Positions 1-64,000 of a DNA stretch of 64,000 nt are shown piece by piece. Below the pieces are notes generated by a model, which made no database searches, was not told the DNA's origin, and saw only the letters and a list, made by a program, of their open reading frames with translations. Positions within the stretch are counted from its first letter, which is position 1, and each line of letters opens with the position of its first letter. The stretch is taken from NCBI GenBank assembly GCA_944381935.1, contig CALWMN010000006.1, positions 92,341 through 156,340 of the forward strand, in the 5' to 3' direction. Source of the stretch: an uncultured Mediterraneibacter sp. (GTDB taxonomy: Bacteria; Bacillota; Clostridia; Lachnospirales; Lachnospiraceae). Made by a program: the position numbers and the translations under genes.

Positions 1-1
1 A

Positions 2-271
2 GCAGCTTACACTTCGATTTATGTGGAAATCTTTTCAAAAGGGACGTCAAAAGGAACTGCACTGAGAGCGCTGCAGGAATATCTTGGAGTTGGAAGGGAA
101 GAGACTGCATGCATCGGTGACGGCGAAAATGATATTTCCATGTTCCGGTCTTCCGGTGTGAAGATCGCAATGGGAAATGCAGTCCCCGAATTAAGAGAAG
201 CGGCAGATTACACGGTTGAGACGAACGGCAGGGAGGGCGTCGCAGAGGCAATTGAGAAATATATTTTGTGA
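2..271 (+). CDS. HAD-superfamily (Cof-type) phosphatase, C-terminal part
   Basis: The frame is open to the left edge of the window, so this is the end of a longer gene. The visible 89 residues contain the classic HAD motif IV, GDGENDISMF, whose acidic residues bind Mg2+, preceded by SKGTALRALQEYLG, the conserved lysine helix of motif III. It ends with the usual 'GREGVAEAIEKYI' tail of Cof/YbjI-type sugar or nucleotide phosphatases. Substrate cannot be told from this fragment. The gene runs into a repeat element (286-346) and faces the coat protein genes convergently. Confidence 0.85.
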   Translation, partial: AAYTSIYVEIFSKGTSKGTALRALQEYLGVGREETACIGDGENDISMFRSSGVKIAMGNAVPELREAADYTVETNGREGVAEAIEKYIL

Positions 272-285
272 AAATTCTGTGAAAG

Positions 286-346
286 GGGACGTAGTAAAAT
301 TGAAGTTTACTACGTCCCAAATTAAAGTTCAGTGTGTCCCAAATTG
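286..346 (+). repeat. Interspersed repeat, copy 1 (hairpin plus 22-nt units)
   Basis: A 33-nt inverted repeat (286-318) has arms GGGACGTAGT and ACTACGTCCC, then a unit with TGTCCCAAATTG. CGTCCC at 313 and TGTCCC at 335 are exactly 22 nt apart. The same architecture occurs at 18299-18432 and, on the other strand, at 20201-20277. Here it fills the gap between two convergent genes and could act as a terminator for either side, although no T-run follows. Confidence 0.8.
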
Positions 347-347
347 A

Positions 348-587
348 CTAAAGGATGGATTTTACGTGCTCGATTTCGTCCTGTGTTGCCTTTGCAGCCG
401 GTACGTAATAGCTTCTCTCCCGTGCCGCGTCATACAGTTTTTCCTGTGACATTTCGCACTGATTCCGGATCTGTTTTAAGCACTGTTTGAGCTCTTTGTC
501 TTCCGTCTGCGGGATCATATCCCCGAACATTTTCAGTTCCCCGTTTACGCCGACCAGAGCGTCGGCTACCATTGCTTTTTCATCCAT
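348..587 (-). CDS. Spore coat protein, CotF-like
   Basis: This is a 79-residue helical protein. The C-terminal 'SYYVPAAKATQDEIE' segment matches the end of the Coat F domain, a small all-helical domain found in Bacillus CotF and many clostridial coat-like proteins. The start is supported by an AGGAGGT site 5' of the ATG. It lies 14 bp downstream of a second small helical gene (602-784), so the two probably form an operon. Function in the coat is inferred from family only; some members of this family are not strictly coat structural proteins. Confidence 0.75.
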   Translation of the reverse strand: MDEKAMVADALVGVNGELKMFGDMIPQTEDKELKQCLKQIRNQCEMSQEKLYDAARERSYYVPAAKATQDEIEHVKSIL

Positions 588-601
588 GATATTGTTACCT
601 C

Positions 602-784
602 CTACAGAAATTTCATGAGTTCCTGTTTATTTTTCATTGCGGAATCTGCCGCGTCCTGGAACAGTTTTTTGATCTCAGGGTCCTGTGCCTGGGATGCATA
701 TTCGGTCATCTTGCAGTGAGTTGTGTTATAGCCTCCGATCAGATGGCGCAGATTCTGAAGGTCAAGAATGGATATTTCTGACAT
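602..784 (-). CDS. Small helical protein, probable coat-F-like partner
   Basis: A 60-residue protein ('ISILDLQNLRHLIGGYNTTHCKM...') with two predicted amphipathic helices. It resembles the N-terminal half of coat-F-type proteins and sits directly upstream of a CotF-like gene on the same strand, with an AAAGGAGG site before the ATG. No catalytic motif is visible. The pairing suggests the two make one helical assembly, but this is inference. Confidence 0.6.
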   Translation of the reverse strand: MSEISILDLQNLRHLIGGYNTTHCKMTEYASQAQDPEIKKLFQDAADSAMKNKQELMKFL

Positions 785-827
785 GTCTGTTTTCCTCCTT
801 TAAAAGAAATAATAATTGAAACATGGT

Positions 828-1562
828 TCAGTCGTTATTATGTCCGGCATTTGTGTTCTTTATGAGTGAATGAGCGATAAATTCATGAAAAAGGGTCCGC
901 ATTTCCGGGGAAGTCCGGTACATACATTCTGGATGCCACTGTACGCCGATTGCGAAAGGATGGTCCGAGAGTTCGACCGCTTCTATGGCGCCGTCCTGGG
1001 AGCGGGCACTGACCAGTATATCTTTTCCCGGAGTGTTGACGGACTGATGGTGGAAGCTGTTCACATAGAGCGTGGACCCGATATACTGGCGAAGCCTGCT
1101 GCCGCGCTCTGTGCGGATGCGGTGGCTGATGTCGCTGCGGGAAGCAGACTGCTGCATGTGATCCAGCATTTTTTCTCCGGGGATCAGATTCATGTCCTGC
1201 CAGATACTCCCTCCGCACGCAACGCTTAAGATCTGCATCCCCCGGCAGATGGCGAAGACAGGTTTACCTGTTGTGAGAATTTTCTTCATCAGGCGGATCT
1301 GGAACAGATCTACCGTGATGCTCGTCCTTCCGTTCCCTTTCTTCGGTTCCTCGCCGAACAGAAGCGGGGTGATGTCCCCGCCGCCGCAGAAGAGAAAGCC
1401 GTCGCAGAGTCCGGTATACTGCTCGAGGATGCGGTCGCTCCTGACCAGCGGGAGAATGACCGGCAGACCTTTTGAGTAGCGGACTGCCTGGATATAGGGG
1501 TTCGTGACAAACTGGCGGTTCCCGGTGAACCCGCAGACAACGATTCCGATGGTTGGCTCCAT
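828..1562 (-). CDS. Class I glutamine amidotransferase, PuuD-like (peptidase C26)
   Basis: 244 residues, the normal length for gamma-glutamyl-gamma-aminobutyrate hydrolase-type enzymes. The nucleophile elbow is FAICRGMQ with Cys106; the catalytic His210 and Glu212 are in GVQWHPE; 'FCGGGDITP' near residue 58 is the oxyanion strand typical of PuuD relatives. The family hydrolyses gamma-glutamyl amides in the cytoplasm, for instance in putrescine degradation. No other polyamine genes are nearby, so the substrate is open. An AAAGGAG site precedes the ATG at 1562. The gene ends 43 bp upstream of the coat-like pair and may be cotranscribed with it. Confidence 0.85.
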   Translation of the reverse strand: MEPTIGIVVCGFTGNRQFVTNPYIQAVRYSKGLPVILPLVRSDRILEQYTGLCDGFLFCGGGDITPLLFGEEPKKGNGRTSITVDLFQIRLMKKILTTGKPVFAICRGMQILSVACGGSIWQDMNLIPGEKMLDHMQQSASRSDISHRIRTERGSRLRQYIGSTLYVNSFHHQSVNTPGKDILVSARSQDGAIEAVELSDHPFAIGVQWHPECMYRTSPEMRTLFHEFIAHSLIKNTNAGHNND

Positions 1563-1799
1563 AAAAAACTCCTTTGCTTATCATGAAATATCAGACCACA
1601 AAATTCTAAAATCTGTCCATATGACGTATCATAGACTATGTAAGGAAATGGAAAATTATGCATGGTGTTCAACTGGTAAAGCAATCAGGCAAAGGAAGGG
1701 AGGTACAGAGAATTTTATTGTGATATGGAAATGAGTGAGCTATAATATGCTTAACGGCAAAAGAAACCGGCGGTACGGGAAAAAAAGGAGTTGAAGCTG

Positions 1800-2348
1800 G
1801 ATTACCCGAAGAGGAGTTCATCCGGCAGGATGATTCCTGCAGATATATGAAAGAGATCCACGAGATGGCAGTGACAGGAAAAAGCATTTCCGCAGCGATG
1901 GGGACAGAGATGCCAATTCCGGATTGGGACGACATCCTGATTCTGGGGGCACAGCTTGACCCCAGAATCAGGATGAGGATGCACCCGAGAAGTACATATT
2001 TGAGTATGTGGGCAATCTCTACAGCGTGACGCCTGAGAATTTGAGAAATGCGGACGCCATAGAGTCAAGATCGCTGCGGGAAGAATCGAGAGGGACCTCG
2101 CCTTCTGCGTATATGCGGAGCCGGGATGTGCCCTATGGGGATCGCGACCCAGGACGAGGATCTCAGAGAGCGGCTTCACGAGGACGCTGCGGCAGCCAAT
2201 GTGGCAAATTCCCTGAATGTATCGCTTGAGGAACTGAAGATGTTTGCCCGGATTACGGGCCATGAAAGGCTGCATGGCCTTTATGCGGAGGACCTGTGTA
2301 CGGTCAGCAGGGAGGAACAGTGAGTTTACCAATATTCCCCATGCATAA
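1800..2348 (+). pseudogene. Remnant of FMN-binding glutamate synthase-like gene
   Basis: Pieces of one long protein survive in order but in changing frames. 'EEEFIRQDDSCRYMKEIHE' and 'MAVTGKSISAAMGTEMPIP' (about 1808-1955) are followed by a deletion, then KYIFEYVGNLYSVTPENLR (about 1992-2045), VKIAAGRIERDLAFCVYAEP in another frame (about 2068-2127), and after another deletion CPMGIATQDEDLRERLHEDA (2126-2185) through to LEELKMFARITGH. A final frameshift near 2320 gives EFTNIPHA and a stop at 2346-2348. These match, in order, glutamate synthase-related FMN proteins of about 500 residues common in Clostridia. Two or more internal deletions and frameshifts make it a clear pseudogene. The preceding 1563-1799 shows nothing I can name. 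Confidence 0.8.
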
Positions 2349-2373
2349 CAGATAAGGAGGGAAGAAGCAGGGA

Positions 2374-3501
2374 ATGCAGTGGATTGACATGCATTGTGAT
2401 ACGTTAAGCGAGATATGGAGAGGGAACGCACAGTCTCTGGAACACAACGGACTGTGCGTTGACCTGGAGAGGCTGAAGAAAGCAGGGGCGAAGACACAGT
2501 TCTTCGCCTGTTTTGTAAATGCATCAGATTATGTGGAAAGAACGGCTGAAAGCTATGCGGATGGTTTTCGTCATCCCTCTTTTGGAGAATCTGTTTTCAG
2601 CAGTGAAGTATGGGAGCATGCCTGGAGGGATGTTCTCAGGATGACAGAGCTTGCGCATGCATCGGAGGGCAGGATGTTTCATGTCATAGGGAACCTGCAG
2701 GAGGCAGGGGATGCCGGTGGGAAGTGCCCGGTGCCCGGACAGGGTTTTCCCGGCATACAGGGGGTCCTGACGGTGGAGGAGGGAGGCGTCCTGAACGGCA
2801 GCCTTAACCGGCTGGAGGAGCTTTATGAGAGAGGAATCCGTCTGATTACCCTGACCTGGAACTATGAGAACTGTATCGGCAGCCCCAACAGCCGTAAACC
2901 GGATGTGATGGAACGGGGATTGAAGCCTTTCGGGATTGAAGCGGTGGAGCGGATGAATGAACTTGGTATGGCGATCGATGTCTCCCACCTCTCGGACGGA
3001 GGATTCTGGGACTGTATCCGGTACAGCCGGGTCCCGGTCGCGGCATCCCACTCAAATGCCAGAAGCCTGTGCCCCCATCCGAGAAATCTTTCGGACGAAA
3101 TGCTCAGGGCATTGGGAGAAAAAGGCGGAGTTGCCGGCGTAAATTTCTATTCCGCCTTTTTGAGAGAGAAGGATGGGAACAGGGCGGGGGCTGAAATAAC
3201 AGATATTGTGCGGCATATCAGACGGATGATGGAGAAAGCCGGGGAAGAAGCTGTAGCCCTGGGGACGGATTTCGACGGATTTGAACGAGAGGCGCTTCCG
3301 GATGGGATCAGAGACGTCAGGGATATGGAAAAGATCTGGGAGGAAATGCGGAAGGATGGGATTACCCCCAGACAGATCGATAAGATCGCTTCAGGGAACG
3401 TCAGGCGGGTGATGAGGGAAGTGTGGAGCCGGGGCAGAAAAAGATCATGGCAGAAAGCAGTAAATGAACATTCCCTTTCTTACTGTGATATGCTAAAATA
3501 G
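2374..3501 (+). CDS. Membrane dipeptidase family (M19) peptidase
   Basis: 375 residues. The N-terminal HCDT motif (His7, Asp9) is the first zinc-ligand pair of renal-dipeptidase-like enzymes; DVSHLSDGGFWD, the SHSNARSLCPHPRNLSDE block and GTDFDGFE are the other conserved M19 blocks supplying metal ligands and the catalytic acid. The family cleaves dipeptides, often with a C-terminal D-residue. No signal peptide is seen, so it is probably cytoplasmic despite the family name. A GGAGGGAAG site precedes the ATG. It follows a pseudogene and precedes a uracil permease, with no evident pathway link. Confidence 0.9.
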   Translation: MQWIDMHCDTLSEIWRGNAQSLEHNGLCVDLERLKKAGAKTQFFACFVNASDYVERTAESYADGFRHPSFGESVFSSEVWEHAWRDVLRMTELAHASEGRMFHVIGNLQEAGDAGGKCPVPGQGFPGIQGVLTVEEGGVLNGSLNRLEELYERGIRLITLTWNYENCIGSPNSRKPDVMERGLKPFGIEAVERMNELGMAIDVSHLSDGGFWDCIRYSRVPVAASHSNARSLCPHPRNLSDEMLRALGEKGGVAGVNFYSAFLREKDGNRAGAEITDIVRHIRRMMEKAGEEAVALGTDFDGFEREALPDGIRDVRDMEKIWEEMRKDGITPRQIDKIASGNVRRVMREVWSRGRKRSWQKAVNEHSLSYCDMLK

Positions 3502-3516
3502 AAAACGGTATTGGTA

Positions 3517-3545
3517 TACAGGGTGCAGGAGAACTGTGCCCTGTA
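3517..3545 (+). promoter_or_regulatory. Stem-loop in uraA leader
   Basis: TACAGGGTGCAG (3517-3528) pairs along 12 bp, with two wobbles, to CTGTGCCCTGTA (3534-3545) around the loop GAGAA. No T-run follows, so it is not an intrinsic terminator. It lies 37 nt before the uracil permease start. I do not recognise the PyrR binding-loop consensus in it. Confidence 0.5.
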
Positions 3546-3582
3546 CACTTTGGCATAGGAAGTGAGAGAAGGAGGACGAGGA

Positions 3583-4842
3583 ATGGAAAACAAAAGAATC
3601 ATACAGGTGGAGGAAAAGGTCCCTTTTAAACTGCTTGTACCCTTGAGCATCCAGCACATGTTTGCCATGTTTGGCGCGTCTGTGCTGGTTCCCTTTGTGT
3701 TTGGGATCAATCCGGCGGTCGTGCTGTTTATGAACGGTGTGGGAACATTGCTGTTTATCCTGATCACGAAAGGGAGGGCTCCTGCCTATCTGGGATCCAG
3801 CTTTGCCTTTCTGGCTCCTGCGGGGATCGTGATCTCAAAGTGGGGGTACAGCTATGCACTGGGCGGGTTTGTGGCAGTCGGTTTTCTGGGATGCATCCTG
3901 GCGTTGATTATCTATAAATTCGGTTCGGACTGGATCAATATTGTGCTTCCGCCTGCAGCTATGGGACCGGTCGTGGCCCTTATCGGCCTGGAGCTTGCCG
4001 GGACGGCGGCGTCCAATGCGGGCCTGGCAGACGAAGTGACAGACGTAAAAAACGTCGTCGTTTTCCTGGCGACACTCCTCACTGCCGTTCTCGGGTCGGT
4101 AGTGTTCAGGGGTTTCTTATCTGTCATCCCGATTCTGGTTGCAATCATAGTGGGATACATTGCGGCGCTTGCATGCGGGATTGTTGATTTCTCAGAAGTG
4201 GCGGCAGCGTCTCTCTTCTCGGTCCCGAACTTCTCCATGCCGAAGTTTAAGTGGGAGGCAATTGTAATCATCCTTCCCGTCCTGCTTGTGATTACGTCCG
4301 AGCATATCGGGCACCAGATCGTAACGGGCAAGATCGTGGGACGGGATCTGTTAAAGGATCCGGGGCTCCACAGGTCCCTGTTTGCCGATAATTTTTCCAC
4401 CATGCTTTCGGGTATAATCGGCTCTGTGCCGACCACGACTTACGGGGAGAACATCGGGGTTATGGCGATGACGAAGGTGTACAGTGTATATGTGATCGGC
4501 GGGGCGGCAGTCCTGTCCATCATCTGTTCCTTCATCGGGAAGATGACAACCCTGATCAATACGATTCCAGGACCGGTGATCGGCGGGATTTCCTTTCTTC
4601 TGTACGGGATGATCGGAACATCGGGCATCCGCATCCTTGTGGAGTCCCAGGTAGATTACGGCAGGTCCAGGAACATGGCGATGACGTCTGTTATCTTTGT
4701 TGTGGGACTTTCCGGGATCAATGTCCAGTTCGGAAGCATCCAGCTTACAGGAATGGTCCTGGCATGTGTGGTGGGGATGCTCATGGGACTGATGTTCTTT
4801 GCATTTGACAAGCTGAACCTGACAAATGACAGGGAAGGATAA
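3583..4842 (+). CDS. uraA: Uracil permease (NCS2 family)
   Basis: A 419-residue polytopic membrane protein that moves uracil, or possibly xanthine, with protons. Typical NCS2 landmarks are 'LSIQHMFAMFGASVLVP' at the N terminus, GSSFAFLAPAG in the middle and the signature TTTYGENIGVMAMTKVYS, where the Glu of 'GEN' contacts the base. The start is placed at ATG 3583 because GAAGGAGG lies 8-15 nt upstream; an in-frame GTG at 3562 would put this site inside the gene. The gene ends in an intrinsic terminator. UraA rather than xanthine permease is favoured by the 'TYGENIGV' form. Confidence 0.88.
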   Translation: MENKRIIQVEEKVPFKLLVPLSIQHMFAMFGASVLVPFVFGINPAVVLFMNGVGTLLFILITKGRAPAYLGSSFAFLAPAGIVISKWGYSYALGGFVAVGFLGCILALIIYKFGSDWINIVLPPAAMGPVVALIGLELAGTAASNAGLADEVTDVKNVVVFLATLLTAVLGSVVFRGFLSVIPILVAIIVGYIAALACGIVDFSEVAAASLFSVPNFSMPKFKWEAIVIILPVLLVITSEHIGHQIVTGKIVGRDLLKDPGLHRSLFADNFSTMLSGIIGSVPTTTYGENIGVMAMTKVYSVYVIGGAAVLSIICSFIGKMTTLINTIPGPVIGGISFLLYGMIGTSGIRILVESQVDYGRSRNMAMTSVIFVVGLSGINVQFGSIQLTGMVLACVVGMLMGLMFFAFDKLNLTNDREG

Positions 4843-4856
4843 GAGCTGAGCTGACA

Positions 4857-4902
4857 GCGATCTGCCGAGGATAGACGATCTGTGCCCGGCAGGTCGCTTT
4901 TT
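4857..4902 (+). terminator. Intrinsic terminator after uraA
   Basis: GCGATCTGCCG (4857-4867) pairs with CGGCAGGTCGC (4887-4897, one G-U) and is followed by TTTTT. Confidence 0.8.
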
Positions 4903-5459
4903 CAACGGTTTTTCAAGGCGGTCTTTTTCATCCCGATGATACTGTCCGTGTCAGCCGTATCCCTCCTGTGGAACTTCATCTGTTTTCCGACAGACAAAGG
5001 AATCTAAAATACACTGCCTACCCATATCGGCCTTGCGGGGCTGACACCGGTTTTGGCATCTCTACATCCCAATGCTGTGAGACTCTGTCAAAATGTCGGT
5101 CATCATAGTAATTACGGGCGTCCTCAAAATATTTGATATTTGATACTGTATATATCCTCACCCCTTCCGGGGGAACGGATAATTCCACCATTGTACCTGC
5201 GCTGCTTATGTACAATGAGGCGTACCGGTACGGGCATTATGGAACCGGAAGCGCTATTGCGACCGTTATCCTTGTGCTCAGCACGGCTGTGTCCATCCTC
5301 AGCCTGAGGCTGATGGACAGGCGCGAAAGCGTAGAATATTAGGAGGAAGCAATGATCCTAGAAGGGCTGGCATATGGCAGGGATTTGTCTGACGACGATC
5401 CCGGTGATTATCGCAAATGTCCTGTTTCAAAAAATCTTAAGAAAATGTTTTAAAAATTC
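4903..5459 (+). pseudogene. Decayed sugar ABC transporter permeases (MalF- and MalG-type remnants)
   Basis: Three protein fragments of binding-protein-dependent sugar permeases lie in order. 4903-5008 encodes FFKAVFFIPMILSVSAVSLL, a MalF-type membrane segment ending in a stop. 5091-5342 encodes MSVIIVITGVLKIFD then, after a frameshift at a duplicated ATTTGAT near 5130-5143, DTVYILTPSGGTDNSTIVPA through YGTGSAIATVILVLS to a stop, which is the C terminus of such a permease. 5374-5459 encodes 'MAGICLTTIPVIIANVLFQK', the end of a MalG-type partner. The parts between are missing. No binding protein or ATPase is adjacent. Confidence 0.78.
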
Positions 5460-5548
5460 ACCTGTCATATGGACTATACTTTTCCTGTGTCCGGGGCAGG
5501 GATGTGTTCCGGCCCTATATTTACAGGGAAGCAGGAGGCGACAGACAG

Positions 5549-6472
5549 ATGCCGGGAGAGGTGCGGAGGCGACAGCAGGGGAAGAAAAGGCTGAACAGAA
5601 GAGGCAGGAGAAAGCGGCGGATACGAAAGCTTATCAGGCTGGCTGTCCTGGCAGTGCCGCTCTTTGTCGCAGCAGTGTTTTTCAAAAATCTGTCGGGAGA
5701 GTATTCCGTGCTGACAGATTCTGGGATCAAGACTGACTCCGGCACCCATCAGACCTGGAATCAGCCGGAACTTCAGAGTATTTCCGACGGGGAGGTGAGA
5801 AACGCCCTTGCGGAGATGGCGCAGACAAACGGGAAGGTGCGGCAGGTACTGGAACAGGCGGACCGGTATCCTGCCAGCCTCCTGGAGCTACTGGCACACA
5901 ACGAAGAGACGGTGGATTTTGTGCTGGATTATGCGGAAAAAGAGGACCGCGCGCCGGCGGAGGATATCGGAGCAGTCACAGCCGGTGAAATTCCCCTCCT
6001 CATCCAGTGGGATGAACGATGGGGATATGCGCGGTACGGGGACAATATGATTGCGGTCAACGGCTGTGGCCCCACTGTGGTTGCAATGGTGGCGGCAGGA
6101 CTGACAGGGGACAGCGGCATTACTCCTTACAAGGTGGCGCAGTACGCCGAGGCACAGGGATATTATACGGGAGAGTCAGGCACCAGCTGGGAGCTGATGA
6201 CAGAAGGGGCGCAGAACTTCGGCGTCCGAGGAGAGGAAATCAGCCTGAGTGGGAGTGAGGTTTTCGCAGAGCTTGAGAGCGGACATCCGGTCATATGCAG
6301 CATGCGACCAGGAGACTTCACGACGACAGGGCACTTCATCGTGCTGACCGGTGTGGAGGACGGAAAGATAAAAGTCAACGATCCGAACAGCAGGAAGCGC
6401 AGCGAAACCCTATGGGATTATGATACGCTGGAATATCAGATCAATAACCTCTGGGCGTTTCAGGGTGAATAA
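5549..6472 (+). CDS. Membrane-anchored C39-like cysteine peptidase
   Basis: 307 residues. A very basic cytoplasmic tail (about residues 5-28) precedes one membrane segment (about 29-46), then an extracellular linker and a C39_2-type papain-like domain from about residue 148. Catalytic residues visible are Cys173 in NGCGPT, His262 in TGHFIVLTG and Asp278 in NDPNS. The family includes bacterial surface peptidases of unknown substrate. The start at 5549 is chosen for the AGGAGG 11 nt upstream; the longer frame from 5504 lacks one. It overlaps the convergent MFS gene by 13 nt. Confidence 0.8.
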   Translation: MPGEVRRRQQGKKRLNRRGRRKRRIRKLIRLAVLAVPLFVAAVFFKNLSGEYSVLTDSGIKTDSGTHQTWNQPELQSISDGEVRNALAEMAQTNGKVRQVLEQADRYPASLLELLAHNEETVDFVLDYAEKEDRAPAEDIGAVTAGEIPLLIQWDERWGYARYGDNMIAVNGCGPTVVAMVAAGLTGDSGITPYKVAQYAEAQGYYTGESGTSWELMTEGAQNFGVRGEEISLSGSEVFAELESGHPVICSMRPGDFTTTGHFIVLTGVEDGKIKVNDPNSRKRSETLWDYDTLEYQINNLWAFQGE

Positions 6473-7875
6473 GGTTTCAGATGGCTTTCCACTCCGAAAA
6501 TCGAGATTGCCAGCAGTACTACAGCTCCGGCTGTCATCCAGAGGAAGGAGACATTCATACCGTGCATCAGCGCATTGTCGCCGTAAGAATCGGCAGAAGC
6601 TGCGCTCACGGTTGTCATGATCCCCACAAAGACCGCCGAGCCGATGGATCCGGCGATTGTGCGAAAAGAAGTCAGCAGGGAGGACGCATCTGCCACTTTC
6701 TTAAGGTCCACATTGCCCGTACCCCATGTAAGCAGAGGCATCATCAGGCTTCCGATGGAAAGATTTCGGATCACGTTAAGTGACGCGGCAACCCAGAGCG
6801 GCGTCTCCATAGTGATGAAGGACATCCCGATATTGCTGATCACAAGAGCCGCAGAGCCGATCACAAAAAGCTTTTTGATTCCCATTTTGTCATACATTCT
6901 GCCTGCAAAAGGGCTGACAACGGCAGTGGCAAGAGAACCCGGCAGCGTGACCAGCCCTGAGACAACAGCGGAGTACCCCATCACGCTCTGGACATACAGG
7001 GGCATCATGACAGAGGATCCCATCATGACCAGATAGAGGACCATGCTGGCAATCACACTCACAGCATAATTTTTGTTGCCCAGGATCCTGACATCCAGGA
7101 AAGGTGTATCCAGTCCGCACTGTCTGCCGATGAAAAACGTGCATACGACGATACCGATGAGCAGCGGGAGACCTGCCTGCACGCTGATCAGCCCGTAGCT
7201 GCTGATGTTCCCGATTCCAAGGGTGATACCGCCGAAAGCCAGGATGCTTTCCGCAAAAGAAAGCATATCGAATTTTTTGTCCTGAAGCTCCAGGACATCT
7301 TCAAATGCAAAGCTGGAAATAGCAAAAGAGAATATCATGATAATGAGGACCAGATAAAAGATGGATTTCCAGCCAAAGGCGTCGATCATCAGTCCCGCAA
7401 GCGTAGGGGCGACAATGGGTGCGGCTGTCGTGGCAAGGCCGTATGTCCCCATCATGGCTCCCTTTTTCTCAATCGGGTACATCGTCAGGATGATGACCTG
7501 CGCTGCAGACATCAAGACGCCGTTGCCGCACGCCTGCAGGATTCTCCCTGCCATCATAAGGGCGAAGCTTCTGCCCAAAATGCTGAGCAGGATACCGATG
7601 ATAAAACAGCCGATTCCCGACATGTATAATCTTTTTGTGGGAAATCGTGTGATCAGGAATGCGGTCAGCGGCAGGACCATCCCCATAGCCAGAGAATAAC
7701 CGCTTGTGACCCACTGCCCGATTGATGTGCTGACATTGAAATACTCCACTACATTGGGAAGAGCCGTAGTCATGGCAGTTGAGAGTATCGATGTTGCAAT
7801 GCCGGAGACAACCAGGTTGAGAAAAATCAGAGTTCGTTTCCGGTCAGTTAATCTTGAAGTATTACTGTGGTTCAT
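6460..7875 (-). CDS. MFS drug transporter, DHA2-like
   Basis: 471 residues with many hydrophobic segments. 'NVVEYFNVSTSIGQWVTSGY' with 'LPLTAFLITRFPTKRLY' is the loop 2-3 region of EmrB/QacA-type exporters, which use the proton gradient to expel drugs or metabolites. The start overlaps the end of the upstream marR gene by 14 nt, so the pair is translationally coupled; marR-MFS pairs are typical of locally regulated efflux. No membrane fusion partner is present, as expected for a Gram-positive. Substrate unknown. Confidence 0.85.
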   Translation of the reverse strand: MNHSNTSRLTDRKRTLIFLNLVVSGIATSILSTAMTTALPNVVEYFNVSTSIGQWVTSGYSLAMGMVLPLTAFLITRFPTKRLYMSGIGCFIIGILLSILGRSFALMMAGRILQACGNGVLMSAAQVIILTMYPIEKKGAMMGTYGLATTAAPIVAPTLAGLMIDAFGWKSIFYLVLIIMIFSFAISSFAFEDVLELQDKKFDMLSFAESILAFGGITLGIGNISSYGLISVQAGLPLLIGIVVCTFFIGRQCGLDTPFLDVRILGNKNYAVSVIASMVLYLVMMGSSVMMPLYVQSVMGYSAVVSGLVTLPGSLATAVVSPFAGRMYDKMGIKKLFVIGSAALVISNIGMSFITMETPLWVAASLNVIRNLSIGSLMMPLLTWGTGNVDLKKVADASSLLTSFRTIAGSIGSAVFVGIMTTVSAASADSYGDNALMHGMNVSFLWMTAGAVVLLAISIFGVESHLKPYSP

Positions 7876-8326
7876 GGTGTTCCTCCATTCTGTGCCATAC
7901 TTTCTGATTGATGTTATCCACCATCTGCTGAAGGGAGCCCTCTGTCACAGCTATCTGAGACGGGGCAATGCCGGCGCTTAAGTCGGCGTAAAATTCAGCA
8001 TGTATTTTTTTGATCTGTTTCGCTGCGGGGACTGCTTTGTCTGTCAGATATAGATGCCTGACGCGACGGTCCTTTTCATCTCTGATAATCTTGATATACC
8101 CGATCTCTGTCAGCTTTTTCATGATTTTACTCAGTGTTCCCCTGTCAACCCGGATGAACTCTGCCATCTCCTGAGGGGAAGCACCGGGATGATCATAAAT
8201 GTATTCTACATAAAACTGCTGACCCCAGCCGATCTCATACCCGGACAGGCCCCGGTCATAATACATCTTCATGAGCCTGTCAAAGATAGAGACGCAGCGG
8301 GCCAGATTTGAAAAATAATCCTTCAT
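7862..8326 (-). CDS. MarR-family transcriptional regulator
   Basis: 154 residues with a winged-helix domain: 'GASPQEMAEFIRVDRGTLSK' is the recognition region and RDEKDRRVRHLYLT the wing, both MarR hallmarks. The start at 8326 (MKDYFSN) has AAAGGAG 12 nt upstream, while an upstream in-frame ATG adds residues unlike the family. It probably represses its own operon with the MFS transporter and responds to a transported compound. The ligand cannot be told. Confidence 0.85.
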   Translation of the reverse strand: MKDYFSNLARCVSIFDRLMKMYYDRGLSGYEIGWGQQFYVEYIYDHPGASPQEMAEFIRVDRGTLSKIMKKLTEIGYIKIIRDEKDRRVRHLYLTDKAVPAAKQIKKIHAEFYADLSAGIAPSQIAVTEGSLQQMVDNINQKVWHRMEEHHEPQ

Positions 8327-8420
8327 TTTGTAAAAGACTCCTTTCCCGGCCATTTTTGGATTATAGCACAGAAAAAGTAGCGCGCGCAACTATTTTTTGT
8401 TTTACATTTCGACAGATATA

Positions 8421-8457
8421 AAAAAGGCCCTGAAACCGGTCTGTTTCAGAGCCTTTT
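8421..8457 (-). terminator. Intrinsic terminator of argG (bidirectional)
   Basis: AAAAGGCTCTGAAAC and GTTTCAGGGCCTTTT pair on the minus strand around a 6-nt loop, followed by a further T-run. It lies 15 nt after the argG stop and can also work on the plus strand. Confidence 0.85.
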
Positions 8458-8471
8458 GGCATGTTACCTGA

Positions 8472-9704
8472 TTATTTCTGATTCTCTTTTGAGAGTTCCT
8501 GCATCTTCATCGCGCGGACTTTGAGCGGCAGCCCGAACAGATTGATGAATCCATCCGCGTCATGGTGGTCATACAGGTCGCCTGTCGTGAAGCTTGCCAG
8601 GGATTCATTATACAGAGAATACGGAGAAGTTTCTCCTGCTTTAATAATATTTCCTTTATATAATTTGAATTTCACTTCACCGGTCACATACTCCTGCGTC
8701 ACATCGATAAATGCCTGGATCGCCTCGCGCAGTGGTGTGAACCATTTCCCTTCGTATACGACCTGGGCCAGCTTGCTGCCCATTTCTTTTTTTACTTCAT
8801 AGGTAGCGCGGTCAAGGCAGAGTTCTTCAAGCTGCTCATGCGCCTCCATGAGGATGGTTCCGCCCGGCGTTTCGTATACGCCGCGGGATTTCATGCCGAC
8901 AACGCGGTTCTCTACGATATCGATAATGCCGATGCCGTGCTTTCCGCCCAGTTTGTTCAGCTCTGTGATAATCTCGGAGACTTTCATTCTTTTTCCGTTC
9001 AGAGATTTCGGTATGCCCGCTTCAAATGTCATGGTCACATATTCCGGCTTGTCAGGAGCCTTCTCCGGCGGAACTGTGAGCACAAGAAGATCGTCATAGT
9101 TCGGCTCAACAGACGGGTCTTCCAGTTCCAGTCCCTCGTGGCTGATGTGCCACAGGTTACGGTCACGGCTGTAGCTGTGTTTCGTGTCAAAGGGAAGGTC
9201 GATGCCATGCTGGCGGCAGTACTCGATCTCGTCTTCACGGGACTGCATGGTCCATACATCCGTCATGCGCCAGGGGGCGATAATCTTGAGATCAGGGGCA
9301 AGCGCCCGGATTCCCAGCTCAAAACGGATCTGGTCGTTCCCCTTTCCGGTTGCGCCGTGGCAGATGGCAACGGCATTTTCCTTGCGTGCGATCTCCACCA
9401 GTTTTTTCGCAATAGCAGGACGCGCCATAGACGTCCCGAGCAGATATTTGTTCTCATATACTGCTCCCGCCTTTACACAGGGCATAATAAAATCATCGCA
9501 AAATTCATCTACAATATTCTCAATGTATAATTTGGATGCCCCGGAAAGCTTTGCCCGTTCCTCCAGACCGTCCAGTTCGTCGCCCTGCCCGCAGTCGATG
9601 CAGCAGCAGACAACATCGTAGCCGAATGTCTCCTTGAGCCACGGGATGATTGCAGTGGTGTCAAGTCCTCCTGAATATGCCAAAACAACTTTTTCTTTAC
9701 TCAT
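8472..9704 (-). CDS. argG: Argininosuccinate synthase
   Basis: 410 residues, full length. ArgG joins citrulline and aspartate using ATP, the penultimate step of arginine synthesis. The PP-loop AYSGGLDTT (residues 9-17) binds [18 protein letters not shown] and APWRMTD are further conserved blocks. The start at 9704 follows AGGAGGA; the longer open frame upstream is non-coding and covers the promoter. No argH follows in this window. Control by ArgR is inferred from the ARG-box-like promoter. Confidence 0.97.
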
Positions 9705-9768
9705 GATGATTCCTCCTGAAATGTATTTTGATCCGCTTTTGCGGCTGTCTCTGCGCAAGCTACAACAT

Positions 9769-9797
9769 ACTATACACCACATTTTATAATTATGCAA
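9769..9797 (-). promoter_or_regulatory. argG promoter
   Basis: On the minus strand TTGCAT (9797-9792) and TATAGT (9774-9769) are separated by exactly 17 nt. The -35 lies in the 9-mer TTGCATAAT, which is shared with the argC promoter. Confidence 0.75.
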
Positions 9798-9876
9798 GAG
9801 AAAATTAATAAAAATTAATTTTATGCATAAATAATGGATAAAATGCATAAAAAATGAATACATATGCATGAATATA
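9798..9876 (-). promoter_or_regulatory. ARG-box-like operator cluster upstream of argG
   Basis: At 9821-9876 ATGCATAA-type half sites recur about every 20 nt: TTATGCATAAATAATGGATA, AAATGCATAAAAAATGAATA and CATATGCATGAATATAC. They fit the AT-rich palindromic ARG box bound by ArgR/AhrC. The cluster sits just upstream of the -35, where a bound hexamer could block transcription. Confidence 0.65.
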
Positions 9877-10024
9877 CAGAGACGGAGCGGGATAACCGGA
9901 CGGAGAAAAGGTCGCCCGTACCCGGAACTGTTCAGGCTATGTGATTCTGTCACGGATAAAGCGGAAAAAGTATGGTATGATGACAGAAAATAAATTTTCA
10001 GGATAAAGGACAGGAGACAAAAAT

Positions 10025-11356
10025 ATGGGTTTTACGATAGAAACAGGTATTTCAGCAATTACAGTTTTCATGCAGGGCATCTTAAGTTTCTTCTCTCCCT
10101 GTGTGTTGCCTTTGGTGCCGCTGTATCTGGGGTATCTCTCGGGCGGCCTGGGAGCGGAGGGGCAGGCGCCCGGCAGTGAAAAGAGCGGTGGGAATCCGGA
10201 TGCGTCCGCCGGCGGGATGCGCCTTTTCATACGGGTGCTCTTCTTTGCCGTCGGCATAAGCGCAGCGTTTTTCATCCTTGGTCTTGGCGCTTCTGCCGCC
10301 GGGACATTTTTTAAAGAGCAGCGGATGCTGTTTGCAAGGATCGGGGGGATACTGGTCGTTCTTTTCGGCTTATACCAGCTTGGTGTTTTTGGAAACTCCA
10401 GGCTGCTCGGGGAAGAACACAGGATTCCATTCCACCTTGAGAAGATGACAATGTCCCCGCTGACAGCGCTTTTAATGGGATTTACGTTCAGCTTTGCATG
10501 GACGCCATGCGTGGGCCCCGCGCTCACGAGCGTCCTTTTGATGGCAGGAAGCGCAAGCACAAGTGTAAAAGGGTTTCTTCTGATCGGAGTGTACACGCTG
10601 GGATTTATCCTGCCGTTTCTCGCAGCCGGGATATTCACGGCAAGGCTGCTTGGATTTTTCCGGCGGCATTTAAATGTCGTCCGGTATACGGTGAAGGTCG
10701 GCGGGATCCTCATGGTAGTTATGGGACTCCTTATGTTCACAGGGACAATGAATGACATCACAGGGTATCTGTCCACAGTGCAGGAGACCGCTGATGCAGG
10801 TAATGCCGGGAGTGGCGGCAGCGGCACTTCGACCGGACAGGGCTCCTCTTCCAGGCAGGAGGAGAATGCAGCGGAAAAAGACGAAGACGCATCAGAGGAG
10901 AGTTCCTCGGAAAAGACGCCGGCATACGCTTTTGAACTAACGGACCAGTATGGAAATACGCATACGCTGTCTGACTATGAGGGGAAGGTGATCTTTCTGA
11001 ATTTCTGGGGAACATGGTGCCCGCCCTGCAGGGCAGAGATGCCGGATATCCAGAAGCTGTATGAGGAATATCTGGAAGAAGGGGAAAATGCAGAAGTTGT
11101 GATCCTGGGCGTGGCAGCTCCGAATATGGGGCAGGAGGGCACGGAAGATGAGATCAGACAGTTTATGGACGAAAACGGGTATACGTATCCGGTGCTCATG
11201 GATACGGCTTACGAGATGTTCAACTGGTACGGGATCGCGTCGTTTCCTACAACATTTATGATTGACAGGGAGGGAAACGTGTTCGGATATGTTACAGGGC
11301 AGATGTCCGAAGATATCATGCGGAGCATTATACGGCAGACACTGGAGGGGGAGTGA
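10025..11356 (+). CDS. CcdA-type thiol transporter fused to TlpA/ResA-like thioredoxin
   Basis: 443 residues. The N-terminal ~250 residues form a CcdA/DsbD-beta-like membrane domain with the paired redox cysteines Cys26 (FFSPCVLPL) and Cys162 (WTPCVGPAL). A Ser/Glu-rich linker of about 40 residues follows, then an extracytoplasmic thioredoxin-fold domain with WCPPC (Cys332, Cys335). Known chemistry: CcdA carries electrons from cytosolic thioredoxin across the membrane and TlpA/ResA proteins reduce outside disulfides. Fusing both gives a self-contained reductant relay. No cytochrome c maturation genes are nearby, so the client proteins are unknown. Confidence 0.88.
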
Positions 11357-11373
11357 TCCCCCTCTGATACATA

Positions 11374-12114
11374 TCAGGGCACCTGTGATTTTTTTGCAGA
11401 GATGAGAAGCATCATAGGGCGGCGCATTTCATCCCGCATCCCCGGAAGGTCCATCATTTCTTCCGGGGGCTGCGGTTCTGTAACATGCTGGATCATAAAT
11501 CCGTTTTGCAGCATTGCATTGAGGTATGTCGTAAGTGTTCTGTGATATTTTGTCACTTTCTCACCCAGGAATACGGCTTCTCTTTTTCCCTCATAATAAT
11601 AATGATCAACCGGGAAATGGAGAATGTTCCCATCACTGTCATAATACCAGTCCTGTGTTCCATAGGAAGTAAAGACCGGATGTTCCACAGAAAATACAAA
11701 TTCCCCGCCTTTTTTCAGCCACATTGCTATATTTTTTGCCAATGGTTCAAAATCTTTTACATAATGAAATGCCAGGGAGCTTAAGACGATATCAAATGTC
11801 CCTGCCCGGAAATCCAAATCTTCCATTGCAATACACTGATATTCGATTCTCTTGTCACTATTTCTCTGCCTGGCAGTTTCCAGCATCTTATGAGATATAT
11901 CTGTCCCCAAAACGAAATCCGCCCCGTTTTCTGCCGCATATTTGCAGTGCCAGCCATAACCGCATCCCAAATCTAAAACCTTCCTGCCTTTGAAGTCCGG
12001 GAGGATTTTCTGCAATTCTGACCATTCTCCGGCTCCATTTAACCCCTTTTTAGAGCGTTCCATCTGGCTGTACTTCTCAAAAAACTGCTTGTTGTCATAT
12101 TTGTTTTCTTTCAT
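11374..12114 (-). CDS. Class I SAM-dependent methyltransferase
   Basis: 246 residues. Motif I VLDLGCGYGWH binds S-adenosylmethionine, followed by the acidic end of strand 2 in LGTDIS and 'FDIVLSSLAFHYVKDF' of motif II/III, as in UbiE/Methyltransf_11-type enzymes acting on small molecules. The start at 12114 is chosen for GGGAGG about 9 nt upstream; a longer frame begins at 12165. It is convergent with the CcdA-TlpA gene with only 17 bp between. Substrate unknown. Confidence 0.85.
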   Translation of the reverse strand: MKENKYDNKQFFEKYSQMERSKKGLNGAGEWSELQKILPDFKGRKVLDLGCGYGWHCKYAAENGADFVLGTDISHKMLETARQRNSDKRIEYQCIAMEDLDFRAGTFDIVLSSLAFHYVKDFEPLAKNIAMWLKKGGEFVFSVEHPVFTSYGTQDWYYDSDGNILHFPVDHYYYEGKREAVFLGEKVTKYHRTLTTYLNAMLQNGFMIQHVTEPQPPEEMMDLPGMRDEMRRPMMLLISAKKSQVP

Positions 12115-12355
12115 TTCTGGTTCCTCCCATGAATGGATAAATTTCCTGCCGTTATCATTGTACACGGTTTTATGGAGAAAGGAAACGGCAGCCTGACGGA
12201 AGAGAAGGAGCAGGCTCTTTCGCCAGATGAAAGACCTGGACAGTGACGGGGCAGGAAATTCGTGCTATAATGGTGACGTTGGCGTATGCAGGGCACGGCT
12301 TTGCGTATACAAGCGATATTTGTTTTTCTCGATGAAAGTGTAACAGGAGAGTGTT

Positions 12356-13171
12356 ATGATAACGATAGAAAACCATTGTTTTTCCATTCCGCAGATCTGC
12401 AGATCGGGGCAGTGCTTCCGGCTGGATGAACGGGAGGACGGCGCCTATGACCTGGTCGCGTCAGACCATTACCTCAGGCTGGAACCCGCTCAGGACAATA
12501 CGCTGCTTTACTGTACGCAGGAGGAATATGAGACGTTCTGGAAAAGCTATTTTGATCTTGAAACAGACTATGAGGCTTTCCAAAACCGGATCGATGAGCA
12601 TGATACATATTTGAGATCAGCGGCGGAGTTCGGAAGGGGAATCCGGATTCTCAGGCAGGATGTGTGGGAGATGATCCTCACTTTTATTATTTCCCAGCAG
12701 AACAATATCCCGCGGATCAAAGGATTGATCCGGGCGCTGAGTGAGAAATATGGAAATCAGATCGAGACAGAGGAAGGAAAGACTTTTTACGCCTTTCCCG
12801 ATGCTCTTTGCCTTGCGGCTGTGTCTGAGGAAGAACTCAGGCAGATGAAGCTGGGATACCGCAGCCGGTACATCCTGAATACTGCAAGAAGCGTGGCGTC
12901 GGGCGGGATCGATCTTGCCGCTCTGCCGGCGCTGGAATATGCGAAGGCGCGGGAGGAACTGATGAAGCTTTCGGGGGTGGGCGGCAAAGTGGCAGACTGC
13001 ATCTGCCTGTTCGCGCTTCACCAGATGGATGCATTCCCGGTGGACACCCACATTAAAAAAGTGGTAGACTCAAAGTATGGCGGAAAATTCCCGTTTAAGC
13101 GGTACACAGGCTGTGCGGGAGTGATGCAGCAGTATATCTTTTATTATGACCTGAAAGGAGAAGACAGATGA
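12356..13171 (+). CDS. 8-oxoguanine DNA glycosylase/AP lyase (OGG1-like)
   Basis: 271 residues. An N-terminal OGG domain precedes a helix-hairpin-helix GPD domain with LSGVGGKVADC, where Lys211 is the Schiff-base nucleophile, and 'AFPVDTHIKKV' with catalytic Asp230. These two residues define the OGG1 type of base-excision enzyme, which removes 8-oxoguanine and nicks the strand. AGGAGAG precedes the ATG. Its last codons overlap the next gene by 4 nt (ATGA), so they are coupled. Confidence 0.9.
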   Translation: MITIENHCFSIPQICRSGQCFRLDEREDGAYDLVASDHYLRLEPAQDNTLLYCTQEEYETFWKSYFDLETDYEAFQNRIDEHDTYLRSAAEFGRGIRILRQDVWEMILTFIISQQNNIPRIKGLIRALSEKYGNQIETEEGKTFYAFPDALCLAAVSEEELRQMKLGYRSRYILNTARSVASGGIDLAALPALEYAKAREELMKLSGVGGKVADCICLFALHQMDAFPVDTHIKKVVDSKYGGKFPFKRYTGCAGVMQQYIFYYDLKGEDR

Positions 13172-13695
13172 AGATTTTAGTAGTGGTGGATATGCAGAAT
13201 GATTTTATTGACGGGGCGCTTGGCACCGGGGAGGCGGTTCGGATCGTCCCCGGGGCGGCAGAGCAGATCAGGAATTTTGCCGGGAAAGTCATTGCCACCC
13301 GCGATACCCACGGTGAAAACTACATGGATACGCAGGAGGGAAAGAAACTTCCGGTCATGCATTGCGTGAAAGGGACCGGCGGATGGGAGATCAGGAGCGA
13401 GATTGATGCGGCGCTGGAGGAAAGAGGAGCTGCCAGGATTGACAAACCGACTTTTGGCAGTGTGGAACTTGGCAGTTATATAAAGGGGCTGGACCGTGCG
13501 GAGGATCCTGTGGAGGAGATCACGCTGATCGGATTGTGTACGGATATCTGTGTGATTTCAAATGCGCTTTTGCTGAAGGCATATCTCCCGGAAGTGCCGG
13601 TCAAAGTGATCGCGTCCTGCTGTGCCGGGGTGACGCCCCAGAGCCATGCGCAGGCTCTTGAGGCGATGAAGATGTGCCAGATTGAGGTCGTTTAA
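13168..13695 (+). CDS. Isochorismatase-family hydrolase, probable nicotinamidase
   Basis: 175 residues. The triad is visible: Asp8 in VVDMQNDF, Lys93 in DKPTFGS and Cys128 in GLCTDICV, with the metal-side 'TRDTHGENY' at residues 44-52. This pattern fits nicotinamidase-like amidases that turn nicotinamide into nicotinate for NAD salvage, although other amide substrates occur in the family. It is translationally coupled to the OGG gene, an unusual pairing without clear functional meaning. Confidence 0.85.
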   Translation: MKILVVVDMQNDFIDGALGTGEAVRIVPGAAEQIRNFAGKVIATRDTHGENYMDTQEGKKLPVMHCVKGTGGWEIRSEIDAALEERGAARIDKPTFGSVELGSYIKGLDRAEDPVEEITLIGLCTDICVISNALLLKAYLPEVPVKVIASCCAGVTPQSHAQALEAMKMCQIEVV

Positions 13696-13742
13696 CTGCC
13701 AGGATACAGGGCAAAGAGAAGAAAGGCAGAGGAGGTGAGGCA

Positions 13743-14039
13743 ATGCAAAACACAGTGGAAATGCTGGATGAACTGCAGAACAGGGCGCTCAGTGATGAGG
13801 CCCTTAAGAAGAAATTCTTAAAAACGCGGGATGATGACGATGCCCTCGGGGCATTTTGCCAGGTGTGCCGCAGCCTGGGATATGAGATATATCCAATGGA
13901 TATCGTGCAGGCAGGAGATGAATTTTATGCAACGATGAAGCGCAGTACGAATGGGGGAGGAGAAAACTCCCCGGTGCTGGACGGCGAGGATGATCTGTAT
14001 GAGATGTTTATCGCCAGTCTGGAACAGAGCGGGGTGTGA
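13743..14039 (+). CDS. Uncharacterised small acidic protein, Nif11-like helices
   Basis: 98 residues, acidic, no membrane segment. The first half, 'ALSDEALKKKFLKT...ALGAFCQVCRSLGYEI', has the spacing of the Nif11 domain found in some peptide leaders and in stand-alone clostridial proteins. There is no Gly-Gly cleavage site and no maturation enzyme nearby. A GGAGGTGAGG site precedes the ATG. The call to Nif11 is tentative. Confidence 0.6.
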   Translation: MQNTVEMLDELQNRALSDEALKKKFLKTRDDDDALGAFCQVCRSLGYEIYPMDIVQAGDEFYATMKRSTNGGGENSPVLDGEDDLYEMFIASLEQSGV

Positions 14040-14079
14040 TCCCTGTATCAGAGGCAAGAAAAGACAGGAGGCAGAGAAA

Positions 14080-14607
14080 ATGGAGGCAACACTGAAAGAT
14101 TTAAAGACGAGAAGGAGTATACGTTCTTATAAGCCGGAACAGATCAAAGAGGAGGAGCTTGGAAAGATTCTGGAGGCAGGGACATATGCACCTACGGGAA
14201 TGGGAAAACAGTCCCCGAAAATCGTTGTTGTACAGGATAAGGAGACGAGGGATCTTCTATCCCGGCTGAACGCAAAGTATTTCCCGACCCAGACAGATGG
14301 GGATCCGTTCTACGGAGCCCCCACTGTTCTGGTGGTTCTGGCGTCTAAAGAACGGCCAACCTGTGTGGAGGACGGAACCCTTGTCATGGGCAACCTTATG
14401 AATGCGGCCCACGCGGTGGGAGTAGGTTCCTGCTGGATCCACAGGGCGAGAGAAGTATTTGACTCTCCCGAGGGGAAAGAACTTTTGAGAAACTGGGGGA
14501 TTGAAGGGGACTATATCGGTGTGGGGCACTGCATCCTCGGCTATCCGGAAGGAGAGATCCCTGAACCTAAGCCGAGAAAAGATGACTACATAGTATATGT
14601 AAGGTGA
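14080..14607 (+). CDS. Nitroreductase-family flavoprotein
   Basis: 175 residues. 'LKTRRSIRSYKPEQI' at the N terminus is the FMN-phosphate-binding start of nitroreductases; 'APTGMGKQSPKIVVV' is the conserved middle, and 'GVGHCILGYPEGE' the C-terminal flavin site. These enzymes reduce nitro groups, quinones or flavins with NAD(P)H as homodimers. The start at 14080 has AGGAGG 8 nt upstream; an earlier in-frame start would run through the preceding gene. Confidence 0.9.
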   Translation: MEATLKDLKTRRSIRSYKPEQIKEEELGKILEAGTYAPTGMGKQSPKIVVVQDKETRDLLSRLNAKYFPTQTDGDPFYGAPTVLVVLASKERPTCVEDGTLVMGNLMNAAHAVGVGSCWIHRAREVFDSPEGKELLRNWGIEGDYIGVGHCILGYPEGEIPEPKPRKDDYIVYVR

Positions 14608-14708
14608 GTGAAGATGGAGGGGTTCCTTCGTGTGGGAGATGAAGGCGCTTTTGGGTCAGCCCTGCAGGGATGTGCGCGGTAATTATAATTTGGGGGCAGG
14701 TAAAAGGA

Positions 14709-15230
14709 ATGGAACGGGAGATTTTGATCGGGAGGGCACCCCGGGAGTCGTTAGAAGAGGCGGAACAGATCGTCAGGGCGGCAGAGAGACAGATGGCAGA
14801 CAGAAGCTGGTTTGTGGCGGGGAGCCTGGAAGAATTTGACCGGTGGATGGAGAGGGGAAAGGGACTGCTCTATCTTGCCAGAGAGAAGGGCACCGGAAAG
14901 TGCGCAGCGATGTTTTTCGTCATTCTGCCGGGGATGGAACCGGAAAACCTGGGGTATGATATCGGCATGGGAAACGCAGGGCTTGAAAGGACAGCCCTCA
15001 TGGATACGATCGCGGTTATGCCGGAATTTCGCGGACAGAGGCTTCAGTACCGTATGATGCAGAGGGTGGAGAGGGAGCTTAAAGAGATGGGGTACCGGCA
15101 TCTGATGTGTACCGTTCATCCTGACAACAGGTTCAGCAGGGATAACGTGGAATGCCAGGGATATCAGAAGGTGATGACGAAAGACAAATACGGAGGTTAT
15201 TTAAGGGACATCTGGCTGAAGGAAATCTGA
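14709..15230 (+). CDS. GNAT-family acetyltransferase
   Basis: 173 residues from ATG 14709. The acetyl-CoA site is in 'MDTIAVMPEFRGQRLQYRMM'; the usual RxxGxG/A becomes R-G-Q-R-L-Q, lacking the second glycine but keeping the strand-helix geometry. The C terminus 'LMCTVHPDNRFSRDNVECQG' fits acetyltransferases acting on small molecules or peptides. A GGGGGCAGG stretch lies upstream but spacing is long, so the exact start is uncertain and an ATG at 14670 is possible. Confidence 0.75.
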   Translation: MEREILIGRAPRESLEEAEQIVRAAERQMADRSWFVAGSLEEFDRWMERGKGLLYLAREKGTGKCAAMFFVILPGMEPENLGYDIGMGNAGLERTALMDTIAVMPEFRGQRLQYRMMQRVERELKEMGYRHLMCTVHPDNRFSRDNVECQGYQKVMTKDKYGGYLRDIWLKEI

Positions 15231-15324
15231 CAGTGCCAGCTTACTTTTGTCGCTTTCAAGTAACAAAGATTGCGATTGACTAATCCTGCATGTATTTCCT
15301 AAAATAGAGAAAAGGAGGGATACT

Positions 15325-15537
15325 ATGCAGGCGTTGTCAAAGGCAAAACCGGGTGAATGTTATACGATAAAGTGGATGTTCGGACTGCCGGATGTGGTGG
15401 AATACTTGCATAGCCATGATGTCAGGGAAGGCAGTACGATCCGGCTGATCCAGCGCTGCCGTGACAGTGTGCTCATAGGAGTGCAGGATATGAGATTCGT
15501 CATAGGGGACGAGATCGCGGATCGGATAAAAGTATGA
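15325..15537 (+). CDS. FeoA-like SH3-domain protein
   Basis: 70 residues with the FeoA pattern: 'AKPGECYTIKWMFG', then 'HDVREGSTIRLIQ' and 'EIADRIKV' at the end. FeoA domains regulate or assist the iron transporter FeoB. No feoB is within this window, so it may be an orphan or a stand-alone metal-linked regulator. A GAGAAAAGGAGGG site precedes the ATG and an intrinsic terminator follows, so it is transcribed on its own. Confidence 0.7.
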   Translation: MQALSKAKPGECYTIKWMFGLPDVVEYLHSHDVREGSTIRLIQRCRDSVLIGVQDMRFVIGDEIADRIKV

Positions 15538-15592
15538 CATAACCAACTCTTTCAGAACAGACAGGGATTGGAAGTGCAGAGGAAGCTTTTGG

Positions 15593-15629
15593 GGGATTGC
15601 CGCATGGAGATGTGCGGCAATCCCTTTTT
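15593..15629 (+). terminator. Intrinsic terminator after the FeoA-like gene
   Basis: GGGATTGCCGCA (15593-15604) pairs perfectly with TGCGGCAATCCC (15613-15624), followed by TTTTT. Confidence 0.88.
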
Positions 15630-15718
15630 CGGCAGTTTCTTAATTTTTCCTGAAATTGTGGCATATGGCAGTGAATGATGGTAAAATAAGGGTCAGTGGG
15701 AAGAAAGGAGACCGAGAC

Positions 15719-16969
15719 ATGGGAAGTTATATGGAGATGCTCGCGAAACTTGCGAAAGAGGCTTCAAGAGAAGCGGCGAAGCTTAGCACGGATGCCAAGA
15801 ACAGCGGTCTTCTGGCTGTGGCGGACGAGCTGGTTGCACAGCAGGGACTGATTCTGGAGGAAAACAGAAAAGATGTGGAGGCGGCGCAGGCAAAAGGGAC
15901 AAAACAATCCCTGGTTGACAGACTTGCGCTCACGGAGAAGAGAATTGCTGATATGGCTGATGGATTAAGGCAGATTGCGGCTTTGGATGACCCGATCGGG
16001 GAGGTGCTGCGCATGAAGGTACGCCCCAATGGACTCAGGGTTGGGCAGAAGAGAGTTCCGCTCGGAGTGGTGGGCATCATCTATGAATCCCGTCCGAATG
16101 TAACGGCAGACGCTTTTGGTCTCTGTTTTAAGACGGGCAATGCGGCAATCCTCCGGGGCGGGAGCGATGCGATCAATTCCAACCTTGCCATTGTCCGGGC
16201 AGTGAAGGCGGGACTGCGCAAGGTGAGGCTTTCGCAGGATCTGATCCTGCTTGTGGAAGATACGGGCAGGGAAGTGGTAAATGAGATGATGAAGATGCAT
16301 GGCTGGATCGATGTGCTGATTCCCAGGGGAGGGGCAGGGCTGATCGCGAATGTGGTGGAGAACAGTACGGTTCCTGTGATCGAGACAGGGACGGGGAACT
16401 GCCATATCTATGTGGATGCCTCGGCGGATATTTCAATGGCGGCAGATATCGTGGAAAATGCCAAGACACAGAGGATGGGCGTGTGCAACGCCTGTGAGTC
16501 TCTGGTCGTCCATTCCGGCATCATTGACGAAGCGCTGCCCCGCATTGTGAGGAAGCTGAAAGCGCATGGCGTGGAGATCAGAGGCGACGAGAGGGCGCAG
16601 GCTGTCAGTCCCAAGGTCATCCCGGCATCTGAGGAAGACTGGGGAACGGAGTATCTGGACGCGGTCATTTCGGTGAAGACTGTGGACAGCATCGATGAGG
16701 CAATCGGGCATATCAACCGGTATAATACAGGACATTCCGAGTCTATCATAACAAAGGACTATGGCAATGCGTTAAAGTTCCAGGACGAGATTGATGCGGC
16801 AGCCGTATATGTGAACGCGTCGACAAGATTTACGGACGGATTTGAGTTCGGATTTGGTGCTGAGATCGGGATCAGTACCCAGAAGCTGCATGCAAGGGGA
16901 CCGATGGGTCTGGAAGCGCTGACGACAACGAAATATATCATTTTCGGAAACGGACAGATCAGAAAGTAG
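15719..16969 (+). CDS. proA: Gamma-glutamyl phosphate reductase
   Basis: 416 residues, the family's standard length. ProA reduces gamma-glutamyl phosphate to glutamate semialdehyde with NADPH in proline synthesis. The catalytic Cys256 is in [23 protein letters not shown] and '[11 protein letters not shown]' bind the cofactor and substrate. The start at 15719 has AAAGGAG upstream; an earlier in-frame ATG at 15656 adds a non-homologous tail. proB, its usual partner, is not in the window. A terminator separates it from the arginine operon. Confidence 0.95.
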
Positions 16970-16988
16970 AGAGAGCAAAAGAGCAAAG

Positions 16989-17044
16989 AAGAACTCTTCA
17001 CATGACTTCTGCAGGGAAGCGGAGTCTGGGAAGGGTTCTTTTTT
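16989..17044 (+). terminator. Intrinsic terminator after proA
   Basis: AAGAACTCTTC (16989-16999) pairs with GAAGGGTTCTT (17030-17040, one G-U), enclosing a smaller GACT/AGTC hairpin, and ends in T6. Confidence 0.75.
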
Positions 17045-17132
17045 GCGGCCGGACAGGGGCGGCAGCGGATTTGTCTTTGTAATAGCTGAGAAGAAAAAGG
17101 TCGATGGAAAAAGAAGCCTGAGAAAATTCTTG

Positions 17133-17169
17133 TTGCATAATATGCAGAAAAGATGTATGATTATGCAAG
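17133..17169 (+). promoter_or_regulatory. argC operon promoter with overlapping ARG box
   Basis: TTGCAT (17133-17138) and TATGAT (17156-17161) have a 17-nt spacer. The -35 and -10 each lie in an AT-rich half site, TTGCATAATATGCA and TGTATGATTATGCA, resembling ARG boxes. ArgR binding would cover both promoter boxes. Confidence 0.72.
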
Positions 17170-17255
17170 TAATAGATAAGAGAAACACTTTACTTCTCAG
17201 GAATTGTGGTATATGATTATCAGAGGATTTGATCCGGGAAAGGATGGAGGAGAGA

Positions 17256-18296
17256 ATGATTAAGGTTGGAATCATCGGAGCTACCGGCTACGCAGGCGGC
17301 GAGCTTGTGAGAATATTGACAGGACATAAAGATGCAGAAATTAAATGGTATGGATCAAGGAGCTATATCGACAAAAAATATGCAGATGTATACCGGAATA
17401 TGTTCCAGATCGTGGATGCGGTCTGCATGGACGATAATATGGAAGAGCTGTCATCCCAGGTGGACGTGATCTTTACAGCGACTCCCCAGGGACTGTGCGC
17501 TTCCCTTGTGAGCGAAGAGATCCTTTCCAGGACGAAGATCATAGACTTGAGCGCAGATTTCCGTTTGAAGGATGTCGCGGTATATGAAGAGTGGTATAAA
17601 ATTCAGCACAAGGCTCCGCAGTTTATCGGAGAGGCCGTTTACGGACTGTGTGAAGTGAACCGGGAGGATATCAGGAAGGCGCGGCTTGTGGCAAATCCCG
17701 GATGCTATACCACATGTTCGATTCTGACGGCGTATCCGCTGGCAAAGGAAGGACTGATCGATCTGGATACCCTGATCATCGATGCAAAATCAGGGACGTC
17801 AGGCGCAGGGCGGGGGGCAAAACTGCCTAACCTTTACTGTGAGGTAAATGAAAATATCAAAGCGTACGGCGTTGCAAGCCACCGGCATACGCCGGAGATC
17901 GAGGAACAGCTCGGCTACGCGGCAGGAGAAAAAGTGGTGCTTAACTTTACACCCCACCTTATCCCCATGAACAGAGGGATTCTGGCAACAGAATACGCAA
18001 AACTGACAAAAGACATAAGCTGGGAAGAAGTCAAAGCTGTCTATGACAAATATTATGCTGATGAAACATTTGTGCGCGTACTGGAAAAAGATATCTGTCC
18101 GGAGACAAAATGGGTGGAAGGAAGCAATTTCGTGGACATCGGGTTTAAGATCGATACAAGGACCGGGAGGATCATTATGATGGGTGCGATTGATAACCTG
18201 GTAAAAGGCGCGGCTGGACAGGCTGTCCAGAATATGAACCTGCTGTTCGGACTGGAGGAAAATGAAGGTCTGGATCTGGTTCCGATGTTCCCGTAA
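17256..18296 (+). CDS. argC: N-acetyl-gamma-glutamyl-phosphate reductase
   Basis: 346 residues. ArgC reduces N-acetylglutamyl phosphate to the semialdehyde. GATGYAGGEL near the N terminus binds NADPH; the catalytic Cys150 is in NPGCYTT. The start at 17256 (MIKVGII) follows GGAGGAGAG; the frame can be read from 17229 but that adds a non-homologous stretch. It is the first gene of the arginine operon. A repeat element with a very stable hairpin begins 3 nt after its stop codon and could limit readthrough into argJ. Confidence 0.96.
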   Translation: MIKVGIIGATGYAGGELVRILTGHKDAEIKWYGSRSYIDKKYADVYRNMFQIVDAVCMDDNMEELSSQVDVIFTATPQGLCASLVSEEILSRTKIIDLSADFRLKDVAVYEEWYKIQHKAPQFIGEAVYGLCEVNREDIRKARLVANPGCYTTCSILTAYPLAKEGLIDLDTLIIDAKSGTSGAGRGAKLPNLYCEVNENIKAYGVASHRHTPEIEEQLGYAAGEKVVLNFTPHLIPMNRGILATEYAKLTKDISWEEVKAVYDKYYADETFVRVLEKDICPETKWVEGSNFVDIGFKIDTRTGRIIMMGAIDNLVKGAAGQAVQNMNLLFGLEENEGLDLVPMFP

Positions 18297-18298
18297 TC

Positions 18299-18432
18299 GC
18301 AATCGGGGACGTAGTGGAATTTAATTCTACTACGTCCCCGATTGCAGACCGGTATGTCCCAAATTGAAATTCACTGTGTCCCAAAATGCAGGCCAGTGTG
18401 TCCCAAATTGACATCCGGCGTGTCCCGAAATG
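18299..18432 (+). repeat. Interspersed repeat, copy 2 (long hairpin plus five 22-nt units)
   Basis: The hairpin spans 18299-18345: arms of 17 bp pair without mismatch and a further five pairs close a 3-nt loop. CGTCCC at 18333 and TGTCCC at 18355, 18377, 18399 and 18421 are exactly 22 nt apart, giving an array of units with consensus TGTCCCAAATTG plus a variable 10-nt tail. The core 18306-18338 is the same 33-nt hairpin as in the other copies. It sits between argC and the acetyltransferase gene. Confidence 0.88.
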
Positions 18433-18477
18433 TTTTTTGTATGAACTTAGAGCAGAAGAATGGAGTTGTTTTTTGCA

Positions 18478-18924
18478 ATGATACGTGTTATGACGATAGA
18501 GGATTATGATGGAGTATATGCCCTGTGGAAGAAGATAAAGGGATTTGGCATACGCAGTATTGACGATTCAAGGGAGGGTGTGGACCGCTTCCTTAAGAGG
18601 AATCCCACGACCAGCGTAGTTGCAGTCGAGAATGGGAGAATCGTGGGAAGCATTTTATGCGGGCATGACGGCAGACGGGGATGCCTGTACCATGTCTGCG
18701 TTGATGAGGCATATCGGCGGCGAGGGATTGGGAAAGATATGGTTGTCCATGCAATGAAGGCTCTAAAGGAAGAAAAGATCAATAAAGTGTCACTGATTGC
18801 ATTTACAAAAAATGATATTGGAAATGCGTTCTGGAATACGATCGGCTGGACAGAACGCCTGGATCTGAATTATTATGATTTTACTTTAAATGAAGAAAAT
18901 ATTACGGCATTTAATGAGCAGTGA
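18478..18924 (+). CDS. GNAT-family acetyltransferase inside the arginine operon
   Basis: 148 residues from ATG 18478. 'YHVCVDEAYRRRGIGKDMVV' holds the canonical acetyl-CoA loop R-R-x-G-I-G. It lies between argC and argJ on the same strand. ArgJ already supplies N-acetylglutamate, so a backup glutamate N-acetyltransferase role is possible but unproven; the fold also suits many other amines. The ribosome site is weak (GGAG 12 nt upstream) and an ATG at 18460 is an alternative start. The repeat element ends 45 nt upstream. Confidence 0.8.
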   Translation: MIRVMTIEDYDGVYALWKKIKGFGIRSIDDSREGVDRFLKRNPTTSVVAVENGRIVGSILCGHDGRRGCLYHVCVDEAYRRRGIGKDMVVHAMKALKEEKINKVSLIAFTKNDIGNAFWNTIGWTERLDLNYYDFTLNEENITAFNEQ

Positions 18925-18951
18925 AGGAAAGCTTACAGGAGAAGGGAAGAG

Positions 18952-20181
18952 ATGAAAATGGAGACGATTAAAGGAGGCGTAACTGCGGCGAAGGGATTTC
19001 AGGCGGCCGCTGCTGTGGCAGGAATTAAGTATCAGGGGAGAACTGATATGGCGCTCATTTACAGCGAAAAACCATGTAAAACGGCAGGGACTTTTACAAC
19101 AAATGTTGTGAAAGCGGCGCCTGTAAAATGGGACAGAACTATTGTAGAGAAAAGAATAAAATCTCAGGCTGTTATCGTAAATTCCGGAATTGCCAATGCC
19201 TGTACCGGCGATGAGGGGATGGCATATTGCAGGGAAACGGCGCGCGAAGCGTCAAAAGCACTCGGAATTGAGGAGCATGGCGTACTGGTTGGTTCCACAG
19301 GTGTAATCGGGATGCAGCTTCCCATAGAGAAAGTGAAAAATGGCATCAGGATGCTGGCGTCAGGCAGGAAAGCAGATATCGAAAGCGGAACAGAGGCAGC
19401 GAAAGCGATTATGACTACGGACACTGTGGAAAAGCAGGCGGCCGTCAAGATTGAAATTGCGGGAAAAACCGTGACGATCGGCGGCATGGCGAAAGGATCC
19501 GGCATGATCCATCCAAATATGTGCACGATGCTGGCATTTATTACAACGGATGCCAAGATTTCAAAGAAAGCGCTCCAAAAAGCACTCAGCGCAGATGTAG
19601 AAGATACCTACAATATGATTTCCGTGGATGGCGACACATCCACGAACGACACCGTTCTCCTTCTTGCCAACGGGATGGCAGGAAATAAAAAAATTAAATG
19701 CGGTACGCCGGAATTTGAACAGTTTCAGAAAGCCCTTCATTATGTAAATGAAACACTGGCAAAAAAAATGGCAGGGGACGGAGAAGGAGCGACAGCTCTG
19801 TTTGAGGCAAAAATCATCGGGGCATCCACGAAAGAACAGGCAAAAATTCTTGCAAAATCAATTGTATGCTCAAATCTGACGAAAGCGGCGATCGCCGGAC
19901 ATGATGCAAATTGGGGAAGAATCTTATGCGCAATGGGATACTCAGGTGTTGAATTTAATCCCGAAAAAGTGGATCTTCACTTTAAAAGCGCTGCCGGGGA
20001 ATTAAAAATTATTGAAAATGGAACGGCAGTGGATTACAGCGAAGAAAAGGCGACAGAAATTCTGTCAGAGCCGGAAGTGACAGTGATTGCAGATATAAAA
20101 GAGGGGACAGAGACAGCATCAGCCTGGGGGTGCGACCTGACACATGGATACATTGAAATAAACGCAGATTACAGAAGCTGA
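18952..20181 (+). CDS. argJ: Glutamate N-acetyltransferase / amino-acid acetyltransferase
   Basis: 409 residues. ArgJ moves the acetyl group from N-acetylornithine to glutamate and, in bifunctional forms, also makes N-acetylglutamate from acetyl-CoA. The protein self-cleaves before its nucleophile threonine in KGSGMIHPNMCTMLAF; here Thr192 is preceded by Cys191 where many members have Ala. GSTGVIG is the oxyanion region. A purine-rich site lies before ATG 18952. The second repeat copy of this operon separates it from argB. Confidence 0.95.
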   Translation: MKMETIKGGVTAAKGFQAAAAVAGIKYQGRTDMALIYSEKPCKTAGTFTTNVVKAAPVKWDRTIVEKRIKSQAVIVNSGIANACTGDEGMAYCRETAREASKALGIEEHGVLVGSTGVIGMQLPIEKVKNGIRMLASGRKADIESGTEAAKAIMTTDTVEKQAAVKIEIAGKTVTIGGMAKGSGMIHPNMCTMLAFITTDAKISKKALQKALSADVEDTYNMISVDGDTSTNDTVLLLANGMAGNKKIKCGTPEFEQFQKALHYVNETLAKKMAGDGEGATALFEAKIIGASTKEQAKILAKSIVCSNLTKAAIAGHDANWGRILCAMGYSGVEFNPEKVDLHFKSAAGELKIIENGTAVDYSEEKATEILSEPEVTVIADIKEGTETASAWGCDLTHGYIEINADYRS

Positions 20182-20200
20182 CAGATAAAAAAATCAAAAA

Positions 20201-20277
20201 GGGACAGGGCAAAATTCAATTTGGGACACACTGAAGCTCCTTTTGGGACGTAGTGAAATTGAATTTTACTACGTCCC
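20201..20277 (-). repeat. Interspersed repeat, copy 3 (reverse orientation)
   Basis: Reading the minus strand, a 33-nt hairpin (20277-20245) is followed by units at 22-nt spacing; on the plus strand GGGAC starts at 20201, 20223 and 20245. The hairpin ends only 3 nt before the GGAGG of argB, so it could mask or expose that ribosome site. Confidence 0.85.
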
Positions 20278-20291
20278 AAAGGAGGTATAAT

Positions 20292-21194
20292 ATGAACAAG
20301 AATATGCAGCAATATCTGGACAAGGCACAGGTTCTGATTGAGGCGCTGCCCTATATCCAGCGTTTTAACCGTAAGATTATCGTTGTGAAATATGGCGGCA
20401 GTGTCATGGTGGACGATAATCTGAAGAAGCAGGTGATCGAGGATGTGACACTTCTTAAGCTTGTAGGTTTCAAACCTATTATCGTGCACGGCGGCGGCAA
20501 GGAGATCAGCCGCTGGGTCGGCAAGGTCGGTATGGAACCTCAGTTTATCAATGGCCTCAGGGTGACGGATGAGGATACGATGGAGATTGCTGAGATGGTG
20601 CTTGGGAAGGTGAATAAAAGCCTTGTGCAGCTTGTGGAGGAGCTCGGAGTCCGTGCCATAGGTATCAGTGGAAAAGACGGGGCGCTCCTGCGGGTGGAGA
20701 AAAAGTATTCCGACGGTCAGGATATCGGATATGTGGGAGAGATTAAAAGTGTAAATGCCCGGATCTTATACGATCTTCTGGAAAAGGATTTTCTGCCGAT
20801 CGTATGTCCGATCGGGCTGGATGACGACTACCATACATACAATATCAATGCAGATGATGCAGCATGTGCTATTGCACGCGCAGTGAAAGCGGAAAAGCTG
20901 GCGTTCCTGACGGATATTGAAGGCGTCTATAAAGACCCGGATGATCCGGAGACCCTGATTTCTGAGCTGTGGGCAGACGAGGCGAGGAAGCTGATGGAGG
21001 GCGGATACATCGGCGGAGGCATGCTCCCGAAGCTGGCAAACTGCATTGACGCAATTGAGAACGGCGTGTCCCGCGTCCATATCCTGGACGGGCGTATTCC
21101 GCACTGCCTGCTCCTTGAGATCTTTACGAACAGGGGAATCGGAACCGCCATATTAAACAGTGAAGAAAGCAGGTATTATCATGGTGAACAATGA
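20292..21194 (+). CDS. argB: Acetylglutamate kinase
   Basis: 300 residues. ArgB phosphorylates N-acetylglutamate. KYGGSVM (N-terminal ATP lysine) and [11 protein letters not shown] are the family's glycine-rich loops; '[19 protein letters not shown]' lies at the substrate end. In many bacteria with the cyclic pathway this is the arginine-feedback enzyme. The start at 20292 is fixed by AAAGGAGG directly after the repeat hairpin. The C terminus overlaps argD by 14 nt. Confidence 0.96.
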
Positions 21195-22362
21195 GATAAA
21201 AGCAGCGGAAGAAAATCTGATACATGTATACAACCGGTTCCCCGTTGTGCTGGACCACGGGGAAGGGATGTATCTCTATGGCACGGACGGAAAAGAGTAC
21301 CTCGACTTCGCGGCAGGTTTTGCCGTTACAGGGCTTGGATACGATAACCAGGAACTGAAGGACGCCCTGAAGGCCCAGATTGACAAGCTGTGCCATATTT
21401 CCAATCTCTATTATCATGAGAGCTGCGGGGAAGCGGCAAGGGCGTTAAACCGCGTCTCCGGAATGGACAGAGTGTTTTTCACGAACAGCGGGAGCGAGGC
21501 GGTTGAGGGAGCCTTAAAGGCGGCCAGAAGATACGCCTTCACAAAAAAGACCGGACGGTATGAGTTTATTGCCATGAAAAACTCTTTCCACGGGAGAAGT
21601 TTTGGCGCTGTGTCAGTAACCGGGCACGATGCCTACAGGGAGCCGTTTGAACCCGTCCTGCCCGGGGTGAAATTTGCAGAGTTTAACAACCTGGACAGTG
21701 TACGGGAGCTTGTAAATGACAGGACCTGCGCGATTATTCTGGAGCCTCTTCAGGGAGAAGGTGGAATCAACCTTGCGACACAGGAATTTATGGAAGGAAT
21801 CCGTCGGATTTGTGATGAAAACGGACTGCTTATGATCTGTGATGAGATCCAGTGCGGCATGGGAAGGACAGGCAGCATGTTTGCATGGCAGGGGTTTGGC
21901 GTAAAGCCGGATATTCTCACAATGGCAAAGGCGATCGGAAACGGGATCCCGGCAGGGGCATTTGCGATGACAGAGCATGTGGCGGAATATTCCCTGAAAC
22001 CCGGGGATCATGGGGCAACCTACGGCGGAAACCCGCTGGCGTGCACGGCAGTGAGAAAAGTGATCGAAATCTTTGAGAGGGAAGATATCGTAGGCCATGT
22101 AAACCGGGTGGCGCCATACCTGACAAGGCGGCTTGACGAGCTGATGTCTGATACGGACTGCGTGATCGAACGCAGAGGAAAAGGACTGATGCAGGGGATC
22201 GTGCTGACAAAGCCGGCTGCAGAGGTCAATAGCAGGGCGGTCGAGGAGGGACTGCTCGTGATACAAGCACAGGGAAATGTGCTGCGTTTTGTCCCGCCGC
22301 TGATCGTGGAAGAAAAGCATATTGATGAAATGATCGGGAAAATAAAGCGGGCGCTGGCATAA
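21181..22362 (+). CDS. argD: Acetylornithine aminotransferase
   Basis: 393 residues. ArgD, a class III PLP aminotransferase, makes N-acetylornithine from the semialdehyde. PLP lysine Lys250 is in [11 protein letters not shown]; '[15 protein letters not shown]' and '[13 protein letters not shown]' are the other cofactor blocks. Start at ATG 21181 is preferred (AAAGCAGG 7 nt upstream); a GTG at 21160 lies deeper inside argB. It closes the arginine cluster here; argF and argH are not in the window. Confidence 0.95.
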
Positions 22363-22444
22363 AGCGGTCCCTTATCAGAATAAGAAACCAGTCATCGGAC
22401 ATACTATCAGAGTAGCCGGCATATACTGCATGGAGGTAAAAAGG

Positions 22445-22876
22445 ATGATTGGTTTTTTTATTGCACTTTTATCAGGAGCACTGATGAGCGTCCAGGGAGT
22501 ATTCAACACACAGGTGACGAAGACGACCGGAGTGTGGGTCAGCAACGGATGGGTTCAGCTGTCTGCCCTTGCAGTTTGTCTTGTGGTCTGGTTTTTTACG
22601 GGACGCGACAGTATAACAGCGATTGCAAAAGTGGAACCCAAATATATGCTGCTTGGAGGTGTGATCGGAGCAGGGATTACCTGGACGGTAATTAAAAGCA
22701 TCGACGCGCTGGGACCGGCGAAGTCCGCCCTCCTGATCGTGATCGCACAGCTTGCCGTGTCTTATCTGATCGAGCTGTTCGGCATGTTCGGAATGGAGAA
22801 AGAGCCGTTTGACTGGCGCAAGCTGGGAGGGCTTGTCCTGGCAGTGATCGGGTTCACAATCTTTCAATGGGAGTAA
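22445..22876 (+). CDS. YdcZ/DUF606-type small DMT transporter
   Basis: 143 residues, four or five hydrophobic segments ('FIALLSGALMSVQGVFNTQV' first, 'GGVIGAGITWTVIKSIDAL' in the middle). This half-size drug/metabolite transporter family usually works as dimers or paired genes; no partner is adjacent. The start at 22445 has GGAGG 8 nt upstream. Downstream of argD by 82 bp on the same strand, it may be a late member of the arginine transcript, but no link to arginine is known to me. Confidence 0.8.
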   Translation: MIGFFIALLSGALMSVQGVFNTQVTKTTGVWVSNGWVQLSALAVCLVVWFFTGRDSITAIAKVEPKYMLLGGVIGAGITWTVIKSIDALGPAKSALLIVIAQLAVSYLIELFGMFGMEKEPFDWRKLGGLVLAVIGFTIFQWE

Positions 22877-22934
22877 AATGCTGTAATAATCCTGTAATAA
22901 AAGTTCAAATTTGTAACAAAGGCGTAAATGTCTA

Positions 22935-22963
22935 TTGTATTTTATAGAAAAATTCGTTACAAT
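22935..22963 (+). promoter_or_regulatory. Promoter upstream of comEA
   Basis: TTGTAT and TACAAT separated by 17 nt, 57 nt before the comEA start. A CTCACAG/CTGTGAG stem-loop lies between promoter and gene. Confidence 0.6.
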
Positions 22964-23019
22964 GTTACTGTCCGGTAAACAGGGGTATTCTCACAGCCTG
23001 AGAACTGTGAGGAAGATGG

Positions 23020-23709
23020 ATGAATTATAGAAAAGGATTACTGGTCCTGGCTGCCGCCGCGGCATGTTTTCTGTCAGAAGGCTGCAGCAGGACAGAAAAT
23101 GACGGTTTTAAAGAGCTGGAGCTTGCCGGGGAAGAGCTGGCAGCATACAGCGGGAGTACGAATGATAACAGTGGGGACACAGACGGATGGGAAGAGACAG
23201 ACAAGAGCGCGCCGGACGGCGGGCAGTCCCGGGAGGATGAAGCCGGCCAGGAAACGGATTCGGCTTTTGTTTATGTCTGTGGAGCCGTGTGTTCTCCGGG
23301 AGTATATGAACTGAAAAGCGGTGCCCGTGTATTTGAAGCGATTGAGCTTGCCGGAGGGATGACGGAAGAGGCTGCCCAGGAAATCATCAATCAGGCGAGA
23401 GTCGTATCGGACGGGGAGCGCATCTACGTGCCGACAACGGAAGAGGCGGAAAGCTATGCCGAAGGCACGGGGGTTGATGGAATGGAAGTAACAGAAGGTA
23501 CGGATGGAAAGGAACAGGGAAAAATAAATATTAATACAGCCGGAAAAGATGAACTCATGACACTGAACGGAATCGGGGAAGCAAAGGCGCAGAGCATCCT
23601 CACTTACAGGGAAGAACACGGGAAGTTTTCCAGCATTGAGGATCTGATGAAGATTGAGGGCATCAAAGAGGGAGTATTCAGCAAGATAAAGGAAGACATC
23701 ACAATATAG
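23020..23709 (+). CDS. comEA: ComEA-like DNA-binding lipoprotein
   Basis: 229 residues. A lipobox-type signal (LSEGC near residue 23) anchors it outside the membrane. After an acidic linker comes an SLBB-type domain ('CGAVCSPGVYELKSGARVFE') and then the tandem helix-hairpin-helix module beginning ININTAGKDEL and ending 'KIEGIKEGVFSKIKEDI', which binds DNA for uptake in competent bacteria. comEC follows three genes later. No ribosome site of the usual strength is seen, but GAGGAAG precedes the ATG. Confidence 0.88.
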   Translation: MNYRKGLLVLAAAAACFLSEGCSRTENDGFKELELAGEELAAYSGSTNDNSGDTDGWEETDKSAPDGGQSREDEAGQETDSAFVYVCGAVCSPGVYELKSGARVFEAIELAGGMTEEAAQEIINQARVVSDGERIYVPTTEEAESYAEGTGVDGMEVTEGTDGKEQGKININTAGKDELMTLNGIGEAKAQSILTYREEHGKFSSIEDLMKIEGIKEGVFSKIKEDITI

Positions 23710-23735
23710 TGAAGGGAAGTCAGGAAAAGAGGAGT

Positions 23736-24422
23736 ATGAGTAAGAAAATTTTAGTCGTGGACGATGAAAAACTGATAGTAAAGGGGATCCGATTCAGCCT
23801 GGAGCAGGAAGGGATGGAGGTGGACTGTGCCTATGACGGTGAAGAGGCACTTGAGTATGCGAAGAACTGTGAGTATGACCTGGTGCTTCTTGACGTTATG
23901 CTTCCGAAGATCGACGGATTTGAGGTGTGCCAGAGGATCAGGGAGTTTTCAGATATGCCGGTTGTCATGCTGACGGCAAAGAGTGAGGACATGGATAAAA
24001 TACTCGGCCTGGAATATGGCGCGGACGATTATATTACAAAGCCGTTTAATATCCTTGAGGTAAAGGCAAGGATCAAGGCGATCATGCGGCGGACGTCAAA
24101 AAGAAAGGAGCCGGCGGGCAGTCCGGTCCTGATCAAGGGGAATATGAAGATCGACTGTGAGAGCAGGCGGGTCTTTATTGGAGAAAAGGAGATCAATCTT
24201 ACGGCGAAAGAATTTGACGTCCTGGAACTGCTGGCGATGAATCCAAACAAGGTCTACAGCAGGGAGAATCTCCTGAATCTTATATGGGGGTACGATTATC
24301 CGGGAGATGCAAGGACAGTCGATGTACATATCAGGAGGCTTCGGGAAAAGATAGAGGTCAATCCAAGCGAGCCGAAATATGTACATACAAAGTGGGGAGT
24401 GGGTTATTATTTCCAGGGGTAA
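23736..24422 (+). CDS. OmpR/PhoB-family response regulator
   Basis: 228 residues. The receiver domain has the acidic pair Asp9/Asp10, phospho-acceptor Asp53 (LLDVMLPKIDG) and Lys in LTAKSED; the C-terminal winged helix has DVHIRRLREKIE. The start at 23736 follows AAAGAGGAG. It overlaps its kinase gene by 44 nt, so the two are tightly coupled. Lying between comEA and comEC, it might control DNA uptake or envelope genes; the target is unknown. Confidence 0.93.
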   Translation: MSKKILVVDDEKLIVKGIRFSLEQEGMEVDCAYDGEEALEYAKNCEYDLVLLDVMLPKIDGFEVCQRIREFSDMPVVMLTAKSEDMDKILGLEYGADDYITKPFNILEVKARIKAIMRRTSKRKEPAGSPVLIKGNMKIDCESRRVFIGEKEINLTAKEFDVLELLAMNPNKVYSRENLLNLIWGYDYPGDARTVDVHIRRLREKIEVNPSEPKYVHTKWGVGYYFQG

Positions 24423-25854
24423 AATACAGTCGAAATTCAAAGACAGGATCTTGAAAAATCTGCGGTTCCGCATTATCCTGATTGTGATGCTTGCAGGGTT
24501 TCTCCCCTGCATGGCGTCGCTTTTCGGGATCGTGACATTCTACGAGTCACGCGCAGTCTCTCTTCAGACTGCCGATATTCAGAATCAATGTACAATTCTC
24601 AGCAATCAATTAAATTCCTATCAGTATCTGGATGATACATCGTCAGACGTGATCAATGCAAACCTGACCCAGCTTGCCACAATGTATAACGGCCGCGTGA
24701 TGGTGATCAATGACGAGTTAGAAGTCATCAAGGATACATATAATCTGGATGAAGGGAAGACGGACGTCTCGGAGAATGTTGTCCGATGTATGAAAGGGGA
24801 AAACTCAAGCTATTATGACAAAAAAAATCATTACATCGAGGCAGCGGCGCCTGTGATGTCGTCTGACGGCAGGACTGTTACGGGAGTGATCCTGGCAAGC
24901 GTCTCAACAGACCGCATAGAGGATACTGTCGGCAATATCTATGCACAGGGAGGGGCAGTGACAGGGATCATCATGATCGTTCTGTTGATCATCAGTGTCC
25001 TTATGGCGGACAGGATCGTCAGGCCTCTCCACAGGATTACAGCAGCGATAGAAAGTGTGACGGAAGGATATGGGGACGATGTGCTCCACGAGGATACATT
25101 TACAGAGACGAGGCAGATGAGCGAGGCTTTTAATAAAATGCTCGGAAGGATCAAACAGCTTGATGAATCGAGGGAAGAGTTTGTATCTAACGTATCCCAC
25201 GAGCTGAAAACTCCTATGACTTCCATGAAAGTCCTGGCAGATTCTCTCCTTGAGCAGGAGAATGCCCCGGTCGAGATGTATCAGGAATTTATGGAAGATA
25301 TCGCCAGGGAGATTGACAGGGAGAACCAGATTATCACAGATCTGCTCTCACTTGTCAAGATGGACAAGACGGGACAGAACCTGAACATACAGTCTGTCAA
25401 TATCAATGATCTTCTGGAACAGAACCTCAAGCGGCTGCGCCCGATTGCAGGGAAAAAGAATGTTGAGATCGTAATGGAGAGCTTCCGGCCGGTTACGGCG
25501 GAGGTGGATGAAACGAAGCTTTCTCTTGCGATATCGAATCTCGTGGAAAATGCCATCAAGTATAACCGGGACAATGGCTGGGTGCATGTATCGTTAAATG
25601 CAGACCACAAGTACTTCTTTCTCAAGGTAGAAGACTCAGGGATCGGTATACCGGAAGAGGACCAGGCGCATATCTTTGAAAGGTTTTACCGTGTAGACAA
25701 GTCACATTCCAGGGCAGTCGGAGGGACCGGACTTGGCCTTGCCATTGCCAGAAGCGCGGTGATCGTCCACAGAGGCTCCATCCGGGTATACAGCAATGCC
25801 GGGGAAGGGACAACTTTTACAGTGAGGATTCCGCTGACTTATGTGGCATCATAG
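24379..25854 (+). CDS. Sensor histidine kinase
   Basis: 491 residues. TM1 about residues 30-52, an extracellular sensor of about 140 residues, TM2 near 194-214, HAMP, dimerisation helix with phospho-acceptor His274 (SNVSHELKTPM), and HATPase with LVENAIKYN and DSGIGIPEEDQ. Domain order is that of WalK/PhoR-type kinases, although no PAS domain is evident. The ATG at 24379 lies inside the regulator gene; no later in-frame ATG fits before TM1. Confidence 0.92.
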   Translation: MYIQSGEWVIISRGKIQSKFKDRILKNLRFRIILIVMLAGFLPCMASLFGIVTFYESRAVSLQTADIQNQCTILSNQLNSYQYLDDTSSDVINANLTQLATMYNGRVMVINDELEVIKDTYNLDEGKTDVSENVVRCMKGENSSYYDKKNHYIEAAAPVMSSDGRTVTGVILASVSTDRIEDTVGNIYAQGGAVTGIIMIVLLIISVLMADRIVRPLHRITAAIESVTEGYGDDVLHEDTFTETRQMSEAFNKMLGRIKQLDESREEFVSNVSHELKTPMTSMKVLADSLLEQENAPVEMYQEFMEDIAREIDRENQIITDLLSLVKMDKTGQNLNIQSVNINDLLEQNLKRLRPIAGKKNVEIVMESFRPVTAEVDETKLSLAISNLVENAIKYNRDNGWVHVSLNADHKYFFLKVEDSGIGIPEEDQAHIFERFYRVDKSHSRAVGGTGLGLAIARSAVIVHRGSIRVYSNAGEGTTFTVRIPLTYVAS

Positions 25855-25865
25855 GAGGAGATGAA

Positions 25866-26798
25866 ATGAAAAAAGCAAGTATGATTTCCCTTGCCGGGGC
25901 ACTCTGCCTGATGCTGTCTCTTACATCCTGTTCGGGACGAACAGAGGTGCGGAATGGGGATTCGTATATCTACAGCCTTAATACAGACCGTACGGGACTG
26001 GTCAAGATCACATATGATATTCCACGGGATGATGCGGAAGCCGCGGTGGAATCAGTACTGGAAGAACTCAAAAAGCCTGCGGAAGAGATCGAATACAGCA
26101 CGGTAATCCCAGAAGGGGTTGAGGTTATCGGATATAACCTGAAGGGGACCATCCTGGACGTGGATTTTGACAGCGGATACCGCAGGATCGACCAGCTGGA
26201 AGAAAAGCTGGTGAGGGCGGCTGTCGTGCAGTCTCTTCTTCAGGTAGACGGGGTGAACGGCGTGATTTTTACTGTGGAGGGAGAAGCCTTGCAGGACCGG
26301 GAAGGAAACAACATCGGACTGATGAATGGGGATGATTTTGTGGAAAATACAGGCTCATCCCCGAGCTCCTACCAGACAGATACGCTGACCCTGTATTTTG
26401 CAAATGAAAGCGGGGACAGGCTGGTGGAGCAAAAGACCGTTGTCCGATACAGCAGCAATATCTCAAAAGAGAAACTAATCGTGGAAAAGCTGGTGCAGGG
26501 ACCGCAGGAGATGGGGGGATATCCTGTGATCAATCCGGATGTAAACCTCTTAAGCGTGACGATCAAGGACCGCATCTGTTATGTGAATTTTGACAGCACT
26601 TTTCTGACAAATGTATATGATGTGCTCCCGGAGGTTACGGTATATTCGATTGTAGATTCTCTTGCCGTAGGGACGGACGCCTATGCTGTGCAGATTACCA
26701 TTAACGGGGAATCCAACTCAGAATACATGGGAGCGGTGGATCTGTCACAGCCCCTGGAGGGCAATATGGATTGGGTCGCAGATGAAGACGGAGAATGA
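25866..26798 (+). CDS. GerMN-domain lipoprotein
   Basis: 310 residues. Signal with lipobox LTSC (Cys near residue 22). Two repeats of the GerMN fold follow: 'VKITYDIPRDDAEAAVESVL...' and 'TLYFANESGDRLVEQKTVVR...'. GerM in Bacillus is needed for sporulation and germination, and GerMN also occurs in other clostridial surface lipoproteins. GGAGG lies 8 nt before the ATG. The end overlaps comEC by 4 nt. Confidence 0.85.
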   Translation: MKKASMISLAGALCLMLSLTSCSGRTEVRNGDSYIYSLNTDRTGLVKITYDIPRDDAEAAVESVLEELKKPAEEIEYSTVIPEGVEVIGYNLKGTILDVDFDSGYRRIDQLEEKLVRAAVVQSLLQVDGVNGVIFTVEGEALQDREGNNIGLMNGDDFVENTGSSPSSYQTDTLTLYFANESGDRLVEQKTVVRYSSNISKEKLIVEKLVQGPQEMGGYPVINPDVNLLSVTIKDRICYVNFDSTFLTNVYDVLPEVTVYSIVDSLAVGTDAYAVQITINGESNSEYMGAVDLSQPLEGNMDWVADEDGE

Positions 26799-29128
26799 TA
26801 AAAAGACCATTGTGTATGGCATGCCTTGTACTGATTGCCATACAGCTTATGCGGGCACTTTACGTGCCAGATATGGGCGGCATTGAAGAGGAAAGGGATA
26901 AGCAGGCTGTGCCTGAAGGGGCGCAGCTTGTTCTGACCGGTACCCTCTGCCGGATCGAAGAGAAGGAAAACATCACGGCAGTCTATCTGAAAGATAATGC
27001 CGTTTCTGCCAAAGGGCAGCAGTTCAAAGAATCGAAACTTCTTGTTTATGTCAAACAGAACCACATAAAAGAAATGAAAATGGGAAACAAAGTGCGTGTA
27101 TCCGGGAAGGCGGCTTATTTTGAGGGCGCACGCAATCCCGGAAATTTTGACCAGAGGGAGTATTATCTAAGGAAAAGGATACGCCTTCTTGTCTGGGCAG
27201 ACACCATTTATGTGACGGATGGGAAAATAGATGTGGCAGCACACTGGCTTTCCTGCCTGAGAAACCAGTGGAAAGCTCTTCTGGTCCGTCATCTGGGGGA
27301 ATACTACGGAAATACAATGAGTGCCATTCTGCTTGGAGAAAAAAGCGGGCTGGATCAGGAGATGAAGCTGAGTTACCAGAAAAGCGGGATTGCCCATCTG
27401 CTTGCCATTTCCGGGCTGCATATGTCTTTTATCGGAATGGGGGTATATGGGTTTTTCAGAAGGATGGGATTCCCCTTTGTCCCGGCAGGGATCCTGGGCG
27501 GAGCGATCCTTGTGGCATATGCACTCATGGCAGGAATGGGGGTCTCCGTCATACGGGCGATGGTCATGTTCCTTGTACGGGCCGGGGCAGATATGACCGG
27601 ACGGGATTATGACCTTTTCACAAGTCTTTCCCTGCCTGCGGCCGTGATCTGTCTGTGGCAGCCTCTTTTCCTTATGGATGCAGGGTTTCAGCTCTCCTTT
27701 GGCGCAATCCTCGGTATCGCATTTTTTACCCCTGTTACGGGGGAGATATTGGGAGGTAAAAATAAGACAACTGCAGCTGCGCGGATAAGGAGAAAAATAT
27801 TACAAAGCCTCAGTGCCAGCGTGTCGGTGAATCTGATGCTGCTGGGTCCTCTTCTGTATTTCTATTTTGAGATTCCTCCATATTCTATTTTTTTAAACCT
27901 GATCGTGATTCCCGCCATGCCGGCAGTCATGGGGGCAGGCGTTTTTGGCTCTGCTGCCGCAGTCTTCTCTGAACCTCTGGGAGGCGCAGTGTTTCGGGTC
28001 TGTTCAGCGATTCTAAGGGGATATGATATTCTGTGCGGGATTTTTGAGGCATTTCCGGGAAGCCGGTTTGTGACAGGACGGCCGTCTGCGGCATGGCTGA
28101 TTATATATTATGCCGGGATGGGGATTTTGTATCTGTCCTTCCGCTTTCTTGACAGAAAAAGGAGAGAAGAGGAGGAAAAAGCGGGATATCCCCGGAATGA
28201 CAGACAGATGGAAAAACGGCTCAGGCGGATGGGGACGGTATCCAAAATCCCGGGTCTCCTGCTGCTGCTGTGGGCGGTGGGTATGGCAGTATTCTGCCGG
28301 GCAAGCCACGTGTTATGTGAAGATAATCTGGAAATCACGGTCCTGGATGTTGGGCAGGGAGACTGCATTTTTCTGCGCAGTCCCAGAGGAGACTGTTACC
28401 TGGTTGACGGAGGCAGCAGTGATGTTTCGTCCGTGGGGACATACCGGATAGAGCCGTTTCTTTTGTCAAACGCGGTTGACCGTATTGAATATGTATTTGT
28501 CACGCATGGAGATGAGGATCACTTAAGCGGGGTACGTGAGATGCTCACAAGGCAGGAGAAGGGGGTCAGGATAGAGAATCTTGTCCTGCCCCCTGAGGAA
28601 TACCTTGACGGGAAACTGCTGGAGCTGGCGCATGCTGCCCGGCAGGCGGGCACCCGGATCGTTACGGCAGAAGCCGGGCAGATGATCCGGGAGGAAGAAA
28701 ATAGGTTTCGCCCAGAGTTTGCCATGTCATGCCTGGGACCGGAGAAGGGGCTGGCATTACAGCCCGGGAATGAGGCGTCCATGATACTGGAGGTCCGATA
28801 CGGCAGTTTCGGCATGCTCCTGACAGGAGATGTGGAGGGGGCAGGGGAAAAGGCGCTGGTTGAAAACGGCAGGCTGGGAACGTACACCGTGCTCAAGACA
28901 GCGCATCACGGCTCCAAAAACTCGGGATCCGATGAATTTCTGCAGGTCACAGGACCGGATCTTGCCGTCATATCAGCCGGTACAGACAACCGGTACGGGC
29001 ATCCCCATGCGGAGACGCTGGAGCGGCTCTCAGATATCGGATGCAGCATATATTCGACACAGCACTGCGGGGCAGTTATGATCTCGACGGATGGAAGTTC
29101 AGGAACCATACGCAAATATTTAAACTAG
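26795..29128 (+). CDS. comEC: DNA-internalisation competence protein ComEC/Rec2
   Basis: 777 residues with the three ComEC parts: an N-terminal OB-like region (about 40-130), the central membrane 'Competence' domain ('LLAISGLHMSFIGMGVYGFF...'), and a C-terminal metallo-beta-lactamase domain with LDVGQGDCIF and VTHGDEDHLSG, which likely degrades the non-imported strand. ComEC forms the membrane channel for single-stranded DNA. ATGA overlap couples it to the GerMN gene. A complete comEA plus comEC suggests DNA uptake ability, though comGA-type pilus genes are not seen here. Confidence 0.93.
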   Translation: MIKRPLCMACLVLIAIQLMRALYVPDMGGIEEERDKQAVPEGAQLVLTGTLCRIEEKENITAVYLKDNAVSAKGQQFKESKLLVYVKQNHIKEMKMGNKVRVSGKAAYFEGARNPGNFDQREYYLRKRIRLLVWADTIYVTDGKIDVAAHWLSCLRNQWKALLVRHLGEYYGNTMSAILLGEKSGLDQEMKLSYQKSGIAHLLAISGLHMSFIGMGVYGFFRRMGFPFVPAGILGGAILVAYALMAGMGVSVIRAMVMFLVRAGADMTGRDYDLFTSLSLPAAVICLWQPLFLMDAGFQLSFGAILGIAFFTPVTGEILGGKNKTTAAARIRRKILQSLSASVSVNLMLLGPLLYFYFEIPPYSIFLNLIVIPAMPAVMGAGVFGSAAAVFSEPLGGAVFRVCSAILRGYDILCGIFEAFPGSRFVTGRPSAAWLIIYYAGMGILYLSFRFLDRKRREEEEKAGYPRNDRQMEKRLRRMGTVSKIPGLLLLLWAVGMAVFCRASHVLCEDNLEITVLDVGQGDCIFLRSPRGDCYLVDGGSSDVSSVGTYRIEPFLLSNAVDRIEYVFVTHGDEDHLSGVREMLTRQEKGVRIENLVLPPEEYLDGKLLELAHAARQAGTRIVTAEAGQMIREEENRFRPEFAMSCLGPEKGLALQPGNEASMILEVRYGSFGMLLTGDVEGAGEKALVENGRLGTYTVLKTAHHGSKNSGSDEFLQVTGPDLAVISAGTDNRYGHPHAETLERLSDIGCSIYSTQHCGAVMISTDGSSGTIRKYLN

Positions 29129-29152
29129 ATGTTTCATGCTTTCTTTATAAAA

Positions 29153-29268
29153 AACTTGTTAATACTATATTTTAATACAATTATACAAATATGTTTATTT
29201 TAATCGACATAATTCATGCATTATTGACAAAACATAATATACTATATTAATATGTATTATAACAAGTT
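29153..29268 (+). promoter_or_regulatory. AT-rich promoter/operator region of the permease gene
   Basis: TTGACA (29224-29229) has a TTAATA/TAATAT -10 at 17-18 nt. AACTTGTTA (29153-29161) and TAACAAGTT (29260-29268) form an inverted pair. ATTTTAATACAA (29169-29180) recurs exactly, inverted, in the gntR promoter, and ATGTATTAT (29252-29260) recurs directly. Confidence 0.55.
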
Positions 29269-29270
29269 AA

Positions 29271-30611
<1,341 letters not shown>

Positions 30612-30649
30612 AGGATCTCTTCCGAATATATTTTGTCCCGTCAATATAT

Positions 30650-30685
30650 ACAAGTTTGACAAGATGTATTATGTTGTATTAAAAT
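30650..30685 (+). promoter_or_regulatory. gntR operon promoter/operator
   Basis: TTGACA (30656-30661) and TAAAAT (30680-30685) with an 18-nt spacer. ACAAGTT precedes the -35, ATGTATTAT (30664-30672) is in the spacer, and TTGTATTAAAAT (30674-30685) is the exact inverse of a 12-mer upstream of the permease gene. Confidence 0.6.
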
Positions 30686-30717
30686 AAGGGCAGAATATAT
30701 TTTGGGAGGAGAAAGGA

Positions 30718-31440
30718 ATGGAAGAAGTAAAATATAACAGTATGACTCCTTTATATCAGCAGGTTTATGATTCTCTGACGAACAAGATAAAAGCAGGGGC
30801 ATATGCAAGAGGGGAGAAGATCCCTTCGGAAAATGAGCTGTGCGAGATTTACAAGGTAAGCCGCGTCACTGTGAGAATCGCCCTTAAGAAGCTCAAAGAG
30901 GACGGTCTGGTTGTGATGAAACAGGGGAAGGGGACATTTGTGGCGCAGCCGGTCTACTTTGAGAGCAGATTTGCAAAAGGAAGCTTTACGAAATCCTGTG
31001 AACTGATAGGCGCAGTGCCGGCCACTACAGTGATATCGGCAAGCATGAAAAAAGGAGACGACGAGGTATGCAGCATACTGGGCGTACCGGCCGACAGCGA
31101 TATCATCTGCATCGAGCGGCTGAGAATGACAGACGGGACGCCTGCCATATTTGAAGTGGATTATTTTTCAGACAGGCACAGCTATGTTTTGGAGGCGGAT
31201 ACGGAAAATGTTTCCATGCATGAAACGATCCGGAAATATACAGGGCAGAGCATTGAAAAGTATGTAGATACTTACGAGGTAAGGTTTGCGGACAAAATGC
31301 AGGCGAAATGGCTGAAATGCCCGGTGAACACGCCCCTTCTGGGCGTAAGCCAGGTGGTGTATACTCAGCAGGAGCAGGTGCTCTATTACAATGAACAGTA
31401 TATAAGGAGTGAGATATACAAATATATTTCTGTTCAATAA
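30718..31440 (+). CDS. GntR/HutC-family regulator with UTRA domain
   Basis: 240 residues. N-terminal winged helix ('RGEKIPSENELCEIYKVSRV') and a C-terminal UTRA ligand domain ('SDIICIERLRMTDGTPAIFE'), the HutC layout. Such regulators sense a pathway substrate or phosphorylated intermediate and usually repress adjacent genes. It heads a four-gene catabolic-type operon and shares operator-like sequence with the permease gene just upstream. Confidence 0.92.
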   Translation: MEEVKYNSMTPLYQQVYDSLTNKIKAGAYARGEKIPSENELCEIYKVSRVTVRIALKKLKEDGLVVMKQGKGTFVAQPVYFESRFAKGSFTKSCELIGAVPATTVISASMKKGDDEVCSILGVPADSDIICIERLRMTDGTPAIFEVDYFSDRHSYVLEADTENVSMHETIRKYTGQSIEKYVDTYEVRFADKMQAKWLKCPVNTPLLGVSQVVYTQQEQVLYYNEQYIRSEIYKYISVQ

Positions 31441-31467
31441 AATTTGTAACATAAAGGAAGAATGAAT

Positions 31468-32208
31468 ATGGAAAATATTTTGTCATGTTTTAAAGAAAAA
31501 AAACCGATTATCGGCCTTATCCACGCGAAAGGGACGGATGACGAGGACACAATGGAGCGGGCAGTCAGGGAAATCGGGATCTATCTGGACGGCGGAATAG
31601 ATGGAATCCTTGTGGAGACTTATTTCGGCACCTACTCCCAGGTGGAAAAGATCCTGAAATATCTGTGTGATGCAAAACCGGAAATTCCATATGGAATAAA
31701 CTGCTTAAATGTAGATGTTATGGGATTTGAGCTGGCAGGTAAATATGGGTGCCAGTTCCTGCAGGTGGATTCTGTGGTCGGGCATGTGAAGCCTCGGGAC
31801 GAGGAGAGCCTGGGCGCCTTTTTTGACCTGTACAGGTCAAAATGCAGTGCATATGTGATGGGCGGGGTCCGGTTCAAATACCAGCCGGTGCTCTCTGAGA
31901 ACAGTCTGGAGGAGGACCTGGAAATCGCAAAGACAAGATGCGATGCGGTCTGTGTAACCGGGGAGGGTACGGGGCTTGAGACGTCACTTTCCAAAATCAA
32001 GCAGTTCAGAGATTACCTGGGGGATTTTCCGTTGTTTGTCTGCGCAGGGGTGACGCCGGAAAACGTATCGCAACAGATCAAATATGCCGACGGCTTTGTT
32101 GTGGGAAGCTATTTCAAAGATAATTTCAAAGACAACGGAGATGTCTGCAGGGAACATGTCGACAGGCTGATGTCCGTGGTGAAGGAGTCAAGGAAGGAGC
32201 AGGAATGA
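31468..32208 (+). CDS. BtpA/SgcQ-family TIM-barrel protein
   Basis: 246 residues. 'IIGLIHAKGTDDEDTMERAV' and 'GVTPENVSQQIKYADGFVVG' match the BtpA/SgcQ family, a TIM-barrel group found beside sugar-kinase and transport genes and suspected to act on nucleoside- or sugar-like substrates. BtpA itself was named for photosystem I assembly in cyanobacteria. Start at 31468 has AAGGA 8 nt upstream; an ATG at 31462 is too close to it. It overlaps the kinase gene by 4 nt. Confidence 0.8.
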   Translation: MENILSCFKEKKPIIGLIHAKGTDDEDTMERAVREIGIYLDGGIDGILVETYFGTYSQVEKILKYLCDAKPEIPYGINCLNVDVMGFELAGKYGCQFLQVDSVVGHVKPRDEESLGAFFDLYRSKCSAYVMGGVRFKYQPVLSENSLEEDLEIAKTRCDAVCVTGEGTGLETSLSKIKQFRDYLGDFPLFVCAGVTPENVSQQIKYADGFVVGSYFKDNFKDNGDVCREHVDRLMSVVKESRKEQE

Positions 32209-33170
32209 AAAAAGTATTTTTCCTGGGAGATGTCGCCCTGGATGAATATTACCAGGCGGATTATTTCCCCAAAATAAAAGAAAAGATCATCGTACATACA
32301 ATGCCTGCCCAGATGGGCGGGTCTATGGCAAACGCAGCATGCGTATTCCGTGCGCTGGGAAATCCGACGTATTTTCTGACCGCACTGAACTCCGGCGCGA
32401 TCACGCAGCGGCTTCTCAAAGGGCTTAACGACGCCGGGATCAATACGGACTATATGGTGTTTGACGACAGCATCCCGGACTCAAAGTGCATTATCATCCT
32501 TGCGGAAGAGGAGCACACGGTCTTTATCCCGACGCTGGCGCTTGAGAAAATCGAAATAGATGAAAAGACATTTCACGAGCTTTGCTCCTGTGACTATATC
32601 TACTCGAATTTCTGCGAAGTCGGGCCTCTGAGATACCAGGATAAAGGGGCGGCAAAGCTTCTGGATACATTCCGCAAGAACGGTGTAAAGCTGTGGTGCG
32701 ACCTGGACTGCGCGGAATTAAGCGAAGAAGAGGAACGTCTTTTTTCGTATCTGGATACAGCCTTTGTCAATGAGATGGGGGAGAGGAACCTTTCCGGACG
32801 TTTTGGTGAAAACTGGAAGCAGGTGCTTTTTGAAAAAGGCGTGAACCTCATCATTGTCACAAGAGCGGAGAAAGGATGCTCGGTCTACCAGGGCGGACAG
32901 CCGGAAATCAATGTTCCCGGGGTGAAAACCAGGGTGTGCGATGTCACGGGAGCGGGAGACACATTCGGAAGCGCGTTCCTCCACGCATATATGCACAGCA
33001 GTGATCTTACGCTGTGTGCGGAATTTGCCAATTATACGGCGGCGAGGGCAGTCACCGGGCTGGGGGCAAGATATGGAGCGGCGGCCCCGGCGGTACTTAG
33101 GGACTTTATCGAAGAGCACGGAGGGGATCCTGGCAGGTATCAGGTGTTTTTAGAGGAGGAGACGGTTTGA
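32205..33170 (+). CDS. PfkB-family carbohydrate kinase
   Basis: 321 residues. 'GGSMANAACVFRALGNPTYF' is PfkB signature 1 and DVTGAGDTFGSAF signature 2 with catalytic base Asp252. This ribokinase-like fold phosphorylates sugars or nucleosides. The exact substrate cannot be read from sequence. Coupled to both neighbours by overlapping stop/start codons, it probably phosphorylates the imported or released sugar moiety. Confidence 0.9.
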   Translation: MKKVFFLGDVALDEYYQADYFPKIKEKIIVHTMPAQMGGSMANAACVFRALGNPTYFLTALNSGAITQRLLKGLNDAGINTDYMVFDDSIPDSKCIIILAEEEHTVFIPTLALEKIEIDEKTFHELCSCDYIYSNFCEVGPLRYQDKGAAKLLDTFRKNGVKLWCDLDCAELSEEEERLFSYLDTAFVNEMGERNLSGRFGENWKQVLFEKGVNLIIVTRAEKGCSVYQGGQPEINVPGVKTRVCDVTGAGDTFGSAFLHAYMHSSDLTLCAEFANYTAARAVTGLGARYGAAAPAVLRDFIEEHGGDPGRYQVFLEEETV

Positions 33171-33676
33171 AGAATACAGATGGATATATTGTAAAAAAAG
33201 CGGTAGATATAACAGAGATCGAGTACGAAAAGTACGGAATCCTTTTCAATCTGTCACGGAAAGGGAAAGATACGGGCAACACAAATTACTCAAAGGGAAG
33301 CGACTGGGAGGATGTGGATACCGCGGTCCCGCTTCTGGACACTCTGGCGCGCATCGGATATACATGCAGCAGAAAACTGCCGTTTCTTGTGACGGAAATG
33401 GAGAAGCACGCCCATACCCAGGAGGCGCAGATCCCATGCGGGCAGCCGCTGTGCTTCTGCGTGGCCAAACCTTCCGGGGAAGCGCCGGGGGCAGAGGATA
33501 TCGTGCCGGTCATCGTCAGGCCGGGCTATGTGTTTGTGCTGCACAGAGAGGTGTGGCACTCGGCTTCCCACGGCGTGGACCATGACGGAAGCTATTACTG
33601 GATGGCACAGGTGTATGAGAACGAACCTACTGTCTGGAGCGAAATATCAGGGAAACCGGTGTACGTGGAGAATTAG
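33167..33676 (+). CDS. Cupin-like protein, ureidoglycolate-lyase-type fold
   Basis: 169 residues. A metal-site pattern (EMEKHAHTQEAQIP) and a late 'PGYVFVLHREVWHSASHG' segment resemble the AllA/DUF4867 cupin group. AllA cleaves ureidoglycolate, but there are no other allantoin genes here, so only the fold is supported. Translation appears to start at TTG 33167 overlapping the kinase stop (TTGA), with AGAGGAGGA 7 nt upstream. Confidence 0.68.
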   Translation: MKNTDGYIVKKAVDITEIEYEKYGILFNLSRKGKDTGNTNYSKGSDWEDVDTAVPLLDTLARIGYTCSRKLPFLVTEMEKHAHTQEAQIPCGQPLCFCVAKPSGEAPGAEDIVPVIVRPGYVFVLHREVWHSASHGVDHDGSYYWMAQVYENEPTVWSEISGKPVYVEN

Positions 33677-33695
33677 CGGAAAGAAGGTGGCAGAC

Positions 33696-34835
33696 ATGTG
33701 CGGACAGTATGTGGCATTTAAGCGGGGAATGATTGCAGAGGACAGGATTTCGGAACTTTTGAAGAAGTTTTCCCTTGAAGGGACCGAAATTTATGCAGAT
33801 GATATCATTTCCAGAGACGAAAGGCTTACGGGAGAAAACATGGACAGATTCATCTCGGAGTGTGAGGCGCTGAAGGCAAAGAGGATCCACTGCGCTTACT
33901 GGGCGAACCCGACCAGTTTCCTTCTGAAAGAGAAATTCAAAGAACTGATCGGCCATTTTGGGTCGCTTGAGGCGGTAAAAGAGTATTATGGCGATCTTTC
34001 GGGAACCCATTATATCGAAAGGCTGGCGGACGAGTATGAGGCGTGCTGCCGGATGAAGTGCAGTGCCTACACATTTCATCTGATCGATTATGCCCCGGTC
34101 GACGGATTATGGGAATTTACGATTCCAAGAGAAGAGATCTGCACCGCAATGATATCGTTTTTGAATCAGTTTATGGTCTGTATCTATGAGAGGGGACTGC
34201 TCAGTGGAAGCTCTCCGCTGATCGAACTGGAAAATGCAGGATGGGGGCTGGAATATGGCACACAGACTGCTTCAGACTATGCCCGGGTGCTGGACGAGGC
34301 CTGGGATCCCTTCGGACGGCTTAGGGTAAGCTGGGATATCAACCATCTGCTGCATGCCGTCGGATACGACAGCGGCGGGAAAGCAGCATTTCTGCTCCCG
34401 GATGACGAGATCACCCCGGATATGAGAAAACTGGAGGAACTATACGGGGAAAACGGTGCAAAATTTGCGGCGGAGTGGATCCGGCACAATCTGTTTGGCA
34501 GCAGGCTGAAAGGAAAGGCGGCATCCATCCAGCTTGCGGACTGCGTGATGAAAAGCGAGGAGTATTTCCGGAGAGGAAAGCTGACAGGAAAGTACTATGA
34601 AGAGATATCTGCACTCCGGGATTGGAATGACCGGGAGGAATACGGCGTGTCCATCGTCCTGGGACACTATGACTCCCATGTCCCGGTCGGGTATGGGATC
34701 TTAAACGGGGAAGAGATGGGGGAGGTCCTCCGGGAATTTGTACAGCAGAATCCGGGAGCAGTGATCGTCCACGAGCTGAAAAACAGCAGCGATATTCTGG
34801 CCGACCTGAAGAAACAGACAGACAGTATAAAATAG
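33696..34835 (+). CDS. Uncharacterised protein, xylose-isomerase-like TIM barrel predicted
   Basis: 379 residues. I do not recognise a named family. The order of blocks fits AP-endonuclease-2/sugar-isomerase barrels: 'LIELENAGWGLEYGTQ' (metal Glu), 'RLRVSWDINHLLHAVG' (Asp-x-x-His), 'IVLGHYDSHVPVGYGILNG' (His-x-Asp) and 'AVIVHELKN'. A role as epimerase or isomerase of the kinase substrate is inference. The start at 33696 (MCGQYVAF) has GAAGGTGG upstream; the open frame from 33528 runs through the preceding gene. An intrinsic terminator follows. Confidence 0.65.
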   Translation: MCGQYVAFKRGMIAEDRISELLKKFSLEGTEIYADDIISRDERLTGENMDRFISECEALKAKRIHCAYWANPTSFLLKEKFKELIGHFGSLEAVKEYYGDLSGTHYIERLADEYEACCRMKCSAYTFHLIDYAPVDGLWEFTIPREEICTAMISFLNQFMVCIYERGLLSGSSPLIELENAGWGLEYGTQTASDYARVLDEAWDPFGRLRVSWDINHLLHAVGYDSGGKAAFLLPDDEITPDMRKLEELYGENGAKFAAEWIRHNLFGSRLKGKAASIQLADCVMKSEEYFRRGKLTGKYYEEISALRDWNDREEYGVSIVLGHYDSHVPVGYGILNGEEMGEVLREFVQQNPGAVIVHELKNSSDILADLKKQTDSIK

Positions 34836-34845
34836 AAGGGCGGTT

Positions 34846-34893
34846 AAAAAGAGCTTATCACACAATGGCATGGCGCTGTGATAAGCTCTTTTT
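34846..34893 (+). terminator. Intrinsic terminator of the gntR operon
   Basis: A perfect 17-bp stem, 34846-34862 with 34877-34893 (core GAGCTTATCACA), ends in T5. Confidence 0.92.
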
Positions 34894-34907
34894 CTGCGGG
34901 CAGCCTC

Positions 34908-34937
34908 TTGCCAAACCAGGCTTCTTTCCTATATAAT
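34908..34937 (+). promoter_or_regulatory. holA promoter, nearly leaderless
   Basis: TTGCCA (34908-34913) and TATAAT (34932-34937), 18-nt spacer. Initiation about 7 nt after the -10 falls 2-3 nt before the holA ATG at 34947. Confidence 0.65.
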
Positions 34938-34946
34938 ACAAGAGTT

Positions 34947-35945
34947 ATGAAGAGCTTGAATGAGGATTTAAAGACAGGACAATTTAAGCAGGTCTATCTT
35001 CTCTATGGCGAAGAGGGATATTTAAAGAAGCAGTATAAGGAGCGCTTCATCAAAGCCATGCTCCCGGAGGGGGATACAATGAATTACGCCTTCTATGAGG
35101 GGAAAGGGACGGACGTAAAAGAGGTGATTGACCTTGCGCAGACCCTTCCCTTTTTTGCACAGAGGCGCCTGATCGTCTTTGAGGATACCGGATTCTTTAA
35201 GAGTGCAGGGGGAGACCTTGCGGATTATATCAAAGATATGCCCGAGACAACGTATTTTATCTTTCTTGAAAATGAGGTGGATAAGCGGAGCAGGCTTTAC
35301 AAGGCGGTCAAGGCGAAGGGGCGCATCGTGGAGCTGTCCACGCAGGATGAGGCTACGTTGAAAAGATGGATACAGGGCATCGTGCGCAGGGAAAAAAAGC
35401 AGATGCCGGAGGCAGATACGGTCTATTTTCTCGGCAAGGTCGGCACAGATATGGAGAACATACAGAGGGAACTGGAGAAGCTGGTCTGCTATGCGATCGA
35501 CCGGGAGAGTATCACGCGGGAAGATATTGACGCTGTCTGCGTGACGCAGATCAGCAACCATATTTTTGATATGGTAGATGCGGTGGCGGACCGGAACCAG
35601 AGAAGAGCGCTTGATTTGTATTATGGGCTGCTGGCGCTCAAGGAACCGCCCATGCGTATCCTGTTTCTGCTGATCAGGCAGTACCGCATCCTGTTCCATG
35701 TGAAAGCACTTTTAAGGCAGGGATACGGGAGAAGGGAGATCGCTTCAAAAGCGGGACTCCATCCGTTTGCCGCAGGGAAATACATGGATCAGGCAAAACG
35801 CTTTAAGGCAGCGGAACTTAAGGAAGTTATGGAAGACGGCGCGGACATGGAACACCGGGTGAAGACCGGGCTTCTCACAGACAGCCTCGCCGTGGAACTC
35901 TTTATCGTAAAATATTCAGGCAAGGCACAGGTATTGGAGGAATAG
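34947..35945 (+). CDS. holA: DNA polymerase III delta subunit
   Basis: 332 residues. '[20 protein letters not shown]' is the standard N terminus of the delta subunit, the wrench that opens the beta clamp. The C-terminal collar domain includes '[19 protein letters not shown]'. The gene ends 2 nt before lepA. The start is fixed by homology; it lies so close to the -10 that no true Shine-Dalgarno can be on the message. Confidence 0.94.
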
Positions 35946-35947
35946 AA

Positions 35948-37762
35948 TTGTCAGCAATCGATCAGAAACATATCAGGAATTTTTGTATTATCGCACATAT
36001 TGACCACGGGAAATCCACGCTGGCGGACCGCATCATCGAGATGACAGGGCTGCTGACCAGCAGGGAGATGCAGGCGCAGGTTCTGGACAATATGGATCTT
36101 GAGCGCGAGAGGGGCATTACCATCAAGGCCCAGGCTGTAAGGACGGTGTATAAGGCGGATGACGGGGAGGAATACCTCTTCAATCTGATTGACACACCGG
36201 GGCATGTGGACTTTAACTATGAGGTGTCGAGGAGCCTGGCGGCATGCGACGGGGCGATCCTCGTCGTGGATGCTGCCCAGGGCGTGGAGGCGCAGACACT
36301 GGCTAATGTGTATCTTGCGCTGGACCATGATCTTGATGTGATGCCTGTCATCAACAAGATCGATCTGCCAAGCGCGGACCCCGAGAGAGTCAAGGAAGAG
36401 ATTGAAGACGTCATTGGGATTGACGCGGAGGACGCCCCTCTGATCTCGGCAAAGACCGGGGAGAACGTCCATGAGGTGCTGGAACAGATCGTCAGAAAGA
36501 TCCCTGCCCCTGCGGGGGATGCGGACGCACCCCTCAAGGCGCTGATCTTCGATTCGGTCTATGATTCTTACAAAGGCGTTATCGTATTCTGCCGCATCAG
36601 GGAAGGCTCTGTAAAAAAAGGCACGCCTGTGCTTATGATGGCTACCGGGGCGCGCGCGGACGTGGTAGAGGTGGGAACGTTCGGAGCCGGGCAGTTCCTG
36701 CCGTGTGAAGAGCTCAGCGCGGGAATGGTAGGATACATCACAGCGAGCCTGAAAAACGTGAAAGAGACCCGGGTGGGCGACACGATAACAAATGCGGAAC
36801 GTCCGTGTGACGAACCTCTGCCGGGATATAAGAAAGTCAATCCGATGGTATATTGCGGGCTTTACCCGGCGGATGGGGCAAAATACCCGGATCTAAGAGA
36901 TGCCCTGGAGAAGCTCCAGCTCAATGATGCAGCGCTCCAGTTCGAGGCGGAGACCTCCGTGGCGCTGGGGTTCGGATTCCGGTGCGGATTTCTCGGGCTC
37001 CTTCACCTGGAGATCATACAGGAGCGCCTGGAGAGAGAATACAATCTTGACCTTGTCACGACAGCGCCAAGCGTAATCTACAAGGTCCACAAGACGAACG
37101 GTGAGGTCATCGACCTGACGAACCCGACCAATATGCCGGATGCGGCAGAGATCGATTACATGGAGGAACCGATGGTAAAGGCGGAGATCATGGTGACATC
37201 CGAGTATATCGGGGCGATCATGGACCTGTGCCAGGAGCGGCGCGGCATCTATCAGAGTATGGAGTATCTCGAGGAGAAACGTGCGGTCCTGCACTACCAC
37301 CTGCCCCTTAATGAAATTATCTATGATTTCTTTGACGCGTTGAAATCCAGGTCGAGAGGGTATGCTTCGTTCGACTATGAGATGCTGGGATACCAGAGGT
37401 CTGAGCTGGTAAAACTTGACATCCTTATTAATAAAGAAGAAGTCGATGCCCTTTCCTTCATTGTATTTGCAGGCAGCGCGTATGAGCGGGGGAGGAAGAT
37501 GTGCGAGAAGCTCAAGGCGGAGATACCAAGGCAGCTCTTTGAAATCCCGATCCAGGCAGCCATCGGCAGCAAGATCATTGCCCGGGAGACGGTAAAAGCC
37601 ATGAGAAAAGATGTGCTGGCAAAATGCTACGGCGGGGATATCTCCCGTAAGAAGAAGCTGCTGGAGAAGCAGAAGGAAGGCAAGAAGCGGATGCGCCAGA
37701 TCGGAAATGTGGAGATTCCTCAGAAAGCGTTTATGAGCGTGCTGAAACTGGATGACGATTAA
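35948..37762 (+). CDS. lepA: Elongation factor 4
   Basis: 604 residues, full length. GTPase motifs AHIDHGKST (G1), RGITI (G2), DTPGH (G3) and NKIDL (G4) are followed by the EF4-specific C-terminal domain ending in [22 protein letters not shown]4 back-translocates ribosomes. It starts with TTG at 35948, preceded by TTGGAGGAA. Commonly neighbours hemW in Firmicutes, as here, and a terminator lies between. Confidence 0.97.
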
Positions 37763-37771
37763 GGCTGAGGC

Positions 37772-37807
37772 AAAAACAGCGGCGGAAATATTCTGGCGCT
37801 GTTTTTT
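37772..37807 (+). terminator. Intrinsic terminator after lepA
   Basis: AAAAACAGCG (37772-37781) pairs with CGCTGTTTTT (37797-37806), ending in T6. Confidence 0.75.
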
Positions 37808-37827
37808 GCAGCGGAGGTGGTAGTTTT

Positions 37828-39012
37828 ATGAGAGAGCTGGAGCTGTATCTTCATATCCCGTTCTGTGAGCGGAAATGTCTTTACTGTGATTTCCTCTCCT
37901 TCCCGGCAGATGATGATGTGAGAGAACGCTACGTGGGTGCGCTGAAAAACGAGATCCTCTCCCACAGGGGATGGGCGCGGGAATATGCCGTTACATCTGT
38001 CTTTATCGGAGGCGGAACACCCTCGGTTCTGTCTGCCGGCCAGATGGGGGGAATCATGGAAACGCTGCACAAGGTGTTCCGGGTTAATGCGGACGCTGAG
38101 ATCACCGCAGAGGCAAATCCTGGGACAGTCACGCAGGAAAAGCTCACGGGATGGAAGGATTCAGGGATCAACAGGATCAGCTTCGGACTCCAGTCCGTGC
38201 GTGACAAGGAACTGAAAATGCTCGGACGCATCCATACCTTTGAGGAGTTCACGGAATCGTACAGGGCAGCAAGGGCGGCAGGATTTTCCAATATCAACAT
38301 CGATCTTATATCTGCGATACCAGGGCAGACAGTACAGAGCTGGAGGGAGACGCTCAAGACCGCGGCAGAACTGGGGGCGGAGCATATCTCGGCGTACAGC
38401 CTGATCCTGGAGGAGGGGACTCCGTTTTATGAGAGGTACGGAAAAGAACCGGGATCAGGGAAAAACGGGGGAATACAAAAGGGGTATCCGCCGCTTCCGG
38501 ATGAGGAGTCGGACCGGCGGATGTATGAGGATACAAAGTCGCTGCTGAAATCATATGGATACCACAGGTATGAGATTTCCAATTATGCAAAGGAGGGCAG
38601 GGAGTGCCGCCACAATCTGGGATACTGGGAGCGGAAGGAATATCTCGGACTCGGGCTGGGCGCTTCCTCCCTTCTGGAAGAATGCCGGTTCCACAATACA
38701 GAGGACATGAGCAGGTATCTGAACCTGTTTGCTCAGGGCAGAGAGCCGGGACCCGCAGATGCGAGAGAAGGGATCGAGAAGCTTACCAGGGAAGATCAGA
38801 TGGCAGAATTTATGTTCCTGGGTCTGAGGAAGACAGAAGGAATCCGGGCAGACGATTTTTTCCGGCAGTTTGGGAGAGCGCTCAGGGATAAGTACGGAGT
38901 GCAGATAGAAAAGCTGAAAAACCGGGGGCTGCTGGAAGAGGAAGAAGGAAGGCTGAGGCTGACAGAGAGAGGGACTGACGTCAGCAATTATGTATTCTGT
39001 GAGTTTCTGTGA
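37828..39012 (+). CDS. hemW: Radical SAM heme chaperone HemW
   Basis: 394 residues. The 4Fe-4S-binding CERKCLYC (Cys13, 17, 20) is the radical SAM motif; 'SFGLQSVRDKELKMLGRIH' and 'RHNLGYWERKEYLGLGLGA' identify the HemN/HemW group. The lack of a fourth nearby cysteine and its position next to lepA favour HemW, a heme-transfer chaperone, over the coproporphyrinogen dehydrogenase HemN. GGAGGTGG precedes the ATG. The 180 nt after it hold only a weak AGCGGTT/AACCGCT stem (39106-39135). Confidence 0.92.
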   Translation: MRELELYLHIPFCERKCLYCDFLSFPADDDVRERYVGALKNEILSHRGWAREYAVTSVFIGGGTPSVLSAGQMGGIMETLHKVFRVNADAEITAEANPGTVTQEKLTGWKDSGINRISFGLQSVRDKELKMLGRIHTFEEFTESYRAARAAGFSNINIDLISAIPGQTVQSWRETLKTAAELGAEHISAYSLILEEGTPFYERYGKEPGSGKNGGIQKGYPPLPDEESDRRMYEDTKSLLKSYGYHRYEISNYAKEGRECRHNLGYWERKEYLGLGLGASSLLEECRFHNTEDMSRYLNLFAQGREPGPADAREGIEKLTREDQMAEFMFLGLRKTEGIRADDFFRQFGRALRDKYGVQIEKLKNRGLLEEEEGRLRLTERGTDVSNYVFCEFL

Positions 39013-39192
39013 ATTTGTCCCTGTCCTCCGATTACTGTTGTTCTAAATAATTGCAATAAGCCTTATTTTAGCAAACATCCAACAATTTTATGCTTCACAT
39101 TTCAAAGCGGTTACTCCTTTGTGAGATCAACCGCTGTTTCTATGCTCAAATTTAAGATGGAAGTGATTTCTATAAAAAATGTATAAATATGG

Positions 39193-39221
39193 TTGACAAA
39201 AAGAAACCGGGGTGCTATCTT
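39193..39221 (+). promoter_or_regulatory. hrcA operon promoter
   Basis: TTGACA (39193-39198), 17-nt spacer, TATCTT (39216-39221); a better TATATA lies a few bases on. It sits directly upstream of the CIRCE operator. Confidence 0.7.
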
Positions 39222-39235
39222 ATATACGAAAGATG

Positions 39236-39262
39236 TTAGCACTCGAAACAAAGGAGTGCTAA
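39236..39262 (+). promoter_or_regulatory. CIRCE operator (HrcA binding site)
   Basis: TTAGCACTC, nine bases, GAGTGCTAA: a perfect match to the CIRCE inverted repeat bound by HrcA. Heat inactivates HrcA and releases transcription of hrcA-grpE-dnaK-dnaJ. Confidence 0.98.
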
Positions 39263-39346
39263 CAATCGAAGGGGCGATGATACCGAAAAGATATTTTGCC
39301 TCTGAAAGTCATAATCTGGCAGATTGTTCAGAGAGGAGGAGTAATT

Positions 39347-40396
39347 TTGGCGGTAGATTCTTCGCTAAGTGAACGAAAGCTTACTATTTTAAAGGCGATC
39401 ATACAGAACTACCTCGAGACCGGCGAACCGGTAGGCTCCAGGACACTGACAAAGTACACCGATCTGAACCTGAGTTCTGCAACCATCCGCAATGAGATGG
39501 CAGATCTGGAAGATCTGGGATATATTTTCCAGCCGCATACTTCGGCGGGAAGGATTCCTTCGGATAAAGGATACCGTCTGTATGTCGATATGCTGATGGA
39601 GGATAAGGAGCAGGAGATCACGGAGCGTGAGAACGGACTTCTGGAAAAGACCGACAAGGTGGAGCAGGTTCTGCGCCAGGCGGCAAAGGTCCTGGCGGCA
39701 AACACGAATTATGCCACGATGGTTTCGTCTCCGGTAAATAACCGGAATACATTGAAATTCATCCAGCTCTCCCAGGTTGATACAGAGCAGATTGTAGCGG
39801 TTATTGTCCTCGGCGGAAATGTAATTAAGAATAAAATCATTGAAGTCGGAGAAACACTAAGCAATGAAAATCTGCTGAAGCTGAATATGCTGCTTAATAC
39901 CACGCTTAACGGCATGTCGATCGACCAGATCACGCTGGGCCTGATCGCACGGCTTAAGGAGCAGGCAGGCATCCACAGCGAGGTGGTCGGGCATGTGCTG
40001 GACGCCGTGGCAGAAATTATCCATGTGGAAGACGACATGGAGATTTACACAAGCGGCGCTACGAATATTTTTAAGTATCCTGAGCTAAGCGATAAACAAA
40101 GCGCCCAGGAGATTATCAGTGCATTTGAAGAGAAGCAGCAGCTTGCCGATCTGGTCACGGAGACGCTTGCCAGTGAGGATAATCACGGCATCCAGGTATA
40201 CATCGGGGATGAGACGCCGGTGAAGACCATGAGGGACTGCAGCGTAGTGACGGCCACCTATGAACTGGGCGAGGGCATGAAAGGAACAATCGGCATTATC
40301 GGTCCGAAACGAATGGACTATGAGCATGTGATGAAGACGCTGAAGACTCTGCAAAGCGAGCTGGATGCGATTTACAATAAAGAGCCGAAAGAATAG
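39347..40396 (+). CDS. hrcA: Heat-inducible transcription repressor HrcA
   Basis: 349 residues. 'ERKLTILKAIIQNYLETGEP' and 'LSSATIRNEMADLEDLGY' form the winged helix that binds CIRCE, followed by the GAF-like domain. Starts with TTG at 39347, chosen because GAGGAGGAG lies 6 nt upstream and because the family begins near 'LSERKLTIL'. First gene of the dnaK operon. Confidence 0.96.
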   Translation: MAVDSSLSERKLTILKAIIQNYLETGEPVGSRTLTKYTDLNLSSATIRNEMADLEDLGYIFQPHTSAGRIPSDKGYRLYVDMLMEDKEQEITERENGLLEKTDKVEQVLRQAAKVLAANTNYATMVSSPVNNRNTLKFIQLSQVDTEQIVAVIVLGGNVIKNKIIEVGETLSNENLLKLNMLLNTTLNGMSIDQITLGLIARLKEQAGIHSEVVGHVLDAVAEIIHVEDDMEIYTSGATNIFKYPELSDKQSAQEIISAFEEKQQLADLVTETLASEDNHGIQVYIGDETPVKTMRDCSVVTATYELGEGMKGTIGIIGPKRMDYEHVMKTLKTLQSELDAIYNKEPKE

Positions 40397-40411
40397 GAAG
40401 GTAGAAAGCTG

Positions 40412-43026
<2,615 letters not shown>

Positions 43027-43043
43027 TCCATAGAGCAGAACGG

Positions 43044-43081
43044 TTCTACGGAGCTGCGGAAAGCAGCTTCGTAGAATTTTT
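43044..43081 (+). terminator. Terminator-like hairpin between dnaK and dnaJ
   Basis: TTCTACGGAGCTGC (43044-43057) pairs with GCAGCTTCGTAGAA (43063-43076, one G-U), then T5. It probably makes dnaJ expression lower than dnaK. Confidence 0.82.
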
Positions 43082-43130
43082 GTCGAATGTATGGATGAAG
43101 TGAGAGAATGAAAGGTAGAGTATTTGTGTT

Positions 43131-44318
43131 ATGGCAGAGTCAAAGAGAGATTATTACGAGGTGCTTGGGGTAAGCAAGGATGCAGATGATGCCGCGATAA
43201 AAAAGGCATACCGTGTGCTTGCCAAAAAGTATCATCCCGATATGAATCCGGGGGATGCCGAAGCCGAGAAGAAATTCAAAGAGGCATCAGAAGCGTATGC
43301 TGTCTTAAGTGACCCTGATAAACGCCGTCAGTACGACCAGTTTGGTCATGCCGCATTTGAGGGCGGGGCCGGCGGAGCGGGCGGTTTTGGCGGCTTTGAT
43401 TTCAGCGGCGCTGATTTCAGTGATATTTTCGGCGATATTTTCGGCGATTTGTTCGGCGGGGGCAGCGCGCGCAGAGGACGCGGCAACGGTCCTATGAAGG
43501 GAGCGAATATCAGGAAAAGTATCCGTATCACTTTTGAGGAGGCGGTATTCGGATGCGAGAAGGAACTGGATCTTATCCTCAAGGACCCCTGTACAACGTG
43601 CAACGGGACGGGGGCAAAGCCGGGGACTACTCCGGAGACATGTCCGAAGTGTGGCGGAAAGGGGCAGGTAGTGTATACTTCTCAGTCTTTCTTTGGAACT
43701 GTCCAGAATGTCCAGACATGTCCGAACTGTAACGGTTCAGGAAAGGTGATCCGGGAGAAATGCACGAACTGCTCGGGTACGGGCTACACTTCCAGCAGAA
43801 AGAAGATCAAAGTGTCCATACCGGCCGGCATTGACAACGGACAGAGCGTACGCATCCGCGATAAGGGAGAACCGGGAGTAAACGGAGGCCCAAGAGGGGA
43901 CCTTCTTGTCGAGGTCAATGTATCCAGGCATCCGGTTTTCCAGAGGCAGGATGTCCATATCTTTTCCACTGTTCCGATTTCATTTGCCCAGGCAGCGCTC
44001 GGCGGCGATGTGAAGATCTCTACGGTGGACGGCGACGTGCTCTACACGGTCAAGCCGGGGACAAAAACAGACACAAAGGTACGGCTGAAAGGGAAAGGTG
44101 TCCCGTCGCTTCGGAATCCACAGGTGAGGGGGGACCATTATGTGACACTGGTCATCCAGACTCCTGAGAGGCTGAGCCCCGAGGCAAAGGAGGCGCTCAG
44201 GAAGTTTGATGAGCTGACGGGAAATACCCTGCACCAGAATGACAAGACGCCAGAAAAAAGTGAGAGAAAAGGCAAAAAACGATTCATGGATAAGGTGAAA
44301 GAGGCATTTGAGGACTGA
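43131..44318 (+). CDS. dnaJ: Co-chaperone DnaJ (Hsp40)
   Basis: 395 residues. J-domain with HPD ('[20 protein letters not shown]'), a Gly/Phe-rich stretch, and four zinc-finger repeats CxxCxGxG ('[12 protein letters not shown]', '[10 protein letters not shown]', 'CPNCNGSGK', 'CTNCSGTGY'). The C-terminal substrate domains follow. It stimulates DnaK ATPase and delivers substrates. The only upstream purine-rich site is a modest AAAGGTAG. Confidence 0.97.
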
Positions 44319-44329
44319 GATCCGGGGAG

Positions 44330-44370
44330 GACCGTTTACGGTTGTTGCGCGCAGCGGTAAACGGTCCTTT
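44330..44370 (+). terminator. Intrinsic terminator of the dnaK operon
   Basis: GGACCGTTTAC (44330-44340) pairs with GTAAACGGTCC (44357-44367), followed by TTTT only; a short T-run. Confidence 0.75.
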
Positions 44371-44412
44371 TATCAGGTTATAAGTCAAAATAGAAACGGT
44401 GGGGCAAAGAGC

Positions 44413-45180
44413 ATGGAATACAAGACTGCGAAACAGATTTTTGAAGAATATCTGGACGGCTATGACAGGGAAAACGATAAAGTGAAGCTGAAGATTATCC
44501 ATACATACGGAGTGGTGGCACAGAGCAGGGAGCTCTCAGAGAGAATGAAGCTTTCCGGGGAAGATACAACCCTTGCAATGCTGATCGCGCTTCTTCATGA
44601 TATCGGGCGCTTTGAGCAGCTTAAGCGCTTTGACAGCTTTGAGCCTGCAACGATGGATCACGCGGCTTACGGCGTGAAGGTCCTTTTTCAGGATGGGATG
44701 ATCCGAAAGTTTGTGCCGGAGGATACCTGGGACGATATCATCAGGACTGCCATTGCAAGGCACAGTGATTTTGTCCTGGAGGGAATCCGGGATGGACGGA
44801 CTCTTCTGCACGCAAAGCTGATCCGGGACGCGGATAAGCTGGACAACTGCCGGGTGAAGCTGGTGGATGACCTGGAAACCTTTATGGGAGGCACAGCGGA
44901 AAGGATCGGCGCGCAGCAGATCACGCCAAAGGTGCGCAGGGACGCGCTTGCCGGGCGAAGCATCTATTCTCCGGACCGGGTGACGCAGATGGATTACTGG
45001 GTGTCTTACCTTGCATATTTCTATGATCTCAATTTCCGGGAGAGCCTGGATATCGTAGAGGAGAAAGATTTTGTCAGGAGGATATGCGGCAGAATCCGGT
45101 ATACGAACCCCGAAACAAAGAAGACGATGGAAAAACTTCAGGAAAATCTTGTAAGATATGCCGCAGAAGCGTTAAAATAA
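44413..45180 (+). CDS. HD-domain phosphohydrolase
   Basis: 255 residues. Metal ligands of the HD fold are visible: His30 (KIIHTYG), His62-Asp63 (LLHDIGRFEQ) and a late Asp in 'LIRDADKLDN'. HD enzymes hydrolyse phosphoesters of nucleotides; the substrate here is unknown. The start at 44413 (MEYKTAKQ) is chosen because earlier in-frame starts would include the dnaJ terminator. Confidence 0.82.
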   Translation: MEYKTAKQIFEEYLDGYDRENDKVKLKIIHTYGVVAQSRELSERMKLSGEDTTLAMLIALLHDIGRFEQLKRFDSFEPATMDHAAYGVKVLFQDGMIRKFVPEDTWDDIIRTAIARHSDFVLEGIRDGRTLLHAKLIRDADKLDNCRVKLVDDLETFMGGTAERIGAQQITPKVRRDALAGRSIYSPDRVTQMDYWVSYLAYFYDLNFRESLDIVEEKDFVRRICGRIRYTNPETKKTMEKLQENLVRYAAEALK

Positions 45181-45233
45181 TCTTAAGTTCAATATTATGC
45201 TATAGTAAAAAACAGAAAAGGAGAGTGCACAAC

Positions 45234-46364
45234 ATGGGAAAATATCTGGGCGAAGAGATTCCGAAACTTGGATTCGGACTGATGCGTCTGCCAATGAAAG
45301 ACGGGGCGATCGATCTGGAAGAGACAAAGAAGATGGTAGACAGATTTATGGAGTCGGGTTTCTGCTACTTTGACACTGCCTACGGATACAATGACGGGGA
45401 ATCGGAAAAAGCGGCAAAAGCGGCGCTTGTAGACCGATATCCGCGGGATAAGTTCCTTCTTGCCACAAAGCTTCCGGCATGGGCAGGGGCAAAGACCAGG
45501 GAGGAAGCCGAGCAGATGTTTTACACTTCGCTTGAGCGGACAGGAGCGGGGTATTTTGACTTTTATCTGTTACATAATCTCGGGGAGGAGAGGACCCATT
45601 TCTTTGATGATTATGGAATTTGGGATTTCCTCCGTAAGAAAAAGGGGGAAGGGCTGATCCGCCATCTCGGCTTCTCTATGCATGATAAGGCCGACGTGTT
45701 AGATGAGATTCTGACAGCCCACCCGGAGATGGAGTTTGTCCAGCTCCAGATTAACTATGCAGACTGGGAGGATCCGTCCGTTGAATCAAGAAAATGCTAC
45801 GAGGTGGCGAGAAAGCACGGGAAGCCGATCATTATCATGGAGCCTGTCAAAGGTGGGACACTGGCGAATCCCCCGAAGGAAGTGACAGATTTCCTGAAGA
45901 AGGCAGCCCAGGATGCCTCGCCGTCGTCCTGGGCGATCCGTTTCGCCGCTTCGCTGGACGGTGTGATTACGGTCCTGTCGGGAATGTCCAATATGGAGCA
46001 GATGGAGGACAATATTTCCTATATGAAAGAATTTACGCCCCTTTCAGAAGAGGAACAGGAGATTGTGGGAAGAGCGAGGGAAATCTTTAATTCCTATCCG
46101 AAGGTGCCCTGTACCGCATGTGCGTACTGCATGAAGGGATGCCCGAAAAAAATTGCAATCTACGGCACATTCCAGGCTGTCAATATTTACAGTATGTACA
46201 GCGATCTGGATGGGGCAAAAAACAAATATGAGTGGAACACCAACGGACACGGCTGGGGCAGGGCCTCTGAATGTATCAAATGCGGGAAATGTGAGCAGGT
46301 CTGTCCGCAGCACATCCATATCCGGGACGAACTGGAAAAGGCAGCGGAAATACTGGAAAAATAG
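45234..46364 (+). CDS. Aldo/keto reductase with C-terminal 4Fe-4S ferredoxin domain
   Basis: 376 residues. The N-terminal AKR barrel has 'YFDTAYGYNDGESEKAAKAA' (Asp/Tyr) and LLHNLG. The C terminus has 'CTACAYCMKGCPKKIAIY' and 'CIKCGKCEQVCPQHIHI', cysteine clusters of a bacterial ferredoxin. This fusion is frequent in Clostridia and suggests electrons from or to a 4Fe-4S partner rather than only NADPH. AAAAGGAG precedes the ATG. Confidence 0.9.
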   Translation: MGKYLGEEIPKLGFGLMRLPMKDGAIDLEETKKMVDRFMESGFCYFDTAYGYNDGESEKAAKAALVDRYPRDKFLLATKLPAWAGAKTREEAEQMFYTSLERTGAGYFDFYLLHNLGEERTHFFDDYGIWDFLRKKKGEGLIRHLGFSMHDKADVLDEILTAHPEMEFVQLQINYADWEDPSVESRKCYEVARKHGKPIIIMEPVKGGTLANPPKEVTDFLKKAAQDASPSSWAIRFAASLDGVITVLSGMSNMEQMEDNISYMKEFTPLSEEEQEIVGRAREIFNSYPKVPCTACAYCMKGCPKKIAIYGTFQAVNIYSMYSDLDGAKNKYEWNTNGHGWGRASECIKCGKCEQVCPQHIHIRDELEKAAEILEK

Positions 46365-46396
46365 TTTCAGGAGATGGATGGGAAGGAAAGATAAGT

Positions 46397-46701
46397 ATGG
46401 CAGTAAAAGGCGCAGTTACGGTTCCTCATCCGCCTCTGGTTGTCTATGAGTTTGTCCGGGATACAGCAAGGCTGGTTCACAGCAGAGGAATGAAGAATGT
46501 TCTGGCCACGAACGGGATGGCGGAGGAGATCTTGAGACAGTAAAGAATTTTATCCGGCGTGCGTCTGGGGAATGCCATGTAACAAGATTCTTCCCAGGAT
46601 ACCGGCTGGCAGACCGTAGGGCGACAGGTGTGGAAACCGTATACCGCCTTCGGGATAATGCGCGGAAATACCTGAGATTCGTCTATGACGGAAACTGTTA
46701 A
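46397..46701 (+). pseudogene. Remnant of AmmeMemoRadiSam-system genes
   Basis: The start, MAVKGAVTVPHPPL, resembles the beginning of AmmeMemoRadiSam B/Memo-like proteins. It is joined in frame to YEFVRDTARLVHSRGMKNVL, which belongs to the radical SAM partner, then a stop near 46541. In another frame 46571-46701 encodes CHVTRFFPGYRLADRRATGV and ends FVYDGNC, the typical C terminus of the radical SAM protein. The reading is that at least two deletions removed most of both genes. The remaining intergenic sequence up to 46797 shows nothing else. Confidence 0.72.
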
Positions 46702-46797
46702 GGATGGATTTTATTTTCTGCCTGACGTTATGCGAATACATCTGTGCATGGAGACAGCGTTGCTGCCTGGCATACAGTGAAGGAGGATATTACAGAA

Positions 46798-48447
46798 ATG
46801 ACAGAAATGACAGAAAAGAAGAGAGGACCCTGGTGGAAAAACACAGTGGTCTACCAGATTTATCCAAAGAGCTTTCAGGACTCCGATAATGACGGGATCG
46901 GAGATATACCGGGAATCATAAGTAGACTGGATTATCTTGCCGGCCTGGGGATCGGGGCGGTGTGGCTTTCCCCCGTGTACTGTTCCCCCCAGGATGACAA
47001 TGGATATGATATTTCAGATTATCAGGACATTGATCCCATGTTCGGGACACTGGAAGATATGGAGAAGCTGATCACGGAGGCGAAAAAGCGGGACATTCGG
47101 ATCATCATGGACCTGGTGCTGAACCACACATCTGATGAGCACCGATGGTTTCAGGAGGCGAAAAAGAGCAGAGACAATCCCTATCATGATTATTATGTCT
47201 GGAGGGATGGAGTTGAAGGGAAGCTTCCAAACGATATGAAGGCGACCTTTGGGGGACCCGCCTGGGAGTGGGTGCCGGAATTAAACCAGTATTATTTCCA
47301 TCAGTTTTCCGTCAAGCAGCCGGACCTCAACTGGGAGAACCCAAAGGTGCGCAGGGAAATCTATGACATGATACTGTGGTGGATGGAGAAAGGCGTAGGC
47401 GGATTCCGCCTGGACGTGATCGACCAGATCGCAAAAGAGCCGGATCGGGGGATTACCAACAACGGTCCCAGGCTTCATGAGTTCATCCGGGAGATGAGCC
47501 GGGAGACATTCCAGAAAGGAGACCTGATCACGGTCGGGGAAGCGTGGGGCGCCAATACGGAGAACGCAAAGCTGTACAGCAATCCTGACGGGAGCGAGTT
47601 CTCTATGGTGTTCCAGTTTGAGCATATGGCCATGGACCAGCAGCCGGGAAAGGAAAAATGGGATCTGGCTCCCCTTCCCTTTGTTAAGATGAAGCAATGT
47701 ATGGCAAAATGGCAGAGGGAGCTGTATCAGACCGGCTGGAACAGCCTTTTCCTTGACAACCACGATCTCCCCAGAATCGTGTCGCGCTGGGGCGATGACA
47801 AAAAATACCGGAAAGAATCCGCAAAGATGCTGGCGACCGTACTTCATGGCATGCAGGGGACGCCGTATATCTACCAGGGTGAGGAACTGGGCATGACGAA
47901 TGTGAAATTTCAGGACATCACCCACTACAGGGATATTGAGACGCTCAATCTGTACCGGGAACGCATGGAACAGGGGTACAGAGAGGAGGAAGTGATGCGG
48001 TCCATCTATGCAAAGAGCCGGGATAATGCCCGTACCCCCATGCAGTGGAGCGCGGAAGAAAATGCAGGGTTTACGAAGGGGACTCCGTGGATTGAAGTGA
48101 ATCCGAATTATGTGGAGATTAACGCAGAGGAAGAACGTGAAGATCCGGATTCCGTATTCAGCTGCTACCGCACGCTCATACAGCTGAGGAAAGAATACCC
48201 TGTGTTTATCGACGGGAAGTTCGAGCTGTTGATGGAAGAGGATGAACAGATATTTGCATACACCCGGACCTCAGAAGACGAAGAGATACTTGTGTGTGCA
48301 AATTTCACAAAAGAGCCGGCGCGGTGCCCGCTTCTTGGCGAATGGAAAGACGCCCGCATCCTGATCCATAATTATGACAGGGAGGCAGGGGAAACTCTGA
48401 TGCCTTATGAGGCGCTAATCCTGTGGAGAGGAAAGGTTCGTACTTGA
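46798..48447 (+). CDS. GH13 alpha-glucosidase (oligo-1,6-glucosidase-like)
   Basis: 549 residues. WWKNTVVYQIYPKSFQDSDN starts the barrel. Catalytic residues visible are nucleophile Asp206 (GGFRLDVID), acid/base Glu248 (VGEAWG) and Asp323 (LDNHDLPR). 'TSDEHRWFQEAKKSRDNPYH' and the length fit MalL/oligo-1,6-glucosidase or trehalose-6-phosphate hydrolase relatives; which sugar is uncertain. The start is ATG 46798 with GAAGGAGG upstream; two in-frame ATGs (46798, 46807) lie close together. Confidence 0.9.
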   Translation: MTEMTEKKRGPWWKNTVVYQIYPKSFQDSDNDGIGDIPGIISRLDYLAGLGIGAVWLSPVYCSPQDDNGYDISDYQDIDPMFGTLEDMEKLITEAKKRDIRIIMDLVLNHTSDEHRWFQEAKKSRDNPYHDYYVWRDGVEGKLPNDMKATFGGPAWEWVPELNQYYFHQFSVKQPDLNWENPKVRREIYDMILWWMEKGVGGFRLDVIDQIAKEPDRGITNNGPRLHEFIREMSRETFQKGDLITVGEAWGANTENAKLYSNPDGSEFSMVFQFEHMAMDQQPGKEKWDLAPLPFVKMKQCMAKWQRELYQTGWNSLFLDNHDLPRIVSRWGDDKKYRKESAKMLATVLHGMQGTPYIYQGEELGMTNVKFQDITHYRDIETLNLYRERMEQGYREEEVMRSIYAKSRDNARTPMQWSAEENAGFTKGTPWIEVNPNYVEINAEEEREDPDSVFSCYRTLIQLRKEYPVFIDGKFELLMEEDEQIFAYTRTSEDEEILVCANFTKEPARCPLLGEWKDARILIHNYDREAGETLMPYEALILWRGKVRT

Positions 48448-48479
48448 CACAGGCTATGCCTGTGCGGTAGAATAACCGG

Positions 48480-48760
48480 TGTAGACAAAGCGTTGACGGG
48501 GAAAGTAGGTTTTTGCATATCTTCAGAGAGGGATCCGTATGCTGTGAGGTTCCTGTTGTGCAGATGACCGAAGACCACCTCTGAGCGGCCTTAATACGGC
48601 ACGGTGATTCCGTTACCATCACAGAAACGAAGAGGTTTTCACATGGAAAACAAGCAGGGTGGAACCGCGGATACTTGTCCGTCCCTGTGCGGGGTGTTTC
48701 CGTGCGGATACAGATTCAGAAATCAGGAGACATTTCCAGGTGAAGTGTCTCTTTCTTTTT
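48480..48760 (+). ncRNA. T-box riboswitch of thrS
   Basis: The T-box sequence AGCAGGGTGGAACCGCGG (48653-48670) pairs with uncharged tRNA acceptor ends. Upstream is a stem I region with AGAGAGGGATCC; ACC triplets at 48567-48569 or 48574-48576 are candidates for the threonine specifier. A terminator follows at 48727-48760. Uncharged tRNA-Thr should switch on thrS. The specifier choice is inference. Confidence 0.88.
48727..48760 (+). terminator. Regulated terminator of the thrS T-box
   Basis: GAGACATTTC (48727-48736) pairs with GAAGTGTCTC (48742-48751, one G-U), then TTTCTTTTT. Confidence 0.75.
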
Positions 48761-48805
48761 GCAGCGGAGATCCAAAAACAATAAAAAAGGAGAGGATGAA
48801 GAGAA

Positions 48806-50737
48806 ATGAAGATCACATTAAAAGACGGCTCATACAAGGAATACCAGAATGCCATGAGCGTTTATGACATTGCAAAGGACATCAGCGAAGGACTCGCCCG
48901 GGTGGCAACATCCGGCGAGATGGACGGTGAGATTGTAGATTTGAGGACGGTAGTGGACAGAGACTGCGAGCTGAATATCCTCACATTTAACGATGAGAAA
49001 GGGAAAGGAGCTTTCCGGCACACGGCGTCGCATATTATGGCGCAGGCGGTGAAGAGGCTCTACCCGGATGCAAAGCTTGCGATCGGGCCCTCCATTGCAG
49101 ACGGGTTCTACTATGATGTGGATCGGGATACTCCTCTGACGACGGATGACCTGGAAAAGATCGAGGCGGAGATGAAGAAGATCGTGAAGGAGAATCTTCC
49201 GATCGAACAGTTCACGAAACCGAGGGAGGAAGCCATCGAATATTTTAAGGAAAAGAATGAACCCTATAAAGTGGAACTGATCGAGGATCTCCCGGAGGGC
49301 GAGACGATCAGCTTTTACTCCCAGGGAGAGTTCACCGATCTGTGTGCGGGGCCGCATCTGATGACGACAAAACCGGTGAAAGCATTCAAGCTGACGAGCC
49401 TGGCAGGAGCTTACTGGAGGGGCAGCGAGAAAAACAAGATGCTCCAGAGGATCTATGGGACCGCATTTCCAAAGAAAGCGGAACTGGATGAATACCTTGC
49501 GATGATGGAAGAGGCAAAAAAGAGGGACCACAGAAAGCTTGGAAAAGAGCTGGGACTGTTTATGATGCGAGAGGAGGGACCGGGATTCCCGTTCTTCCTG
49601 CCAAACGGCATGGTGCTGAAAAACGTGCTCCTGGATTACTGGAGAGAGATCCACAGACGGGCGGGGTACGTGGAGATCTCCACTCCGGTCATGTTAAGCC
49701 GGCACCTGTGGGAGACTTCGGGACACTGGGACCACTATAAAGAAAACATGTATACGACGGTGATAGACGATGAAGACTTTGCAATCAAGCCGATGAACTG
49801 CCCGGGCGGTATTCTCGTCTACCAGTCCGAACCACGTTCCTACAGAGACCTGCCGATCCGCATGGGCGAGCTTGGGCTGGTTCATCGCCATGAGAAGTCC
49901 GGCCAGCTCCACGGACTGATGAGGGTGCGCTGCTTTACGCAGGACGACGCGCATATCTTCATGACGCCGGAGCAGATCAAGGACGAGATCAAAGGCGTTG
50001 TAAAGCTGATCGACGAGGTTTACAGCCTGTTCGGATTCAAATATCACGTCGAGCTCTCCACGCGGCCGGAAGACAGCATGGGAAGCGACGAGGACTGGGA
50101 GATGGCGACAGAGGCGCTTAAGAGCGCGCTGGATGATATCGGACTTCCGTACGTTGTAAATGAGGGGGACGGAGCCTTCTATGGTCCGAAGATTGACTTC
50201 CATCTGGAAGATTCCATCGGAAGAACGTGGCAGTGCGGCACGATCCAGCTCGATTTCCAGCTTCCGCTCCGCTTTGACCTGGAGTACACGGGGGCAGACG
50301 GGGAGAAGCACAGGCCGATCATGATCCACCGCGTTGTATTCGGCTCCATTGAGAGATTTATCGGAATCCTGATCGAGCATTTTGCAGGAGCGTTCCCGAC
50401 CTGGCTGGCGCCGGTGCAGGTGAAGGTGCTACCGATCTCCGACAAACATATGGAGTACGGCATGAAAGTGCTGGAGGCCCTGAAAGAGTCGGGAATCCGC
50501 GCAGAGATCGATACCCGGGCGGAGAAGATCGGGTATAAGATCCGTGAGGCACAGATGAGGAAGATCCCGTATATGCTCGTGGTGGGGGCAAAGGAAGAAG
50601 AGGAAAACAAGGTTTCTGTCAGAAGCAGGTTTGCCGGAGATGAAGGGCAGAAGAGCCTGGAAGAGTTCCTTTCGCAGATTGGAGAAGAGGTGCGGACAAG
50701 AGAAACCAGAAAAATGGATAAACAGGATACTGAGTAA
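48806..50737 (+). CDS. thrS: Threonyl-tRNA synthetase
   Basis: 643 residues, full length: TGS domain, editing domain with HTASHIMAQAVKRLYPDAK (zinc-type HxxxH), class II catalytic core with MNCPGGI and GLVHRHEKSG, and anticodon domain near the C terminus. It charges tRNA-Thr and edits Ser-tRNA-Thr. AAGGAGAGG precedes the ATG. The stop overlaps the next start by one base (TAATG). Confidence 0.97.
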   Translation: MKITLKDGSYKEYQNAMSVYDIAKDISEGLARVATSGEMDGEIVDLRTVVDRDCELNILTFNDEKGKGAFRHTASHIMAQAVKRLYPDAKLAIGPSIADGFYYDVDRDTPLTTDDLEKIEAEMKKIVKENLPIEQFTKPREEAIEYFKEKNEPYKVELIEDLPEGETISFYSQGEFTDLCAGPHLMTTKPVKAFKLTSLAGAYWRGSEKNKMLQRIYGTAFPKKAELDEYLAMMEEAKKRDHRKLGKELGLFMMREEGPGFPFFLPNGMVLKNVLLDYWREIHRRAGYVEISTPVMLSRHLWETSGHWDHYKENMYTTVIDDEDFAIKPMNCPGGILVYQSEPRSYRDLPIRMGELGLVHRHEKSGQLHGLMRVRCFTQDDAHIFMTPEQIKDEIKGVVKLIDEVYSLFGFKYHVELSTRPEDSMGSDEDWEMATEALKSALDDIGLPYVVNEGDGAFYGPKIDFHLEDSIGRTWQCGTIQLDFQLPLRFDLEYTGADGEKHRPIMIHRVVFGSIERFIGILIEHFAGAFPTWLAPVQVKVLPISDKHMEYGMKVLEALKESGIRAEIDTRAEKIGYKIREAQMRKIPYMLVVGAKEEEENKVSVRSRFAGDEGQKSLEEFLSQIGEEVRTRETRKMDKQDTE

Positions 50738-51753
50738 TGCAGGGCAGACGGCGAAATGGGGACAGACCAGGCAACCGGAACCGAAGAACGAGGGCCAGAG
50801 GCAGATCCCGGGTCAGAAACCGGAACAAAAGGATGGACAGACGACAGAGGCAGAACAGAGGGAGGCTCCTGCTTCCTGCCGTCCTTGCGGCAGCTGCGCT
50901 CGCCTTGCTCCTCCTGGCTGCGGGGATCACTGCGGCGGTCCGGTTCTCTACAAGGGGCAGCAGCTCTGAAAACGATGAAACTATGCCTCAGGCGAAGAAT
51001 CTCACCATTGAAACGGATACCGGGACGGAGGAAGGGACTGGGGATAACCGAAGGGTAAAGAATACGGCGACCGAAGAAAACCACAAGACGAACGGACTTG
51101 CCATCTGTATGTACCATTATGTTTACGATGCATCAGAGCCGCCGGACGATTTAAACAGCAATTATATTGAGGTACATGATCTGGAGGAAGAGGTAAAGTA
51201 CCTTGTGGATCACGACTATTATTTCCCCACGTGGGAGGAAGTGCGCCAGTATGTGGACGGGGAGCTCCTGCTCCCGGAAAAAAGCGTGGTGCTTACATTT
51301 GACGACGGGGCAAAAAGTTTTCTTGAACTGGGGATCCCTGTCTTTGAGAAGTATGAGGTGCCTGCGACCTCTTTTCTGATCACAGGCAGCGGCGGAGAAG
51401 AGAAAGTGGCACAGTATCAGAGTGACTATGTGACCTTCCAGTCCCATTCCGACAACATGCACAGGGGAGGCGGAAATATCGGGCACGGCGGGATCTTCAC
51501 TGCCATGAGCCATGACGATGCCGTGGCGGATCTGGAAAAATCGATCGAGATCTGCGGACACGGAGATGCGTTCGCCTATCCTTACGGGGATTACACAGAT
51601 GACTGCAGGCAGGCGGTGGAAGACGCCGGTTTCCTCTGTGCGGTCACAACAGAAAACAGGAGGGCAGAGGTCGGCGACGACCCGCTGCTCCTTCCGAGAG
51701 TGAGGATGCTGCAGGGCCAGACACTGGAAGGATTTATCAGCCTGATAGAGTAA
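50737..51753 (+). CDS. Polysaccharide deacetylase, membrane-anchored
   Basis: 338 residues. An unusual Arg/Asn-rich cytoplasmic tail (residues 1-43, about 20 Arg) leads into one membrane segment (44-68) and a surface domain. 'VVLTFDDGAKSFLELGIPVF' is NodB motif 1 (Asp-Asp), 'FQSHSDNMHRG' the metal His motif 2, and 'FAYPYGDYTDDCRQAVEDAG' motif 3. Such enzymes remove N-acetyl groups from peptidoglycan or surface glycans. It overlaps thrS by 1 nt, so it may share the T-box transcript. Confidence 0.88.
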   Translation: MQGRRRNGDRPGNRNRRTRARGRSRVRNRNKRMDRRQRQNRGRLLLPAVLAAAALALLLLAAGITAAVRFSTRGSSSENDETMPQAKNLTIETDTGTEEGTGDNRRVKNTATEENHKTNGLAICMYHYVYDASEPPDDLNSNYIEVHDLEEEVKYLVDHDYYFPTWEEVRQYVDGELLLPEKSVVLTFDDGAKSFLELGIPVFEKYEVPATSFLITGSGGEEKVAQYQSDYVTFQSHSDNMHRGGGNIGHGGIFTAMSHDDAVADLEKSIEICGHGDAFAYPYGDYTDDCRQAVEDAGFLCAVTTENRRAEVGDDPLLLPRVRMLQGQTLEGFISLIE

Positions 51754-51772
51754 AAAATGGAAGGGATAAAAG

Positions 51773-51806
51773 AAAAGCTCCGATCCGTCAGCGGCCGGAG
51801 CTTTTT
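51773..51806 (+). terminator. Bidirectional intrinsic terminator
   Basis: AAAAGCTCCG (51773-51782) pairs with CGGAGCTTTT (51796-51805) and ends in T on both strands, serving the deacetylase and the convergent ABC gene. Confidence 0.85.
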
Positions 51807-51819
51807 CCGTTGTCAATTG

Positions 51820-53541
51820 TCACAGATTGTAGTAGTGGGCATAGAGACCGCCCTTTTCAAGGAGCGTCTCATGGGTTCCGCGTTCCGCGATTCCGTCCTC
51901 TGTGATCACGATGATCTCGTCCGCTCCCCGTATTGTGGAAAGCCTGTGGGCGATGGTGATCGTTGTGCGGTTCTTTGAGAGTTCTTCGAGGCTCTGCTGG
52001 ATCCATCGCTCACTTTCATTGTCCAGGGCACTGGTCGCCTCATCCAGGATCAGGATGGGGGGATTTTTGAGGAAGACGCGGGCGATGGAAATCCTCTGCT
52101 TCTGCCCGCCTGACAGGCGGGTGCCGCGCTCTCCTACATAGGTGTCATATCCGTCGGGAAGCTCCTGTATAAAATCGTGGATATTGGCGCGTCTGGCAGC
52201 CTCCTCGATTTCCTCCATGGTGGAGCCGGGTTTTCCGTACTCAATATTCTCCCGTATGGTGCCGCAGAAGAGATAGACGTCCTGCTGTACCATACCGATC
52301 TGGCTTCTCAGGCTTTTCAGCGACAGCGTCCGAACGTCCTGTCCGTCTATGGTGACGTTTCCTCCGGTGACGTCATAAAAACGTGGAAGGAGAGAGCAGA
52401 TCGTCGTCTTTCCGCTTCCGGAAGGGCCGACAAGGGCAATGGATTTTCCTGCCGGTATTTCAAACGAAACGTGTGAGAGCACGGGCGTATCATCATCGCT
52501 GTAATGGAACGAGACGTCCTCGTAGCAGACACGTCCCCGCACATTTGTCAGATCTTTTGCATCAGGAGCGTCTTTGATCTCCGGTTCCGTCTCAATCACA
52601 TCAAGAAAACGGCGGAAACCTGAGAGCCCTTTCTGCATGGTCTCGATAAGCTCCACAAGGATCTGGATCGGGCTGATGAAGATTCCGATATAGAGCGCAT
52701 ACATGGCGAGATCGCCCGGAAGCATCAGACCTCTGGCGATCAGGTAGCCTCCGTAGACAAGGGTCACAAGGTACATCATCCCCTGGAAAAACAGATTCCA
52801 TCCCATGAAGCTTCCCATACAGTTATAATTGTTCCGCTTGGAGATAAGGAAGGCGTGGTTGCTCTTCCGGAATTTTTCGTGCTCAATATCCTCGTTTGCA
52901 AAGGACTGGACTACGCGGATGCCGGACAGGGTATCCTGAAGGCTGGCATTGACGTCCCCGATCTTGCGGCGGTTTTCCATGAAGGTCTCCTGCATTCTCC
53001 CGTTCTGCCGGAAGGAAAAGAGGAACATACACAGGACAAGCGCAGCCAGGGGGAGGGCAAGTCTCCAGTTGATCAGGAACAGGAAAACAAAAGAGCCGAT
53101 GATCTTGACAAGGGAGATGAAAAGGTTCTCAGGGCCGTGGTGGGCAAATTCTGCAATATCGAACAGATCCGAGACCAGCTTGCTCATCATCTGACCGGAG
53201 TTGTTCCGGCTGTAATAGGAAAACGAAAGCTTTTCATAGTGGTCAAAGAGCTGCTGGCGCATATCCCGTTCCATGTGCGCCCCCATCATATGCCCCTGGT
53301 AGCTGACGTAATACTTACACAGGCTCTGTATGATGTACATGGCAAGAAGCCCTGCGGCGATATAGGGGAGCGCGCCCAGAATCGAGGCGGCGTCTTTTGT
53401 GAAAAGCGTATTGGTCGCCGTGCGCAGGATCTGCGGATAGGCGAGATCGGCAAGGCTGATGAACGCCGCGCACAGAAGGTCGATGAAAAATACACTTTTG
53501 TACGGGGCATAATAATGAATAAATTTTCTGATGGTATTCAT
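51820..53541 (-). CDS. ABC exporter, fused permease and ATPase
   Basis: 573 residues. An N-terminal six-helix membrane domain and C-terminal ATPase with Walker A GPSGSGKTT, signature LSGGQKQR and Walker B ILILDEATSAL. It is a half-transporter of the MsbA/MdlB type, working as homodimer or with a partner, exporting lipids, drugs or peptides. The start at 53541 has AGGAGGA 3-9 nt upstream; a longer frame begins at 53607. No second half-transporter is adjacent. Confidence 0.92.
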   Translation of the reverse strand: MNTIRKFIHYYAPYKSVFFIDLLCAAFISLADLAYPQILRTATNTLFTKDAASILGALPYIAAGLLAMYIIQSLCKYYVSYQGHMMGAHMERDMRQQLFDHYEKLSFSYYSRNNSGQMMSKLVSDLFDIAEFAHHGPENLFISLVKIIGSFVFLFLINWRLALPLAALVLCMFLFSFRQNGRMQETFMENRRKIGDVNASLQDTLSGIRVVQSFANEDIEHEKFRKSNHAFLISKRNNYNCMGSFMGWNLFFQGMMYLVTLVYGGYLIARGLMLPGDLAMYALYIGIFISPIQILVELIETMQKGLSGFRRFLDVIETEPEIKDAPDAKDLTNVRGRVCYEDVSFHYSDDDTPVLSHVSFEIPAGKSIALVGPSGSGKTTICSLLPRFYDVTGGNVTIDGQDVRTLSLKSLRSQIGMVQQDVYLFCGTIRENIEYGKPGSTMEEIEEAARRANIHDFIQELPDGYDTYVGERGTRLSGGQKQRISIARVFLKNPPILILDEATSALDNESERWIQQSLEELSKNRTTITIAHRLSTIRGADEIIVITEDGIAERGTHETLLEKGGLYAHYYNL

Positions 53542-53699
53542 GGCAATCCTCCTTATTTTTTGCTTATAGAAATGCCCTGGATTAACCTCCGGGCAAATGA
53601 CTGGCACGAAATGTCACAACAATATTAGCACAACCTTTTTGGGTTGACAAGCATGACAGGATTATGTATGGTATTACAGCAGGAGGAGAGAAGAGAGGA

Positions 53700-54656
53700 A
53701 TGAAGCTGTATCTCGCCCCGCTTGAGGGGATAACAGGATGGATATACAGGAATGCGGTAGAGGAATGTTTCGGAGGGTTTGACCGGTATTTTATCCCCTT
53801 TATCAAGCCGAACCAGAACGGGCATTTCAGCGCTAGGGAAAAGAAGGATATTATGCCGGAACACAATGTGCGCATGCATGCCGTGCCGCAGATCCTGACG
53901 AATAATGCGGAGGATTTCTTAAGGACGGCAAAGAAGCTTGAGCAGTTCGGGTACGGGGAAATCAACCTGAATCTGGGATGCCCCTCGCGGACAGTCGTGA
54001 CAAAAGGCAGGGGGGCCGGATTTCTTGCCTTTCCGGAAAAGCTGGACGCATTTCTTGACACGGTTTTTGAAAAATGCAGTATGAAAATCTCAATCAAAAC
54101 ACGGATCGGGATGGAACAGCCGGATGAGTTTCCGGGCATTATGGATATTTATAATCGATATCCGATAGAAGAGTTGACCATTCATCCCCGCCTGCAGAAA
54201 GATTTTTATAAAAACACCCCGGATCTGGACGTGTTTGCGCAGGCGCTTGCACAGAGCAGGAATCCGGTGTGCTATAACGGAGATATATTTTCGCCTGGAG
54301 ATTATGAGGCATTCCACGGAAAATTTCCGGCGGCAGAACGCGTTATGATTGGGCGGGGCACGCTTATTGACCCGTCCCTGGCAAGACAGATCAAGGGAGG
54401 CAGGGCAGCAGGCAAAGAGGAACTGAAGAAATTTCACGGCCTGATCTATGCCGGATACTGTGAAGAAATGTCGGGAGACAGGACGATCCTCTATAAGATG
54501 AAAGAGCTGTGGTCTTATCTTGCCCCGCTCTTTACAAACTACAAAAAGTATGCAAAGAAAATCAAGAAATGTGAGAAATGTCTGCTGTATGAGAAAATAG
54601 TGGAGGAACTCTTTGAATCGGAAGAAGTGAATGAGAGAGGAAGAAGACCGATATGA
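53700..54656 (+). CDS. tRNA-dihydrouridine synthase
   Basis: 318 residues. 'MKLYLAPLEGITGWIYRNAV' is the FMN phosphate end of the barrel; Cys94 in INLNLGCPSRTVV is the catalytic acid; 'RIGMEQPDEFP' and 'MIGRGTLIDPSLA' fit Dus enzymes. It reduces uridines in tRNA D-loops. The start at 53700 has GGAGGAGAGAAGAGAGGA upstream. The gene overlaps the PAP2 gene by 4 nt. Confidence 0.92.
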   Translation: MKLYLAPLEGITGWIYRNAVEECFGGFDRYFIPFIKPNQNGHFSAREKKDIMPEHNVRMHAVPQILTNNAEDFLRTAKKLEQFGYGEINLNLGCPSRTVVTKGRGAGFLAFPEKLDAFLDTVFEKCSMKISIKTRIGMEQPDEFPGIMDIYNRYPIEELTIHPRLQKDFYKNTPDLDVFAQALAQSRNPVCYNGDIFSPGDYEAFHGKFPAAERVMIGRGTLIDPSLARQIKGGRAAGKEELKKFHGLIYAGYCEEMSGDRTILYKMKELWSYLAPLFTNYKKYAKKIKKCEKCLLYEKIVEELFESEEVNERGRRPI

Positions 54657-55192
54657 TTGATTTCTTATTACAGATTGATGGGAATATCCTGCTGTTTATA
54701 CAGGAGCATATCAGACAGGAATGGATGGACGGATTTTGGATAACTGTCACCCATCTGGGGGACGGCGGGATATGCTGGCTTATCCTTGCCTTTGCCCTTC
54801 TTATCCCAAAGCAGACAAGAAAAGCGGGGATTGCCGCACTAATTGGCCTGGCTGTGGGAGCGTTGATCACGAATGTGACACTCAAAAATATTGTGGCGCG
54901 CACCCGTCCGTATGAAGTGATACAGGGACTTTCCCTGCTGATAGAGCGCCAGCATGATTTTTCCTTCCCGTCGGGACATACGTGCGCATCCTTTTCCGCG
55001 GCATGCGCACTGTATCTTACCCTGCCGCGCAGATGGGGCATAGTATGTCTGGCCCTTGCCTCGCTGATCGCCCTGTCGAGGCTCTATGTGGGAGTCCACT
55101 ATCCAAGCGACGTGCTGGGAGGGCTGCTGGTGGGAATCTTCTCCGGCTGGGTTGGCTGGAAGCTGCAAAATAAAGTTTTCTCCGATAGGTAA
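54653..55192 (+). CDS. PAP2-family membrane phosphatase
   Basis: 179 residues, about five membrane segments. The three PAP2 motifs are visible: C1 KNIVARTRPYE, C2 SFPSGHTCA, C3 SRLYVGVHYPSD, with the nucleophile His in C3 (GVHYPSD) and acid in C2. It removes phosphate from membrane lipids such as undecaprenyl pyrophosphate or phosphatidic acid. Coupled to dus by ATGA. The 130 nt that follow hold nothing recognisable. Confidence 0.9.
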   Translation: MIDFLLQIDGNILLFIQEHIRQEWMDGFWITVTHLGDGGICWLILAFALLIPKQTRKAGIAALIGLAVGALITNVTLKNIVARTRPYEVIQGLSLLIERQHDFSFPSGHTCASFSAACALYLTLPRRWGIVCLALASLIALSRLYVGVHYPSDVLGGLLVGIFSGWVGWKLQNKVFSDR

Positions 55193-55323
55193 AGCCGGAG
55201 ACTCCCCGCTTTGAGCAGATATAGTTTTTACGGCAGATAAAACTGAGTCGATGAAAAACTTCTGATTTGCATAAATGAGCAGACATATGTTTTTGTATAC
55301 AGGCTTATCTGTTCGCGAAAACT

Positions 55324-56934
55324 CTATTTCCCATTCTGCTTTTGGAGGGCTGCCTCCACGAAGCCTTTAAACAGCGGATGGGGCCTGTTGGGCCTTGATT
55401 TGAGCTCAGGGTGTGCCTGTGTGGCGATAAACCACGGGTGATCCGGGATCTCAATCATTTCTACGATACGGCTGTCCGGCGACAGTCCGCAAAGGCTCAT
55501 GCCATGTTCTTCAAGCACTTCCCGGTAGTCATTGTTTACCTCGTAGCGGTGGCGGTGACGCTCATGGATCTCCTTCTGTCCGTAGAGGCTCAATGCCCGT
55601 GATCCGTCCTTTAGTATGCACGGATATGATCCAAGCCTTAAGGTGCCTCCGATATCCTCAATACCGATCTGGTCCGGCATGATATGAATGACAGGATGTG
55701 TCGTATCAGGTTTAAGTTCCATACTGTGCGCGTCATTGTACCCCACAACATTCCGCGCAAACTCTACAATGGCAAGCTGCATTCCGAGACAAAGTCCCAG
55801 ATAGGGGATGTTGTGCGTGCGGGCATACCGGATTGCCTCGATCTTTCCTTCGATGCCTCGGTTCCCAAAGCCGCCCGGAACAAGAATACCGCTTACATCG
55901 GAAAAGATATCCCCAACGTTATCCGCAGTCACAGTCTCAGAATCGACCCATTTGATGTTTACAGTTGTATGGCTGTAGATGCCTCCGTGCTTCAATGCTT
56001 CTACCACACTGATGTAAGCGTCATGGAGCTGGATATACTTTCCGACGAGCGCTACTGTGACTTCCTGAGTCGGATGGCGGAGGTTTTCCACCATGTCAAT
56101 CCAGTCCTTGAGATCAGGTTCCGGGCAGTCCAGGTTAAGACATTCACAGACAACCTGGGCCAGCCTTTCCCGTTCCATTGCCAGAGGCGCTTCGTACAGA
56201 TATTCCACATCCAGATTCTGGAGGACATGGTCTGCGGGAAGGTTGCAGAACAGGGAAATCTTGTCTTTCATGCCTGCGTCCAGCGGATATTCGGAACGGC
56301 ACACGATGATGTCAGGCTGGATCCCCATTCCCTGCAGTTCTTTTACGCTTGCCTGTGTGGGCTTGGTTTTCATTTCCTGTGACGCCCGCAGATAGGGGAT
56401 CAGGGTGACATGGATCAGGATAACATTTTCCCGCCCTTTCTCATGCTGGAACTGCCGGATCGATTCAAGAAAAGGCTGGCTTTCGATATCACCCACAGTA
56501 CCGCCAACTTCAATGATGGCAATCTCTGTATCTTCTGCAGCCGGATTGCGGTAAAACCGGCTCTTGATCTCATTCGTGATATGAGGGATGACCTGGACGG
56601 TTCCCCCTCCAAAATCTCCGCGGCGTTCTTTCTGCAGGACAGACCAGTAGATCTTTCCTGTTGTGACGTTGGAATTTTTGGTCAGGCTTTCATCGATAAA
56701 CCGTTCATAATGTCCCAGATCCAGGTCAGTCTCAGCCCCATCGTCCGTGACGAACACCTCTCCGTGCTGGACCGGATTCATGGTACCGGGATCAATATTG
56801 ATATAGGGGTCAAATTTCTGCATTGTAACCGTGTAGCCGCGGGCCTTTAAAAGACGTCCGAGAGATGCCGCGGTAATTCCCTTTCCAAGCCCGGAAACAA
56901 CGCCGCCGGTGACAAAAACATATTTTACTGCCAT
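55324..56934 (-). CDS. pyrG: CTP synthase
   Basis: 536 residues. The N-terminal synthetase begins [20 protein letters not shown]; the C-terminal glutamine amidotransferase has nucleophile Cys in '[19 protein letters not shown]' and His-Glu near 'ATQAHPEL'. PyrG makes CTP from UTP with glutamine. AGGAGG lies 9 nt before the ATG. A hairpin with T-run in the leader suggests attenuation. Confidence 0.97.
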
Positions 56935-56986
56935 TTCTTTTCCTCCTGAGTGTGATAATCTTACTATGGGTATGCAAATGATATGA

Positions 56987-57103
56987 CGGGAAGCAGCCCT
57001 GCACTTCCCGGACCATACTTCTTAAAAAAGAGTACAGTCCAGCCATAGACTGCGACGCCGCGCCGTTGCGGCTCCGATGCTAAAGTGCAAATGGCTGAAC
57101 TGT
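56987..57103 (-). promoter_or_regulatory. Structured pyrG leader, candidate attenuator
   Basis: On the minus strand ACAGTTCAGCCAT (57103-57091) pairs with ATGGCTGGACTGT (57046-57034, one G-U), enclosing a GCCGC/GCGGC hairpin, then ACTCTTTTTT. A second hairpin (57010-56987, CGGGAA..TTCCCG) lies before the gene. TATACT at 57127-57122 is a possible -10. The element may attenuate pyrG or end the upstream DUF1846 transcript. Confidence 0.55.
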
Positions 57104-57181
57104 CTTAAAAAATACTTTTACAGTATACACCTATTTCGTTAAAAAATACAGACCTATTTTCAAAAACCGTAAAATAAGATA

Positions 57182-58666
57182 TTAAGCCTGATGATAAAGG
57201 TGATTGTGTTCGTAGACTGCTTCACATGTGAGCTGTACCCCAAGCTTTTTAAAAATCTTGACATCCACATCAGACAGAAGTACAGAGGTATGGGCCTGGC
57301 AGCCTTCCAGCCTGGGAAGCTGGGACAGGGCCAGCTTTGCCTGCGCGTTGCCTGCCGCGCTCGCAGAGAGCGCAATCAGAACTTCATCTGTGTGCAGGCG
57401 GGGATTTTTGCTCTTTAAATAATCCACCTTCAGTTTCTGGATCGGTTCTATGGACTCAGGTGAGATAATATGGAGCCCGTGGTCGATACCGGCAAGCTCT
57501 TTCAACACGTTTAACAGCAGGGCAGCAGAAGCGCCAAGCAGCTTAGTTGTCTTGCCGGTGATGATCCTGCCGTCATCCAGCTCAAGGGCGGCAGCAGGAC
57601 CGTCCGTCTCCTTTGCGCGCTCCAGTGCCCTGACTGCCACCTTGCGGTCAGAGACGGAGATGCCTGCCCGGTTCATGAGCAGTTCGATCTTCCGCGCTTC
57701 CTTGTCCGAGGCCTCTCCTTTTACCAGTGCGTTGAGAGCGGCATAATATCTGCGGATGATCTCCTGGCAGGATGCCTCTCGGCAGGCTTCGTCATCGCAG
57801 ATGCAGTTTCCTGCCATGTTGACCCCCATATCTGTAGGAGACTTGTACGGGCTCTCCCCATAGATCTTCTCAAAAATCGTGTTCAGAACCGGGAAGATCT
57901 CTACGTCGCGGTTATAGTTGACCGTTGTTTCCCCATATGCCTCCAGATGGAACGGATCGATCATATTGACGTCGTTGAGGTCAGCCGTTGCCGCCTCATA
58001 GGCAAGGTTGACCGGATGCTTCAGCGGAAGGTTCCAGATCGGGAAAGTCTCGAATTTCGCATAGCCTGCCCGGATTCCGTGCCTGTGTTCATGGTAGAGC
58101 TGTGAAAGGCACGTCGCCATCTTGCCGCTTCCCGGTCCCGGGGCAGTGACGATGACAAGTGGGCGGGAGGTCTGAATATAGTCATTCTTTCCATATCCTT
58201 CCTCACTGATGATAAGCGGGATATTGGAAGGATAGCCCGCAATATTATAGTGAAGATATACGGGGATATTCATTGCCTCCAGCCGGTTTTTGAACAGCAG
58301 GGCGCTTTCCTGCCCCGAAAACTGCGTGATCACCACGCTTCCGACATAAAGCCCCTGTTCCCTGTATGTCTCGATCAGGCGAAGGACATCGGAATCATAG
58401 GTGATGCCGAGGTCTCCGCGGATTTTATTCTTCTCAATATCCTTTGCGCTGATAGCGATTACGACCTCCGCCTGTGCACTCAGCTCTTTCAGGAGACGGA
58501 GTTTACTGTCAGGCGCAAAGCCGGGGAGAACACGGGAGGCGTGATAGTCATCAAACAGCTTGCCCCCAAATTCAAGATAAAGCTTATTGTCGAACTGGTC
58601 AATCCGGCTGCGGATGTGTTCAGACTGCATTTTCAGATATTTTTCATTGTCAAAACCAATTCTCAT
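57182..58666 (-). CDS. DUF1846 family protein
   Basis: 494 residues, full length for DUF1846. The start, 'MRIGFDNEKYLKMQSEHIRS', and 'PGPGSGKMATCLSQLYHEHR' (P-loop-like) are typical. Structures in the family show a two-domain fold of unknown activity, common in Firmicutes and gut bacteria. GGGGGACAG precedes the ATG. It lies upstream of pyrG on the same strand, separated by a hairpin with T-run. I do not know its reaction. Confidence 0.88.
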   Translation of the reverse strand: MRIGFDNEKYLKMQSEHIRSRIDQFDNKLYLEFGGKLFDDYHASRVLPGFAPDSKLRLLKELSAQAEVVIAISAKDIEKNKIRGDLGITYDSDVLRLIETYREQGLYVGSVVITQFSGQESALLFKNRLEAMNIPVYLHYNIAGYPSNIPLIISEEGYGKNDYIQTSRPLVIVTAPGPGSGKMATCLSQLYHEHRHGIRAGYAKFETFPIWNLPLKHPVNLAYEAATADLNDVNMIDPFHLEAYGETTVNYNRDVEIFPVLNTIFEKIYGESPYKSPTDMGVNMAGNCICDDEACREASCQEIIRRYYAALNALVKGEASDKEARKIELLMNRAGISVSDRKVAVRALERAKETDGPAAALELDDGRIITGKTTKLLGASAALLLNVLKELAGIDHGLHIISPESIEPIQKLKVDYLKSKNPRLHTDEVLIALSASAAGNAQAKLALSQLPRLEGCQAHTSVLLSDVDVKIFKKLGVQLTCEAVYEHNHLYHQA

Positions 58667-58750
58667 TTTCTGTCCCCCATTTTATGACATATTCCTTACC
58701 CAGTATACTATAAAAGCTCATCGATTTACAATATTTTCATAATCTTTTTA

Positions 58751-58779
58751 TTGATTTATGGAAACGCTGTCCTTATAAT
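58751..58779 (+). promoter_or_regulatory. ftsH promoter
   Basis: TTGATT (58751-58756), 17-nt spacer, TATAAT (58774-58779). Confidence 0.85.
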
Positions 58780-58807
58780 GATAATAGTTCATTTTAGGAG
58801 GCAGAGA

Positions 58808-61045
58808 ATGGATAATAAGGACAATAAAAATAATAATCCCAACAACAACCGGCAGGGTTGGGGAGTTATCCTCATTACAACCCTGCTGGTCACTTTTATA
58901 GTGATGGGATTATACTCTCTTATGCAGGGGACTAACCCGGAAGAGATAAGTTATGATAAATTTCTGGAACTTGTAGATGACGGGAAGGTGGAAGAAGTCA
59001 CCCTGAGCAGCACCCGCATTTACATTACCCTTAAGGAAGGCGTCGATAAGGAAGGCATCGATGCGGACAGCGCGGACGGCCAGACAGATAATGCAGACAA
59101 TGCCGGCGGCCAGACAGACAGCGCGGCGGGAACGGACGATGCCGGCGGGGCAGGCAGCGCAGATGGACAGGAAGGCGCTGCCGGACAGGGCAGCGAGATG
59201 AATGATCTGTTCCGCCAGATCGGGCAGCAGACACAGGAAGCTGCATCGGCAAACAGGGAGCCGGATTACTATACCGGTGTTGTGAACGATGATACGCTGT
59301 CAAAAAGGCTAGAAGACGCAGGTGTGACGTTTGGCGCAGAGGTTCCTGACACTGCAAGTTCTCTGATCTTCGAGGTGGTCGTTACGGTTATTCTGCCTAT
59401 TGTCCTGCTCGTCATCCTGTTTAACTTCCTTATGAGGAAGATGACAAAGGGCGGCGGAATGATGGGAATCGGAAAGAGCAATGCCAAGATGTATATGGAA
59501 AAGGAGACGGGAGTTACCTTCCAGGATGTGGCAGGACAGGATGAAGCGAAAGAATCTCTTCAGGAAGTGGTGGATTTCCTTCATAATCCCGGCAAATATT
59601 CCGGAATCGGAGCCAAGCTTCCCAAAGGCGCCCTTCTTGTAGGACCTCCGGGAACCGGGAAGACTCTGCTTGCGAAAGCTGTCGCAGGAGAGGCGAAAGT
59701 ACCGTTTTTCTCTCTGTCAGGCTCTGCGTTTGTAGAGATGTATGTGGGCGTCGGGGCATCCCGTGTCCGTGACCTGTTTAAACAGGCGCAGCAGATGGCG
59801 CCCTGTATTGTATTCATCGATGAGATCGATGCGATTGGAAAGACCCGTGATACGATGATGGGAGGAAATGACGAGAGGGAGCAGACCCTCAATCAGCTCC
59901 TTGCGGAGATGGATGGATTTGATACCAACAAAGGCCTCCTTGTCCTGGCGGCGACAAACAGACCGGAAGTCCTTGACCCGGCTCTCCTGCGTCCGGGACG
60001 GTTTGACCGGAGGATTATCGTGGATAAGCCGGATCTGAAAGGGAGGATCGATGTCCTGAAGGTACATGCAAAGGACGTAAAGATGGACGACAGTGTGGAT
60101 CTTGAGGCAATTGCACTGGCAACATCAGGCGCCGTGGGATCAGATCTTGCCAATATGATCAATGAGGCGGCGATCAATGCAGTCAAACACGGCAGGCAGG
60201 TAGTCAGCCAGAAGGATCTCTTTGAAGCAGTGGAAGTGGTGCTCGTAGGGAAGGAGAAGAAGGACAGGATCATGAGCAAGGAGGAGCGCAGGATCGTATC
60301 CTACCACGAGGTGGGGCACGCGCTCGTCACAGCGCTCCAGAAAAATACAGAACCCGTCCAGAAGATCACGATTGTGCCGCGGACGAAGGGCGCCCTTGGA
60401 TACGTGATGCAGACGCCGGAGGAGGAAAAGTTCCTGAATACAAAGAAGGAACTGGAGGCAATGATCGTAGTGGCCCTTGGAGGACGCGCTGCGGAGGAGA
60501 TCGTCTTTGATACAGTGACCACCGGAGCTGCCAATGATATTGAGCAGGCGACCAAGATCGCAAGGGCAATGATTACCCAGTACGGGATGTCGGAGAGGTT
60601 CGGGCTGATGGGGCTTGAGTCGATCCAGAACCGTTATTTGGACGGCCGTGCCGTACTCAACTGTGGCGATGCAACAGCCGGCGAGATCGATGAAGAAGTC
60701 ATGAAGATGCTTAAATCCGCCTATGCAGAGGCAAAAAGGCTCCTGAGTGAAAACCGGGAGGTGCTCGATAAGATTGCGGCTTTCCTGATTGAAAAAGAGA
60801 CGATTACCGGAAAAGAGTTCATGAAGATATTCCGGGAAGTGAAAGGAATACCGGAGCCGGAAGAGGGGGAAGAAAAGGACGGCAATAAAGAGGGAAGGAT
60901 TTCCATGAAACCGGTGTCAGACAGTCCGATTAAAACCGACAGTGCACAGAGCGCGGGCGGACCATCTGCTTTGGAACAGGAGGCAGACCCGGAAGAAGAG
61001 CCCGGGGAGAAGACGAAGTCCTCACAGGAGGATCCGACATGTTAG
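58808..61045 (+). CDS. ftsH: ATP-dependent zinc metalloprotease FtsH
   Basis: 745 residues. TM1 about 18-36, an outside domain with a Gly/Ala/Asp-rich insertion (about 78-131), TM2 about 180-203, AAA domain with Walker A GPPGTGKT (279-286), Walker B FIDEIDA and zinc motif HEVGH (500-504) with third ligand Asp in [12 protein letters not shown]. FtsH degrades membrane and short-lived proteins. The start at 58808 follows AGGAGG 8 nt upstream. The tail is long and acidic. Overlaps araD by 7 nt. Confidence 0.96.
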
Positions 61046-61746
61046 AGGAACTGAAAAAGAAAGTGTTTGAAGCCAATAGGCTGCTTCCAAAGTACGGTCT
61101 GGTTACGTTTACCTGGGGCAATGCCAGCGGAATTGACCGGGAGAGCGGGCTTATTGTCATAAAGCCAAGCGGAGTGGAGTACGGGAAGCTGGAGCCGGAC
61201 GATATGGTGGTCGTCGACCGGAATGGAAATAAAGTGGAAGGCCGTTATAGTCCTTCCTCGGATACACCTACGCATGTGGTATTGTATAACCGCTTCCCCG
61301 GGCTGGGAGGCATCGTGCACACCCATTCTTCCTGGGCGACAAGCTGGGCGCAGGCGGGACGTGATATTCCGTGCTATGGGACAACGCATGCTGACTACAT
61401 TTACGGCGAGATCCCATGTGTGAGAAATCTTACCAGAGATGAGATAGAAGATGCATACGAGAGAAATACAGGAGTGCTCATTGCGGATGAGTTTGAGGCA
61501 AGAGGGAAAGATTATCTGGCGGTTCCCGCAGTGCTCTGCAAGAATCATGGGGTTTTTACGTGGGGAAAGGATGCATATGAGGCAGTCCGCAATGCGGTGG
61601 TGGCAGAGGAAGTTGCCAGGATGGCTGCGCGCTGTGAGATGATCAACCCCGGAGTAAAACCGGCGCCCCAGGAACTGCAGGATAAGCATTACTACAGAAA
61701 ACATGGAGCGGATGCATATTACGGGCAGGCCCAAAGTGAAGAATAA
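61039..61746 (+). CDS. araD: L-ribulose-5-phosphate 4-epimerase
   Basis: 235 residues. Class II aldolase-type fold with zinc histidines in [10 protein letters not shown] and a late His in '[12 protein letters not shown]'; '[20 protein letters not shown]' is the N-terminal substrate loop of AraD. It converts L-ribulose-5-P to D-xylulose-5-P. Other pentose genes are absent here, and its overlap with ftsH is unusual. A related fuculose-type aldolase is less likely because of '[15 protein letters not shown]', typical of AraD. Confidence 0.88.
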
Positions 61747-61755
61747 AAGAGGACG

Positions 61756-61785
61756 GGACAAGGGAAATCTTCCCTTGTCCTTTTT
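61756..61785 (+). terminator. Intrinsic terminator after araD
   Basis: GGACAAGGGAA (61756-61766) pairs with TTCCCTTGTCC (61770-61780), then T5. Confidence 0.93.
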
Positions 61786-61803
61786 GCTGTGAGACAGTAT
61801 AAT
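61775..61803 (+). promoter_or_regulatory. uvrC promoter, nearly leaderless
   Basis: TTGTCC (61775-61780, inside the araD terminator), 17-nt spacer, TATAAT (61798-61803). Initiation 7 nt after the -10 would fall at 61810-61811, on the uvrC ATG itself. Confidence 0.68.
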
Positions 61804-61810
61804 ATTTAGC

Positions 61811-63661
61811 ATGGAAAATAATAATTTTGATATACAGGAAGAACTAAAGAAGCTGCCCGGCAGGCCGGGCGTGTACATCATGCATGATGAAAAGGATAAT
61901 ATCATATATGTTGGCAAGGCAATCAGCCTGAAAAATCGGGTTCGGCAGTATTTTCAGAGCAGCAGGAACAAGGGGATCAAGATTGAACAGATGGTGGCCC
62001 ATATCCGCCGCTTTGAATATATTGTCACGGATTCAGAACTTGAAGCCCTTGTGCTGGAGTGCAATCTTATCAAGGAACACCGTCCCAAATATAACACAAT
62101 GCTGATGGACGACAAGACCTATCCTTTCATCAAAGTTACGGTTGGCGAGGCATTCCCCCGGGTTATGATGACAAGAAAATTGGCAAAAGACAGGGCGAAG
62201 TATTTCGGGCCGTACACGAGCGCCCAGGCTGTGAGGGATACGATCGATCTTCTCCACAAACTGTATCACATCAGAAGCTGCAGCCGCAGCCTGCCGCGGG
62301 ATATCGGGAAAGAGCGCCCGTGCCTGAACTATCATATCAAACAATGTGATGCCCCCTGCCAGGGATACATTTCCCAGGAGGAGTATGGAAAAGCTGTAAA
62401 TGAGGTGCTCCGTTTCCTGAACGGGAACTATGACAGTATCTTAAGGGAACTGGAAGAAAAGATGAACACGGCTTCTGAGAACCTGGAATTTGAAAAGGCA
62501 ATTGAATACCGCGAGCTGATCGGGAGTGTCAGGCAGGTTGCCCAAAAGCAGAAGATTACGGATTCCAGCGGGGAAGACAGAGATGTCCTTGCAGTGGCGT
62601 CTGAGGAAGAAGATGCGGTTGTACAGGTATTCTTCATACGTGGCGGAAGACTGATCGGAAGAGACCACTTCTATCTGAAAATAGCGAAAGGAGAGAAGGA
62701 GGACAGTATTCTGGACAGCTTTATCAAACAGTATTATGCGGGAACACCCTATATACCCGGTGAGCTGATGCTCCAGGCGGAGGTTGAGGACAGGGAACTT
62801 CTGGAAACCTGGCTCACAGCAAAGCGGGGACAGAAAGTGACGCTTAGAATACCGAAAAAGGGTACGAAGGAAAAGCTGGTAGAGCTGGCGGCAGAGAACG
62901 CGCATCTTGTCCTGACCAAAGACAAAGAACGCCTGAAGCGGGAAGAGGGAAGGACAATCGGGGCAGTAAAAGAGATCGCTTCTCTTCTGGAGCTGGAAGG
63001 AATCCGTAGAATGGAGGCATACGACATATCGAACACGAACGGATTCGAGTCAGTGGGGTCGATGGTTGTATATGAAAAGGGCATGCCAAAGCGCAATGAC
63101 TACCGCAAGTTCAAAATCAGGGGCATCAAAGGTGCGGACGACTATGGCAGCATGCGGGAGGTGCTGACCCGGAGATTCACACACGGACTTCGGGAACGGC
63201 AGGAAAGCAGCGGTTTTGGCAAGTTCACTGTTTTCCCGGACCTGATTCTCATGGACGGGGGAAAGGGGCAGGTAAATGTGGCGCTGCAGGTGCTGGACGA
63301 ACTGCACCTGAATATTCCCGTATGCGGCATGGTAAAAGACGACCATCACAGGACAAGAGGATTATATTATCGCAATGTGGAGATCCCGATTGACAGATCT
63401 TCAGAAGCCTTCCGGCTGATTACAAGAATCCAGGATGAAGCCCACAGGTTTGCGATCGAATATCACAGACAGTTAAGAGGGAAGGGGCAGGTCCACTCTG
63501 TCCTGGATGATATTGACGGGATAGGACCTGCCAGAAGAAAAGCACTGATGCGCCATTATCCAAGCCTTGATGCCATCCGTGCCGCAAGTGTGGACGAACT
63601 CACAAAAATCCCTTCCATGAACGAAAAAGCCGCCCAATCAGTATACAACTTTTTCCACTGA
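61811..63661 (+). CDS. uvrC: Excinuclease ABC subunit C
   Basis: 616 residues. The GIY-YIG nuclease domain starts at '[20 protein letters not shown]' (3' incision), followed by the cysteine-bearing linker '[18 protein letters not shown]', a UVR coiled coil, the RNase-H-like 5' nuclease with '[20 protein letters not shown]', and C-terminal helix-hairpin-helix ending in '[18 protein letters not shown]'. The ATG at 61811 is fixed by homology and has no Shine-Dalgarno. TATAAT in the 3' end region precedes a repeat. Confidence 0.96.
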
Positions 63662-63663
63662 TG

Positions 63664-63672
63664 TGGTATAAT
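63664..63672 (+). promoter_or_regulatory. Extended -10 promoter before the tandem repeat
   Basis: TGGTATAAT, an extended -10 (TGn-TATAAT), lies directly after the uvrC stop. The -35 position (about 63644) is poor. It would start transcription near 63679, just before the first repeat unit at 63681. Confidence 0.55.
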
Positions 63673-63680
63673 AGCGACGA

Positions 63681-64000
63681 GCGCAGAATCTGGACCGGAA
63701 GCGTCGGACGGCATGCGTCCGCAAGAATCCGGGCAAGATTCTATGAGAGTGCAACGGCAGCGAGAAGAAGCGAAGCGGAGTCGAGCTGTGGGCGCGAGGA
63801 GCGTCAAAAAAAGGGCGCAGAATCTGGGCCGGAAGCGTCGGACGGTATGCGTCCGCAAGAATCCGGGCAAGATTCTATGAGAGTGCAACGGCAGCGAGAA
63901 GAAGCGAAGCGGAGTCGAGCTGGGGGCGCGAGGAGCGTCAAAAAAAGGGCGCAGAATCTGGGCCGGAAGCGTCGGACGGTATGCGTCCGCAAGAATCGGT
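63681..64000 (+). repeat. 134-bp tandem repeat, at least 2.4 units
   Basis: Units begin at GCGCAGAATCTG, at 63681, 63815 and 63949, exactly 134 bp apart, and the third is cut by the window end. Units 1 and 2 differ at about three positions. Each holds a GGACG/CGTCC hairpin and an AGAATC/GATTCT hairpin. 134 is not a multiple of 3, and no sensible open frame is conserved, so it is probably non-coding or structural. Confidence 0.85.

What the first reader, a model, noticed from the sequence alone, without database searches (positions are those of the whole stretch)
286..20277. New-looking interspersed repeat: 33-nt hairpin followed by units with an exact 22-nt period
Three intergenic sites (286-346, 18299-18432, 20201-20277) share a hairpin with arms GGGACGTAGT/ACTACGTCCC and units TGTCCCAAATTG plus a variable 10-nt tail. 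Unit starts are exactly 22 nt apart in all copies (313/335; 18333/18355/18377/18399/18421; 20201/20223/20245 inverted). The right arm of the hairpin serves as the first unit. Copy 2 extends the hairpin to 22 bp, so pairing is preserved while bases vary. I do not recognise it as a known REP, BIME or MITE family.
Basis: seen in the sequence. Interest (0 to 1): 0.72.

Follow-up and report, generated by a model that had tools for sequence, protein, structure and literature searches.

The report
Transposase-linked repeats with 22-base rhythm
These repeats look like long-lived offshoots of a mobile DNA element whose apparently domesticated transposase gene sits elsewhere in the genome between the same repeats; their units keep an exact 22-base spacing in related bacteria, which would let one test what such tamed transposases do.

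Summary
In detail: three intergenic sites carry a 33-nt hairpin plus units exactly 22 nt apart. The genome has 15 distinct hairpins. One pair brackets its only Y1 (HUH) transposase match, a REP-associated tyrosine transposase (RAYT) relative, so this is the end sequence of a RAYT-type element and its non-autonomous copies. Among 58 genus genomes (Mediterraneibacter-like), 32 of 32 with the cognate gene have at least 15 model hits; 5 of 26 without do, four of them with the locus unassembled. The gene lies beside glyS in all 31 genomes read. Near hairpins, 217 of 224 unit spacings are exactly 22 nt. Copies occur as single hairpins, half ends and ~228-nt two-ended elements, some at orthologous places in many species. 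More distant relatives carry outward GTCCC units on both sides in 54 of 71 loci, with covarying stems. Closest known kind: TIRtron/TIRYT. The phased array is the new variant. The core stem shows no compensatory change. Mobilisation, binding and a role for the phase are inferred.

The parts
286..318 (+). Copy 1 hairpin (outward unit + first inward unit), 14 nt between it and the ORF ending at 271
313..346 (+). Copy 1 units at 313 and 335 (22-nt spacing)
18299..18345 (+). Copy 2 hairpin (core 18306-18338) with extended stem, just behind argC (ORF ends 18296)
   Evidence: orthologous site filled in 22 of 41 genus loci read
18333..18432 (+). Copy 2 array: units at 18333, 18355, 18377, 18399, 18421
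20245..20277 (-). Copy 3 hairpin, ending 2 nt before AGGAGG (20280-20285), the likely Shine-Dalgarno of argB (ATG at 20292)
   Evidence: orthologous site filled in 23 of 30 genus loci read, one of them degenerate
20195..20228 (-). Copy 3 further units (GGGACA at 20223 and 20201 on the + strand); the innermost is the TGTCCCTTTTTG type that stands on the 3' side of the RAYT gene

Best explanation
The three sites are non-autonomous copies of the ends of a RAYT-type (Y1 HUH single-strand transposase) element of the TIR-flanked kind (TIRYT/TIRtron). The unit carries [C/T]GTCCC. The outermost unit of an end points outward; one to five units (in the sites read) point inward at 22-nt steps. The outward unit and the first inward unit together are the 33-nt hairpin. 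Shown: the anatomy, the RAYT-like gene between two such ends, co-occurrence with that gene, the 22-nt phase, presence or absence of copies between species, and copies as half ends, ~228-nt two-ended elements and single hairpins. Inferred: the protein recognises hairpin and units in single-stranded DNA, cuts and rejoins strands with its tyrosine, and has spread and maintained copies in trans; units about two helical turns apart let several protomers bind one face of the DNA; the array 23 nt before the RAYT start codon may let it control itself. The gene now behaves as a vertically inherited, selected host gene, and many copies are old residents of operons.
For: Own genome: one PF01797 match, between hairpin-arrays in inverted orientation. 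Same layout in all 24 close in-genus homologues read, two of them on cut contigs with one side only, in L083 (55% identity) and, with some units degenerate, in L084 (46%). At least 15 model hits in 32 of 32 genomes with the gene, 5 of 26 without; four of the five have no assembled glyS-peptidase locus (32 of 32 against 1 of 22 when they are set aside). Spacing 217 of 224 exactly 22 nt. HxH and catalytic Tyr invariant in 20 and in 36 homologues; dN/dS median 0.13 over 106 pairs; best fold and profile match is E. coli RAYT, 4er8. Clean empty argC site in close relatives without visible target duplication. Outward units on both sides of the gene in 54 of 71 more distant loci against 1.6% of 551 control pairs.
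Against: No movement was observed, and many copies are old, so present mobility is unproven. G074 has 29 hits and, at an intact glyS-peptidase locus, no gene. The locus was checked in 11 of the 26 genomes without the gene, so the exclusion of four is uneven; related genomes are not independent, so the p-values (4.8e-8; 1.5e-9) overstate. The C-terminal domain has no PDB match, so phased docking has no structural support. Cleavage sites are unknown.
Confidence: 0.85

Rival explanations
1. RNA regulatory elements: the hairpin acts in mRNA of operons (arg, pfl) as attenuator, stability element or Shine-Dalgarno mask, and selection for this keeps it.
For: Copies sit close to stops or Shine-Dalgarno sequences in operons, at orthologous places in many species; copy 3 stem reaches into the argB Shine-Dalgarno; whole-stem covariation score above 500 of 500 shuffles, from outer pairs.
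Against: The ten core pairs show no change on both sides; the array without hairpin does not fold better than shuffles (z -0.94); some copies lie between convergent ORFs (L276, L291); no Rfam family at its gathering score over the repeats (the weak miRNA-type hits are far below theirs); the same sequence brackets a transposase gene and its number follows that gene.
Confidence: 0.1
2. Operator arrays for an ordinary host transcription factor with 22-nt helical phasing, unrelated to transposition.
For: Strict 22-nt phase with conserved core and variable rest; several copies in front of genes.
Against: Copy number follows the RAYT gene; two-ended copies of near-constant size; single hairpin where relatives have the RAYT gene (G035, G078).
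Confidence: 0.05
3. The RAYT no longer mobilises anything; copies are fossils and the phase is kept by exchange among units.
For: Gene found at one place in the genus; the second rows in G076 and G014 lie beside further glyS copies and look like mixed assemblies.
Against: Unit bodies differ while spacing stays; gene under purifying selection; copies at different sites of one genome are more alike than those of different genomes, 0 of 500 permutations (base composition may contribute).
Confidence: 0.2

Closest known systems
TIRtron / TIRYT (Di Nocera et al. 2013, PMC3733652; abstract, section 16, section 17 part 1 and passages seen)
   Same: Y1 transposase of RAYT kind flanked by terminal inverted repeats other than GTAG REPs; TIR motif GGGGWSAS resembles the reversed units (up to 199 of 228 non-hairpin units fit GGGWSAS by column counts); TIR families dispersed, in dimers and clusters.
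   Different: The words Firmicutes and Clostridi* do not occur in its main text; no 22-nt phased direct array in what I saw.
TnpA-Y1 subclass 2.1 (Quentin et al. 2018, PMC6006769; abstract, section 12, section 15 part 1, section 31 and passages seen)
   Same: Long protein (median 238 aa; here 255), motifs FQ and Y-I-H-x-N-P; TIR association proposed.
   Different: The authors found no REP-like sequences for subclass 2.1; here hairpin repeats flank the gene. HuH is THFH rather than NHxH in most of the genus. Their profiles were not available, so membership is untested.
REP / REPIN / BIME with RAYT (E. coli TnpA-REP, PDB 4er8)
   Same: Fold, catalytic residues, palindromes dispersed between genes; single-copy vertical inheritance is stated for RAYTs in PMC8049555 (passage seen).
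   Different: No unpaired 5' GTAG foot: the GTAG inside GGGACGTAG is part of the stem, and the common form in distant relatives lacks it; inward units in tandem at 22 nt.
CGTC-tagged REPs (PMC3733652)
   Same: CGTC letters at a palindrome.
   Different: There CGTC is unpaired at one end and no transposase is associated; here CGTCCC is in the stem.
IS200/IS605
   Same: Y1 HUH enzyme; no target duplication visible.
   Different: Gene at one fixed locus, not multi-copy. No search for tnpB was run.

Membership tests
RAYT (REP-associated tyrosine transposase) | Y1 HUH core with HxH and catalytic Tyr | tested here: met
   PF01797 33.7 bits over cut-off 23; H60, H62, Y119 invariant
RAYT (REP-associated tyrosine transposase) | Y-x-x-x-N-P motif of class 2 | tested here: met
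   YIHMNP in the alignment; motif as given in PMC6006769
RAYT (REP-associated tyrosine transposase) | NCBIfam NF047646 cut-off (80 bits) | tested here: inconclusive
   Own protein 68.3 bits, submitted with 14 extra N-terminal residues; 3 of 8 relatives over 80
RAYT (REP-associated tyrosine transposase) | Flanked by palindromes that are dispersed in the genome | tested here: met
GTAG REP | Unpaired GTAG or GTGG at the foot of the hairpin | tested here: not met
   GTAG lies inside the stem
TIRtron / TIRYT, subclass 2.1 | Terminal inverted repeats on both sides of the gene, repeated elsewhere | tested here: met
TIRtron / TIRYT, subclass 2.1 | TIR motif GGGGWSAS | tested here: inconclusive
   Seven-base form GGGWSAS fits up to 199 of 228 non-hairpin units by column counts; the first G is often absent, and hairpin units (GGGACGT) do not fit
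TIRtron / TIRYT, subclass 2.1 | C-terminal HTH / DnaA-C-like domain | tested here: inconclusive
   Helical C-terminal region; no Pfam HTH in own protein, sub-cut-off HTH in 2 of 9 relatives; no PDB match
TIRtron / TIRYT, subclass 2.1 | Position in the published subclass profiles and tree | not testable with these tools
   Their HMMs and supplements were not available
IS200/IS605 insertion sequence | Multi-copy autonomous element | tested here: not met
   One cognate gene in 30 of 32 genomes; extra rows in G076 and G014 lie beside further glyS copies

The most novel reading that the evidence does not exclude
The RAYT-like subclass reported to lack REPs has its own REP-like substrate: an outward hairpin whose conserved GTCCC block lies in the loop and whose stem is free to covary. 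In Lachnospiraceae this has grown into helically phased 22-nt arrays that serve as multi-protomer docking platforms, so that a domesticated transposase acts as a genome-wide DNA-binding factor on arg, pfl and other operons.
Probability: 0.25. Interest if true: 0.75.

Novelty: new variant of a known kind. Interest (0 to 1): 0.56.

Why it matters
The function of domesticated RAYTs is unknown (so stated in PMC8049555, passage). Here is a lineage with one gene at one locus, 15 countable hairpins in a genome, conserved positions in recognisable operons, natural losses of gene and copies, and a strict spacing that suggests an ordered protein-DNA complex. That makes binding, cleavage and effect on host genes directly testable outside Proteobacteria. 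It also offers a substrate motif for Bacillota RAYT relatives.

Tried and rejected
Rejected: compensatory change in the ten core stem pairs (none). Rejected as evidence: a hairpin of each single 22-nt unit inside the genus. By consensus it has the register of the distant hairpins (AATTT, 11-nt loop, AAATT), but among 228 (99 after thinning) non-hairpin units that register is not among the top pairs, while unrelated registers reach z 6.5, so relatedness inflates these scores; in hairpin-arm units one pair of the register has z 3.2 (n=110), lost after thinning to 33. By the same token the outer-flank scores (z 2.4-3.5) are weak, and the best pair outside the register has z 3.5, so its sixth pair (z 3.8) is marginal. 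Rejected: a universal multiple-of-11 spacing; distant loci show 20, 22, 33-34 and other spacings. Led nowhere: plasmid and phage searches (no match); text search for the distant motif (16 papers, by titles and abstract starts on unrelated subjects; not opened); the RAYT grouping paper of Bertels 2017 is not held; C-terminal fold search.

Rows dropped or not read: hairpins were collected by a pattern near the consensus and with a unit on the right (86), thinned to 52 for A3. The stem test used the 63 of 70 distant loci with an upstream outward hit; four Lachnospiraceae loci were left out. Gene at glyS: 31 of 32 (G068 not read). argB: 30 loci read of 57 genomes with a match; argC: 41. pfl: the 30 best of 55 genomes with a match were read; the unread rest may hold empty sites, for in G024 the two flank matches abut in the hit table. 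The ten places were chosen from matches to the own two-ended copy. Model hits count both strands: 29 own hits are 15 hairpins. Over 40 genomes stricter filters apply.
Full report
What is there. The three sites are as described: hairpin 286-318 with units at 313 and 335; hairpin 18306-18338 with units at 18333, 18355, 18377, 18399 and 18421; and, inverted, hairpin 20245-20277 with units at 20223 and 20201. All steps are 22 nt. The second lies just behind argC and the third ends 2 nt before the likely argB Shine-Dalgarno. As single-stranded DNA the hairpins fold far better than shuffles (z -7 to -10), while the array of copy 2 without its hairpin does not (z -0.94). The gene names arg, pfl, glyS, peptidase are my reading of translated ORFs, not family searches.

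Re-framing the unit. The left arm of the hairpin is the same unit as the right arm in opposite orientation (GGGAC against GTCCC). An element end is one outward unit followed by one or more inward units in 22-nt steps.

The transposase. The Y1 transposase family gave one match in the own genome. It lies between two such ends, hairpins outermost, the last inward unit 23 nt before the start codon. In one search, 30 loci from 61 genomes were read: all 24 close in-genus homologues have this layout (L070 and L077 on cut contigs show one side; single unit positions are mutated in a few), with whole-unit differences in array length. Of the six distant ones, three have GTCCC repeats at other spacings, one a single hit and two none. 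All 22 complete close homologues are 255 codons, with median dN/dS 0.13 over 106 pairs. The AlphaFold model is confident (pLDDT 93.7); its best PDB match is E. coli RAYT bound to a REP hairpin (4er8, E 1e-7), also the one profile hit at E 0.01. The C-terminal helical region, predicted alone, has no PDB match.

Linkage of copies and gene. A covariance model from 52 hairpins was run on 58 genus genomes, and the gene profile on the same set. Cognate genes (above 240 bits) are in 32 genomes; six more have only a distant homologue. The 32 have 15-66 hits. Of the 26 others, five have 15 or more (G005 23, G019 34, G021 28, G074 29, G080 58) and the rest 0-12. In G005, G021 and G080 no glyS match was found, and in G019 glyS and peptidase lie at contig ends, so these four cannot be judged; without them it is 32 of 32 against 1 of 22. 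The locus was looked up in only 11 of the 26, and phylogeny is not corrected for. In G035 and G078 a single hairpin remains between peptidase and glyS, as would follow from deletion between the two palindromes; both have 12 hits. G074, G027 and G001 have no hairpin there.

Fixed address. In 31 of 32 cognate genomes read, glyS is in the same small locus, and in 30 the aminopeptidase too. The same holds for the named relatives L078-L084 and L086; L085 shows the peptidase only. The genus is taken from these names (Mediterraneibacter). Second rows in G076 and G014 lie beside further glyS copies; the one in G076 differs by some 19% along the whole stretch from the first and is probably contamination.

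Copies and their age. Own genome: 15 distinct hairpins at E <= 0.001. In one search the stricter pattern found the hairpin in 8 of 10 loci (7 sites), in each case between ORFs of at least 120 aa. The argC site is filled in 22 of 41 loci; the gene tree needs 8 changes, of which well-supported branches force at least 2. The argB site is filled in 23 of 30 loci read, one degenerate. The pflB-pflA site holds a two-ended copy in 30 of 30 loci read (gap 227-293 nt; one end degenerate in G065 and G007), but these are the best 30 of 55 matching genomes and the flanks abut in unread G024. Of ten further places chosen by similarity to the own two-ended copy, seven hold 227-229-nt two-ended copies, two 348-349-nt ones, and one near a contig end a single hairpin. 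Where close relatives differ (G064 against G035 and G074), the argC copy is present or absent cleanly, with no target duplication visible; gain or loss is not resolved.

Spacing. Of 224 consecutive same-strand GTCCC pairs up to 70 nt apart near a hairpin, 217 are at 22 nt and 2 at 44; elsewhere in the same loci 3 of 27 are at 22. Unit bodies differ, so this is a kept distance and not only recent duplication.

Stem. In 52 aligned hairpins the ten core pairs show no change on both sides; one pair varies by U-A to U-G in 11 rows. The whole 19-pair stem has a covariation score above all 500 shuffles, from outer and loop-side pairs, but pairs with double changes are no more than shuffles give (6 against 4.9).

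Concerted change. At loop positions, copies at different sites of one genome are more alike (0.789, n=232) than copies at different sites of different genomes (0.735, n=7340; 0 of 500 permutations), and more than same-site orthologues (0.747, n=1716). With tails included orthologues lead (0.676 against 0.618). Base composition may contribute.

Distant relatives. In 71 loci (L087-L157, mostly Bacillota), outward units stand within about 300 nt on both sides of the gene in 54, against 1.6% of 551 control pairs. Around the upstream unit six nested position pairs covary (5' -9 to -14 with 3' +7 to +12; z 3.8-7.7, n=63), taking the six highest places of all pairs tested; the best other pair has z 3.5. 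The common form is about five variable bases, AGAACCGTCCC, and their complement. The text search for this motif listed 16 papers, none by title on repeats. Inside the genus the short hairpin has no covariation support.

Comparison with what is known. TIRYT or TIRtron occurs in two papers of the library. Di Nocera 2013 describes such elements with TIR motif GGGGWSAS; Quentin 2018 puts most in subclass 2.1 and reports no REP-like sequences there. The protein fits the printed motifs in part. I call it a new variant of the TIRtron kind, with formal subclass membership untested.

Judgement. The element-plus-transposase reading is strong; mobilisation, cutting and the docking role of the 22-nt phase are inference. 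Effects on arg or pfl genes are possible and untested.

Noticed in passing
window 48484-48689: T-box leader (Rfam RF00230, 102 bits) in front of a threonyl-tRNA synthetase-like ORF at 48806-50737 (name is my reading).
   Followed up: partly
window 17229-21194: Arginine genes in the order argC, acetyltransferase-like ORF, argJ, argB, with two repeat copies between them (names are my reading).
   Followed up: partly
L072, L127, L131: Other RAYT-like genes carry GTCCC units at a repeated 34-nt spacing on both sides, so fixed-spacing arrays may have arisen more than once.
   Followed up: no
L357-L386 and L387-L394: The middle of many two-ended copies holds a TTTGTGCA-like stretch (seen by eye, not counted).
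   Followed up: no
G061, G062, G073, G014, G028, G029; G063, G069, G007, G071, G077, G079: Distant RAYT-like genes (about 80-215 bits) occur beside the cognate one in the first six and alone in the others; G063 and G069 have no hits to the present repeat.
   Followed up: no
L335 (G076:C77): Contig with a second glyS and RAYT about 81% identical to the first: likely contamination of that genome.
   Followed up: partly
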